DNA from: Cinnamomum chago
Taxonomy: Eukaryota > Streptophyta > Magnoliopsida > Laurales > Lauraceae
Assembly (NCBI GenBank): GCA_038049695.1
Contig: CP142452.1
Location: forward strand, 76,454,501 to 76,518,500
Direction: 5' to 3'
DNA: 64,000 nt
Part shown: positions 1 through 64,000 of the stretch, one piece after another
Position numbering within the stretch: the stretch's first letter is position 1
How the letters are laid out: every line of letters starts with the position of its first letter
Made by a program: the position numbers and the translations under genes
The notes under the pieces: generated by a model
The model's database searches: none
What the model was told of the DNA's origin: nothing
Seen by the model: the letters and a program-made list of their open reading frames with translations, nothing else

Positions 1-2
1 CC

Positions 3-3000
3 TCAAAGGAGGATCTGAGGGACCACTTGAACAGGAAAAGGGACGACCGAACCCGAGATGAAGGCTCAAGCACCAGCCGTAGCTATTCCAGGAAGGCGTC
101 CGAAACCATTCCGGAGAACATGTACCGAGACCAGGAATGGCTGGACGCACACATAAGGGAAACGGTCCAGCGCAACCTGGAGGTAGCCGGCTTCGACCGA
201 GACCAAAAGGATGCTTGCTGTAACCCCGTTGATCTCGGTGCGTCTCCTTTCTCCCAAGACATCAGGAGGTACCCCTTACCGAAGAAGTTCACCGTACCAA
301 GATTCGTCACCTATGATGGGGTCTCGGATCCAGCTACGCATCTCAGGCACTTCTCCCAGAGGATGTCTGTCTGGGGAGATGAGGGTCACCTGAACTGTAG
401 AGTTTTTTCTTCCAGTCTGGGTGACCTCCCCCTGAAGTGGTTCTGTGCACTACCGGAGGGGGCCATTTCGAGCTGGCAGCAGCTCCAGCAGTCCTTCTTG
501 AAGAAGTTCCAGGCCTACAGAGTCCTTCCGAAGACAGATGCAGACATCATGGCCTTGAAGATGAAGCAGGGAGAGAACGTCACCCAGTTCGCCAAGCGGT
601 TCTGGGCGGTCTACAGTCAGATAGAGAGCTCCAAGGACGAGGTTGCCGTCTTCGCATTCCAGAATGCCTTGCTGCCAGACAGCGATCTCCGCAAGGACTT
701 GGCTAGGAACCCGGTGTCTTCCATAGCAGCGCTCATGTCCATCGCCAACCGGTACATTGCCCAAGAAGATGACCAGATCCGCGCTCGGGAAAACCATGGA
801 ACCGCGCTGAAAGACCGGGGTGGGAGGACATCCAAGCAAGACGGGGGACCGTCTCGGAGGAGTGAACCTCGGAGAGAGGAGCGGCGGAGAGATGAGCCAA
901 ACAGGCGTTGGGCGCCCACCAGCTCGGCAAGGCCTCATGCGTTCGTCTCGGAAAGAAACAAGCGACCCAGGCTGATAGAGGACGCATTCCAGGCGGTCAA
1001 CACGGTCTTTAAGGAGCCCATTCACAGGATCATGTATAAGATCAAGAAAAGACCGTACTTCAGTTGGCCAGAGCCCATGCATGGCGACCCGTCCACCCGA
1101 GATCAGACGAAATTCTGTTCCTATCACAAGGAGGGCGGCCATAAGACTGAAGATTGCAGGATACTGCGGTCGCATTTAGAGAAGCTTGTCCAGGATGGAC
1201 ACTTACAAGAATTTGTCAGACGAGAAGCCAGGGCCGACACCCGAGCCCCGCGCCGAGAAGAGGGGGGTCATGACAGCGACGGGTCTGAGAAGATCATCAA
1301 CATCATCCATTTGGCGCCTCCGCCCAAGGGGAGTAACCAAGCACGTGCCGAAGCCAGGAAAGCCTCTCACGGCAAACATGTCATGGCCGCCGAACTCAGT
1401 TCAGCACCGAAAAGGGCTCGGAGGGAGCGTCCCGAGATCAGGTTTACTGATGCAGATCTAGAAGGGGTGCAGCTCCCCCACAACGACCCCCTGATCGTGA
1501 CTCTGAAGTTCGATTGCTCTAAGCAGGGCGTGAAGAATTGCACTGTGAAGAAAGTCCTTGTTGACCCCGGCAGTTCGTCCGAGGTCCTTTATTTCGACAG
1601 CTTTCGAAGGATGGGACTGACGGAGAAAGATCTGCAGGAGGCTCGAGTTCCCCTTATCGGCTTCAGCGCCAAACCTGTTTATCCTAAGGGGAAAGTGACA
1701 TTCAAGGTCGAGATCGGTGGCGCATCTGTCATGGCAACCTTCATGGTGATCGACGCACCCTCGCCCTACAATGCTATAATGGGCAGGTCTTGGCTCCATA
1801 GCCTGGAAGCAGTCCCTTCCACCCTCCACCAGAGGCTGAAGTTTCCGTGGGAAGGAGAGAGCGGCCGAATTGAGATTATCACGGTCAGAGGAGATCAGCA
1901 GGCAGCTAAGCTGTGCTTGACAGCTGTGGTACCTGGGGAGCAAGAGCCCAAGGAGGTCAATGTGGCCGAGATGGAGAAGAACCTGGAGCAGGGGCTGGAT
2001 GAGCTCGGCCAAGATCCGGGCAGGAAGAGCGTCGAGGAATTGACCGAAGTCCGGATCGACCAGAAGGACCCGGATCGGTTCTTTCTACTCGGCAGCCAGC
2101 TTGGAGAGCCGGAAAGGTCCGAACTGGCCCAGTTCCTGATGCAGAACAGAGATGCCTTCGCCTGGACGCCTCAGGAGATGCCTGGCGTCGACCCCGAGGT
2201 AATGTGTCACAAACTAAATGTTGACCCTAACCACAAACCTGTGATGCAGAAGGCACGGAGGACTGGGGTCCCGCAGACCGAAGCCGTCGTCGAGGAAGTG
2301 GATAAGCTACTTCAGGCCGGCGCTATCAGAGAAGTTCAGTACCCGAAGTGGCTAGCCAACCCGGTGGTCGTCAAGAAGAAGACTGGCAAGTGGAGGGTGT
2401 GCGTCGATTTTACTGACCTCAACAAGGCCTGTCCCAAGGACAGCTTCCCCTTGCCAAAGATCGACCAGCTGATCGACGCCACGGCCGGGCATGACAGAAT
2501 GAGCTTCCTTGATGCCTACCGCGGCTATCACCAGATCCCACTGTTTGGGCCAGATGAAGAGAAGACAGCGTTTATCACGCCCAGGGGAACCTACTGTTAT
2601 AAGGTGATGCCGTTTGGGCTGAAGAATGCAGGGGCCACCTACCAGAGACTTGTCACCAAGATGTTTCACGATCAGCTCGGCAAAACCGTGGAGGTTTACA
2701 TCGATGACATGGTGGTCAAGTCCAAGCAGGCACGGGATCATCTGTCAGACTTGGCCGAGATCTTCGCCACTCTAAAGAAGTTCCGGCTGAAGCTTAACGC
2801 CTCGAAGTGCGCCTTCGGTGTTGGTTCCGGCAAGTTTTTGGGCAGCTTGGTTACACGCAGAGGCATTGAGGCAGACCCAGATCAGATCTCGGCTATCCTC
2901 AGAGTGCAGAGTCCAACTTCGTTCAAGGAGGTCCAGAAGCTTACAGGAATGGCCGCGGCACTGAATCGCTTCATCAGCAAATCTTCAGATAAGTGCCGAC

Positions 3001-5315
3001 CTTTCTTTCATCTTCTTAGAAAAAATTCTAAATTCCAATGGACCCCAGAATGTGACCACGCCTTGCAGCAGCTCAAGGCTTACCTTTCATCACCACCGTT
3101 GTTGTCAACCCCGACCCACGAGGAGACCCTGTATTTATACTTAGCGGTCTCGGATCATGCGGTCAGCTCGGTCCTCATCCGAGAAGAGGACAAGGTTCAG
3201 AAACCGGTATATTATACGAGCAAGACCCTTATCGATGCCGAGACCAGGTATCTGCCTCTGGAGAAGCTCGCCTTGGCGCTCGTTAGCGCCTCGCGAAAGC
3301 TCTCCCATTACTTTCAAACCCATTCTATTGTGGTTGTTACGGAGCACCCACTCCAATCTGTTTTCAAGAAGGCTGACTTTTCAGGAAGAATCTCCCGATG
3401 GGCTGTCGAACTAGGGCAGTATGAGATTCAGTATCAGCCACGAACAGCAATAAAAGCCCAGGTTCTGGCAGATTTCCTCGCCGAGTTTGATTCAAGTTCG
3501 GCACCAACCCAGCTCGGCACCGAACTGGGGGGCGAGGAGCATGGGGCTCCCACGAGTTCTGAACAATCACCATCTCAAGCCGAGACCCCAGTTTGGAAAA
3601 TCTTCGTCGACGGATCTTCCACCTCGAGAAGAGCCGGAGCAGGAGTTGTTCTCCAATCGCCAGAAGGACTGGTCATCGAGCAGGCTCTGACCCTGGACTT
3701 CAAGGCGTCAAACAATGAAGCTGAGTACGAAGCCCTTTTAGCCGGACTTAACAGTGCCAATATCCTCGGAGCTCAACAGCTGGTGGTCTTCAGTGATTCA
3801 CAGTTGGTGACAAACCAGCTGACTGGGAACTACCAGGCTCGCGACGACCGGATGGCCGCGTACTTGGCCCTGGCTAAGAAGCTGCTGGCACAATTTCAGT
3901 CGGCCGAAGTCAGGCAGATCGGCAGAGAAGCAAACTCTCACGCAGACGCCTTGGCTAACTTGGCCAGTGCTGTTGAGGCAGGGAAAAAGAGGAGCGTCGA
4001 AGTCGAATCGCTAGCTGCGCCCAGCATTGAGCTCCGTTCACCTCGGGAAGTGTTATGCATCGGTCTCGGTCCGAGCTGGATGGACCCTATTATCACCTAC
4101 CTGAAGGACGACAGGCTTCCCGAGGACAGTGGTGAGGCCCACCGGGTCAGACTCAAGGCAGCTCGGTTTTGGCTATCTCCCGAAGTCAAGCTCTACAGGA
4201 AATCGTTCTCGGGACCGTACCTCCAGTGCGTCCATCCAAGTAAGGTCGAGGACCTCCTTTTCGAGATACACGAAGGAATCTGCGGGAGCCATATCGGAGG
4301 AAGATCCCTATCTTACCGAGCCATCAGCCAGGGTTACTGGTGGCCGTATATGCAGAAAGATGCGCAGGTATATGCGAAGAAGTGCGAGAAGTGCCAGAAG
4401 TTCTCACACTCTCTCCATCAGCCCGCGCAGGATCTCAGCCCGCTCTCTAGCCCGTGGCCGTTCGCCCAGTGGGGGCTCGACATAGTGGGCCCGCTCCACC
4501 GAACCCCAGGGAACAAGAGATGGCTTATTGTGGCGACAGATTACTTCACCAAATGGATCGAAGCAGAGCCACTTTCATCCATCACAGAGCGAGACTCCAA
4601 GAATTTTGTGTGGAAGAATGTCGTCACAAGGTTTGGCATTCCCAGAGCGCTGGTTTCGGACAACGGAACTCAGTTCGACTCTAAACTCTTCAAGACCTTC
4701 TGCCAGGATCTCGGCATCCGAAACCATTACTCCACGCCAGCTTACCCACAGAGTAACGGCCAGGCCGAGATCTCCAACAAGGTGATCCTCGATGGGCTCA
4801 AGAAGCGGCTGGACCAAGCGAAGGGGAGATGGGAGGAAGAACTGCCGAGCGTCCTGTGGGCTTACAGGACCACTCCAAGGCGTTCCACTTCGGCTACCCC
4901 CTTCTCGCTCGCCTACGGGATGGAAGCAGTCATCCCTTTGGAGATCGGCCTCCCCACTCTGAGGTCCGAACTCTTTGACCAAGGACAGAACGAGACTAAC
5001 TTGGCCAGGGAACTGGATTTAGCAGACGAAAGAAGAGAAGCGGCGGCAGTCAGACTGGCCGTCTACCAGCAGCGGCTAGCCAGGGGCTATAACCAGAACG
5101 TCAGAGAAAGGAAGTTCTGCGTGGGGGAACTGGTTCTCAAGAAAACGCTCCCAGCCGACAGGGATCCGAATCAAGGGAAGCTAGCGCCGAATTGGCATGG
5201 TCCGTTTAAGGTCACTTCCATTGCCGGACGGTCGGCTTATCGGCTCGAAGACATGGAGGGACGTCCGCTACCGAGACCATGGAACGCCTCACACCTCAAA
5301 AAATTCTATTTTTAG
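3..5315 (+). CDS. Gag-Pol polyprotein of Tat-lineage gypsy element (5' partial)
   Basis: One open frame of about 1770 residues enters from the left edge, so the true start lies outside; the codon at 27 is only the first possible near-start codon. Counting from there: a retrotransposon gag domain near residues 85-250 (FSQRM, LPLKWF), a CCHC-like knuckle near 362-378 (CSYHKEGGHKTEDC), an aspartic protease near 511 with DPGSS instead of the usual DTGA, reverse transcriptase from about 790 with YIDDMVV near 891, the pol RNase H near 1040-1150, and a second plant-type RNase H starting FVDGSS near 1193. The integrase follows, with its HHCC zinc region near 1415-1460 and the core D, D and E near 1484, 1545 and 1580, then a C-terminal domain. 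The product makes capsid and the enzymes for reverse transcription and integration. No internal stops or frameshifts are visible, so it may be functional. Confidence 0.93.
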   Translation, partial: SKEDLRDHLNRKRDDRTRDEGSSTSRSYSRKASETIPENMYRDQEWLDAHIRETVQRNLEVAGFDRDQKDACCNPVDLGASPFSQDIRRYPLPKKFTVPRFVTYDGVSDPATHLRHFSQRMSVWGDEGHLNCRVFSSSLGDLPLKWFCALPEGAISSWQQLQQSFLKKFQAYRVLPKTDADIMALKMKQGENVTQFAKRFWAVYSQIESSKDEVAVFAFQNALLPDSDLRKDLARNPVSSIAALMSIANRYIAQEDDQIRARENHGTALKDRGGRTSKQDGGPSRRSEPRREERRRDEPNRRWAPTSSARPHAFVSERNKRPRLIEDAFQAVNTVFKEPIHRIMYKIKKRPYFSWPEPMHGDPSTRDQTKFCSYHKEGGHKTEDCRILRSHLEKLVQDGHLQEFVRREARADTRAPRREEGGHDSDGSEKIINIIHLAPPPKGSNQARAEARKASHGKHVMAAELSSAPKRARRERPEIRFTDADLEGVQLPHNDPLIVTLKFDCSKQGVKNCTVKKVLVDPGSSSEVLYFDSFRRMGLTEKDLQEARVPLIGFSAKPVYPKGKVTFKVEIGGASVMATFMVIDAPSPYNAIMGRSWLHSLEAVPSTLHQRLKFPWEGESGRIEIITVRGDQQAAKLCLTAVVPGEQEPKEVNVAEMEKNLEQGLDELGQDPGRKSVEELTEVRIDQKDPDRFFLLGSQLGEPERSELAQFLMQNRDAFAWTPQEMPGVDPEVMCHKLNVDPNHKPVMQKARRTGVPQTEAVVEEVDKLLQAGAIREVQYPKWLANPVVVKKKTGKWRVCVDFTDLNKACPKDSFPLPKIDQLIDATAGHDRMSFLDAYRGYHQIPLFGPDEEKTAFITPRGTYCYKVMPFGLKNAGATYQRLVTKMFHDQLGKTVEVYIDDMVVKSKQARDHLSDLAEIFATLKKFRLKLNASKCAFGVGSGKFLGSLVTRRGIEADPDQISAILRVQSPTSFKEVQKLTGMAAALNRFISKSSDKCRPFFHLLRKNSKFQWTPECDHALQQLKAYLSSPPLLSTPTHEETLYLYLAVSDHAVSSVLIREEDKVQKPVYYTSKTLIDAETRYLPLEKLALALVSASRKLSHYFQTHSIVVVTEHPLQSVFKKADFSGRISRWAVELGQYEIQYQPRTAIKAQVLADFLAEFDSSSAPTQLGTELGGEEHGAPTSSEQSPSQAETPVWKIFVDGSSTSRRAGAGVVLQSPEGLVIEQALTLDFKASNNEAEYEALLAGLNSANILGAQQLVVFSDSQLVTNQLTGNYQARDDRMAAYLALAKKLLAQFQSAEVRQIGREANSHADALANLASAVEAGKKRSVEVESLAAPSIELRSPREVLCIGLGPSWMDPIITYLKDDRLPEDSGEAHRVRLKAARFWLSPEVKLYRKSFSGPYLQCVHPSKVEDLLFEIHEGICGSHIGGRSLSYRAISQGYWWPYMQKDAQVYAKKCEKCQKFSHSLHQPAQDLSPLSSPWPFAQWGLDIVGPLHRTPGNKRWLIVATDYFTKWIEAEPLSSITERDSKNFVWKNVVTRFGIPRALVSDNGTQFDSKLFKTFCQDLGIRNHYSTPAYPQSNGQAEISNKVILDGLKKRLDQAKGRWEEELPSVLWAYRTTPRRSTSATPFSLAYGMEAVIPLEIGLPTLRSELFDQGQNETNLARELDLADERREAAAVRLAVYQQRLARGYNQNVRERKFCVGELVLKKTLPADRDPNQGKLAPNWHGPFKVTSIAGRSAYRLEDMEGRPLPRPWNASHLKKFYF

Positions 5316-5422
5316 TCTCTGTACTTGTACAACGCTTCTGGATTCAATGAAACTACAGTTCTCCACAATTTGTAGCAATCTGGCGTCCTGACAGTGACAA
5401 TGGTGCGAAGTTGGAAGACCGT

Positions 5423-6340
5423 CTAAGGCCGGCACTCAGCCACCTAGACGAGTATCCGCCACGGCCCATATCTAAGGTTGGCACTCAGCCTCCTAGATGA
5501 GTTGCCGAAACGGCCCATGTCTAAGGTTGGCACTCAGCCACCTAGACGAGCTGCCGAAACGGACCATGTCTAAGGTGGGCACTCAGCCACCTAGACGAGT
5601 TTCCGTCACGGCCCATATCTAAGGTTGGCACTCAGCCTCCTAGATGAGTTACCGAAACGGCCGATATCTAAGGCTGGCGCTCAGCCACCTAGACGAGTTG
5701 CCGAAACGGACCATGTCTCAGGCCGGCACTCAGCCACCTAGACGAGTTTCCGAAACGGCCCATGTCTAAGGTTGGCACTCAGCCACCTAGACGAGCTGCC
5801 GAAACGGACCATGTCTAAGGTGGGCACTCAGCCACCTAGACGAGTTTCCGTCACGGCCCATATCTAAGGTTGGCACTCAGCCTCCTAGATGAGTTGCCGA
5901 AACGGCCGATATCTAAGGCTGGCACTTAGCCACCTAGACGAGTTGCCGAAACGGACCATGTCTCAGGCTGGCACTCAGCCACCTAGACGAGTTTCCGAAA
6001 CGGCCCATGTCTAATGTTGGCACTCAGCCACCTAGACGAACTGCCGAAACGGACCATGTCTAAGGTCGGCACTCAGCCACCTAGACGAGTTTCCGTCACG
6101 GCCCATATCTAAGGTTGGCACTCAGCCTCCTAGATGAGTTGCCGAAACGGCCAATATCTAAGGCTGGCACTCAGCCACCCAGACGAGTTGCCGAAACGGA
6201 CCATGTCTCAGGCTGGCACTCAGCCACCTAGACGAGTTTCCGAAACAGCCCATGTCTAAGGCTGGTACTCAGCCACCTAGACGAGCAGCCGAACGTGTTA
6301 TGGTTGCGGTTGGCACTCAGCCACCTAGACCAGCCGAAAC
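5423..6340 (+). repeat. 49-bp minisatellite with 245-bp higher-order units
   Basis: About 18-19 units of 49 bp, each with the core GGCACTCAGCC followed by CTAGACGAG (or CTAGATGAG) and a CCGAAACGG segment. Variant units recur every five copies: the variant with TTTCCGTCACGG follows CTAAGG at 5570, 5815 and 6060, spaced exactly 245 bp apart. The array lies between the pol stop and the antisense gene. Tandem repeats in the 3' spacer are typical of Tat elements and can seed satellite DNA. Confidence 0.92.
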
Positions 6341-6618
6341 GGCACCAGTCTTCCAACACGGAAATCTGGTTTCGCCGAAATAAATGGGGCTTCCAAAGGG
6401 TCAGCGCTCGCAGAGAACCCTGATCAGGTCGGTCTACTCTAGTCCGAAGTCACACCCAAATTCACAACACTCACGGAAAGCGTACAAAGGAAAGCAAGTA
6501 AAAGCCACACCACACAGGAGAAAAATATGAGAAAGAGTCTTTCATTGATAGCATTGATTTACATCGAGACAGTTTGAAACAAAGACTACATTTTATAAAG
6601 AAAAGAAAAAAGAGGAAG

Positions 6619-8844
6619 TCAAGTCGATGGCTCTGCTTCTAGGTCCTCGATGACGACCACGGCGGCCTCGGCCTGAGGAGCTTCTTCAACGGGGTCAGGC
6701 GTTGGCTCGGAAGGGACTTCGGCCGGAGTGGCAGGGGTCTCGGCCAGGGCCTCATCTAGGGGCTCCTCTCCGAGCTCGGGGAGATTCTGATGTATCGGAT
6801 CATCTGCAGGAACCCCCATCTTCTTCAACACGGCCTTGCAGCCGAGCCGGTACAGCTTCGGGCTGAGTGCCGTGATTTGATCAACGTAAATCTTCGCAGC
6901 TTCTTCAGTCCCCTCCAGGAAGGCGGCATCGACCTCAGCTTTTTTCGATGCAAGGAGTTCCTCCTTCGATGCAAGGAGTTCCTCCTTCGCCTTCCTTTCC
7001 AGCTCCAGCTCGGCCTTGAACCCCGCCGAACTCTTCTCCTCTGCCTGGAGCTTCGTTTGCCATTCGAAGCCCTCTGACCTTGCTTTGCAGAGGTCGCTGG
7101 CCATCATATCTGACTGAGCCTTGAGCTCCGCAGTCTTGGCCGCCTCCGCCTTCAGCTCCTCCTTGGCCGCTCGCAGTTCGGATTCGGCTTTCTGCTTTTC
7201 CTTTGCCAGGCGAGCCAACCGACTGTCCTCCTCCGCTATCCTGTCCGCGACTATCTGGAGCCTTTGGACAGCCTGCAGCGGAGCAAACAAAAGAAGCTCA
7301 GCACGAAAACAAGAAATATCAAAAGATAGAAACACCTGTGACCAGGAAAGTCGGGCACTTACAGCGAGGGAGTGCTGTATGGTCCTCATAATCAGCAGGG
7401 GGGAGTCTTCCGACCTGTGCCTCTCCATGTCCCTGGGGAGTGCACAGGCTCGGCTGAGCGCCGCAATGACATCTGGGCTCCCCACCAGTCTGTCCTCAGC
7501 ATTTAGGGGCCTCCCCTTCCTCAGCTCCATGTCCGGCCTGAACTCGGCCGGTTCGGCACCCGAGGACGTTGCCGCCTGGGGCTCGGAGCGACTCTCCACC
7601 AGAGGAACTGCCGGAGCGGGCATCACGTCCACCGCCCTCTCCCTCGCAGCTTGGGGTGAACGTCGCCGTGATCGCTCCTCCTGATCCGGCCCCTTCCCCT
7701 TCGCCTTTTTTCTCGGCCTCTCACTTTCCAAGTCTGGGGGAGGTCGGGCCTCAACTCTGGCAGGGACGATGGTCCCGAAGGAGGGCGGGGCAGTGCGGGG
7801 TGCGGCAGCCTGTCTACCGCTACCGACGACGGCGTCCACCAGATTCCGCGGCTGAAACGCGGGCCTGCGCCTCTCCATATTGTCGGCTTCGGCCTCGGCT
7901 CCGGAAGTATAGTTCTCAACTTCCCTTGTCGGAGAGTCTACCTCGGCTCCGGAGGTATATTCTTCAATTTCCCTTAGCGGGATGCCCGTGACCACGGCCA
8001 ACGTTGCGGACGCTTCCGCAACCGTCACGGTCCCGCTGGTTTCGGCTAGATCGGGGGCGAATCTCTCCGGGTTGCCGGATTTCCGTGTATAAGACACGTA
8101 TCTCGGCTCGTACTTCAGAAGAGAGTAGGCAGCTCTTGTATGGTGGCCGTGGTAGCAGTACACCTTGTTCAGCCAAGGTGAGTGCCTTATCCAACCGTTC
8201 AGCCGGGCTTCGCGCTTGCGTTCGGAAAGGCCTGCGGAAAACAGTCGAGTTAGAATTCGGCAGCAGAAATCGAATATAAGAAAGAAATCGGAAACCCAGG
8301 GGGTTAGGTCTTTACTCGGTGGAGTCCCGAGGCGTCGAGGGACGCGGACCCTCCTAGTTGCTTCGGTCTCGGTCTCGCCGAACTCCCAGTTTCCCGAGAC
8401 GAGCAGGCGGTCATCTCCGGCGTATTTATTGGAGTCCTCCAGCGCCGTGACGAGGGGTTGGCACCTCGCCTTGACGCGAAGATAATAGGTGCCCGCCTCC
8501 CTAGACTTGCAGAGGTCATATATATCCTCTATATCATGGACGCCGAGGCTGATGTCTAGAATCCTATTCAGCTCGGCGATGCCCATGATGATCTTATACC
8601 CATTGGGCATTAACTGACAGGGGCTAAGGTTCCAGGTCTCCAAACAAGACCTAAGAAGGGGGGCCAAGGGGAATCTGACCCCACCCTCGATCACGGCTAT
8701 CAGGGGAAACGGCATCCAGCCGTTCCGAAATGAGTAGATGGAGGGGTCGGCTGCCATGATCTGGACATCGTCTGGGATCATGTAAACTCTCCTAAGAGTT
8801 GCCAGGCCCGACTGGGAATCTATCCAATGGGTGAAAATCCCCAT
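6619..8844 (-). CDS. Antisense extra ORF of the Tat element (putative gypsy-type transposon protein)
   Basis: A 741-residue frame on the strand opposite gag-pol, inside the 3' spacer of the element. The first ~150 residues (motifs IPDDVQIM, PFPLIAVIEGGVRFPLAP, NGYKIIMGIAELNRI) match what I know of the plant 'putative gypsy type transposon' domain (Transposase_28 type, PF04195). The middle is rich in P, E, R and S with a basic stretch (RPRKKAKGKG), and the C-terminal third is a long A/E/K-rich coiled coil before an acidic tail. Two segments look like short introns with GT/AG ends: 8232-8314 region (donor GTAAAG at 8315, acceptor CCGCAG ending 8232, 84 nt) and 7273-7362 (donor GTAAGT, acceptor CTGCAG, 90 nt). 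Both are multiples of three and stop-free, so spliced (about 683 aa) and unspliced forms would both read through. Role unknown; possibly structural or regulatory for the element. Confidence 0.78.
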   Translation of the reverse strand: MGIFTHWIDSQSGLATLRRVYMIPDDVQIMAADPSIYSFRNGWMPFPLIAVIEGGVRFPLAPLLRSCLETWNLSPCQLMPNGYKIIMGIAELNRILDISLGVHDIEDIYDLCKSREAGTYYLRVKARCQPLVTALEDSNKYAGDDRLLVSGNWEFGETETEATRRVRVPRRLGTPPSKDLTPWVSDFFLIFDFCCRILTRLFSAGLSERKREARLNGWIRHSPWLNKVYCYHGHHTRAAYSLLKYEPRYVSYTRKSGNPERFAPDLAETSGTVTVAEASATLAVVTGIPLREIEEYTSGAEVDSPTREVENYTSGAEAEADNMERRRPAFQPRNLVDAVVGSGRQAAAPRTAPPSFGTIVPARVEARPPPDLESERPRKKAKGKGPDQEERSRRRSPQAARERAVDVMPAPAVPLVESRSEPQAATSSGAEPAEFRPDMELRKGRPLNAEDRLVGSPDVIAALSRACALPRDMERHRSEDSPLLIMRTIQHSLAVSARLSWSQVFLSFDISCFRAELLLFAPLQAVQRLQIVADRIAEEDSRLARLAKEKQKAESELRAAKEELKAEAAKTAELKAQSDMMASDLCKARSEGFEWQTKLQAEEKSSAGFKAELELERKAKEELLASKEELLASKKAEVDAAFLEGTEEAAKIYVDQITALSPKLYRLGCKAVLKKMGVPADDPIHQNLPELGEEPLDEALAETPATPAEVPSEPTPDPVEEAPQAEAAVVVIEDLEAEPST

Positions 8845-9471
8845 CTCTGAATCTAAAGAACCCTAACAGTCTCTAAGGGTCTGAACTGTGGAAGGACCTG
8901 AGGAACGGAGGAGATCCTAGAAGAGGTTTAGGTCAGAAATACAAAATGGAAGAGAAGAGAATTGAGGCAGAGAGACTCACAGACTCCTAGAGGAAGTCCT
9001 GGACGAAGCTAGGAGGCGACGGAGGTGGTTCTGGCAGTGAAGGTTCCGGCGAACAGAGGTTCTAGCAGAGCTTCGACAAGGTTCGTTTGCAGAGATGACA
9101 AAGGGAGAAGACAGAAGTGAATATAAAGGGGAGGAATGGGCGCCATTCCGGAATTCGAAGCGGGACACGCGTGAGACGTCGCCTCGGCTTGCGTCGCACG
9201 CCCCCTCGAAAAGACAAGAGAGCCTACCAAGCAATAACGCGTGGCGCTGTTGCGATGATGGTTCGCCTTCCCATACTAATCATAGCCCCGCATTTATTGC
9301 CCCCTTTATTATCTCTGGCAGACGAAGCAACGGCGGCGTTTGGCGCCGAACAAGTCACAACCCTTGACCAAAAGGCAGATGGAAGGCAAGCACTATCCGT
9401 CTCGGGAGATCGGTCCAGCTCTTAACCCTAGCGCCCGAGAGAGCCCTAGAGGTCAAGAACTGAGGGGCTAT
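8845..9471. other. Spacer between antisense gene and 3' LTR
   Basis: Untranslated part of the Tat element. It should contain the promoter and leader of the antisense gene: a TATA-like TTTATATTC on the minus strand near 9119-9129 would start transcription a few hundred bases upstream of the ATG at 8844. This promoter is only a guess. No convincing coding region was seen. Confidence 0.4.
9455..9467 (+). promoter_or_regulatory. Polypurine tract before the 3' LTR
   Basis: A purine-rich run ending GAGGGG sits four bases before the putative LTR start at 9472. This is the expected position of the primer for plus-strand DNA synthesis. It is short and broken by two pyrimidines. Confidence 0.55.
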
Positions 9472-10187
9472 TGTGTGGGGGCCCATTTCGTGAACCAGTT
9501 TCTCTTGGTCTCGGCTAGAGTGTGCTCGGTTAGCTACTGTATGGGGGACCACGTCCCTTGATCTCGGCTACGATCCGATCCATATCGGTCTCGGTACTAC
9601 GTGCTGGTCTCGGCCAAACAGAATTCAGTTCGGCCGCGAATACCGTTCAGTCTCGGCAACGCGAGCTCGGCAATGCAGTACTGCGCTTGCAGCTAACAGC
9701 TACGGCCCTCTCGTGGCTAGGCCCAAGGAAGGGATCTGATGGGACTTCAGCCACCACCAGATCAGGGCAAGATCAAGCCCAATGTGACTGGCATTAAATG
9801 CATTATGGGCTGATCGGACCCACATTAAATGCAAAGAGGGCTATGATGGACTTTCATTAATGACTTTGTGGGCTGATGTGACCCAGGTTACATCACCAAG
9901 CCCACTGGCACTCACCCCAGACTGTCCCATATATAAGGCACGAGCCAAAGGGAGCGAGGGGTAAGCATTCTCACCTGGACACTCAGTCTTTCTTCTTTCT
10001 TCTTCTTCTTCTCCGATCCATTGCTGACTTAAGCATCGGAGAGCCCTGCGCTGCCCATAGCCAGGGTCCTCTGACCTTTGTCTTTCTCCTCTTTCAGGCT
10101 CAGGTCGTCGCAGTTATCTCCTCCATGCATTGAGTAAGTCCTAAGAGGCATCCTGATCTTGTGAGTATTATTATTTCTGCACTTACA
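9472..10187 (+). repeat. 3' LTR of the Tat element
   Basis: Starts TGTGTGGGGG directly after the purine tract and is proposed to end ...CTTACA at 10187, giving a 716-bp LTR with TGT...ACA ends. It contains a TATATAA box at 9930-9936. The right end is inferred from the terminal dinucleotide rule only, because the 5' LTR and left TSD are outside the window; it could be off by tens of bases. Confidence 0.6.
9930..9936 (+). promoter_or_regulatory. TATA box of the LTR promoter
   Basis: TATATAA preceded by a CA-rich region and followed within about 35 bases by the likely start of the R region. In the 5' LTR (outside) the same box would drive gag-pol; here in the 3' LTR it could drive read-out transcription to the right. 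Confidence 0.6.
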
Positions 10188-10724
10188 GTTAGCATCCTCA
10201 AATCTTATTCCAAACAATGTAAACACCTATTATTAGCCAAACCATCAGCTGATGGACTTCCCATTTTTGAAACAAACAAAGAATTCGCCTTCTTTAGATG
10301 AAGTAATACATCAGTAACAAGATGAATGCCTAATTTTGTATTTTTGCAGTCCTGCAATTAATGGATGAGATTATTCCACTAATTTTCTCCCTTTTTATGA
10401 TTACTGAAGTGATCAATGAACATTCATGATCTCCTTCAATGAATGGCAAGTATAATTTTTGCAGGATCAAGTAGGACATGTTAGAGAATATTACATATTA
10501 GGAAGGCCCTGGTTGTTGGCCATGTACAAGATATGTTTGGATAGACAAAGATATTAATAAGATAATAATCTCTCAAAACTGTGATTAGTGTGATCGGGTT
10601 AGACTTAGAGGAATGTTGTTAAGTATCCTCAATTCATAACACTCATGTATTCTCTGACAGACAGAAGCAATGGAGTCTGGTAATTAATGGAGAACAAAGT
10701 AGAGTTGAATTCACTAATAATGCC

Positions 10725-10955
10725 TCACACACCAGCCGATCCAAAGTACTTCCCTCTGGACTCGGGAGTATCCATTGATATGACTCCAAGATCAAGAATT
10801 CTTCCCCATTCTTCCTCTATTTTATCTAGATTAGTAAAATGACTTGAACCCATACCCTTGTAGTTACAAAGAGCACCTTCCAACAAAATGGCAGCAAAGA
10901 ATTTCAAACGCCGCCCTTTTACAGAATCCTTCAACCAAATCCATTGAGCTTTTCA
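10725..10955 (-). pseudogene. Unrecognised coding-like fragment
   Basis: A minus-strand frame of about 75 residues with good amino-acid composition (motifs WIWLKDSVKGRRLKFF, ALCNYKGMGSSHFTNLD, DLGVISMDTPESRGKYF) ending in a stop at 10725. It has no low-complexity bias, unlike most short frames here, and looks like a piece of a real protein. I do not recognise the family. It may be a transposon fragment or an orphan exon. Confidence 0.25.
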
Positions 10956-11310
10956 AAGACTCTACCAAGTGCCTTTAACATAAAGACATAGGATCACCTT
11001 GATGAAAATTCCATGACATGAAAGATGCAAGAAAAACTATCTGAATACAAACTAAAAGCACCCAAAAACAAGATGATGATGCACATTTCACCATCCTAGT
11101 CACCACCACACTCCAAGTACATTCTATGCAACAAATACATGAAGAACTCCCATTAGACATTATCATAGGCTTTTGCCAAAACATAGATTATAATGATTGT
11201 CACTTTCTTTGCTTTATTCCAAGAATGAATACATTCATCAGAGCTAAAGATAATACCAAAATTTATATCCTCAACACAAAGGAGGCATTTAGCTAGGGAA
11301 CTATTGCTAG

Positions 11311-11336
11311 AATATATATATATATATATATATATT
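11311..11336. repeat. (AT)n microsatellite
   Basis: Perfect alternating AT run of about 26 bp. Confidence 0.9.
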
Positions 11337-11348
11337 TATAACAACTAT

Positions 11349-11504
11349 TGTTGGAATATAGGCTGTAATTTAATGGTGCTTCTCATAATGTTCAATATGT
11401 TTACATTTATAAAATGTTCTTAAGGCCATTCCACAGCGTTGATGATAATCTATATACAACATTAGAAGAGGTTAATTTTGGCTGATATGGTATCAGAACA
11501 TGAG
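11349..11504 (+). mobile_element. Weak copia/TRIM-type LTR relic
   Basis: A possible LTR of about 113 bp opens TGTTGGAATATA and closes TACAACA at 11461. It is followed after a short gap by TGGTATCAGAACATGAG at 11488, which resembles a primer-binding site for initiator-Met tRNA. The gap is larger than normal and no second LTR was found, so this is at best a damaged copy. Confidence 0.3.
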
Positions 11505-11886
11505 TTGTTGAAGGTTAGGACTCCCACCATCAAATCTATATCTCCTCTCCCCTCTTATCTCTTCCCTCTTGTCATTCTATCTTCATTTTATTTTATCTTC
11601 ATTTTCTTTGTTTTCTTTTATCACCATCAAATAGAAAGACCCCTTCACTGAAGTATCAGTAAGGCTAAAATCAACAGCAATGCTGCTAAGAATGGTTGGA
11701 GACATCTCAAGATTAACATTCTAGCGCATAAAGCCTAGGCTTACAAGTTCTTTTTTATGATTTTTTCTGAGTTTTGGTTGGGTGGTGGTGGCTGGTATAT
11801 ACCCTCATTAATTAAATCCATCCATATCGCATGCCTGCGTGCACTTAATATAGCTCAAAAACTGCAACATAAGAACTTAACCATCC

Positions 11887-12113
11887 TACTTTCCTATTTA
11901 ACTTGAGATAATCAGTTCAGTTTCTTCATGTTCACTCATTGCAGGACCACCGATTTCTAACCACCCAAATCAGAGGATCTAGGTTGGAGAGTAGAACCAC
12001 TACTTTCCCATTTAACTTAAGACAATGAGTTCAGTTTCTTAATGTCCAATAATTTCCAGACCACCAATTTCTAACCACCTAAATCAGAGGATCCACTGTG
12101 GAGAGTAGAACCA
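11887..12113. repeat. 114-bp direct tandem duplication
   Basis: 11887-12000 and 12001-12113 are two adjacent copies. Both contain TTTCTAACCACC and AAATCAGAGGATC and both end GGAGAGTAGAACCA. I judge them roughly 85-90 percent identical by eye. No coding potential. Confidence 0.85.
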
Positions 12114-12553
12114 AAAAGTGCCTCTCAAGATAAGCCCTCATATCGTATCCAGCAAATTTGTACAGCTGACAACTTGATTCTTAGCCCTTTAGCTTGATAG
12201 CTAAAAATTGCATAGGTAAAATCTACTGATCATATTATTTAAACTTCCAAATGAATCTATCCCACAAGGGGAATTGCGATTCACAAGCTACCAAGTTCCA
12301 ATTTAGACAATTTTTTTCTTCAAGCCTTCTATTTCATTTAATTTCTCTTAACAAAGATCAATAAGCATATCTAACAAAATCATCCATGAAGAACAAGAAT
12401 AAAGGAATATAAATCACACAGAGATCAAAAGGAGTATATAAGAAAATACTACGTCTACAACTAAAATAATTTTGTAATACCAAAACAAATGCAAGATCAT
12501 AGAGATGATAGAAAATGAAAAAAAGAAGAAGAAGAAGAAGAAAAGAACCTTAC

Positions 12554-12773
12554 CAAACACACTGTTTATTGGGTTCATGGCGGCCTGGTTCTTTGCAGCT
12601 TCTCCAATGAGACGCTGTTTGTCTGTGAATGCTACGTATGAAGGCGTTGTGCGATTTCCTTGATCGTTTGTTATTATCTCAACTCGTTCATGCTGTGAAA
12701 GCCAAACACCAACGCATGAATATGTCGTACCGAGATCAATGCCTATTGCAATACCTTTGCCTTCACCCTCCAT
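12554..12773 (-). CDS. HSP70 (cytosolic type) exon 1, N-terminal 73 residues
   Basis: Starts at the ATG on 12773 and encodes 73 residues plus one base. The HSP70 signature [13 protein letters not shown], which binds ATP phosphates, is at residues 12-24, followed by [14 protein letters not shown] and LIGEAAKNQ. After VF the frame ends in G followed by GTAAGG (donor at 12553), a phase-1 junction. This is where plant cytosolic HSC70 genes carry their single intron, so the split codon should be completed by an exon starting AT/AC followed by ~KRLIGRR. The chaperone's ATPase domain would continue in exon 2, which should lie at lower coordinates, but none is seen between here and position 1. The only exon 2 in the window is at 62260-63902, upstream on this strand, so it cannot belong to this copy in normal order. 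It is either the first exon of a gene with an intron longer than 12.5 kb that contains the gypsy element, or an orphan exon. Confidence 0.85.
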
Positions 12774-12840
12774 CTAGTACTTGCAAATGGTAGATCTGAA
12801 ATTCCAAAGTAGATTAGAAGAATGGAATGAATGGCAATTA

Positions 12841-12878
12841 AATAATAATAATAATAATAACAACAACAACAACAACAA
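12841..12878. repeat. (AAT)n(AAC)n compound microsatellite
   Basis: About seven AAT units run directly into about six AAC units. It lies 70-100 bases upstream of the HSP70 exon 1 start codon, in its likely 5' UTR or core promoter. Confidence 0.9.
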
Positions 12879-13089
12879 AGAGAGATACCAACGTAAGCTA
12901 GAGTCTCCATTGGCATATGTTATAAAGGTTTTTCCGATATTCAAACTCACAGTTTCTTAAAATTCTCTAAGTCCAGTTGGATATCTACGTCTAGCAATTA
13001 ATTACATTAAACAAATCTACATCAACTCACTCAAGAATCTAGAAGAACTACATAATCTTTCGAAAGCAATTGTATTACTAAGAAAAGGA

Positions 13090-13114
13090 ATATATATATA
13101 TATATATATATATA
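13090..13114. repeat. (TA)n microsatellite
   Basis: Perfect TA run of about 25 bp. Confidence 0.9.
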
Positions 13115-14614
13115 GTGAGCGGACAGCAAGCCCTGTCCACTAACGCAAGAGACGAGGGCGATGTATGTATGTTTGTATGTATGTGTGTATTGCCAAATCT
13201 TCGGCCCACCTGATGATCCATTTTAATTATATGGTAAACCACCGTTTAAGTCCCCCTTGGATCATTTTAGTTATACGGTCCATCAAAATGTCAACAATTT
13301 GGGTTAAAAAAAATGTCAGCAATTTCCTTATTAACAACAAAATATACACACAATAGAGGAAAGAAAATCAATTACCAATTTTCTCAAACCAACTTATGCT
13401 TTTGTTATGTAATTTAAAATTTTGAATACTTAGATATGCTCTGAATGACCACATTTATGAAAGAATAAATACATGGCATCACTGATTCAACCATGCTCAA
13501 ACATGACTCACATGATGGAATTCGAGGTGCTGGGACTTCGGGGTGTGATAGAAACTAACCCATTTAATTCAGCTAATTTAACTAATTTAATTAATGGAAT
13601 TAAAGCAGGAAAATGAAGTACTGATGCAAGTGCAAGTAAAACTGAGGTGAATCTTAACGAAGTATTACTTGCACTCTGACAGAAAATACAGGCATTAGAA
13701 GGGATCACCCCCTCATCATTGACTAACACGGTTGCAATACAGGATCATCGATTCATATGGTGTCTACATCCTTGACTAGCTTTTCATGGCTTATTAATTC
13801 AAATGCTCTGGGAATTAGTGGAGTGGCATAAGGCATGGGTTTGCTTTCCACATCTTGTGTTTGAAACCATCCCATATTTCCCCAATGTACTGTTGGGTCA
13901 AAGACCTCAAGGATGACCACATCATGAAAAAAGAAAAGTGTAACGGACCATATGACATGTATGCATGCGGTATTTAAGACATGGCTCTTCCCCTGGGAGC
14001 ATCTGCGTTGGAGATGGGAATTATACACTAGTTGTAGGTAAAGGAACAAAAAATCTTTTCCCCAAAGTTGTCTGTCTTCTTTATTACATGTGCCTAAATC
14101 AACTCATAATTTGGCCTCTTTTAATACCATAACCAAATTGAAATGTCACGCCTTCCCCTTTTTTATGTGTTTTTTGGATCTGGAGATAGGACGGACCATT
14201 GGTGGTGGCCTGAGCACGACAGTCTATATCACGTTGATCCAGTTTTGAAGTCTCTGTCAGACTTCCAGTCACTACCAAGTACAGAAGATGTTATAAAGAA
14301 GGATATTAGAAGTCATATTAAAAATTCTAAATATGAGATTTGTAAGCTTTCAAAAGTGTAGGGATTCATACCGAACTAGCAACAACGAAAAGAATCAAGT
14401 TCTTCTTTCTTTAATACGGAGTAATGTTTGGTATACTCCATCTGCTACAGTTTTTGGCCATAGGTTTTGTGTCTTTTACAGATGATGCATCTAAGTTGCT
14501 GGTTAGTTCAATAGTATTGCTGATAATAATGCTGTGAAGCATAAAAGTGAAGTTGCTGGTTGTTGAATGAAATGGTAAAGGTTGCTGGTAATGTTATAAA
14601 ATCGAATGAAGATC

Positions 14615-14745
14615 CATTATAGGTTACTTGTATTAAAGATCAAGCTGACAATTTCGTCACAAAAGTAGGTATACTTACATGTTGTTTATTTCAAACTGGG
14701 CATGATAAATATCCATGAACCAGCTTGAGGGGGAGTCTTGAGAAA
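14615..14745 (+). pseudogene. Copia retrotransposon relic, C-terminal end of pol
   Basis: Broken frames read CIKDQADNFVTK and then, after a frameshift, KLGMINIHEPA followed by a stop and GGGGGAGTCTTGA. This matches the usual end of plant Ty1/copia pol (the DQLADIFTK and KLGM-I-HAPA region) and the purine tract that precedes a 3' LTR. It is heavily decayed and no clear LTR follows. Confidence 0.6.
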
Positions 14746-14780
14746 CAGCTAGGGACTTGTTTGTAAATTTCCAAGTATGC

Positions 14781-15417
14781 TACTCTATGGAAGCCCTGGT
14801 TGGAAAGAAATAATAGAATCTATCGAAATAAAGTAAGTCAGTGGAGGAAGTTGTTGATTCAATTATTTGGTATGTTTCAAAATGGGCGAGTAGAAGAAAG
14901 GACTGTGCTGGGGTCCCTTTCGAAGATCTTAATAGATCTTGGTTAGCAGTTGTTTAGGGGGGTTGGTGTGCTAAACCCGTGTTTCAAGTTTTTTGGGAGT
15001 CCCCTCCAGTGGGAGTTCTTAAACTAAATTTTGATGGAAGTTTTGTTAAGCCTAATCAAGGAGGTATTGGAAGCATTATTAGGGATTGTAATAATATTGT
15101 TTTGAGGAGTTATTCAGGACCTGCCGATTCTTCAAATGCTAACGAGTCTGAAGTTTTTGCTCCTCATTGGATGTCGTGAGTTACGAAGATTGGGTGGTTC
15201 CAAAGCTATTATAGAAGGTGATTCTTTTTCTGCAATTCAGTGGGGTTCTAGGAAGTCTTCTTTTCCTTAGAGTTTGGCGGATTAGGTAAAGAAAATTCAA
15301 AATATTTCGAGACAGTTGGGTGCTTCTTTTAGTCATGTTTTAAGATAGGCAAATGCTATGGCGGATGCTCTAGCTAAGGAAGGAGTTCTTTGCTCTTCAA
15401 TTTCTTTTGATGTATAA
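14781..15417 (+). pseudogene. L1-type LINE relic, RNase H domain
   Basis: Plus-strand remains of the C-terminal part of a plant L1 ORF2. The text ERNNRIYRNK near 14800 is typical of the segment before RNase H. The RNase H domain begins PPVGVLKLNFDGSFVKP near 15005, continues GGIGSIIRD, then shifts frame at about 15170 and continues SKAIIEGDSFSAIQWG and ANAMADALAKEGV with stop codons inside. The 3' tail appears to continue to about 15525 and to resume after 22380, because an RTE element sits inside it. Non-functional. Confidence 0.75.
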
Positions 15418-15525
15418 TTGCTTTCTATTTTAGTAGCTATTTTGTTGTTTGTTGTTTGTTCATTTATTTTTCTCTTGGTTGTTCTTGGTTTTGACTTGTT
15501 TTTTCTAGAGCAGTAAATCTTACCA

Positions 15526-18500
15526 CTCATCATCATCATCAAAGCCTTGTCCCAACTAACTATGTTGGGGTCAGTTATACGAATTCTATTTCTCCATTAT
15601 GATCTATCTTGAACCAAATCCTCAGATAAGTTAAACTTCTTATATATATTTTTACTACCTCCATTCACATCCTCTTTGGCGTACCCATTCCCCTTGGTGG
15701 ACAATCAACCTTCATAGTCAAACTTTTCATTATCGGTGCCGTTGCTGGCCTACGTTGGACATGTCCAAACCATCTCAAATGGGTTTCTCTAATTTTATCC
15801 CCTATTGTTGCTACCCCTAAATGCTCTCGAAAACGCTCATTTCTAATTTTTTGTTCATAGTTTTACCACATATTTTCATCTATGTTACATCCATTTTGTG
15901 CATATGTCGCTTCTTCATTGGCCAACATTCTACTCCATAGGTCATAGGTGGTCTAATCATTGTCCTTTAGAATTTTTCCTTCAATCTTGTTGGCATTCGT
16001 CGGTCACAAAGCACTCCAGAAACAAGTCTCCACTTCAACCATCCCACTTTTATCCTATGTTCGACATCTTCATCAATCTCTCCATCTTTACTAATTATAG
16101 AGTCAAGGTAACAGAAAGAATCACTTTGTAGTATCTAATGGTCTTTAATTCTTACGGTAGGTTCAGCTCTTCTATATGCCCACTAAAGTTGCAATCCATA
16201 TATTCCGTCTTTTTACGGCTTATTTTAAAGCCTTTGGATTCTAAAGCCTCCCACCATATCTTAAGTTTTGCAATAACACCATCTCTTGACTCATTTACCA
16301 ACACAATATCATCTATAAATAACATACACGAAGGTACCTCTTCTTGAATATGAGCAGTTAACTCATCCATATTCAGTGCAAAGAGATAAAGGCTTAGGGC
16401 TGACCCCTGATGCAAACCTATGTTCACTGAGAACTCCCATCTCTCCTCAAGTAGTTCTTACACTTGTTATTGCTCCTTCATACATGTCTTGAATAATTTC
16501 AATATAACCTCTTGAAACATTCCTTTTATTTAAAACCAACTGAATCAAATCTCTAGGTATCCTATCTTAAGCCTTTTCTAGATCGATGAAGACCATATAC
16601 AAATTTTTCCTCTTCGCTAGATATTTTTCCATTAATTGCCCAAGTAAGAAGATAACTTCCATCGCTGACCCCCCGGTATAAAACCAAATTGATTTTCAAA
16701 TATCTTGGTCCTCTGTCTAAGTCTTTGCTCTATTACTCTCTCCCGTAGCTTCATAGTATGACTTATAAGTTTAATTCCATGATAGTTGGTACAATTTTAT
16801 ATATATATATAGGTACTACAACACTTCTCTTTTCACTCAGCATTTTCTTTGTTATTAATATCTTATTGAAGAGTCTAGTTAACCAAATCTCCCTAACTTC
16901 TCCTAAGCATTTCCAAGCCTCAATTGGAATGTCATTTGGACCCGTAGCCTTTCATGTCTTCTTTTGTATTAATGCTTTCCTTACTTCCACCACCCTAATT
17001 CTACTAAAAAAAGTATGCTTTGCTAATGAAGTAGTCATTGCTCTTAATACATTTGACATGATCTAAGTCCTTTCTTTTCCTTTCTCTTATTTTTACAAGC
17101 TGAAAAATATTATTCTCTCCTTCTCTTGTTCCCAACCTATTATATAGGTCATCATATGCTTTGTTCTTTGCATAACGTTTTCTCTTATTTTTACAAGCTG
17201 AAAAATATTATTCTCTCCTTCTCTTGTTCCCAACCTATTATATAGGTCATCATATGCTTTGTTCTTTGCATAACGTACTACTTTCTTAGCTTCTTTCTTT
17301 ACCTTGTACATCTCATAGTTTTCCATATTTATAGTACCCCGTCAAACTTTGTAACGTTTCTTCTCCTGAATAGCTTCCTGAACTTCTACACTCTACCACT
17401 AGCTTTCTTTATTATCGTGCCTCTTCCCTTTCGACTCTCCAAGCACCTCTTTAGCAACCTTCCTAATATAGTTAGTCATTTGATTCCAAGTCGCTGTAGT
17501 TTCTCCTTCAAAACTCCATTCTCCCTCATTAATCACTTTATCCTTAACGATTGTCGTTCATTCTCCTTTCAAATCCCTCCACCTTGTTTTAGGGCACATT
17601 TTATTTACTACCCTTCTCTTTCTACTTCTAATGCAAATATATAAAACTACTAGCCTATGTTGCGTGGTCAAACCCTCTCTTGGAATAACCTTATAATCTT
17701 TACAATCGAATCGGTCGTGTTTTCTAACTAGAAAAAAATCTATCTGGCACTTGCCAATTCCACTTTTATAATTAATTAAATGCTCCTCTTTTTAAAGCAA
17801 GTGTTTCTATTACAAGGTTAAATGTTAATGTAAAGTCCAAGATAGTGTCTCCTAACTCATTATTTTCTCCAAACCCTTGTCCTCCATGCACTCTCTCATC
17901 TCCTCTATTATCCTTTCCTACATGCCCATTTAAGTACCCTCTTAGTTTGGCACTTTACTAACATAGTAAAAGTCAAGTAAATCCCTTATTTTTCAGACAA
18001 GATGTCACATCAAAAGCACTTTAATTCAAAACTCCCTCCATCTTTTTCAAAAAAAGTAAAAAAACAACCACCTTTATCCACTAAAATACAAAAAAAAAAA
18101 TCCACTTTCCCATACAAAAAGACAAAGATTCCATAACAAACAACTAAAAACAAAATACTATCATAACCCACTTATATTTTATTCTTTCTTCAAAATCAAC
18201 TTTACTTCACTTGACTCTATTAGTAGAGTTGCCAAATTGGCCCTTAGGAAAGTCTTTTCACTAGTTGGAACTTCTCGTAGTAAATCATCCGTCTCCTCCC
18301 AAAATTGGCTCTTGACACTTTCATCTAATCCTACTTGGAGAGCATTTGCACTAATGATATGAATTATGTCTTCCTTTAATACTAGTTTAATTGTTAGAAT
18401 TCTATCACCTAATCCCGTTACCCCTACAATTTTCTCTTTCAAATCCTTATCTACAGGCTATACTCACTCCATTTCTTGTGTTGTTCTTTCCTGCATAAAA

Positions 18501-18530
18501 AATTTTATAACCATCATCAAGCTCCTTAGA
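15526..18530 (-). pseudogene. Decayed RTE endonuclease/reverse transcriptase ORF, main part
   Basis: Minus-strand coding remains read from high to low coordinates. The apurinic-type endonuclease lies at about 18530-18180 (YKIFYAGKNN, GLGDRILTIKLV), followed by the spacer region near 17330-17090 (KVKKEAKKVVRYAKNKAYDDLYNRLGT). The reverse transcriptase includes GLHQGSALS and LFIDDIVLV (catalytic box, normally FADD) near 16430-16150, then KTEYMDCNFS. The endonuclease N-terminus is displaced to 22368-22253 by the LTR insertion. Several frames and stops show that it is dead. The endonuclease part of such elements is often misnamed 'craniofacial development protein 2' in plant annotation. Confidence 0.8.
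17083..17278. repeat. 98-bp tandem duplication inside the RTE relic
   Basis: 17083-17180 and 17181-17278 are almost identical (both contain TTACAAGCTGAAAAATATTA and both end CATAACG). The duplicated segment encodes part of the spacer between endonuclease and RT, so it arose after insertion or in the source copy. Confidence 0.9.
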
Positions 18531-20529
18531 CTTATTGTAACGCCCCAATTCCGGATACCGATATACTCGTTCGAATACCCGAAATTGGCGCGCTACTTCC
18601 CGGAAAATCCGAGAACTTCCAAGATCGTAGGCCGCAGTGAGGTCCAATTTAAAACTTTTTGACCAACATAGTTATAACATTTAAATTGCGGAAGCATAAC
18701 GATTTAAACAAAGCGGAAGCAATAGGTATCGATGTATATATATATTAAGTATGAGCGGAACATCAGTCTAATTTAAAATGATTCAATGTTAATCAAAGTT
18801 ACACATTCGAATTCTACCAATCTCACTACAAAATTTCACTCCGAAACCCAAACAAAAGAGTCCCTCAAAACCCGTGTAGATACTCCTCGCCCTCCGGCTC
18901 GACATCCGTGTCGGCCGGGCCCCATGCGTACTCTCCTGCAACCGGTGCCTCCACTAGGGCTAATGCATCGTCTGGGATCTCGGGATCAAGGCCTAAGCAC
19001 CAATGAATGGGTCAGATCTAAACGATCTGGCAAGTTACAGCATACTACTAACATAGAACATATATATCAAAGGGAGTAAAGACAGGTATAAAATTTAAAT
19101 GAATAGCAAGGGAAATGAACTAAGCAGGTATGCATTTAAATCATAAGGAATCGAGATAAATAGAAACATCTACACTACTGTAAACAAAGTGGCACATTCA
19201 CACGAGCTGGAATACCGCGGGATATTATGCCGCGGCCCTCCCATACTGAACACAGTTGCGGCGGGGAAATCTCACCAGGGAATAACTAATCCCGAATATC
19301 ACTCATCAACTCATCATCTCATCACTCCAGATCGGCACGGTATGACACCTTGCCGTCTTAACCACACAGCTCATCATGATAGCTTCACCATACTCAACTA
19401 GCTCCTACCAGGGATGATCAGTCCACAGGCTGAGCTTAAATCAACCGAGTGAATGTTCATGCCGACTCGAGAATAACTCTAAGGTCTGTGTCTGTCTAGG
19501 CTTTGCCTTGCGTGAACAAGGTCCTAACAATACCTCTATAAGGTCCACACATCTCAATTCAGTCTCTGGATCTCATTCAAGATCCAGGCCCACTCGTTGG
19601 ATCCATACCAAGGCCCATCAGTACATGGCCTGGTCTAAAACCGTCCAAACGAGGCAACCAATCCATCTACTACTGACAAACAGTTCCATTATAATCCATA
19701 TAACTTAACAGTCCAATAGAAACTATCTCTTCAAGCTAAAGGGTTCACATCACCACACTTAGGCCCAATAAGGGCCCGCCTAGACACAGACACGGGTCAA
19801 TGATCTCCGAAATCACATCATCGGGTCACCTCTAGATACCCTAGGTTCAGGTCTTCCAATTATGATTAATTAACGGTAAACAGCTAAACTAAAGATCTAA
19901 GAATGACAGAGTAATAATAATGAAGTATAAACTTCAATCAGAGAATCAACGGGAAAAGCAACGGTCCAATCCTAGGTAAATGGGCCACTTTAGGTTCGGG
20001 TCTATCTCCGGTAATTCGATCTCTAAACGATGTCATTAATGCCGTAAAATATTGTATTTGGTGCTTAGTTAGTTAATGGCATCTATGACAACTCTTGGAG
20101 GTCGAATCATCTTAGATTATCAACCAAAACTCTAAACAGTGGTCCCCGCGAGTCAAGGTTGAGCCACACCGTTGACTCGGGCTTAGGACACTGACAAATA
20201 CTCATTTGGATGGTCAATGGGCCCCACAACTGATCATATCTCCTAAGTGTTGAAAACTGGAACAATCAGGGTTTTCCAGGTGAACCTGATGTGTTGTGAG
20301 CTCGGTTGATTTCCTGGCCGGGAAGATCAACCGAGTGCACCGACAAACCTGAGTCAGGCTTCCTGGATAACTTAGATCGTTTCTAAAGGTTTCCAGCGTG
20401 TCCGGTCAAACACCTGGCCTGGGTGATTGACCGCATACACCAAAAACCCTAGAAAGATGGATGTCCCAGCTTTAAACATTTTCTACTGTAAATCCTAAGT
20501 ATCAGGTCATCTTTTCCATGAAATTTCAG

Positions 20530-21107
20530 TCACTGAGCTCGGTCCTGTACTGAGCTCGGCCATGCACTGGTCTCGGCCATGCACTGCACTGCACTGGTCT
20601 CGGCCATGCACTGCACTGCACTGGTTTTCGGCCATGCACTGCACTGCACTGGTTTCGGCCATGCACTGCACTGGTCTAGGCCATGCACAGCACTGCACTG
20701 GTCTCGGCCATGCACTGCACTGCACTGGTCTCGGCCATGCACTGCACTGCACTGGTTTCGGCCATGCACTGCACTGCACTGGTTTCGGCCATGCACTGCA
20801 CTGGTCTCGGCCATGCACTGCACTGCACTGGTCTCGGCCATGCACTGCACTGGTCTAGGCCATGCACTGCACTGCACTGGTCTCGGCCATGCACTGCACT
20901 GCACTGGTTTTCGGCCATGCACTGCACTGCACTGGTTTCGGCCATGCACTGCACTGGTCTAGGCCATGCACTGCACTGCACTGGTCTCGGCCATGTACTG
21001 CACTGGTCTAGGCCATGCACTGAGCTCGGTCCTGCACTGGTCTCGGCATGCACTGATCTCGGCCATACACTGGTCTCGGCCATACACTGGTCTCGGCCAT
21101 GCACTGA
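20530..21107. repeat. 27-bp minisatellite (CTGCA-stuttered) inside the solo LTR
   Basis: Roughly 20 units built from TCTCGGCCATGCACTG followed by one to three CTGCA/CACTG stutters. Full units are 27 bp; shorter units of about 22 bp have lost one or more stutters, and variants have TTTTCGG or TCTAGG. Because 27 is a multiple of three, several frames on both strands stay open and read as MHCTALVSA-type or QCSAVHGRD-type repeats. These are not genes. Confidence 0.92.
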
Positions 21108-21834
21108 GACCAGTTTTCAGGTTTTCTCCATTTCAACCCGTTTTTCCACCAAATCACTTCCAATCAGTCCCAAACTTCACCAAATCATCTCCAAACATCA
21201 AATAACTCTAATGCCCATTAATTGACAACCTTGTGGCCCATTGATCTTCCAAATGGGGGGTGAAACCCCCATCCATCAATGCCAATCCATCCCATAAACA
21301 AACGACTAAGCTCAGGTAGAGTTTCTATGACTAATTAGTGACAATCATGAAATCAAACTACAGAAATCAAAGGAAAGACAACATATATTCTAAGTTAACA
21401 GTAAGATGCACTTGCCTTTTAGCTTGAGAGAGAGATTTGTAGAGAGAAAGAGCAATAGAAGAGAACCCAGCTGAACCAGAGGAAGTGAAGAAGAAGATAA
21501 CCCAGCTGCTGTAGCAGTGGCCCCAGCACACAGTAATCTCAGAAATGAGGGAAATGAGGGAGAGGAAGTGAAGAGAAGGTGTAGTGGCTGTAGCAGCTCT
21601 AAGGAGAACTCAGCACAGCAGAGGAGGAGGACACTTGCAGTAGCTTCAAGACTCCTCCCGGCACAAGGTCAGTAGCTTAGGTGAGGAAGGAGAATGAAAG
21701 AGGAAGAAGGAAGATGTAGCAGTGGTTGCCTCAGCCCAAACGTAGGAGAGGAAATGGGAAGGGAAGTAGTTGGGGGCTGGTAGTTTTCTTGGGAAGGGGG
21801 CTGAGCTTAGGTTTAGGGTTTTGGGGACAAGAGA

Positions 21835-21844
21835 GGTTTTATAG
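21835..21844 (-). promoter_or_regulatory. Candidate TATA box of the solo LTR
   Basis: CTATAAAACC on the minus strand, about 410 bp into the LTR when read in its inferred orientation. It is followed by a pyrimidine-rich leader, as expected for a U3 promoter. Confidence 0.4.
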
Positions 21845-21869
21845 TTTTAAGGGGGTTGACTAATGACTA

Positions 21870-21917
21870 GTTTAGCCTTAGGGTTTAGTGGGATTAGGGT
21901 TAGGGTTTGAGGGTAGG
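21870..21917. repeat. Degenerate telomere-like (TTTAGGG) stretch
   Basis: Several imperfect TTAGGG/TTTAGGG units (CTTAGGG, GATTAGGG, GTTAGGG, GTTTGAGGG) inside the solo LTR. It is too short and irregular to be an interstitial telomere; more likely a telo-box-like promoter feature or chance. Confidence 0.4.
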
Positions 21918-22489
21918 CTTGTCCTTTGGTTAGGAATCTTCTAGAAGAGCACCTTTGCACTAACCCACTTAATTAACTTAATTAGACTCAACTAATGACC
22001 AAATCTAGCTCTAAAAGCCTAGGATTGACTCAAAACCCTTTTCTAATTAAAAGTAAACCCAACTAAGCTAGTCTAACCAAAAACTTAGGAGAATCTAACC
22101 AATCTCTCTAATCAACCCCTAATTAGCCCAATTAAATAGCGATTAGTAGTAATTAGCAAAGATTAGTAGTAATTAGCATAATTAACCAATAATTAGCATA
22201 AATTAGTCTATAAAATAGCCTTTAGAGGGCCCACCAAGGGTGGGTCCTCACACTTATCCCCCTTCCACTTTGTCTCCTGTAGACTGGCTACACTAATTCT
22301 CCTTCTTTTCATTACCTCAACTAACTCCATGCTCTTGCCAGTCAAGGTTCCTATATTCCAAGTAGCAATAAATCTTACCATTATAAGATAAAATTCTAAT
22401 AGTTATAAACCAAATTATAATTATGGAAGACATTGGTGAGGAGGAATTTCATGATTTCTGGAGGACTCACTACAACAAATCGGATTTTC

Positions 22490-23110
22490 AGCGACGAAAA
22501 TATTTGCGACGCAACCCAAAGCGTCGCAAAAAATAAATTTTTTGCAACATAAAATTAGACCCGTCGCAACAAGTTAAGTATTTGCGACACACGACTCTAT
22601 GCGTCGCAAATAGAAACTTTCAGCAATGAATATAGTGCGTTGCAAAAAAATGCGTCACAAAATCATTGGCGCCAAATGGCGGTAAAATTATTCGCCACGC
22701 TAGATACACATTTGCGACACAATCATCTGTCGTAAATAAGTGTATCTATTAGCGACGCAATCCCCGCGTCGCAAATAACTTTTAGTCTGAGCTATGTCGT
22801 AAAAAGTTAAAGGTTTTTGCAACAGTTTCTTTTTTTCGTCGCGCATAATATCTTATTCGCGACACTGATGTTTTTTTGTCGCAAATAATTATTATTAGCG
22901 ACCTCCATCATATGGTGTCACAAAAAATTTAAACTAAGAAAAAGAACTAATTTCTTCCCTAGCTATCATTATGGAAAAAAAAATTATACATTTATTTGGG
23001 ACGCAATTTTGACGTCGCAAATAATAATTTTTTGCTACAGTATATTTACTGTGTCGCAGATAATAAGTTTTTTTGCGACATGTATTTAAATGCGTCGAAA
23101 AAAATATTTT
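22490..23110. repeat. Left subterminal repeat array of the CACTA element
   Basis: Many copies, in both orientations, of a motif around TTTGCGACGC and GCGTCGCAAA, with decayed forms (TTTGCGACAC, TGTCGCAAA). In En/Spm such subterminal motifs bind the accessory protein and are needed for transposition. The loss of CpG in many copies looks like methylation-driven decay. Confidence 0.88.
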
Positions 23111-24415
23111 TACGAGGGACATTATATTTACTAGAGACATTGCACGAGAGACATTAGACTTGCAATTCTGTCCCGCGCGCTTTTTTCTTTTTATTTTTTC
23201 AGTCGATGCCCGCCTCTTTAACAGTGTTTTATAAACGCTTCTTTCTATTCTTCCCTTTCCCTCCATCTCTGCGTTTCTGTTATTCCCTCCATCCCTGCGC
23301 TTCTATTCTTCCCTCCATCTCTGCGCTTCACTCTCTATCTCTCTGCCCTAAATCCAACTCTCTATCTCTCTGCCCTAAATCCAAACAGCCCAGATTTGGT
23401 CGACGATCCTCTACAAGACGATAGAGAAATCCGTCCCAATCTCCTTTCTTTTTACCTCCCTCTCTACGCTTCAATCTCTGCCTATCTCTCTGCCATAAAT
23501 CCAAACCAAAGCCAAGATCCCGTCGACGATCCTCTACAAGACAACAGAGAAATCTGTCCCAATCTGGAGGTATATATATATACATTCATTCTAAATCTCT
23601 ATGTTTTTTTTTATCTCCCATACATCCAAACGTGTCCTACCGTTCGATTTCATTGTTCTATGTGCGCCTTTCTTCTTCAGGTCTTCTTTACATTCGTTTC
23701 TGGTTTTGGGACCAGCGGCTGCTACTTGTGGAGGAGTCTTCATTCGTTTTCTTCTTTAAAGCAGCGGTGACTGAAGAGGTTCGATCTCTTCCTCTTCTTT
23801 TTTTTTTTTAATCTGTTGAGATTTCTTTCCATGTTTGTATTTTGAATTTTCTTTATTCTGAATTTGAACAATGGAGATCTTGATTTGAATTTTTTTTTTT
23901 TTAACCATTTGAACTTTGGATTGTTTACTCTAAATTTGGGCAATGGAGATCTTGATTTTTTTGTTTTTGCAGGGTTTAAGTGGGGTTTATGAATAGATCT
24001 GGATCATATGTGGTGGGTCTTTTTTTATTTATTTAATGATTTTTGGTTTTTTGTTGGGTATTAGGATTTTAGTTTTTTTTTTTTTTTTGGCGTTTTTCAA
24101 TATGAGTGTTTGGCTATGTGGAGACTGCTTAGTATTATTTTGTGCTTCATAGATATGTTGATTTTGATAGGATTGTTAGTTATTGTGGGTTTAGGGGGGG
24201 AGTTTGTATACTGTTCTAGGAGTTATTGGATTGGGATTTAATATTTCTTCTCTTTATTGCTTGTAAGTGTTGGAAATATGGTTGTCATGATGGGTTTTTT
24301 TTTTATATTATTATTAAGGATTTCAATTGGAGTTGGGTTTTGGTTGTGTGTGTGTGTGTGTTTTCTCCCCCCTTTTCTATTAGTTGGATGTATGGAGATT
24401 TGGTTGGAGTGATGG

Positions 24416-24477
<62 letters not shown>

Positions 24478-26077
24478 GGTGATCTGTGTCTGGTTTAACA
24501 AAGGATGCTGGTTCTTTTTCTGTTTTTATGAAGTGAGGTTTATTTATAGTTGTTTTCTTTTCTATTGAATGATTGCAACTGTTTACTCTTGTGTTCTTAT
24601 TTTGCTTTTACCAAGCATTGATTCTTTGTTGTTCTTTCAAAAGGTAAAAAAAAAAAAAAAATTGATTCTTTTTTTTTTTCAGTAGGATTATTATTAGTCA
24701 GATGTTTGGGATGAGATGGATTTCACATTTTGTTTTTGCCTCTAATTTTGGGGAGATAAAATATACGTTATGATGTCCTCACATGAATTTGTTCCTAAAA
24801 TTCATTCCTTTGGGACAGTGGTTCTACTTCATGATAACATGGTTTCATGTTGATTCAATCAGTGGAATTGGTTTCATATTGATTCAAGTAAAAACAATGA
24901 GTTTTTATATAAGGAACTTAAATGTCTATCGAAATCTTTACAAATTGTTGGATTGAGTCAACAAAATCTGTTTTTAATAGATTATTAAACTTTTAAGATG
25001 TTAAATCAAGGGCTAGGATCATTGATGTAGCTGATTTTTGTATGACTCTTATTCGTAAAGAGATGACTCCGGCAATCCTTCTCTACTGATATAAGTACAT
25101 CTGCTCATAGGCTAGGATCATTGATGAAGCTGATTGTTTGGACTTTTTTCTAGTCCTTTTTTTATCGGTTGGTTAGACTTCTTAAATTGGGGGCTCATGC
25201 AAGTGTAAGCTCTGCCACCACAAAAATGGCTTAATTTATATAGAAAATGTTATAAAGGTTTTGGAAAAAAGTTGAGACATCTATTAGTGCAGGTTACAAA
25301 TGAATGGAAAATGTTAGGTTTGCCTTCTTAGCTTGATATTAGTTCCATTGTGTATACCCAATGTAAGATATTCTTGCCTTTGAAGCTTTCACTTAGTTTT
25401 CAAGATTGTTTCAAGTTCCAGAACATCTGAAAATGTTAGTGTAGATATCAATACTAATTTTTGTTTTTAATCCATTTGTGTTCTGCATTATGAGGCTAAG
25501 TTTGATTGCTTTAGATTCAAGATTGATACGCTCATATTTATCATCTTTGTCATAGTTGATGCTGTTGATTTCATGCTTCGATTGACCTGTTCATCACAAA
25601 TTTTCAAATGATTCCTCTTTTTTTAAATCACACCATGTATTTTGGTATGTTCTTCATTCCACATATGTAGCCTCATGTGTTTTTTGTAGTTGCTGTGCGG
25701 ATTGCAACTGTAGTTTATTTGTCAATTTTCATGTATGGCTCAAAATGGGTTTGATTTCATGAATTTGATGGGTCATAATTGAATTTGATAAGAATGTTAA
25801 GGTATTGAATCTGAGCTTATTTACTGAAGTTAGGATACAAAACCAAATCTAATTATTTTATGAGTTCACATCTGTATTTCAAATGGATTTAGTTCTTTTT
25901 TAAATTAGCCTGATTTAGAGCTTACAAGTATTCATAAGAACATCACGTAATCAGTACATGGTTAGATATATGCAAGCTAATTGATTATTTGAAAGAATAA
26001 GAGAAAAAATAGCATACATTTACTTATAAATATGGATAAGTACTCATATTTGTTCTTCTTGTGGTAGGGAGTTAAAT
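23111..26077 (+). other. CACTA leader and putative 5' UTR intron
   Basis: Between the left subterminal repeats and the Tnp2 start. A pyrimidine-rich, likely transcribed leader (23190-23560) holds a 30-bp direct repeat (CTCTATCTCTCTGCCCTAAA, near 23333-23385) and a 123-bp spaced duplication (GTCGACGATCCTCTACAAGA at 23399 and 23522). The rest is T-rich, intron-like DNA with a (GA)n run, ending at a plausible acceptor GTGGTAG just before the Tnp2 ATG at 26078. No protein was recognised. Confidence 0.5.
24421..24471. repeat. (GA)n microsatellite
   Basis: Perfect GA run of about 50 bp in the CACTA leader region. Confidence 0.95.
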
Positions 26078-29000
26078 ATGGATAAAAGTTGGATGCAGCT
26101 TCCGGGTAGACATTTACCTACTTACATGAAAGGAATTAAAGACTTTATTGAGTATGCGCGTGATTATGCAGATAAAGCCAATAGGATAAAATGTCCATGT
26201 AACAAGTGCAACAATAGATATTCAAGCCCATTAATATGGTTAAATCACATTTGGAGGTAAATGGAATAGATAAGACTTATACCCGGTGGGTATTTCATGG
26301 CGAAGACTTTGAGGAGATGAGTGAGGATGAAGACGATGATGGTGATGGTGGTGTAGAGCAACGCTGTGATGGGTTGCAGGAAATGTTAGCAGACGTATGT
26401 GAGGGAAGGTATGAGATGAATATTAATGTGGAAAATATACCACAAGGGGAAGCATCTAGTAGTCATGGTCCTAGTGCAGCATATGAGGATCCACAACCGT
26501 CTGATGCGATCTCAAATGACTTAGTTCCACAACCATTTGATACGATGTTAAATGATTTGCACCTTCCACTATATCCAGGGTGTGAGAAGTTTTCAAAATT
26601 GGAATTCCTTGTGAAGTTGATGCATGTAAAAATAATCAACCATTGGAGTAACAAATCATTTGATATGAACCTTCAATTGATTAAAGCGGCATTGCCTACT
26701 GGTGAGACGCTTCCCAAGTCATATTATGAGGCTAAGAAGTATATGCGGGACTTGGGTCTTGGCTATGTTCCTATACATGCATGCAAATATGATTGTGCAC
26801 TCTTTTGGAAGGAGCACGAACATAAAACTAATTGTCCAGAATGTGGTGAGCCGAGGTATAAACTTAATGAAGGTAAGGGTAAGAAGATTCCTCAAAAAGT
26901 TTTACAGTATTTTCCATTGAAGCCTAGACTGCAGAGGTTGTTTATATCAAGAAAGACAGCTGAAGATATGAGGTGGCACAAGGAAAAGCGAGTTGGGGAG
27001 GATAATGTATATAGGCATCCGGCAGATAGTCAAGTTTGGGAGGAATTTGACAAGGTTTATCCGTGGTTTGCGAAAGATCCTCGTAATGTCCGTCTTGGCC
27101 TCGCGAGCGACGGGTTCAATCCCTTTGGGGACATGAGCACTTCCTATAGCATGTGGCCTGTCATGCTTATCCCATATAATTTGCCACCTTGGAAATGTAT
27201 GAAAGAACCCTTCCTTTTCATGTCATTACTTATTCCTGGACCAAAAGCACCTGGAAATGACATCGATGTGTACCTGGTACCATTGATAGATGAATTAAAG
27301 GAACTATGGGAAAATGGCGTAGAGACTTTTGATATAGTGACAAGAAAGAAATTCAATTTGCATGCAGCACTTTTATGGACTATTAATGATTTTCCTGCAT
27401 ATGGAAACTTGTCTGGTTGGAGTACGAAGGGGTACATGGCATGTCCAATTTGCAACAAGGATGCATGTTCAATGTATTTGAAGCATGGACGAAAGCTATG
27501 TTTCATGTGCCACCGTCGTTTCTTACCGCCCAGGCATGCTTGGCGAAGCCGTTTTAAGGATCACTTTGATGGTAATATTGAGCGCCGGTCAAAACCTAAG
27601 AAGTTATCTAGGGATGAAGTTTCTGCACAATTAGAACATGTCCAACCTAACAAATTTGGCAAGGCACCAAACAATAAGAAGAGGAAACGAACTGAGATGG
27701 AGTTGAATTGGACAAAAAAGAGCATATTTTTTGAACTATCGTATTGGCAAGCACTAAAGCTTCGACATAATCTGGATGTGATGCACATAGAAAAGAACAT
27801 TTGTGATAATGTGTTAGGAACATTGTTGAATCTAGATGGAAAAACAAAAGACACCGTGAAAGCTCGCATGGATTTAGAGGCAATGGGTATACGAAAGGAA
27901 TTACACTTAATCCCGAACGGTAATAAAGTAATGGTGCCACCTGCATGCTATACACTTTCTGGAGCAGAGAAAAAGAGCTTTTGTGAATGGTTTAAATCGG
28001 TTAAGTTCCCAGACGGATATGCATCTAATATATCTCGATGTGTGAACATTACAGATGGTAAAATATCAGGATTGAAAAGTCATGATTGTCACGTCCTTTT
28101 ACAACGGCTTCTACCGGTTGTAATACGTGGATATTTGAATGATGATGTTTGTATCCCATTGATTGAATTGGGTATTTTCTTTAACGAGTTGTGCAGCAAG
28201 ACATTAAAGTTGCAGGTGTTAGAGAAGATGGAAAGGGACATTGCCATTATACTTTGTCAGCTAGAACGAATATTTCCACCGGCATTCTTTGATGTCATGG
28301 TTCACTTAGCAGTTCATTTGCCATATGAGGCGAAAATCGGTGGACCTGTGCAATACCGATGGATGTATCCTATTGAAAGGTGATTTGTATAAGTTATTAA
28401 TTTTTATATGATGTCTTTATGAATGTAATTTATTACTTTTTTATTTAGTAACTATAAAATTATAAACAGATTCTTGCACACTCTAAAGCAATATGTGCGC
28501 AACAAAGCACGTCCAGAAGGCTCAATTGCAGAATCATATATTGACGGTGAATGCCTCTCATTTTGTTCTATGTATTTTGAAGGCATAGAAACAAAATTCA
28601 ACCGTGAAGAACGGAATTATGATGGAGGTCAGGGGCAATCATATGAAGGGCTTCATGTGTTTGGACAAATTGTCCGACCATTAGGGTCTCGATCATATGA
28701 GATATTGGATATAGTGGAGTATAACAAAATTCGATATTACGTGCTAAATAATTCCGAGGAAATTGCATCATATCATGAGTAAGTGATCTATGTACCTATA
28801 ATATAATTGCATATGAGGTATTTGTATATTAAATTTTGCATTCGTATTATATTGGTATATACTTCTTATATAGGGAGCACAAGTCAGAGCTTCAAAGGGA
28901 AAGCGTACACAATGTCGAACAGAGACATCAAACCCAATTTGCTAAATGGTTTCAAAAACGTGTAAGTGTTCATACTTGTAAGGTGCTAAAATTATATGTA

Positions 29001-29872
29001 ATTCAAAATATTTACTGACTTTTAGTATTCTGTATACTTTTTATCAATAGATTCAACTCTTGCGCCAACAAAAATCAATTGAAGCTACTGATGATTTATA
29101 TTCATTGGCATGTGGTCCTGATAATCGAGTGACACAATATACTGGTTGCATCGTTAATGGGATTAGGTTTCACTCAAAGGAACGTGAAAAGTATCGTCGA
29201 ACTCAAAATAGTGGTGTTGCTGTGAAAGGGTATGAAGGTGATAAGGAGATCCAATATTATGGTGTATTAACAAACATTATTGAATTGGATTATTGCTTTA
29301 AAAAACGAGTTATATTGTTCAAGTGTGATTGGTGGGATGTTGGTAATAAAAAGACAGGAATTCGTACGGACGCATACTTCACTAGCGTTAATGTATCTCG
29401 AACGTGCTATAAAAATGACCCTTATGTACTAGCGTCTCAAGCCATACAAGTCTTTTATCTCAAGGATGCCAAACTTGGAGGTGATTGGCAAGTTGTCCAA
29501 CTGATAAAGCAGAGAAATGTATTTGATATTTTAGAGGTTGAGGAGGAAGAGACAAATTTGATTGGGGGTGATGCATTCCAACAAGAGGATCAATTGGAAG
29601 TTGATGGGATTGTTCGACATCATCAAACTCCTGAATTAATGGATAATGAAGAAAATGATGAGGAGGTTGAACCATTGTCTCTAAATAGGACGGACGTTGA
29701 TGGATATGAAGTTGATGCTAATGTTGTGGTCATCAACGTGGAGTCGGAACAGACAGATGCCGGTTTCATTAATGATGATGAAAGTGATGCAGAAGATGAT
29801 ACTTTGATGGACTATTGCACTGATGAAGAAGAACAAATGCCGACTGACGATGATACTGATATAGATTCTTAA
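26078..29872 (+). CDS. CACTA transposase Tnp2 (four exons, one N-terminal frameshift)
   Basis: Catalyses excision and insertion of the element. Exons inferred from splice sites and frame: 26236-28379, 28470-28778, 28874-28961 and 29051-29872. These join without a stop to 1120 residues, and every intron has GT/AG ends. Upstream, 26078-26260 encodes the usual N-terminus (MDKSWMQLPGRH, CPCNKCNNRY; transposase-associated domain), but it is out of frame with GIDKTYTRWVFHGE. The two halves overlap at 26236-26260, so one base appears to be missing. Domains: transposase-associated (N-terminus), Tnp2 core (from KYDCALFWKEH and NCPECGEPRY through LDVMHIEKNICDNV), DUF4218-like (PVQYRWMYPIER, NKARPEGSIAESYI, across intron 1), DUF4216-like (exon 4, VILFKCDWWDV), and an acidic tail. 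Except for the frameshift it looks complete. Confidence 0.88.
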
Positions 29873-32800
29873 TTTTTATTTCATTTTATTTTCTACATTT
29901 AATATAGCATTATTTTCCAACAATTGCATGGTATAAAGTGTCACGAAAAGTCTGTGAGTATATTAACAAGTATAGTTGATGCCTTACTGTGTTGGGCATT
30001 TTGATATATGGCTTGAAGATATATTTTGTTGTGTGGATGCTTTTGTGGTTGTTTGATTTATCATTAATCTGAGAATTTATATTCCTGTAGTAGAAATGTC
30101 AAGTCCTAATCAGTGTTTATTAGGGTTCTTTGTAGTCATATGACCTTTTGGTGGATCGGATGGTAGGGAAGAGAGAGAAGATGAAATTGATTTGACCTCC
30201 TCCCTCCTCCATACAGGTAAAGAAGAAGAATGTACAATGAGCATCAGAATTCAGGTTTGTCAGACTTTTTTCTGTTTTGTGATCCTTTATTGGAGATTCA
30301 CTAGCTAATAAAATAACACCGTAGATTTCTCATAAGTTTGAAGATGTTTGTGACCTCATTCCTTCAGTTTTTGAATAAATGAATTCTTAAACTTGACCCA
30401 TGGAGTCATCTAACTTCTCTTAAGGGAAAAGTTGAATAGCTCATCCAATTTACATCTATCTCAGTTCTCAGTGATTCAACCGGTTTTTTCGTCCAATCAA
30501 ATGTCCCTACAAAATGTGGGAAAACAGAGACAGCCTCCCCACATAGGGATTTTGTTTGCGTTGATTTGGATTGAATTTTGGTTTTGAATTGCAATTTGGG
30601 TGTACACTTTATTGAATTTCTTTGGATGAGCAACCATATCTGTTGTCTTCTCAAGGATACACGGCAGACACACATACTTGAATATAAAGTTTATTTCTCA
30701 AGTAAGTCAATATTATGGAATGACTAAGCTTAGATTACATGAAACAGTAAAAGAACAGGACATGAAGCATAGCTCCAAGATTCCAACATTGCTGTCACAT
30801 TACAATTGCATGTTATCTGTTGTATACTTGCTTACTCTTAAATACCATTTGTTGGAAACAGAGTATTTTAATACTGATAACTACTCAGTTACTGATTTGC
30901 AGATTTTCCTTTTAAACTGCAACTATTAAATAAAATCCTTTTGGGGTTTTACCATTACTAATTGATACAGATTGTGCTGTCACAATTGGCAAGCAAAATA
31001 AGTAGGCATCCATAGTGTCTGTTGTCTCTGTGACCACAGCTTTGGAATACTTACAAAATTCTGTTTGCAATTGAATAATAAATTCTGAAAAAATACAAAA
31101 CACTTGGACATACTATGTTATTTCTACCGTTACACTTGATATAGGGATGGATTTGGTCCTTTTGTGGGCAAATATTAGGGCATATCGGGGGCTCTGTTTT
31201 GGCTAGGCTTTGCTCTTGTATGGACTGGTCCATAATATAATGATGGATTTTATCAGACTTTGATGTTGGTTTGAGGCATAAATCAGGGACAATTACACAG
31301 GTAGAATGAAATGTTTGTTTTCGTGCAGTTTGGATGGACTGGTTATTTACTATCTTATTGAGGGGATTTTTGTGGAAGAAACTATCTTTGTGTGTTCTTT
31401 TTTGTTTGGGCTCACTTGTTTGGTGTTTTCCTATTAAATCAGATAGAAATTATCATATAAGAAAGAAAATAGCACACTTAGTTAGATCGATCTCTTCTTT
31501 GGGAATTTGGTTACGGCTAAAGCCGTAGTGGAGCTGAAAACTTTCATTTAGGCTTCTTTAGTTAGAGTTTATAATTGCTGTTTTGACAGATTAATCAGTG
31601 CAGTTATGGATTTTGTTTTAAGGTCAACGAGCCTTTCATAATTTATTTTGTAAATGGGTCTAATAAACTTTTGATGATTTCTTATCCTGTTTACTTGGAT
31701 CTTGAGAAGTTGAGCTGGTACTATGCAGAGAAGTGCACAAATAAGTGAGACCACACTCTAAAGGAAGAGAAAAGAAAGTACTGCAGAATGTCCAAGAAGT
31801 TTTGTGTAGGTAGACATGTTTGTTTTTCTATCACTAGAGTCTTTCGGCAAAGATTTTATTATAACATATTTGGTTGGTCACAAGAAGTTTGAAAGTAAAG
31901 TTCCAGTCAACAAAAAAATTATACTATTACTTTACCAGCCCCCCAAAGGACTTTATATCATAAGACACAAATGATTACTTTACCGCTTATCGACTTCTCA
32001 TCTGACCGTTGATTACTTTGCTCCATGAATACACATGCACTTTTGTTTTATTAGAAACTATACTTCACATTTCCCTAACCATTACCCTTCCCATTTAACT
32101 GTTCACACAACACAATCTAAGTAGGTAGAAAGTATAGTATATTACTTAGGTTTATGATGATGTTTAATTGCTCTAATGAATGTCTTTAGCAGTAGTGACA
32201 AATAACTTAAAAATCAAACAATTCTTTTAACCTTACCATCCATTTGCCGCTTGTTTTAGACCCTTCCTCTCTGTACTTTGTTCTATCTTGTAGCCCTTCT
32301 TTCCTTTGGGGCTGTCAAGGGGTTGGATTGACCTGATGTCCTGATCCAACAAAGGTCTAGGTTTGGACACGTTTAGATTTAATCTGATCTGATTAAGAAA
32401 CAGGTTGTAGTATCCAATCTTTACTTGGCTTTGTTTTATATTTCTTTTTTCCCCTTTATCAGGATTAGTAAAGATTCATTACATTAAAAGGATTCATTCA
32501 CGGTAAAGATTCATTGCATAAAAAATGGAAATAAAAGATGCAATAGAGTGGTACATGAGCAGTATACCGAAGTACAAGAAAAAGAAATTAAAGGAGACAA
32601 ACAGAACCCCAACATTGGACCCAAATACTTAGCTTCCTTATCAACTCCTTGCTTTGCCAACACATTTTTTTCTTGATTCTCTTGCTTCAAGATATGATGA
32701 AACTTGTAAATGTTTAAGTAATTCCTTCTCTTTCAATATGAAGTGATACTTCCATCAGTCCATGGGCTGTTCCTGATGCTGGTAACAAAAGAACTTGATT

Positions 32801-33371
32801 TGTGTACTTGCTTCATGTTCATCTGTAGCACCTTTTTTCACAATGTCACACACCTAGGCACACAACACGTCCCTTACCATCTGACCAAGAGCAGTGTGGA
32901 TTAAGTAGTTTTCTAATAAAACAAATCAGAAGCATCTGCTAAATTTTTTGAACCCTACTATACTAAATATAGAAGTATACACTTGACTATTAAATAGCAG
33001 TAGTGTGCTAGGCTTGTTAAGATTTTTTCACTTTTTATTACTGTAGTGGTTTTAAATCCTCAAACATTCCCTTGTGTACTATGTTCTTTGGCCCTTGAAT
33101 TTTATAATTGGATGAGGCACCATTTTCTATCTAGAATTACTAGCAAAGTGCTTTAAAAGATGTTTGAAAATATCCTTCAGAACCTCTACAAGATTTGCAC
33201 TTTATTGATGAATAAAAGTGGTAATGCTGTAGTTAGGACTTACAGCGGTTTCTGACATGATAAACAGGACAGTTTAGATGCCCCGAACTGATTATTATTC
33301 TATTTCCACAGAGACCTGAAGTGTGAAGTAGATTAAGCAGAAAAATATAAATTAACTTGATGAGATTCCTG

Positions 33372-33374
<3 letters not shown>

Positions 33375-33418
<44 letters not shown>
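33375..33418. repeat. (CT)n microsatellite
   Basis: Perfect CT run of about 44 bp. Confidence 0.95.
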
Positions 33419-33421
<3 letters not shown>

Positions 33422-36194
33422 CAAAAAATAATGGGTGATGGATATGAATCCATTTCACCTTGAATTGGAAAATCCCTCAATTCTGAATGTATATACACAA
33501 CATACTCTTTAATGGTTGGATCGATCCATAGCTGCATTGTGTCTGCTCTTGCTGCTGTCTAATAAGATTGTAACAAGCTAGTGGCTGCACTCAGGGTGTC
33601 AAGCAAATGGCATCTGCCAATGACTTAGGCTGAAGTATATTCTCTTGATTCATTTGTCAGAACTGATTTTCTTATCAGCTCAACCCAAGCTGTTGCTAAC
33701 TAACCCTTAAGCTATTATATTTACTTTTCTGGAGCACTTGCTAATACCTCTCTGCATTCACCATGCTCGTAGACATAATTTTTTTTATTAGATCCTAAAC
33801 CCTATTGTCTTCTAAGCCAGTAAACCCAGCCAAACAATGTCTCTGTCTTTTTCTTGGGTTCTCACTTCACTTCCGAGTTCCAAGTAGAGAAAGGAATTGT
33901 AGAAAGTTGTCATGCACTTTTTCTGCCTTTTCATACATGGAGATTTTATGACTTGACTGTCATGTGGCATCCCTTTCTTTTTCAATTTGGGCCATCTACA
34001 TTGATCGCATCATCCACAGCTAACAAGTTAATGGATGATGTTGAATACATGTATGTGGGGGACCCCACTTGAAACGGTCTGGAAGTTTTGTTGAAGACCA
34101 ATAGGTTGTTTGCTGCAGGGGTCTATGTTTGACTGACCACATCCACATGGCTTTTCATTTTTCATATGCATAAATACCAACAATCATAACCGTGTCTACA
34201 TTGGTAGTAGTTGTTTGCTATAATTAAAAATGTATCTTTAATAGAAGTACACATTTGACTATTAAATAGCACTTGGATAGCTCAAGAAGAGAAAAGCATG
34301 CATCTCAAGCGATTTGTATGAAAACAAAGAATAGAAATTATAGCTTCACTTAAAAGTTACTAAACTTATTATCCACAAATTTAGTCTTTCAGCAGCTGAT
34401 CTTCAGCTTGTTTGACCAAAAATAAAATAAAAATTCCTCCAAAGTTATAATTATTCTAATTATAGCAATAATGGCCAGATCATCAAAGTATGGGGTGTCC
34501 TGCCTTTGCAATGACCATTGACCCCAAAAACTACCTTCCAAACGGATACATCCATTACAAGTAAATTTTTTTTCCCCTTCAAGCCTCCATTTGAACCAAT
34601 TTAATAAAGGGTCTATTCAAGACAGGATGTATGTACTTAGCAATGTGGGCTGTGGGTCCCAGTCCTAGATCACACTACACATGGTCCACTCACCATTTCT
34701 CTGCTGCGTGGACTAGAGAAATAACTACAATGCAGGTCTTCTTCCTCTTCTCTGTTCTGGTTTGGACTGATTTGTCCATTTCTTGTCTTCGAGCGATCAA
34801 CTAAGAGTATCAATATGTAAATGAGCATTTTGCTTCATAAAACTATGATTGTGTTAAATATTTCCTCACTGTGTTTGATATCTTGCCCTTGTTGTTTTGC
34901 CTCACAAGTTTCCTTTTGAACTGTTTGATTTACAAATGTCCTGTGCAGAGATGAACTATACTACTGTACTATCACAAATTAGGTTACCATGGAACCTTCT
35001 TTATTCATCCAGTTTCTCTCTGTTGTCTAGAACAGTGGTTTCTAATAGTGTTTTTTGGTACAATGGGACAGTTTTGGGCCACTCTACAAAAATCAGAGCA
35101 AATTGCATTTAGGATTTCAAGTGAGCCATAGAAACTCGAGGTCCAGCCTGAGTCCATCCAGTTATGGGCAGAGTTTATAGGTCCACGGGGTGGGAATTGG
35201 ATGGTATTTAAGGTCAAAATAACTAGCAAGCTAGGCCTAGACTAATGACTACCTAAAGGGCCCATTGCCCCCATCAGATGAAAAGGCTCAAACTAAAATA
35301 TATAATTAAAACGAGTTATCCTGTCTGATAATCTTTGAATCATTTTGTCCAGTTAACCTGTTACTATTGATGCGCTGACTCTGTCTTTGCTTTGAATGAG
35401 CAGTAGGACTTGGAGCTTTATCAACAACGTGTGTGATTTTTTAGGGCCTGGTGTCAGTAAGTACTCTTTCAATCCTAAATTCCAGTCAGACATAAAACTT
35501 GTTGTGTCAAATGTTTATCTTTTTCTTCTTGTTTTATCAAATGACACAAACCTGCATTCAGATTTCAGATTTATCAACGAGTTTTAATGACTGACTTATT
35601 GTGTTTATCTTTTTCCTGGGTTCTATAAAAACACAGTTACTTCCAATGATTTGAAACTACAATTATATTGTTAAATAAGGAGGCAATGAGCTTCTTCTCC
35701 TCTTGCTGCTGCTCTCTTCTCTCTTTTGCTCTGTTTTTTACTTACTTTTCCTGTTTTTGCAAAAGAGAAAAACCATTCATATTCATGTGCTTATCTCTGA
35801 GAAAGTGGTGATTTGGTTGTATTTCTATGATTGCAAGTAGAAGAGAAATGTTCTTATGATGCCTGAAAGATACAGTAGCCTAATCCAAGATGATTCCTGT
35901 GTAGAATCCCCTTGTGCTTATTACTTTATAATGACTCAGGCTATACTGTACAAGATGTACTCAGGAATCCCCTTGTGTTTTCTTGTTTATCAAATTTTCG
36001 TCAGAGGAATTTTATCCAAATTTCTCCAACCTGCAGCCAAACAATGGATATATATATCTTCCACCTCAACGAAAAAAAAAATTATGAGTCAGAGAAACTG
36101 ACTTCGTTGATAGGTATCATAAAGAACACTCTGAAACACTACCAATGAAATCAGAGCCTCCATTTCCCCCAAGAAGTTACAAGCCTTCACCCGA

Positions 36195-36383
36195 GATATG
36201 CCTGGTCCTACAGCAGGACTTGAGTTAGATGTAGCATTAGACCTCAAAAATATGCAAGTAAAAGGAGCTACTTCAGATGCATTTCGAGTTAGTGTTTCAA
36301 GTGCTCCTAGTACTTCATGTCATGGTTCTGCACAGGATGATTGCGATGCATTAGGGAATCTATACATATGGGGGCTCAAGCAA
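36195..36383 (+). pseudogene. Captured fragment of an RCC1/PH/FYVE (PRAF-type) gene
   Basis: A plus-strand frame reads [18 protein letters not shown], then [19 protein letters not shown] and LYIWG. From memory this closely matches the segment joining the PH region to the first RCC1 repeat in plant PRAF/RCC1-FYVE proteins, where the expected text is DALGDVYIWGEV. Similarity stops sharply after YIWG; the frame runs into unrelated sequence ([10 protein letters not shown]) and a stop at 36419. No PH, other RCC1 repeats, FYVE or BRX domain was found nearby, so this is one exon piece carried inside the CACTA element. An upstream exon-like stretch (36100-36195) could be linked, but I do not recognise it. 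Confidence 0.62.
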
Positions 36384-37001
36384 TTAGCAAGTTTCTCCAT
36401 AGACTACAGATTTATTTAGCTATCAACAAAGAAATGTTTGTTTCATTAGTTGTGTTTTTATCATTAAATTCATTTGTTTTGCAGAGGTGAGATATTCATC
36501 GCCTACACAGTCCGGTATCAGGAAAGATCTGGATCTATCTTTATCAGAGGTTTGTTCATTGATTACTGTAGAATTTACATGCCTTCGTCTCCACTAATCA
36601 AAATCAAACAGCAGCAATTAGATAATTGACATTCAGGTGATAATAATATAAGTTACACATAAGTGTCATTGCTTATGAACTTAAAAATTACTTCACTGTA
36701 TTAGGAATATACTTCCTTAACCTGTTTGTTTGGACGAATTCTCAATGGAAGGTATACAAATTCTTTAAATTCTGTCCTCCAAACATATTCTTAATTGCTA
36801 AGTGGCACTTCATATTTAGAAAGTTAAAATTTGAAGAACTCCTTAAACAGAGATACATTTCATAAGACTAACAAAAGTTGAAATTTTACTTAATATATAG
36901 AAAATTCAAGTCAATTCAGCGGAGTCAACTTCATCCAACTAAGGAGGAAAATGCAGTCTCTGTCTTCATTACAGTTGATGGGCTCTCTCTGTCTTCTTCT
37001 G

Positions 37002-37005
<4 letters not shown>

Positions 37006-37051
<46 letters not shown>
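37006..37051. repeat. (CT)n microsatellite
   Basis: Perfect CT run of about 46 bp in the CACTA interior. Confidence 0.95.
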
Positions 37052-37055
<4 letters not shown>

Positions 37056-38991
37056 GTTTAATCCATTTCCCATTCTTCACTTTACATGCGTCAGTTGGAT
37101 ATTTTGAAGAGGATACCAAAAAACTATGGCCATCTCTTACCAAATGTTTCTATTCAGCTCAAGGAAGAAAAGGTGATATGACCATGAACAGCTGTTAAGG
37201 TGATATGACCATGAACAGCTGTTTAATCCTGTGTGGAACACATTGGAGAGAATGGAGTAATGGAAGTGGGGGTTCAACAACCTGATAAGTGCCAAAGTCT
37301 AGCTAGACCTTCATTGGTCAAAAGTGAGATTTGGAATGCCATCTTTTTCTGGGGTTATATTAAGAGTCAAGTATGAACTCGATTTGAAAACCCACTAGTA
37401 ATTTTAGTTTGGGACACAGGTACTTTGATAGTACTAATAATTACAACATATATAAGGTACTTTTCACAACAGTTGTGTGATGTGTAACTCTGTTTGCTCA
37501 TTCTAGCCCAAAATAATTAACTATGTTGGGGCATCTGCAAATTAAGATATTTCATAAAATATTATTGAAGAATTTAAAAAAAATAATTAATTTTTTAAAT
37601 AAGTAGTGATAAACCATGCATGAAGATAAAACATTATCAATCAACAATCGCTTGCCTGCATATACCTTTATAGTATTGTGAATGGCAATAAATAAATCTT
37701 ATCGAAATAATATATGCAAATACGGGTGATATATAATTATATGAACCGCTTTTTTAATTCTTGCTTTTCCTCTTTGACCCAAGGCACCATGCACCAATCA
37801 CCCAGTCCTCCTAAATCCCACCAAAGAAAGAAACAGAAAAAGAACTTGAAAAATGTTAGTGTGTTTGGAATCTATGGGAGTGAGGAAAGAGTCTGCTTCC
37901 ATTTTGGGAATCTTAGAAATCTCACCAAATGAGGCAGAGAAAAAGAAGAGATTTACAACTAAATTTAGAAATATGAAAAGGCCCTTGAATTGAAATGAAA
38001 TTTACATGATATGGTGGTCCAGTACCAGTAGACTAGCCTCGTTTTCTACACTACACTACATGTCCATAGACACAAGACAATTCACCTAATTTGTCTAGTT
38101 TCGCCCCTGCAATTTTTGCTTATTGAAGAAGAATAATCATTAATTGTCCAACTTTTTTTTTTCATCTTTTTCTTATAAAAGAAACTAGCAAAAGCTATTG
38201 GGGCCAAATTGACAGCTGAGGTGGGGTGCCGGGTGTTGGCGCAAGGTTTCCTTATTCCCAGCAAGTTGTCTTACCACACCATACACATGGCCCACCCAAG
38301 AAATCAAAGCAGGAAGCCACACTCTCTTGAAAGACCTATAAAAACGTATCTTGAAAGAGTTTCAGGATTGGATAGTGCTGCTAATAGTTATTATGTGCAG
38401 GAGGAGCCACCCATTAGCTAGAAGGAAATACTATAAATAATAGGTATTATGTGCAGGTTTCTAACAGTTTCAGAGTAGGATTTCTTTTCTTTTCTCTTTT
38501 TTGTAAATTAACGAAAGCACATAATAATATAAAAATTAGCCATGAGACCTTATAAAGTTTCTATTAACAAAAACAAAAGAACACTGAAGTTGACCTTGTG
38601 AAAGGTCCTTATCCCACTATTCTGATGAGGCTCTGTTTCATATTTCATAATCTTTCGATTAAATGCAGATGGGTTAGAGGACTTTATCTTTTCTCAGACG
38701 CCAATAACCGTATCTTCATAATCAGGTGTACTATGGCAATCTTGGCATCCACAACCTTCAGCACATGCTCCCCATTCAAAAAAACATCGACAGTAGCTGC
38801 AGAAAAGAAAGACAACACTAAATAAAACATTGACAGCAGTTTCTCTAAATTAAGAGTAGTAGTTTAGTTGAGAGAGAGAGAGAGAGAGTCCATGAAGAAT
38901 AAAACTGCAGGATAAGTTACAATGAGATTAGCAGCACCACACATTCATTCCTTGAAGATCTCACCATTTCTTTATACTTTTGTTTTCAGTT

Positions 38992-40697
38992 ATGAGAACA
39001 GGAAGGATGCAAACGAGTGCACAAGAACGGGATGCTTCAATATTTGATTCGACGATTGAGCCAGAGGCAAATAGTGTTGGTAAGATCAATACTATTAGTT
39101 ATATATTTTATAAAATTATTAAAATTCATGTATGTTTTTATTAACTATTTTCTTTTTCCTTTTAGCTTCTACCTACCATGTCACCTCCACTAGAAGAGGA
39201 CGTGGTAGGTCAAAAAATATCTCTCTTACCAGGCTTATTAAGGATACGGGTCAAAAGCTAAAGATTGAAATCCCTAAAGGGCTGTCTAGACCAGTTGGCA
39301 AGTATGCAAAACAATTTAAGACTGAAGTTGGCATAATTTGTCGAACGTATGCTCCTCTTGCATGTTCCACTTGGCCAACGGTTAAACAAGAACATAGGCA
39401 AATATTTTATGATCGCATTTTGGTAATTCAGTCCTCAAAATTTTATTTTTTGCCTTTATTTTGCATACTATGTTATTTGAAAGTTGGATACAAAATTAAG
39501 TAATCTCTTTCCTGTCAAATATATCTAACAAACTTATTATGAATGCATCTTATTTGTAGGACAAATTTGATATAGATCTTCATGATCCACGTTTGAAGAA
39601 AGCTGTTAACAGTTATTTAGCATCAACATTTAAAAACTATAGGAACAGATTGCACTCCCATTATAAGAGGGTTGCTAATCACGAGGTGGCATGCCAGAAA
39701 CCTTATGAGGGTGTGTCACAAGAAGATTGGGAGCTGTGCTGCAATAGGTTTTGTTCAGAAGAGTTTCAGGTGAAATTTATTTTTAACTGTATTACCTACA
39801 TAGAAATGATTTTTTTTAGAAAATCTTGACGGCATTTCTAATCATTAACTTGAATGCAGAAAGTTAGTAAAAAGAATTCTGAAAACCGACAGCTGCTTAA
39901 AGTGAACCATTGTGCAGGTTCAAAATCATTTGTCGAATATCTTCATGAGACGGTATTGGTAATTCTAATATTTTAATAAGTATTGATTTATTAGCTTTTT
40001 TTTTTTAAATTTAATGTTGTGTTCAAATTATACAGCATGATGCTCCAATTGGTAGGATAGAATTGTGGCACAAGACACATTATAGTCAAGAGAAGGGTTG
40101 GTCTACTCCCGAGTGTCAACTGCTCTATGTAAGATACTTTTTTTTAAAGTTTCATCTAATTAATTATTTCTTTTGTTCTTCAGTTTTTCTATACATTTCT
40201 AAATATTTATGTGAATTTTTTTTCTATTTTAGGATAAAATGATTACACTCCAGTCGCAGCCCACAGAAGAGGATTCTCCCCCATTGACAGATGATGAGAT
40301 ATGCAAACAAGTGTTGGGTACAAGGCCTGGATATGTCCGAGGTCTTGGGCATGGCGTCGTGGCCCCTCCATCATCTTCAACGGGCCTTCAAAATAATCTG
40401 CGGGTGGAAGAGCTTACTAAGAAGGCCGCGACAGCTGAAAGACAAGCTCAAGAGTTGGCTGAGCAGTTACAGCGGATGGAAGCTCAGATGGAGGCTCAAA
40501 GGCAACAAATGGAGGCTCAGATGGAGGTTCAGATGGCAGGTCAAAAACAACAGATGGAGGCTCAGATGGAGGTCCAGATGGAGGGTCAAAAACAACAGAT
40601 GGAGGCTCAGATAAATGAAATGAGGTCCTGGCAAAAGAATATGGAGACTATGATGCAATCTATAATGGCGCAAAAGATGGGCACTCCTCCATGGTAA
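38992..40697 (+). CDS. CACTA second protein, Transposase_24 (Ptta/En/Spm) family, six exons
   Basis: Exons inferred from GT/AG sites with continuous frame: 38992-39079, 39166-39422, 39560-39769, 39860-39952, 40036-40128 and 40233-40697, total 1206 nt, 401 residues. Exons 2-5 carry the family core: RRGRGRSK, IEIPKGLSRPVGKYAKQF, CRTYAPLACSTWPTV, YRNRLHSHYKR, EDWELCCNRFCSEEFQ, HETHDAPIGRIELWHKTHY. Exon 6 starts with a QPTEEDSPPLTDDEICKQVLG-type segment and ends in a coiled coil made of near-perfect 14-residue repeats (QQMEAQMEVQMEGQK type, about 40480-40620). In the En/Spm system the second protein binds subterminal repeats and helps transposition; a similar role is inferred here. No inactivating change was seen. 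Confidence 0.85.
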
Positions 40698-41610
40698 AAT
40701 ATTTATTCTGTGCTTTTATACATCATAAGGTGCATGTTCAGTTCAAATAGAAGGAAAATAAAAATGGATAAAATTTCATCTTAAATTATTAGATATCAGG
40801 TGCTTAATTTTCTTAGTTGCAATTTCCATGTTGAATCTCTTCACAAATGTCACATACCCAAAAGGCATATATAGTGAAGAAATGTTTAAAATGAGAAATA
40901 AGTAGCCGTATCATCAAGTCAATTTGATTTCTTCCATGCCCCCATATACATCAAGGGCCATGATTTGAATGATATGGATTGATGTACATGTGGTGACTTT
41001 GTGTATAGGCTACAATCAACATGAATAGATAAGATTTCAACTTGATATCTCAAATTTTAGTTTTAACATCTATCTTGTTTTATAGATTTCAACATCTATC
41101 TTATTTTATTTATTACAGATCGAAATGGGAGATGAAGAGAAAATTAGAACAAGCAGCATTTTTTGGACCCGTTTGGATGGTGCGGATCAATTTGAGGATG
41201 CTATATTTTATCATGGAAATTGTTCGTTGTCTCCGTGTGATACATGTCGAAGATTGCTTTTTCAGTTATTGTTTCTATGTTTTTTTGAGACTAGCTATTA
41301 TATAGATTTATGTTTAACAGAATTTTATCAATTTCTTCAGCAATAATTTGTGATAAGGACAACTGTTTCATTGCATTCAAATTCAATGAATAAATTTAGT
41401 TTATGTTTTTACATCGGTGGAGTGTTATTTTCATACCTGAATTGCAACTTAGAGATATATGATTGTGAAGACCTAAGGATGACATTGCATTAAAGATTTG
41501 TGAATGAATGACTTGTGAATGGATGATGAGATTATATTTGTATTGATTGGGTATAAAATCAGGAAAAATATATCTATTTTAAAAATATTAAAAAATATTT
41601 TTTTGAGAAA
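40698..41610. other. CACTA 3' flank of the second gene
   Basis: Between the Transposase_24 stop and the right subterminal repeats. It holds an exon-like stretch at 41119-41346 (EMGDEEKIRTSSIFWTRLDG) after a plausible acceptor TTACAG. This could be a further exon of a longer transcript, but the reading frame from 40697 is closed, so I did not join it. Confidence 0.35.
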
Positions 41611-42118
41611 TTATTATTTGCGGCGCTTTTATTGCGTTGCAAATAATTAAATGTAACAAGATAAATATTATTTACCACACCACATAAGCGTCGCAAAAAA
41701 AAAATATTTGCAACTTTATATGAGCGTTGCCTTTAATAATTTATTAACGACCTTTTAGAATCGTCGCAAATATAAATTATTGGTGACGCAATTTTACCGT
41801 TGCAAATAAATTATTATTTGCGACATTTATAATACGTCGCAAATATAAATTAATTAGTGACGCAATTTTACCGTTGCAAATAAATAATTATATGCGACGT
41901 TTATAAAACGTCGCAATTGATACGTAATTAGCAACGCTTTGAAACCGTTGCAAATACTCTCTCCAATTGCCACGCTACAGTCTTTAGCGTAGCTAATCTT
42001 TTTGTGACCCCATTATTTGCGACCCCTTGCGACGCTTAGTTTTTTGCGTCGCAATTAACTTATTGCGACGCTTTTTATATTATTTGCAACGCTTTTTTAG
42101 CATCGCAAAAAAGCAAAA
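41611..42118. repeat. Right subterminal repeat array of the CACTA element
   Basis: Copies of TTTGCGACGC and GCGTCGCAAA and decayed forms, mirroring the left end, and ending just before the terminal TTGTTGTAGTG. They confirm that both ends belong to one element. Confidence 0.88.
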
Positions 42119-42129
42119 TTGTTGTAGTG

Positions 42130-43098
42130 ACTAGTCATAAACTCATAATTAAGGTTAGAAGACCAATCCTCATGGTTCTCTCCAAATTATTTCTCCCACT
42201 CTAAAATCCTAACTTCTTCTTCTTTCGGGGTTTTTAAACTAGTATTTAGGTAGATCAAAAGTTTCAACTTAAAGGATTTGCTAGGTTGGGGATTGAATAA
42301 AATTAATGGAGCTGTTTTGGGGGTATAACAAAGTTGCAGGGCTACAATTCCACCAATCAACGAGGATAGGGTACAGTTGGGCCAAAGGAAACCAGGGTTT
42401 TGTGAAGGAGTCTTTTTAGGTTGGATTTCGCTTTGATGAGGTCCAAATTGTGTCAGGTGATTTTTAAAAAGTAGTGAGAAATGAGAGTTTTAACCTGACT
42501 TTGGCTGAAATGACCAGGGCTTTTTTCCCCGATTCCGTGGTCTTAAAATCCCAACTCATGTGTGGGGCTCCGCACATGGATAGAAACACGTCAAATGACC
42601 ATACATAGACAAACACATCCCCAATGTTCGAACACACAACCCTCGACTCTAATACCATGTTAGCACCAGAAACACCAAAAGCTTGAGTTGTTTAGAGAGT
42701 GGTACAATAATGTATATCAAAGGGTCTTGACATGGATCAAAATAGCTACATAGCGGCTGTTATATCGGGCATAGCGGCCAAGACCACTATGCTAAATTTA
42801 GTTTAGCATCTCTCTCATCTGAAGTGGCTACTACGGTCCACTACAAGCTAGTACAGGCCACAGGGGGCCGTTACAAAATGAGTTTCGGCAACTACTTTCT
42901 ATCATTTTTTTAAAACACATATTAGGGCTTTTTTATTCTCTTCTTCCCTCCAAACAACGTTTTAAGCTTCTCTTCTACCTTTCTATGCTTAAAAGAACAA
43001 AAAAATAATAATAATAAAAATCTCACCGAATTGAAACCAGGGTAGAGAGTTCCTTTCAAGGGCTCTTCTCTAGGTATATATTGGCGAACACCCCCTTA
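42130..43098. other. Non-coding DNA with a weak copia relic
   Basis: No gene seen. AACCCTCGACTCTAATACCA at about 42637-42656 is the complement of a TGGTATTAGAG primer-binding site, which hints at a minus-strand copia or TRIM relic with its LTR to the right (starting TGTTAGCACC at 42658). The evidence is thin. Confidence 0.35.
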
Positions 43099-43401
43099 GG
43101 GCCCATTTGGCAATTTACTATTAAGTAAAAGTGATGTAAAGCATCAAATCCAGAGAGAATAAAATATAAGGGGGTTATGAATGTATTTTGTTTTTAGTAG
43201 ATTGGTAAAGATTTTTTTTTACTTTTTGTGTAAAAAGAGGGGTTTTTTTTTTTTTAGTGCAGAAAGGAGGTTACTTTTTGAAAACTTTTTTTTTTAAAGG
43301 AAGGAGGGTGTTTTGAAGATGTGTTTTGGATGTGACCCCTTGTTTGAAAAATGGAGGCTTTACATTACTTTTACTAACCTAGTAAATTGCTAAATGAGCC
43401 C
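43099..43401. mobile_element. Harbinger/Tourist-like MITE, copy 1
   Basis: 303 bp with ends GGGCCCATTTGGCAATTTAC and, on the other strand, GGGCTCATTTAGCAATTTAC. The inverted match continues for about 44 bp (AGTAAAAGT-ATGTAAAG). It is flanked by the 3-bp TSD TTA (43096-43098 and 43402-43404), the signature of PIF/Harbinger elements. No coding capacity. The inner sequence is related to the element at 45519-45830. Confidence 0.85.
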
Positions 43402-44402
43402 TTAGGTATTAGTAAAAGTATTTGTTTCTCAACTCCCAACAAAAGTACATTGTTTGTTTTGATAAAAGTTTATTTATATTTGATTTGAAGTTTAAACTTT
43501 ATTTAAACATTACTTTATAATTTATATATGCTATGTTATATATAGTTTGCTAAATCGCTTATTTGAATTATGAATTTCGAAATGCATAATAGTTTCTAAC
43601 ATAGTATAGCTAGCCAACATTAATAGATGCAAAAAACATAGAACAATACTGTAATTTTTAATCATTTAGTGATATGGAATTTTTACACATTGAAGGGACC
43701 GGCGGACCGCTACATGCCCCTATCTTAGTTACTATAGAGAAAAATAATCAAATTCTAACATTTTCCAACATTTTGGATAACTTTTTCAAATTTTTTTCAC
43801 CACTTTTGCGATTCACACCGCTACAACACCATTTATTACCGATACCACTGCGTATCACCCACTATGTAGCATTTTGGCCGCCGGCCTCTACGTCCGCCGC
43901 AACCGTTATTTTGATCATTGGTCCCGACACTTAGAAGCCTCAAGAATTTCTCGAAGATTGAGCCTTAAAAGATCTATACTCTTAAAAGGGTTCATCATAA
44001 GATAACCAAAGACAAGCCCTATTTCGACCAAGTAACTAGATCATGAAGGTCTTGTTTGTCTGCATTAAAAATTAAAATACATGTGAATTGAATACATTGG
44101 TTGGTTAAAAATGAAGATCCAACGTGAATTTCCAAAAATGAGCATCAAATAGCATCTTCTTTTTATTCTATTTCCTTAAAAGAAAATGCTATTTGGTGTT
44201 CATTTTTTTAAATTCACTTTTAATCTTCATTTTCAACCAACCCAAGTATTTAACTCCTCTGCATCTAATTCAAACAAAGAGGCTCTAAGGGATAGTCAAA
44301 ATCCGCTCTCCCAAACATTTTGCATTTTCTATGCCATGTGAATTTCTGAAATTTTACTACATGTCTCTATGACCCTACCCGCAATCAACTCATAGAACGT
44401 CT
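43402..44402. other. Non-coding DNA with a foldback MITE
   Basis: Apart from the foldback element near 44047-44287, no gene or recognisable element was seen. Confidence 0.5.
44047..44287. mobile_element. Foldback MITE, about 240 bp
   Basis: The halves are inverted copies: GGTTGGTTAAAAATGAAGAT near 44099 faces ATCTTCATTTTCAACCAACC near 44225 (revcomp GGTTGGTTGAAAATGAAGAT), and CAAATAGCATCTTCTTT faces AAAAGAAAATGCTATTTG. The outer ends (TCTTGTTTG and CAAACAAAGA) are less exact and the TSD is unclear, so the superfamily is not assigned. Confidence 0.7.
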
Positions 44403-44714
44403 TGTTAAGGAGTTGTTTGTGCACTTTCCTATCACCGATTGGTTTTGGGATTATTGGGTGGCAACTTTGTCATGGTATCAGAGCCAAAGATCTTGAGTTC
44501 AAAACCACACAGAGCAAAAATGCCCCATGCCGCATTGTATGTTTGTGAGGGCGCAAGTGCGCATGGCAAGAAGGCCCCATGCCGCATTATAGTCTTATGC
44601 GGGCATGTGCTTCGGATCTGGGTGGTGTCCTGCCCGAGAGGGGATGTTAAGTAGTTGTTTGTGCAGTTTCCTATGACCAATTGGTTTTGAGATTACTGGT
44701 TAACAACTTTGTCA
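44403..44714 (+). mobile_element. TRIM retrotransposon, structurally complete
   Basis: 312 bp with two 70-bp LTRs (44403-44472 and 44645-44714), both starting TGTTAAG and ending CAACTTTGTCA. The primer-binding site TGGTATCAGAGCC (initiator-Met tRNA) follows the first LTR directly at 44473-44485. A purine tract CGAGAGGGGA at 44635-44644 precedes the second LTR. The flanks CGTCT and CGTCC form a 5-bp TSD with one mismatch. There is no coding capacity; it would depend on another retrotransposon's enzymes. The LTRs differ at about 10-11 positions by eye, so the insertion is old. The inner part repeats CCCCATGCCGCATT twice. Confidence 0.9.
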
Positions 44715-47441
44715 CGTCCAACATTTAGGAGACTTTCATGGAAAGTAAAGTAGTTTGGTAAAAATAGAAATAAGAATTTAGAGTTCCATCAAATGAGATA
44801 AGCTCGGCGTGTGCACACACATATGTATACATTTGTGTATTTTAAGGTTAAGGACATACAATTAAGGTAAATGGAAATAATATGCATAAATAAAGCGGAC
44901 TGTATAAGATGGTTTTGAAATTACAAAAGGAGATGAAAAGTTAGTGTTACATAAATTATCTATAAAGTTTATTGGGATAATGCCTGTAGAGCTACCCTTA
45001 GACCTGACATTCGCCCCTAAGCGGTCAAAGTTTAAGTATTTTTCCTCATGCGATATCCTAGGGCCTTGTGATATCACAGCCATCGTGCTGCACGAGATCC
45101 TAGGCCTTGCAATGCACATATTACCTAGTGTGATATCCTAGGCCGTGCAAATATTTAAGCTTCAACTATTCTAGGAAAAATGTTAGGTCTAAGAGTAGTC
45201 ACACGGTCAATATCCCAAGCATTTTTAACTTACAATCCCCACCGATTTGTCCTTGATTTCCTTTCCTAGTCTTTTAACTGAAAATAGCATTTACCATCAT
45301 TAAAAAAAAATCAAGTTTAAAGTGCCATATAATGACTGGTAAAGTGGGAATACTATATTGCCACTTGCGATTGTGGATGTCGTGTGCTGATCTATCAATG
45401 TTGAAAATTTTCATGGTAAAACATCATGATTTTTCATACTCCTTACTGTCAACAAAAGAAAAAACTCCTCATACTACTTACTCTCATTGTAATTGGCAGT
45501 GAAATGAGCTTCTAATAGTTTGAATAAACGGTGAATTGACGTAAAGTGAGGTGAAGCATCAAATCAATAGAGAATAAATATAGGGAGGTTATTATGGTCT
45601 TTTGTTTTTTGTGGCCTGATGGTGAATCTTTTCGGCTTTTTTGTATAAAAAGAGGATTTTTTTCTTATTTTTTTCATTTAGTGGATAAAAGAGATTGCTT
45701 TTTTAACCTTTCTGATTTAAAGGAGGGAATTTTGAATCTGTGTATTTTGACATGATAGGCGGTCTTTTCTTGTCTTGTCCGGATAATGGAGGCTCTACTT
45801 CACTTTACTTCAATTCACCGTTCATCCAAAGACACTAAAACCATAAACCAAACGACACTAAAACTGCCATTGAGTTGTACTTCCATTTAATATTAAAATA
45901 TGTTTTAACAATAAATAAACTAAACCGTCTCTAAAACTAAAAATTAAAGTAAAATAAATATCTCTAAGACTGTAATTTACGATCTAACAAATTATGATCC
46001 AAATATTATTTTTGAAACAAAACGGACCCTGTACAACGGCTCTACGATCCAAATAAGTGCTGTTATAAAAAAAAAAAAAGTAGTTCTTCAAAATAAAAAC
46101 TTAAAGTTGTTGTGGTTTAGACAAATGGGAGATTTAAAGCTGTTGTGGTTTAGACAAAATGGGAGACTAGAAGACGAATTTCGAATTTGGTGGTCATGTA
46201 CAACGACTCCAAATGATTCATACAACCAACTTAATAACATTCTGAATTTTCTAATGTAAGAAAAGTTGAATTCAAGGTTTCGTCACTAGCCAACTTAGAA
46301 GAAATAAGCTTCCTAATAAGTCGGATCTGGGGGACTTTGTTGGATCAAAAGGCTTAAAGCATTATTACAAAATTTGGTGAACCCATCTCCTATAAATCAG
46401 ACCATCATCTCCAACATCTGATCCAGTCAAGTCGAACCAAGGATACAAATATGCCCAAGTCCAAAAACCCAACCATTATAACTATAAGATGAAAGATCAT
46501 GGCATATCAATCAAAGGGCCACAGATTACCATGGACAGAATATCTTTATAGCATGCTAAAAAACAACAGAACTAAACATATCACTCACCACTGTTCTTCT
46601 CCAAACTTCTGTATTCTTTTCTTTCTTTCCCCCCCACAGAGAATGACTTTGAGAGAGGGAGAGAAGGCTTCTTCTTGAGGACGATTTTACAGAGAGCTAT
46701 GGGAAGTGAATCAGAGAATAAGAAGGATGTTTTGATGGGGATCTCAGTCGTCACGTTTTAAACTCGGCAATAATACTTCGGTCGTCTGCAAGTCAACTCA
46801 AGATGGGGTCATCTCAGTCATTTCATACTTCTCTTTGGTTTCTTTCCTTCCAAGTAATTGAAACACTGTGCAGTCAAAAGAGAAATGACAAAGCAGAAGA
46901 AAAGTAAAGAAATGATTGTACTATAAATGCTTTTTCTTCCGCAGTGGAAAGACTATAAATATGAAAATTTTAAAAAGGGTATCCAAATCTTGGCTAATTT
47001 TCAAAAAACATAGATGAAGGTTTAAATATTTTTAAAAAATATAATAATTTTTAACCATTCTTTCAATCAAGCCTTCTCCATAAAATATTTTTAAGAAATG
47101 ATAAAAATAGCCTTCCCTTGCAACAAGGTTGCCCTTTATTAATTTCTATTTTTCCTAAAACTTATTTTGATTTTAGTGGAATCCGCTTTTTTAACCATCG
47201 ATTTATAGTAGTTGAAATGGGCATTACTAAGACTTGGTGATTATAACCATTTAATGAACTTAGTTTTTCAATCATTTGGAATCTCATTTTTTAATGATCA
47301 ATGCATAAAAGTTGTTGAAGTGGGCCCCACTAAGTCATCTGGGTTGGACCTGATCTTTTCTATTAAATTTTTAAATGATTTATTAAAGGAGAAATATGAA
47401 AATTAATATAAGGGTAATTTTTTCATTTTTCAATATTTTTT
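44715..47441. other. Non-coding DNA with a second MITE
   Basis: No gene recognised. It holds the MITE at 45519-45830, a short tandem repeat of AAAGTTGTTGTGGTTTAGAC type near 46102-46165, and from about 46540 the first part of the local duplicated module (see 47030-50990). Confidence 0.45.
45519..45830. mobile_element. Harbinger/Tourist-like MITE, copy 2 (diverged)
   Basis: Inverted ends TTTGAATAAACGGTGAATTG and, on the other strand, TTTGGATGAACGGTGAATTG, continuing ACGTAAAGTGAGGTGAAGC against AAGTAAAGTGAAGTAGAGC. Internal sequence (GCATCAAATC, AGAGAATAAA, GGTTAT, AATGGAGGCT) matches copy 1 in the same order, so both come from one family. The TSD is not clear. Confidence 0.7.
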
Positions 47442-48505
47442 GAGAGCTGCTACCTGCACACTGCATTTTCCTCTCTACACACTGCATTTAAAAAAAAAAA
47501 AAACAAAAACAAAAAAATCCTAAACTACCCTCGCCCTCTCCTTCCCTCTCTCTCCCTTCTCCACGTTGTCCACCGCCCGCCCGCCCACCCTCTCCCCTTC
47601 CTCTCTTCTCCCTCTTCTTCTCAATTTCCCTCTCTATTTCCCTCTCCCTGCTCGTCGCAGCCAGCTGCCCGCCCACTCTCCATCTCCTTCTCCCTCTTCC
47701 TCTCCTTCTCCCTCTTTATTTCCCTCTCCCCGCTCATCACTGACCGCTGCCCGGTCACCCTCTCCCCATCCTCTCTCCCTCTCATGGTGGACAAGCAAAT
47801 GGAGAAGAATCAAATACTTTGGATGTAAAAAAAATAAAATTTGCCATTGAAAACGGCGAACCCGATTCGTTCGGCGTTACAGGGCCGAAGAAACCGAGTT
47901 CGTTCGGCGTTACAGGGCCGAAGAAACTCGGTTTGTTCGGCCCTGTAACGCCGAACGAATCGGATTCATGGCAAAACTCGGTTTGTTCGGCCCTGTAACG
48001 CCGAACGAACTCGGTTTCTTCGGCCCTGTAATGCCGAACGAATCGGGTTCACCGATTTCAATGGCAAATTTTATTTTTTATTTTTATTTTTTTACATCCA
48101 AAGCATTTGATTCTTCTCCATTTGCTTGTCTACCGTGAGAGGGAGAGAGGAAGGGGAGAGGGTGACCGGGCGGCGGTCAGTGAGGAGCGGGGAGAGGGAA
48201 ATAGAGAGGGAGAGGGAGAGGAAAAGGGAGAAGGAAGAGGAGAAGGAGAGTGGACGGCAGCGGGCGGCGACGAGCAGGGAGAGGGAAAGAGAGGGAAATG
48301 GAGAGGGAGAAGAAGAGGAAGATGGAGAGGGAGAGGAGAGGAAGGGGAGAGGGTGGGCGGGCGGTGGACAACGTGGAGAAGGGAGAGAGAGAGAGAGAGG
48401 GAAGGAGAGGATAAGGGTAGTTTAGGAATTTTTTGATTTTGTGGTTTTTTTTTTATTAAATGCAGTGTGTAGAGAGGGAAATGGAGTGTGTAGGTAGCCA
48501 CTCTC
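47442..48505. mobile_element. Mutator-like foldback element, about 1.06 kb near-complete hairpin
   Basis: Flanked by the 9-bp TSD ATATTTTTT (47433-47441 and 48506-48514), the size typical of Mutator-like elements. Ends are GAGAGCTGCTACCTGCACAC and, on the other strand, GAGAGTGGCTACCTACACAC. The two arms are inverted copies for about 490 bp each: a pyrimidine-rich strand (CTCTCCCTCTC) to the left and a purine-rich strand to the right. The inner 180 bp (47866-48042) carries a CpG-rich 24-bp motif five times, two forward (47866, 47899) and three reverse (47936, 47986, 48019). Its transcript would fold into a long double strand. The paralogous duplication copy near 54415 lacks it and shows the empty site. 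Confidence 0.88.
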
Positions 48506-49400
48506 ATATTTTTTTATGGAGAGGACTTGATTGAAAGAATTATGAAAACTTTTATATTTTTTTAAAATATTCAAGTCTTTGTATACTTTTTTTTTAAAAT
48601 GGGCCAAAAGTTTATACCTTTTTTAAAATCTTTCCTAATATAAATGAAAAGGGGGAATCAGAAAGATAGCCCAACACGCGATTCACTATGGGAGATGAGT
48701 AATCTAATATCGAGCAAAACGACATAACGAAGATCCTAAGAGGAGAGAGTATGACTGCCACTGTAAAATGCCATTTTTTCTCTGAATGTGGTTTTGTTGA
48801 TAGTTTTAGAATTGCGACCCCATCCTTTGTGGTAGATATTACATTGGACAGTGTAACACATGCATGGAAATTCATTATGGGACTCATATAGAGATAATCT
48901 AGATTATTAACAATGAATGTCAATACATCCTTAAATTTCAATTCAAAACAAATGAATCCCACCATACATTTCGGCATATGATAGAAACATAACACTGGTT
49001 AGCAATGGTCCCATGTCAACACCCAATCACATTTTCATCATGTAGTCAATTGGGCGGTGAAACCACTAAATAAGATTCCGGAATCCACTCTCATTGAACT
49101 GAAATCTGAAGGGTTTAGCATTAGAGGAGATGAGATTCATCTTGAATGGCTCAGATTATATGTGGACCCATGGATGGATTGCCATGCATGTTTGTAATAT
49201 TAGCTACGAGAGAGGATCAAACTCCTCGAAACTTCCTTTCTTTGTCTCCTTGTCACAATAAGTTATTGAAACCATGGTAACTTCTAAATGAGAGAGTTTA
49301 AACGTTTCTTGATAGAAAAGCCTATAACATTTAAGTGATATCACTCAAATGGTTAATTCTGAAGGCATGGGTAGAATACTAGAAATATTCCTAGGCTTAG

Positions 49401-49703
49401 TTGTTTGTAGGTTAGAGTAAAATGAAATAAAATTGAGTATTGAATCAAGAGAAAAAAGGAAGTGAAGAGAGGTCGGAGTAACATTGTATTTTTTTCATAT
49501 TGTGCTTTTTAAGAATATTTTTTTTGTTATTTTATGTCTTTTAAGAAAATATTTTTTTGCTTTCTACTTTTTAAGAATGTTTTTTTTCGTTTTGTGCCTT
49601 TTAAAGGTACTATTTGTATCATTTTGTGCTTTTACAGCCAACTCCATCTACCTTTTTTTCTTCTTTTGATTAAACACTTAATCTTATTTCATTTTACTCT
49701 CCT
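49401..49703. mobile_element. MITE in duplication copy A
   Basis: Inverted ends TTGTTTGTAG...AGAGTAAAATGAAATAAAAT and ATTTCATTTTACTCT near 49685. The inside is made of ~35-bp imperfect repeats of CATTTTGTGCTTTTTAAGAA type (49490-49640). The homologous copy is at 55337-55645, so it was inserted before the segmental duplication. Confidence 0.65.
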
Positions 49704-51002
49704 TCATGGCATTCTTCAGTTAAAGAAGTGGAACTCCTTAGTGAATCCCACTCAAAACCTAAGTCACACAAATGGAAGCATTCTCCATTATATCATTGCA
49801 ACGATTTTGATACCTTCGAGTTTAATGATTCTAAAAGGTATAACTTTTTTAATCTTAATCTAAAATGAGTGTCAAAATGGATGAATGTCAAATTTGTATC
49901 AATCGTAATCCAAAGGAGATGATATGTGTGAGGAGATAATTTGACCGCACATGGGCAGATAACTCGACAAAATTAGGGATGTAAATGATGGGTTGGCTCT
50001 CGGCGAGACCCATATTGGACTCAGAACTAGAACTGTATCTAAATAATGATTCTAGTTCTACTTTTAATTCCAACTTGAAGATATTTTGTTGGTTGATGAG
50101 TGGACTAGAATCCGGTTTCGATTAAAAGACTGCGGTCTTGCTCAAAAACTAGTTCTCACTTCTTTTTCATCTTTTTTACTTTTTTTTCTTTAAATAAGGT
50201 ATTTCATACCCGAATGTCACCCTCTTGACTTTAGTCAACTTTTCTTTTTTAACTTTTTTGCACCCTCATGCTATCCCATGATATCATGAGATTTATAGGT
50301 TTATGTATTAGACCACTTCTCAAGTTCTATCATTTAGAAAAAAAATTCCTAAGATACTACATAAAAGCCATGACATCACGGAAGGTCCCATGATATCATA
50401 GGATTTATTAGTTTTTGTGACTTACATTATTCCCGTGATATTATGTGATTTGGGCAAAAAAAATTATTTAAAAAAAATTATTGATCAGCGACTCTGGTGA
50501 CATTATTTGAATTTCTGAAACCGGAAAAATCGAATTTAAGGAGGACTAATATAACCCTAACTATCATATGTAGAGAGGATCTCATACCCTACGAAGAGGT
50601 GTAGGAATGCAGGATCTTTATAGCAAGCTGTAGTGACGCACCCTTATTATTGTTTTTCAAAGATTGCATATACAAGAATGAAAAGAAGGAGAAAACCACT
50701 CTTCCCCGAGTCACTAAACATCTACAGTTCATCCCCCATCACTTCCTTTTCTAAATCATCCCAAACAAAGGATTATGAATTACTAACATATCCACGAGGC
50801 ATGCAAATAACTAACACAACCAAAAATACCAGTCACCACTTCTCGAAACTTGTGTTGTATTCTCTGGCTTTTACAAGTGAGATGGGCTTTGAGAGAAAGG
50901 ACAGGGACGACTCTGCAGAGCGAGCTACTGAAAATGAAACAGTGAAAAGGAAGAATAATTTGATGGGGTTTTCACTTCTCAATCACTGAGAAGGTTGGGT
51001 CA

Positions 51003-51961
51003 CACTGGCAGACCCAGGATTTTTACTTGGACGGGGCTAAACTTTTACTTGACTCTGCTAACTTTTTTTCACATTAACAATACGAAAAATATATTGCATT
51101 TAAATAGACACAATTTTTTTTCCATACTTAGATCCCTTGCCCAATTGAAGTGCCTTCTCACTCCCTCTTCCAAATTCGAGTGATCATCAACTCATCATCA
51201 TCAAAACAACCTAAGATAACATTTCCTTTAATCCTAGTGTTTGGATACCTTGCAACGATGATTTGGGTGAGCACCGATGTACCCAATTTGGGTTTCCGCA
51301 GGGGTTTTATTTGGATTTAAGGAATTTGATTACCTGCACTTACCTAGCTATAAAAATCATTCCCTATGATCATGGGCTCATGGCAAAGAAGAAAAATCGC
51401 CACATAAATGCAACTCAAGTTATCCAAACATATGAGTCATAAAGCTTGATTTATGTATGAATTGAAGTTTAAAGTGTGCCCAATGGTGATTTGGTCATCT
51501 TGGGACTTATAGAGATGCTTAGATATGGTGATTTAGGGCTTAAAGTTTGAATTAGGATTTAGAGTTTGAAATTAGGATTTGAAAATTAAGGGTTCAAATT
51601 TAGGTATAGAGTAATTATGATTATACTACATTTGAAGAGAGATGAAGATTGCTTTATTTAGTGTTATTTGGTGAGAGAGAGACTAACTACAAGAGAACCG
51701 ACAACGAGAACTAAATCGGAGCGAGGATCCTAGACTCTTCGTAGAAAGAGATATATGCAAAGAGGATATGGTACTCTCGGTGGGAAGAGGATGTCCAAAG
51801 AGAAGATGAGTGTTTTTCCCAAGGTTTTGTGACGTGGGGCAAACACAATATTTAGACGTGGGGCAACTATTTACTAGACATACATAGGAGAGGTTCTAGC
51901 CCATTCAAATATCATGCAATTTCAGATTTGACCTGGGGAGGAAAGGGTAGGTCCGCCCCTG
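51003..51961. mobile_element. Non-autonomous hAT element
   Basis: 959 bp flanked by the 8-bp TSD TTGGGTC(A/G) (50995-51002 and 51962-51969), one mismatch. Terminal repeats are CACTGGCAGACCCAGG and CAGGGGCGGACCTACC, matching the CAGGGGCGGACCC ends common in plant hAT elements. The inside shows no transposase. It splits a segment whose unsplit relative is seen near 46750-46800. Confidence 0.82.
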
Positions 51962-51969
51962 TTGGGTCG

Positions 51970-53959
51970 TGTGTAAGTCAAAATGCAGAAGACATGATCA
52001 TCACTCATCTCAGTCAATCCCTCTACTCTCTGCAGGTTACTTTACCTCTTTAAAAAATTATCGAAGCAGCGGAAAGGTAAAGAAAATGATTGTAATAACA
52101 GTGCTTTCTCTTCGGGACAACGGAGACTTGGAAGCTGGGTAATATAATATGTAGCAATGTCAGGTAACACTCAGTTAGGGATCAAATGGGCCGGGCCAGC
52201 ATAGCAAGGAGCGGCATGGACCGGTCAGGTCAACGGCAAAGCCCGGCAGGCGTGGCATGGACGATCAGTCCTCTATTGTTACATTGGATTTCAAGAGTTT
52301 TTTTTTTTTTAACATGTGATTCTTGCACATATGTAAATTCTACGAAACAAATGTATAAATACAATTATTTCACATGGGTGATAATTATATATGTGAAATG
52401 CCGCAAACAAACAACCCATAATTAATGAAGAGGAGGAATTTGAAAGATTTTAATGATTGGTAGATTTATGCAAACAAAAAAACTAGCACCATCTGTGAGG
52501 TCACTCGAAATCCTTTGGGCCTTCTCTCTCTCTCCCTCTCTTTTTTTTGGCTTTGATTGGACTTGTCACTGGTGGTAAAAGAGTGCTGCTCAGCGTGAGG
52601 ACTAGGGGGATCGATCCCTAGTTTCTCCGAAACTACAAATGCCTTGGCCTTGGCCGCTTTGTTTGCCTAAAATAGATAGGATTGGAATACACAGTATATC
52701 ATGGTGAAACAAGCTCCATCGCAGATTATTAAAGAAGTGAGATATGAATGATAGGAGGTGAGGGTAGCTGGCATAAGGTGGAGATATAGATTAGACCTTG
52801 ACTTTTCAGGGTGTTTAATACTAGGGTAATGGCTAGGCATTCATTTCCTATCTTCCTATTATTTAATTTCCACTAAACAGAGGTAAATCGATTGTAATTT
52901 TTAATCATTCATCTTTGGTTCTTTATTTCTAACCACTTATAGAAATACAGTTATAGGTATTCAATTACATGGACAAAACAGACCCTTGATTCTTGTGGAT
53001 TTCTTAATATCAGGAGAAAAACCTGAAGTATTTGAAAATATTAAAAAAAAATAGTGCAAACCATATTTGTCCAGACGAGTCTGATCCCCATGGAGAACAC
53101 TGTAACAATGCATCAACTCCATCGTGGGGCCCACACAGAGGTAATCAAGATCGCTCAAGATGAGTCCCATCTCCTCCGGTGCCATATCCTCAAATCTCAT
53201 TTTAATAGTAGTGGGTCCGGCTGTAAGATTGAATGCGTGATTGATAATGTGATCAGATTCTGATGTGGTTTGTGTTCCTTATGTGGCATTCATCGTGGTC
53301 CCATCATGTGCTCAATTGGAGCAAAGGGACCTACTCCCATTGATCAAACTGTAATTTAGGGGGAGGGATGAGATTCATCTTAAACAGTCCAGATTATCTT
53401 TACATGGCACTATGATGGAGATCCCGGCATCTCCTGCATGTTTCCGAGTAATAGCTTTAACAGGGAATCCAGACTTGTCCAAACAGGGAGGTTTGTGGCA
53501 CCGATTGTCACTTCAGCCGCATCCAAAGTTCTCACTTTTTAAAGTTCGCATTGCTTCGGTCGTATGCGAGTCAAGATGCAGTACTCAAGGGTTGCAAATT
53601 GGGTCGGGCCGGCCTGGCACCAAAAAACCTGAGCTATGGGCCGGCACAACACGTTGACAGCATTGATCGGGCCGGGTCAGCCCGATGCTAACCAAATTAA
53701 GGATGGACCGTGCTGGGCCAGGGTCCCTGGGTCGAGGCAAGGTACGGCCCGACACAACATTTTACATAAAAAAAGGCATATGTTTTTATATAAATAAAAT
53801 ATAAACAGTAAAATGATTAAAATATTATTTTTTATTTGTAAATCATCATCAATATTTGTGCATTTATTTTAATAATCTCAACTTTATTTGTGTATAAAAT
53901 CTCTTTCGATTTATATAGGAGATTTTAAGAAAAATTAAAGAAATTAGAACTTGAATATT
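51970..53959. other. Non-coding DNA with degenerate module copies and GC-rich repeat
   Basis: 52000-52150 and 53000-53600 look like decayed pieces of the local duplicated module. Two GC-rich stretches with GGGCCGGGCC and GGGTCGGGCCGGCCTGGCAC words (52180-52262 and 53605-53760) resemble a GGCCGG-rich repeat common in plant genomes. No gene recognised. Confidence 0.45.
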
Positions 53960-56630
53960 TTAGAAAGTGTAAGGATTTTCCACAATTCTTTCAATAAATC
54001 TTCTCCATAAAATATTTTTGAGGAATGATAAAAATATCCCTTTCTTTGCTATAGGCTTGTCTTTTATTTATTCTTTTCTTCCTAAAACAAGTTATTTTGA
54101 TTTTGGTGATCATAACCATTTAATGAAGCAAGTTTTTAGTAATTTGGAATCCCCTTTTTGTAATCATCCATGCATTATGACAGTTGAAGTGGGTCCGACT
54201 AAGTCATCTGAGTTGGACTTGATGATCATAACTATTTAATAAAGCTAGCTAGTTTTTTAATCATTTGGAATCTCCTTTTTAACCATCCTTGCATAGAGGT
54301 AGTTGGACTAGGCCTCCGAAGTCATGGACTTGATCGTTTCTCTCTAGTTTTTAAATGGTTTATAAAAGAAAATATATGAAAATTGATATGGGCATATTGT
54401 TGTCATTTCTCAAGATTTTTTTTTTTATGGAGAGGACTTGGGTGAAAGAATTATGGAGAACTTTTATATTTTTTTGAAATATTCAAATCTTTATGTATAT
54501 ATATATATTTTTTATAAGCCAAACTTTTTATATCTTTTTAAAATTTCCCCTAATATAAATGAAAGGGCGAAAAGAGAAAGATAGCTCAATAGGAGACTCA
54601 CCATGGGAGATGAGTAATCTAATATCGAGCAAAATGTCGCAATGGCCAGAGATTTTGAGAGCAGAAAGTATGGCTGCCATTGTACAATGCCATTTTTTTC
54701 TCTAAAATGTTGTTTTGTGGATAGTTTCAGAATTGAGACCGCATCCTCTGTGATAGCTACACAGGACAGTGTAACGCATGCATGGAAATCCGTCATCGGG
54801 CCTATATAAAGATAATTCAGATGGTTAGCGATGAATGTCATCCCCACTAGTGATGCATCCTTAAATTTCAATTCAAAAGAGATGGATCCCACCATACAAT
54901 TCAACCATGACAGTTAAGCTTGATTAAACTTGATTAACACCTGTTAGCAGCGGTCCCTTGTCAGCACCTAATCACATTTTCATCATATGCTCAATCGGGC
55001 AGTGGAACCACTAAATAAAGATAGTGGGATCCACTCCTATTGATCTGAATCTCAATGGTTTATCACTGGAGGGGATGGGATTAATCTTGGACAGGACGAG
55101 ATTAATCTTGAACGGCTCAAATTATGTGCGGACTTATGGATGGATTGCCACGCATGTTTGTAAAAGTTGCGAGAGGGGATCCAACTCCTCAAAACTTCTT
55201 TTCTTTGTCTCCGATAAGGTAATTCTAAACGAAAGAATTTAAACTTTTTCATATCGAAAAGTCTATAACATCTATCCGACATCACTAAAATGGTTAATCC
55301 TGAATGCATGAGTAGAATACTAGGATTCTAGGCCTATTTGTTTGTAGAGTAGAGTAAAATGAAATAAAATTGAGTATCAAATCGAGAAAATAGAAAGTAA
55401 AGAGAATTGACTAAAATCTCCTTTCCTCCTTTTGTGCTTTTTAAGAAATTCTTTTTTTATCATTTTGTGCTGTTTAAAAGTACTTTATTGTCATTTTGTG
55501 CCTTTTAAAAATACGTTAGTCATTTTTATCCTTTTAAAAAGTTTTTTTTTTTCATTTTGTGATTTCACAACTAATTCCTTCTGCACCTTTTTTCTTTTGA
55601 TTTGACACTTAATTTTATTTCATTTTACTCTACCCTACAAACAAACATGTGTCTCACTCAGGGGATTCTTGAGTTAAAGAAGTGAAACTCCTTAGTGGAT
55701 CCCACCTGTCAAGATCCAAGTCACACAAATGGAAGCATTCTCCATCATATCATCACAAGGATCTTAACACCTTTGAGTGTAATGATTCTAGAAGGTATTA
55801 CAATTTTAAGCTTAATCTAACATGAGTGGCAAATGGATGAATGTCAAGTTTGGATCAATTGTAATTCAAAGGAGATGATGTGTGTGAGAAGGTAATTTGA
55901 CCGCACGTGGGCAAACAGCTCCACAAAATTAGGGAAGTAAATGGGTTGGTTCTAGCCAGAACCATACTAGACTCAGTACTAGAATTGTTTCTAAATGACG
56001 ATTTCAGTTCTACCTGTAATTCCACCTCTGAATATATCTTGTTACTTCCAGGCCCAATTACATATTTTTCATTTTTCATTTGCTTATATCATGGGATAGT
56101 CCCATAAGGTTTATCAGTTTATGTGAGATGGGATTTACAACAAGAAAGTCTAAAAACAAAATGTTAGATTAGAATCAGACGACTTTTGGGACATTATTTG
56201 AATTTCAGTCATGAAATTAGAAAAATAGAGTTTATCGAGGACTATTATCTCAAAACTCTAAAAATGTAACGATCATCTCCCTCCCGGAGGTGTAAGAGTG
56301 CAGGATTTGTCTTTATGGCAAGCTGCATTGACGCACCCTTATTGTTGTTCTTCAAAGACTGCATATACAAGAATGAAAAGCAGGAGAAAAAACATTCTTC
56401 CCTGAGTCACTAAAGCATCTACAGTTCATCCCCATCATTTTCTTTTCTAGATCATTCCAATCAAAGGATTATGAATTAACAGCAACTGAGTATGCAAATA
56501 ACTAACACAACCAAAACAACACCCACCACTTCTAGAAACTATTTTTTTTTTTTTTTTTTTGTATTCTCTGGCTTTTCCAAGTCATATGTGCTTTGAGAGA
56601 GAACACAGAGATGTGGCCCACCAATTAAAA
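53960..56630. repeat. Local segmental duplication, copy B
   Basis: Partner of 47030-50990 in the same orientation. It contains the second copy of the MITE and, near 54415, the undisturbed target site (CAAGATTTTTTTTTTTATGG) into which the foldback element inserted in copy A. No protein was recognised. Confidence 0.75.
55337..55645. mobile_element. MITE in duplication copy B
   Basis: Inverted ends TTTGTTTGTAGAGTAGAGTA and, on the other strand, TTTGTTTGTAGGGTAGAGTA, continuing AAATGAAATAAAATT on both sides for about 40 bp. Internal CATTTTGTGCTTTTTAA-type repeats match the copy at 49401-49703. The TSD is not certain. Confidence 0.75.
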
Positions 56631-58204
56631 ATCGAAGCCGCTTGCTCAAAATGAATCCCCTCTCCTTTTGGATTATCCTAACCACCTTGATTTGTGACAT
56701 TCGATTTTAATGATTTTAAAAAACACATTTTTTTTTTTTTGGATTTTAATTCAACATAAAGTGATTGGATGAGTATCAAAAGTTGGACTTATAGCAACTT
56801 ATAGGGGTATTGTACGTGGGGTAATTCGATTTTTGATGGGCAAAACTGTAGCTAAGAAAGCAGAATGGTTCACCACCTCCCCATGATGGGTATGGCCCCA
56901 AGTGGAACCCAGAGAGCTGTCACTCATATGGTTGTCTCTTTAGGAAAGGGTGGCCCATGCATACATATACATATATGGTCCTAATCGGGTGTGGATTACT
57001 TGCACAAGATACTATATGGGCTATGGCCAGTCTTACCAATATCCTTAAGTGGGCCTACTGATCGAGGACCCTACATACATCTTATAAAGCGCTTTTTTAT
57101 AGACTTTGTCTATTTAAATTTATATGATCCTGATGGAAGATCAAAATGAACAAGATTTGAATTCTTAGATTATTAATTTTGATATTCCATCATGTGGACC
57201 ATATTTAAATGGACAATATTCTAAAAGATCATGTGATTGGATGCATATGTAGGACCGTACCTCAGTGGGCTCCCTATAATAATTTGTTGAAACTAAAGGT
57301 CCAGACAATCATTTTATTTTTCAAATCCTTACTATCCTAGGAAAAAGTGCCCTATATACCTACTGATTGCAAAGGCTTTGATCTTGACCAATACAGCATT
57401 CCAAACTGTGTTCTAAAACCATGCTCCTGACAAAGCCCATACCAAGTGCAACCATTTTGAACGTGGACACCTGTTCTTTTCTTTCTATTTTATTCCACTT
57501 ATTTCATCTGAATCATCTGAATGAAGGCCACGTTTTGGATGGTTAGGATCAAACCGCTGTGGGCCTCTAATGACCATTGGCCCCTGTTGTTCATGCTACT
57601 GCATAGGCAGAGGAATGAGGATGCTCTGAGGAGAAACTTTATAACCCATCTCGTGGGCCTCGCATGCATGTCATCATCAGAGGGGTAAAACATCAACATG
57701 TGGATGGGGGACGTAAGATATTGTCTGGTCATAAGTTATTAGCCCTTCATTGTGGGACCTCTTGTAATAAAATAAACCTTTTATAATGACTATTAGGGCC
57801 TGTTTGACTGTTTTTCATTTTAATAAAATACATATAAATTAAATACATAGGATTGGGACAATTTATGGCACGAGTGGTTAAAAGTTAAAGACAAAAGATA
57901 AATATCCAAAAAAACCTATCAAATAATTTCCTCTTTTATAGAAATTGGGAAGATGGGAAATAAGTTCCCAATCATCACCTAGTAATTCAATAATACTTAT
58001 GAGTTATGACAGTCAAGATCTCATCTACATCTCTGTTTTTTTCTCCTTTCCTATACTCCTTATCCTTCAAACTTCACCTCTTTAAAAATCCTTTTAGCTC
58101 ATTCGACGTTGAATCTGAATGCTTCCAATTTCTATGTAATCTAATATAAACAAAAGGGTCCTTCTTGGTTCGAGCCAAATTGTTTTTTTCTTAATATGAA
58201 GAAA

Positions 58205-58245
<41 letters not shown>

Positions 58246-61200
58246 GCATGCCCCATTTGGAAAAAGGAGATTCTTTAACATTGGTAGTGTAGTGGCAACC
58301 CCCACCAATGTGTATGGAATTTGTGATACTAAAATTTCCTCCACGAACATGGATCTAGTAGGAGAGAGACAGGGAGAGGGCGGGCAAAGGTCGGAGGTGG
58401 GAGTCGAGAGAGCTGGCCAAGCAGAGAGAGGGAAGGAGAGGGGTATTTTGAAAAAGTCCTGGACGAATCCACGAGGGGTCCCATGAATGGACGTGCAGGG
58501 AGCAACAAGGGAGGTACAAATAGCAGCTCCCTAAAACTCAAAATTAGTCATTACTCTTATTTTCATGATACTGATTGGGTATAAAACAAAGGAACATCAA
58601 TTCCTTCCACCCAAGCAATTTTACTACACCCCAGATGCAGATAGCTATCCAGACATAAACTTTTAAAGGTAGAGGAAGAGAAGGAAGAAAGTGCTAGAGG
58701 TGTAGAGATGGAAGAAATAAGATGGGTACGTGCCTATTTTGCTGGTGGAGATTATGGATATGGATGGAGGAGCTGTGGTCGCCGGCCCAAGCTGTGGAAC
58801 GAGGAGAAGATGAAAGGGTGTTTTGGGCCAGGGTCTTGATCAGGGTTTGTGTTTGGGACTCTTTCTATTTGTGAAGAGACCCCTGTCTTATCCTCTTATT
58901 GTGCTATAAAAAGGAGGAGGTGACGGCATTGGGTGGCACAGCGGAATCGATGACCTGCAATTGACACATGAACAAACACACAAATCCACATAATCAAGAA
59001 GATGAAGGCAATCATATACGTGGTTCGGTAAAACCGCTTATATTTATGGGAAAAGATCACATCAATTCCTCTATCTATTATGTAATTCTTTGTGCTCAGG
59101 GTAAGGGCTGCACATACAACAAAATATATAACATGGCTGAAAGACCAAATTGCCATCAAATCCTAGATGGCTAACTCATATATTAATCTGATTAACCCTG
59201 GAATATAAGACAAACCCAGTATACTGTAAATCTATCAAAAGGGTCAGGTTGCAATGAGTCCTTAACCCACCCTAGTATATGCGGGCCGAGTATAAGTCAA
59301 CCAAAATCCCTTGGCATCTTAGGCATGCTTACAATACCTTGGCCTTTACGTTACCGTTTAAGGAGGGCGAGGGCCAGGGAGAGGCTAGGGTAAAAGGAAC
59401 GAAAGAACTTAATTAAATCCAAAAACACCATTGGTCCGAGATCAAATTGACTAAATAAATATTCACCTAAGAAAAGGGGATAAAAGTTGATGATACTCTA
59501 TATTGTCTTTTCCTATATTCCCTTGTTTTGTGCATAGACCCTCAAAAACCTCTGATGAGTATAGTGCCCAAGAAGGTTCCAATTGGCACAATTTAATAAA
59601 GCCCATCTGCCTCTGGTGTGCGTGGATCCACCCTACTATGATGTGTATCTAAGCTTGTATTCGAGTTTAAAACACCAAATCCAGAGGCTGGAAATAGGTT
59701 CCCCATTGCGAAATAGATTAGGGGCGGTTCTTTAGACCCAACCTCAAGAATCAAAACCATTTATTAGAACCCTCTCCTCGTCAAATAGCGAAGGCTTTTT
59801 AATACACCATTGAATAGTATAGATGCGGAAAAAAGATGTCATTGAGCGCCTCATATATCTTGTTGGATTTCTGCAAAAAGGGATGAAAAACTTGACAGAT
59901 CATTGTATGTTCTTACTCGTTTTCGATCCAATGGGCCTTCCGTTAATTCAAAGGGGGTAAAGGAGAAAAGTAGACCTTACATTGTAGGTTCGGAGGGGTT
60001 ACGGTAGATTATAATACTGCAGTAAATGACATAGGGATATATTTCATATAACTAGTAAAAGAGCTGAATATTAGTTTAATGTTCATAACAGGAAACAAAA
60101 GAGTAACCCTTTAGGGCCCAAATCTGGACTAAAATCTGAAGTTGGAATAGAGCACAATACAATATAATTAATAATTGCATTTAGATTATATATATATATA
60201 TATATTATATTTAATAGAGAACTGGAATAGGGCACAATACAATACAATAATGGCGTAGCGGAAGCATGAAAAGAAACGGACGAAGGAAGAAGATCTCCGT
60301 CTTCAACCTAATATCAACACCTTGACTCCACAAGGAAGAGATAGGAAAACCCTAAATGAAACCGCAATTCGTATTATTCCTTAAAAGAAGCATTACATTA
60401 CTTTTATAGTCCCAAAACCCTAAATTACATGAAATAACAAACTTACTAAAAATCGTGAAAAAATAAAAAATTTACATCAAAGCCTCTTAACCATCCCTAA
60501 ATAACTTTCTACCTTCTAAAAAGACTCAAGCTCAAACGGACTAAAAAAAATCCCCCTAAAATATGAAAAAAAAAACCCTTACTGTAAATAGTAACTTTTA
60601 CACAAAAACTGCGTTTTGACCTTCAAAAGAGTATAATTTGGCCTTCGATGACTCCAACCGCCAATTGCAGTTGTCGAGCACGTCGTCGATAACTTCAAAA
60701 CACATGGTTATGGGGCCCGTAACGATATTCGGATCAAAAGTTATGGTCGTTTGAAGTCGACATTATAGATTTAACATTCCGTCTTGACTTCTTCCCATCT
60801 TCTTGTTCTAGAAGTGTTTCTGCGATTTGTTCTACATCAGTTAGGTTAAGCTCTATCTCGGCTCTCAAGGTCTCGGGCTTTTCAAAATTGGGCCCTACCC
60901 TACCCTCAAGCTTGAGATCAAGAAGAAAAGCAATCATCTTTGCGGGTTTTGGCGGGCGTGGTTGGACCCCCTTATCAAAGGTCCAAATTGACAGCCCTAG
61001 TGATAAGGGAGTAACACAGAGAATTCAAATTCTAGTGTCCGGGCCCCTCGAAATAAACATCACATTGGAAGGACTTGAGTTTTACTAGTTCAGATTTAAA
61101 TAATAATAATATTTTATTATTATTATTATTATGGCTTCGACCATTCAGATATGTAATACCTAAGATTTAACAAGGTGATAGATTGACAAAGGGTTGGATT

Positions 61201-61411
61201 TGACCTTGTGCCCAGAAAACCGCTCCCATACCCACCGCTAATCGGGTCAGGTTGTCTCCTATTTGAAATGAACCATTGCTATCCCTATTACACAGGTCCA
61301 AACATGCACCCCCACCATCAATGATGACGGGGAATGCTTTTCCACTGTGCCAAGCATTCCACACCGTCCATCCTTCACGAATCAAGACTGTTATTTGGAT
61401 AATACTAAAGG
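56631..61411. other. Long non-coding stretch
   Basis: No gene recognised on either strand. It holds a (CT)n run at 58207-58243 and a possible half-MITE starting GGGCCTGTTTGACTG near 57797. LTR-like text near 59020 (GTGGTTCGGTAAAACCGC) and 60240-60780 hints at decayed copia elements. There is also a (TA)n run near 60188 flanked by two copies of GCACAATACAATA. A frame at 60734-60937 (minus) has protein-like composition but no recognised family. Confidence 0.45.
58207..58243. repeat. (CT)n microsatellite
   Basis: Perfect CT run of about 37 bp. Confidence 0.95.
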
Positions 61412-61563
61412 TCATGGATGGTAACTCAACTGTAGATCAGCTGGTTAGGGAGTTAGAACACAAGTGTGTGAGTGGACCCTCAACTGTGCTGGTTGGGGAG
61501 TTGGGACACAAGTGTGTGAGTGGAGTGCCTGAGTTCAAATCCTGATTGGCCAAAAAAAAAAAA
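61412..61563 (+). mobile_element. tRNA-type SINE with internal duplication
   Basis: Contains GAGTTCAAATCC, a good RNA polymerase III B box, an A-box-like AGCTGGTTAGGGAG upstream, and an A-rich 3' end. The part with CTGGTTAGGGAGTTAGAACA is repeated 48 bp later as CTGGTTGGGGAGTTGGGACA, so the head is duplicated. The TSD is not clear. Confidence 0.62.
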
Positions 61564-62259
61564 GACCTTAAAAAAAAAAAGAAAACATGGCCATCTCATA
61601 ATCAAAATCCTAGGCCAGAGTCTGCTTTGGTTCATCATCAATCATGATATCATCAACGCTGGCACACAACTAAGAATAGAAGCTTGCGCAATGAAGTCAC
61701 TCTTGTTCAAGATTCATGGCATGAAGATGCCCTGTGCATTTATCCTCTAGTCATGGATCATCACTTAACTCAAGGTGTCTGCAGTTTGTCCGCTCATGCA
61801 GATATTCTAAAATGTTCTACAGAGATTAGGCAATTCCTTTAATAAAACCCACATTTGAATATTAGCAATGGAATGGATCTTTTTTCCCCCGTCTGATGGA
61901 AATTAGATGAAACAGAGGAATCACAAAAACCAAACAGATTACCATAGCAGAAAGACAGACCCAGACCCAGAGACAGCATACAGCCTCTAGTTTTAAGCTA
62001 GGATCCATACTGAGTGACAGTTACAAGGGCACACCCAGACCCAGAGACAGCATACAGCCTCTAGTTTTAAGCTAGGATCCATACTGAGTGACAGTTACAA
62101 GGGCACAGTTATCAACTTACTAAGCTGCATCATTGCAGCCAAATCTTGCATTTATCAGTTGGCCAACTAATCAGATAAACTGTCTTGAACAATGAAGAAG
62201 CTCACATTCTTAGAAGCACAATGAGAAAAAAAAGTACAAAAACTATCAGATTTCAAACA
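61564..62259. other. 3' flank of the HSP70 exon 2 copy
   Basis: Downstream of the minus-strand HSP70 stop codon; the proximal part should be its 3' UTR. It holds a perfect 74-bp tandem duplication (61959-62106). No other gene seen. Confidence 0.5.
61959..62106. repeat. Perfect 74-bp tandem duplication
   Basis: 61959-62032 and 62033-62106 appear identical (both run from ACCCAGACCCAGAGACAGCA to ACAAGGGCAC). They lie 150-300 bp past the HSP70 stop codon, probably in its 3' UTR. Identity suggests a very recent event or an assembly stutter. Confidence 0.92.
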
Positions 62260-63902
62260 TCATTCAAGAGGGATATTGGAAATGATAGCATCGCAGAGGA
62301 TCTCCAACTCTCTTTTTTCATGAAGAAGCTCATCAGCATCTGCAAGCTCATTGTCGTCTAACCATTCATTCATCTGTTTGATGGCATCCTCTATCCTCAT
62401 CTTGTCCACAGTGGACAACTTAGAACCAATCTTATCACCATTGATAGACTTCCTCATTTCATAGGCGTAGTCCTCCAGAGCATTCCTGGCCTGCACTTTC
62501 TGCTTGAATTGCTGATCCTCCGACTTGTACTTTTCTGCATCCTGGAGCATCCTCTCAATTTCCTGTTGGCTTAGACTATGCCCATCGGTGCTGATAGTTA
62601 TCTCACTCTTCTTCCCTGTCATTTTATGCACCGCAGAGACAGTCAGGATACCATTGACGTCAATTTCGAAGCAAATATTGACAGGTTCACCTTTAGGAGC
62701 AGGAGGGATGCCGAAAAACTTGAATCTTCCCAACAGGTTGTTGTCCTTTGATCTTGTTCTTTCGCCTTGGTAGACCAAAATATCCATGGAGGGTTGGTTA
62801 TCTATACCTGTAACGAAATTTTTATCCATCTCGGTGGGAATCGATGTATTCCTTGGAATCACAATTGTCATCTGTTCTCCTTTGGTCTCCACCCCAAGTG
62901 AGAGGGGTGTGACATCCACTATCACCATATCCTTCACCTTCTTATTGCCCATACCGCTCAATTTGGCAGCCTGTACAGCAGCACCATAGGCAACTGCCTC
63001 ATCAGGGTTGATGCTCTTGCAAAGCTCCTTTCCATTGAAGAAGTCCTGCAGTAATCTTTGAACTTTGGGAATCCTGGTTGACCCGCCCACAAGGACAACA
63101 TCGTGAATAGAGCTCTTATCCATCTTGGCATCCTTCAAGCAGTTTTCAACAAGATCCAAGCAATTTCTGAAGAGATCCATGTTCAGCTCCTCAAACCTGG
63201 CACGAGTTAAAATTGAGTAAAAGTCGATTCCCTCATACAAACAGTCAATTCCAATAGTGGTCTGGGCCATGGATGAGAGGGTCCTCTTTGCCCTTTCACA
63301 TGATGTCCTCAATCTTCTTATGGCTCTTGGGTTTCCACTGATATCCTTCTTATGCTTCCTCTTGAATTCCCGAATTAAGTGGTTCGCTAGACGATTGTCA
63401 AAGTCCTCCCCACCAAGGTGGGTGTCGCCTGCAATCGCCTTCACCTCCAACTTACCTTCCTTGATAGTGAGAACAGAAATATCAAATGTACCGCCACCAA
63501 GGTCAAAAATGAGAACATTCTTCTCAACAGCGCTGCCGGCATTCCTTTCCAGGTCATAGGCAATGGCAGCAGCGGTGGGCTCATTGATGATACGCATAAC
63601 ATTGAGCCCTGCAATGAGGCCGGCGTCCTTGGTAGACTGGCGTTGTGCATCATTGAAGTAAGCAGGGACTGTGATCACAGCATTCTTCACTTCATAGCCC
63701 AGGTAGTCCTCTGCAATCTCTCGCATCTTATTGAGGACCATGGACGAGATCTCTTCTGCAGCAAACTGTTTTTCCTCGCCCTTGTATTCAACGATGATCA
63801 TGGGCTTATTATCTGAACCAGCAATGACTTTGAAGGGCCACAGTTCTATATCATTTTGTACGAAGATGTCATCAAATCTCCTACCTATCAATCGCTTCAC
63901 AT
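62260..63902 (-). CDS. HSP70 (cytosolic type) exon 2, C-terminally short
   Basis: Begins after the acceptor TTTGGCTTTAG (AG at 63904-63903) with AT, which completes a split GAT codon, then VKRLIGRR. It encodes 546 further residues to the stop at 62260. ATPase-domain signatures: [12 protein letters not shown] (about 63510-63475) and [14 protein letters not shown] (about 63100-63060). The linker-like [11 protein letters not shown] and the peptide-binding domain ([18 protein letters not shown]) follow, then the helical lid. The frame is intact. It stops at [11 protein letters not shown], about 30 residues short of normal; the usual GGMP-rich tail and EEVD, which dock TPR co-chaperones such as HOP and CHIP, are absent. 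Exon 1 must lie beyond 64000. The exon 1 at 12.6 kb is phase-compatible but downstream on this strand. Likely a cytosolic ATP-driven chaperone of unusual C-terminus. Confidence 0.92.
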
Positions 63903-64000
63903 CTAAAGCCAAAGATAAAGGGAATCAATTTCATAATTAGCTAAGACAATGCCAAAAAGAAGATAAATATTAAAACCAGCAAAAAAAGGTTACATATTTA
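63903..64000 (-). other. Intron of HSP70 (3' part)
   Basis: T-rich on the minus strand, with the acceptor ending at 63903. The rest of the intron and exon 1 lie to the right of the window. Confidence 0.75.

Follow-up and report, generated by a model that had tools for sequence, protein, structure and literature searches.

The window, the whole 64,000-nucleotide stretch of Cinnamomum chago DNA analysed here (C2:76454501-76518500 of an assembly of 1,061,006,199 bases in 14 contigs), carries two HSP70 exons, both on the minus strand. The left one is a first exon that runs from an ATG at 12773 to its final base at 12554 and is followed by the donor G/GTAAGG from 12553, and the right one is a second exon that runs from its first base at 63902 to a stop codon at 62262-62260, behind an acceptor TTTAG ending at 63903. 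An earlier sequence-only reading had given the exons these positions, this strand and these splice sites (12553 and 63903), all of which are borne out. The features of the window are as follows, with A and B denoting the two genes to which we assign the exons.

1..10187, plus strand: in-window part of an 11,569-base Ty3/gypsy LTR retrotransposon (LTRs, target-site duplication, Pfam)
3..5315, plus strand: gag-pol polyprotein frame of this element, which lies in intron A (open frame, Pfam)
1..12553, minus strand: portion of the 14,494-base intron A that falls in the window (intron measurement)
12554..12773, minus strand: exon 1 of gene A, 220 nt, or 73 codons plus one base (tblastn, Pfam, PDB match, exon similarity)
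12774..62259, no strand: spacer between genes A and B, with transposon sequence and no HSP70 found (open frames, Pfam, tblastn)
62260..63902, minus strand: exon 2 of gene B, whose 620-aa product lacks the EEVD tail (tblastn, Pfam, PDB match, exon similarity)
63903..64000, minus strand: acceptor-bearing end of the 6,652-base intron B that falls in the window (intron measurement)

Both exons match the HSP70 profile PF00012 well above its curated cut-off of 20.6 bits: exon 1 covers profile positions 1-63 (6.6e-25, 87.8 bits) and exon 2 positions 65-592 (1.5e-196, 654.6 bits). In matches to PDB sequences, the split codon corresponds to residue 70 of Chlamydomonas HSP70A, with exon 1 matched up to residue 69 and the match of exon 2 beginning with its second full codon, at residue 72. 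The ends of the two exons join in frame, the exons share a strand, and a tblastn search of the window with both as queries found no further HSP70 pieces (nothing else at E < 0.4). These observations suit the idea, which gave the sequence-only reading its title, that the exons of one gene lie in reversed order because a rearrangement has placed exon 2 some 50 kb upstream of the exon 1 that goes with it.

However, each exon has a partner of its own outside the window. We read 290 contiguous kb (C2:76340001-76630000), comprising the window and its flanks, the latter taken from the same assembly and identical to the window letter for letter where they overlap. For gene A, exon 2 is found beyond the left edge, on the same strand and across an intron of 14,494 bases; its tblastn match is C2:76452560-76450941, or roughly window -1940 to -3559. 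Exon 1 of gene B lies on the same strand to the right, at window 70774-70555 (C2:76525274-76525055), across an intron of 6,652 bases. The flanks had been proposed as the place to look for an exon 1 right of 64000 and an exon 2 left of position 1; both are present, and their order and orientation are right for a pair of tandem HSP70 genes truncated at the window edges, which was the first alternative that the sequence-only reading had offered.

The partners belong to a larger array. With both window exons as queries, tblastn at E 0.01 or better returned 10 exon-1 rows and 17 exon-2 rows over the 290 kb, the span to which all our exon 1 counts apply. The minus strand carries every exon-1 row (10/10) and all but two of the exon-2 rows (15/17); the two exceptions, on the plus strand, are short fragments. 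Eight exon 1s could be paired by position with a near-full-length exon 2, and these pairs include the full-length gene H, the stop-bearing gene A and g1; a shortened exon 1 at C2:76571001 pairs with a decayed exon 2 at C2:76566006. All eight near-full-length pairs have a G/GT donor and an AG/AT acceptor that split one and the same codon in phase 1, across introns of 1,278 to 18,899 bases (6.7, 14.5 and 18.9 kb in three of them). The phase-1 match between the two window exons is thus real, but since 8/8 pairs share this one junction, it cannot tell which exons belong together.

We consider it almost certain that the window's exons belong to two neighbouring HSP70 genes of a tandem cluster, both of which run on past a window edge, and that the arrangement is ordinary. 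The window crosses a minus-strand cluster in which two-exon cytosolic HSP70 genes are arranged head to tail; from left to right, each exon 2 is followed by the exon 1 of its gene and then by the exon 2 of the next. The 64 kb frame begins inside the long intron A and ends just beyond the acceptor of gene B, so that of A it catches exon 1 alone and of B exon 2 alone, which gives the appearance of reversed order. Introns A (14.5 kb) and B (6.7 kb) are presumably spliced normally.

The assignment of partners by position was compared with sequence similarity, using the nucleotide identities of exon 1 and of exon 2 over the eight pairs and the correlation between the two tables. In both exons the same genes are mutually nearest: A and D (94.1% in exon 1, 89.3% in exon 2), B and C (97.7% and 96.0%), and g2 and g3 (98.6% and 98.5%). 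Pairing by position gives a correlation of r = 0.941. Two of the 40,319 other pairings score slightly higher (0.9443 and 0.944), one with B and C swapped and one with B and C as well as g2 and g3 swapped; as these top-scoring alternatives exchange sister genes only, the correlation test cannot separate sisters, for example B from C. When A is given the exon 2 of B and B that of A, which is what a single gene made of the two window exons would amount to, r falls to 0.425. Thus exon 1 of A groups with D and exon 2 of B groups with C, the crossed pairing fits poorly (0.43 versus 0.94), and with both partners present outside the window, a single rearranged gene has next to no chance of being the right explanation.

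The position of gene A deserves separate consideration, as its exon 1 could in principle be an orphan left by a duplication, with the exon 2 to its left derived from a different exon 1 that has since been lost. Such a process does occur in the cluster. Some 84 kb beyond the left edge of the window lies an HSP70 exon 1 (C2:76369957-76370154; window -84543 to -84346) with an in-frame stop and 97.3% identity to exon 1 of g1, and the tblastn search of the 290 kb found no exon 2 for it before the next exon 1. It is within a tandem duplication with blocks 16.3-17.2 kb apart, the leftmost copied block of which begins in the intron of the neighbouring g1, so that exon 2 of g1 was left uncopied; the layout of these blocks indicates that this exon is a true orphan, from a duplication beginning within an intron. 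An orphan origin for exon 1 of A would also sit well with the state of A's exon 2, where one in-frame TGA at codon 204 leaves a reading of 276 residues, and because of this stop gene A is probably a pseudogene. Against it, exon 2 of A is nearest to that of D, just as exon 1 is, no other exon 1 was found between the two exons of A by tblastn over the 290 kb, and the element-free intron of A aligns with the intron of D over most of its length. We therefore hold the orphan origin to be very unlikely and retain A as a gene with both of its own exons.

One other candidate partner for exon 1 of A was considered and discarded, an exon 2-type fragment located between genes D and A at C2:76434799-76435650 (window -19701 to -18850), with nucleotide identities of 98.2% to exon 2 of C, 93.7% to that of B and 79.1% to that of A. 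It was matched over codons 22-305 only, it holds stops (four in one stretch read, one in another), and A's own exon 2 lies in between. The fragment is likely a recent partial copy.

Most of the length of intron A is made up by the 11.6 kb retrotransposon, which lies at C2:76453119-76464687 (window -1381 to 10187). Its 716-base LTRs differ at 2/716 positions, the 3' LTR being at 9472-10187, and the target-site duplication GTTAG flanks it on both sides, with the right copy at 10188-10192. Its Pfam matches are in the order gag, reverse transcriptase, RNase H and integrase; with an integrase-after-RT gag-pol, paired LTRs and a target-site duplication, it is a Ty3/gypsy element. Once the element and one 5-base GTTAG are taken away, 2,920 bases of intron A remain, compared with 2,653 in gene D, and the two introns align in three main blocks at 88.6-94.3% identity over most of the intron length. 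One of these blocks (19-737) spans the rejoined site at 559. Because the element-free intron aligns with that of D across this joined site, the element was most likely inserted after the split of A and D, and, by the identity of its LTRs, the insertion is most likely young. The element also carries a tandem repeat at 49-base spacing (window 5275-6407, 18 registered copies), just past the gag-pol frame and ahead of an antisense frame of 747 aa. This open frame of 747 codons, at 6619-8862 on the minus strand, had no Pfam match at E 0.001.

The spacer between genes A and B also contains transposon sequence. At 26236-29869 there are frames matching Transposase_21, DUF4218 and DUF4216 in Pfam, a set like that of CACTA-type DNA transposons, and at 16155-16457 there is a reverse-transcriptase fragment. 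A short-period tandem array (27 and related spacings) at 20499-21225 is open in several frames, and an inverted repeat at 47677-48243 has arms of 164 bases, 91% complementary and 239 bases apart.

Two further explanations concern the same geometry. Tandem clusters are repetitive, and copies as similar as those found here (up to 98.6%) are able to mislead assemblers; a misassembly had also been raised by the sequence-only reading. However, order and strand are regular over the 290 kb, the exon pairings are consistent with sequence similarity, the LTR element is flanked by two matching copies of its target-site duplication, and there is no N in the window, nor in the 70 kb flank-and-window stretches checked. 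As flanks and window come from one assembly, this case is not an independent one; even so, we regard misassembly as highly improbable. The other explanation, which the sequence-only reading had itself put forward as speculation, is a circular RNA in which back-splicing would link the 12553 donor with the 63903 acceptor. Its appeal is that of geometry, with a donor downstream and an acceptor upstream on one strand. Any neighbouring pair in a head-to-tail cluster of two-exon genes has this geometry, so there is nothing special about it here, and the circle would require about 50 kb of read-through past the end of gene B and the start of gene A. We give it hardly any credence. Neither rearrangement nor back-splicing is needed to account for the exon order, and two adjacent, window-cut genes remain our explanation.

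The products of genes B and C are 620 aa long and lack EEVD, and H, at about C2:76597360-76600658, encodes 648 aa ending in GPKIEEVD. We take H to be a canonical plant cytosolic HSC70. It has one intron, at the same codon as the window genes; B and C thus share the intron codon of the canonical gene but lack its EEVD tail. When B is aligned with H, using region limits set in this analysis, 319/385 positions are identical in the nucleotide-binding domain and 55/102 in SBD-alpha, and 29/38 positions of the C-terminus are gaps. Between B and C, dN is 0.020 and dS 0.114 (NG86), a ratio near 0.18 that fits with purifying selection. Gene B presumably works as an HSP70 lacking EEVD. The constraint appears less clear in g2 and g3 (dN 0.013, dS 0.023, NG86; ratio near 0.57) than in B and C.

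A genome listing of HSP70 profile matches gave at least 60 PF00012 rows (55 of 473 candidates scored), which are matches rather than genes. Among the 60 listed, 27 fall in C2 75.66-77.13 Mb, in groups of 16 (75.66-75.92 Mb), 9 (76.34-76.60 Mb) and 2 (near 77.1 Mb), and minus-strand matches flank the window to its left and right. The group at 75.66-75.92 Mb is on the plus strand in 16/16 listed matches, opposite to the window's group, and is possibly an inverted sister cluster.

These features resemble those of the T1 lineage, truncated cytosolic Hsp70s (cyHsp70T) without EEVD that form tandem clusters in Lauraceae (Chen et al. 2023, PMC10687569). As in that account, the HSP70s found here are of cytosolic type, mostly lack EEVD and stand in tandem, with eight minus-strand pairs holding a near-full-length exon 2 in 290 kb. 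The 27 of 60 listed rows on C2 recall Litsea cubeba, in which 24 T1 genes form a supercluster on chromosome II (PMC10687569). Average similarity to full-length cytosolic Hsp70, taken over 18 references, was above 69% for T1 and 48.7% for T2 (PMC10687569); g2, g3, D, B and C (5/5) are 70.9-73.0% identical to the single reference H. T1 Type II members have a deleted C-terminal domain and an atypical SBD-alpha, and in Arabidopsis, sunflower, peanut and Litsea cubeba T1 transcripts are reported to be at extremely low or barely detectable levels (PMC10687569). The cluster resembles the T1 tandem clusters already described for Lauraceae. It differs from the T1 account in the 6.7, 14.5 and 18.9 kb introns that follow a 73-codon exon 1, as we found no intron lengths in the parts of PMC10687569 drawn on here. 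Chromosome 2 of Phoebe bournei holds 25 of the 45 genes in its Hsp70 family, which includes 12 tandem pairs and in which only 13.3% of the genes have one intron (PMC12189233). The concentration on chromosome 2 and the tandem pairs are similar to what we describe, whereas exon pairing across long introns was not found discussed in the portions of that paper used here.

The exon arrangement is thus a window-edge effect in an already known type of tandem gene cluster. It serves as a warning that, in clusters of two-exon genes, a window that begins inside an intron can show seemingly reversed exons. More tentatively, and with somewhat less than even confidence, we propose that in T1 clusters the single conserved intron can grow to 6-19 kb and that gene-finding programs miss the 73-codon first exon as a result. 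Growth of the intron by retrotransposon insertion is shown here in one case, that of gene A. Among the matches listed in a literature search, judged by title or the opening of the abstract, none dealt with missed first exons of T1 genes. Given the long introns found here, we suggest that annotations of "N-terminally truncated" T1 HSP70s merit a re-check for a remote exon 1, as some of the genes so annotated may possess one.
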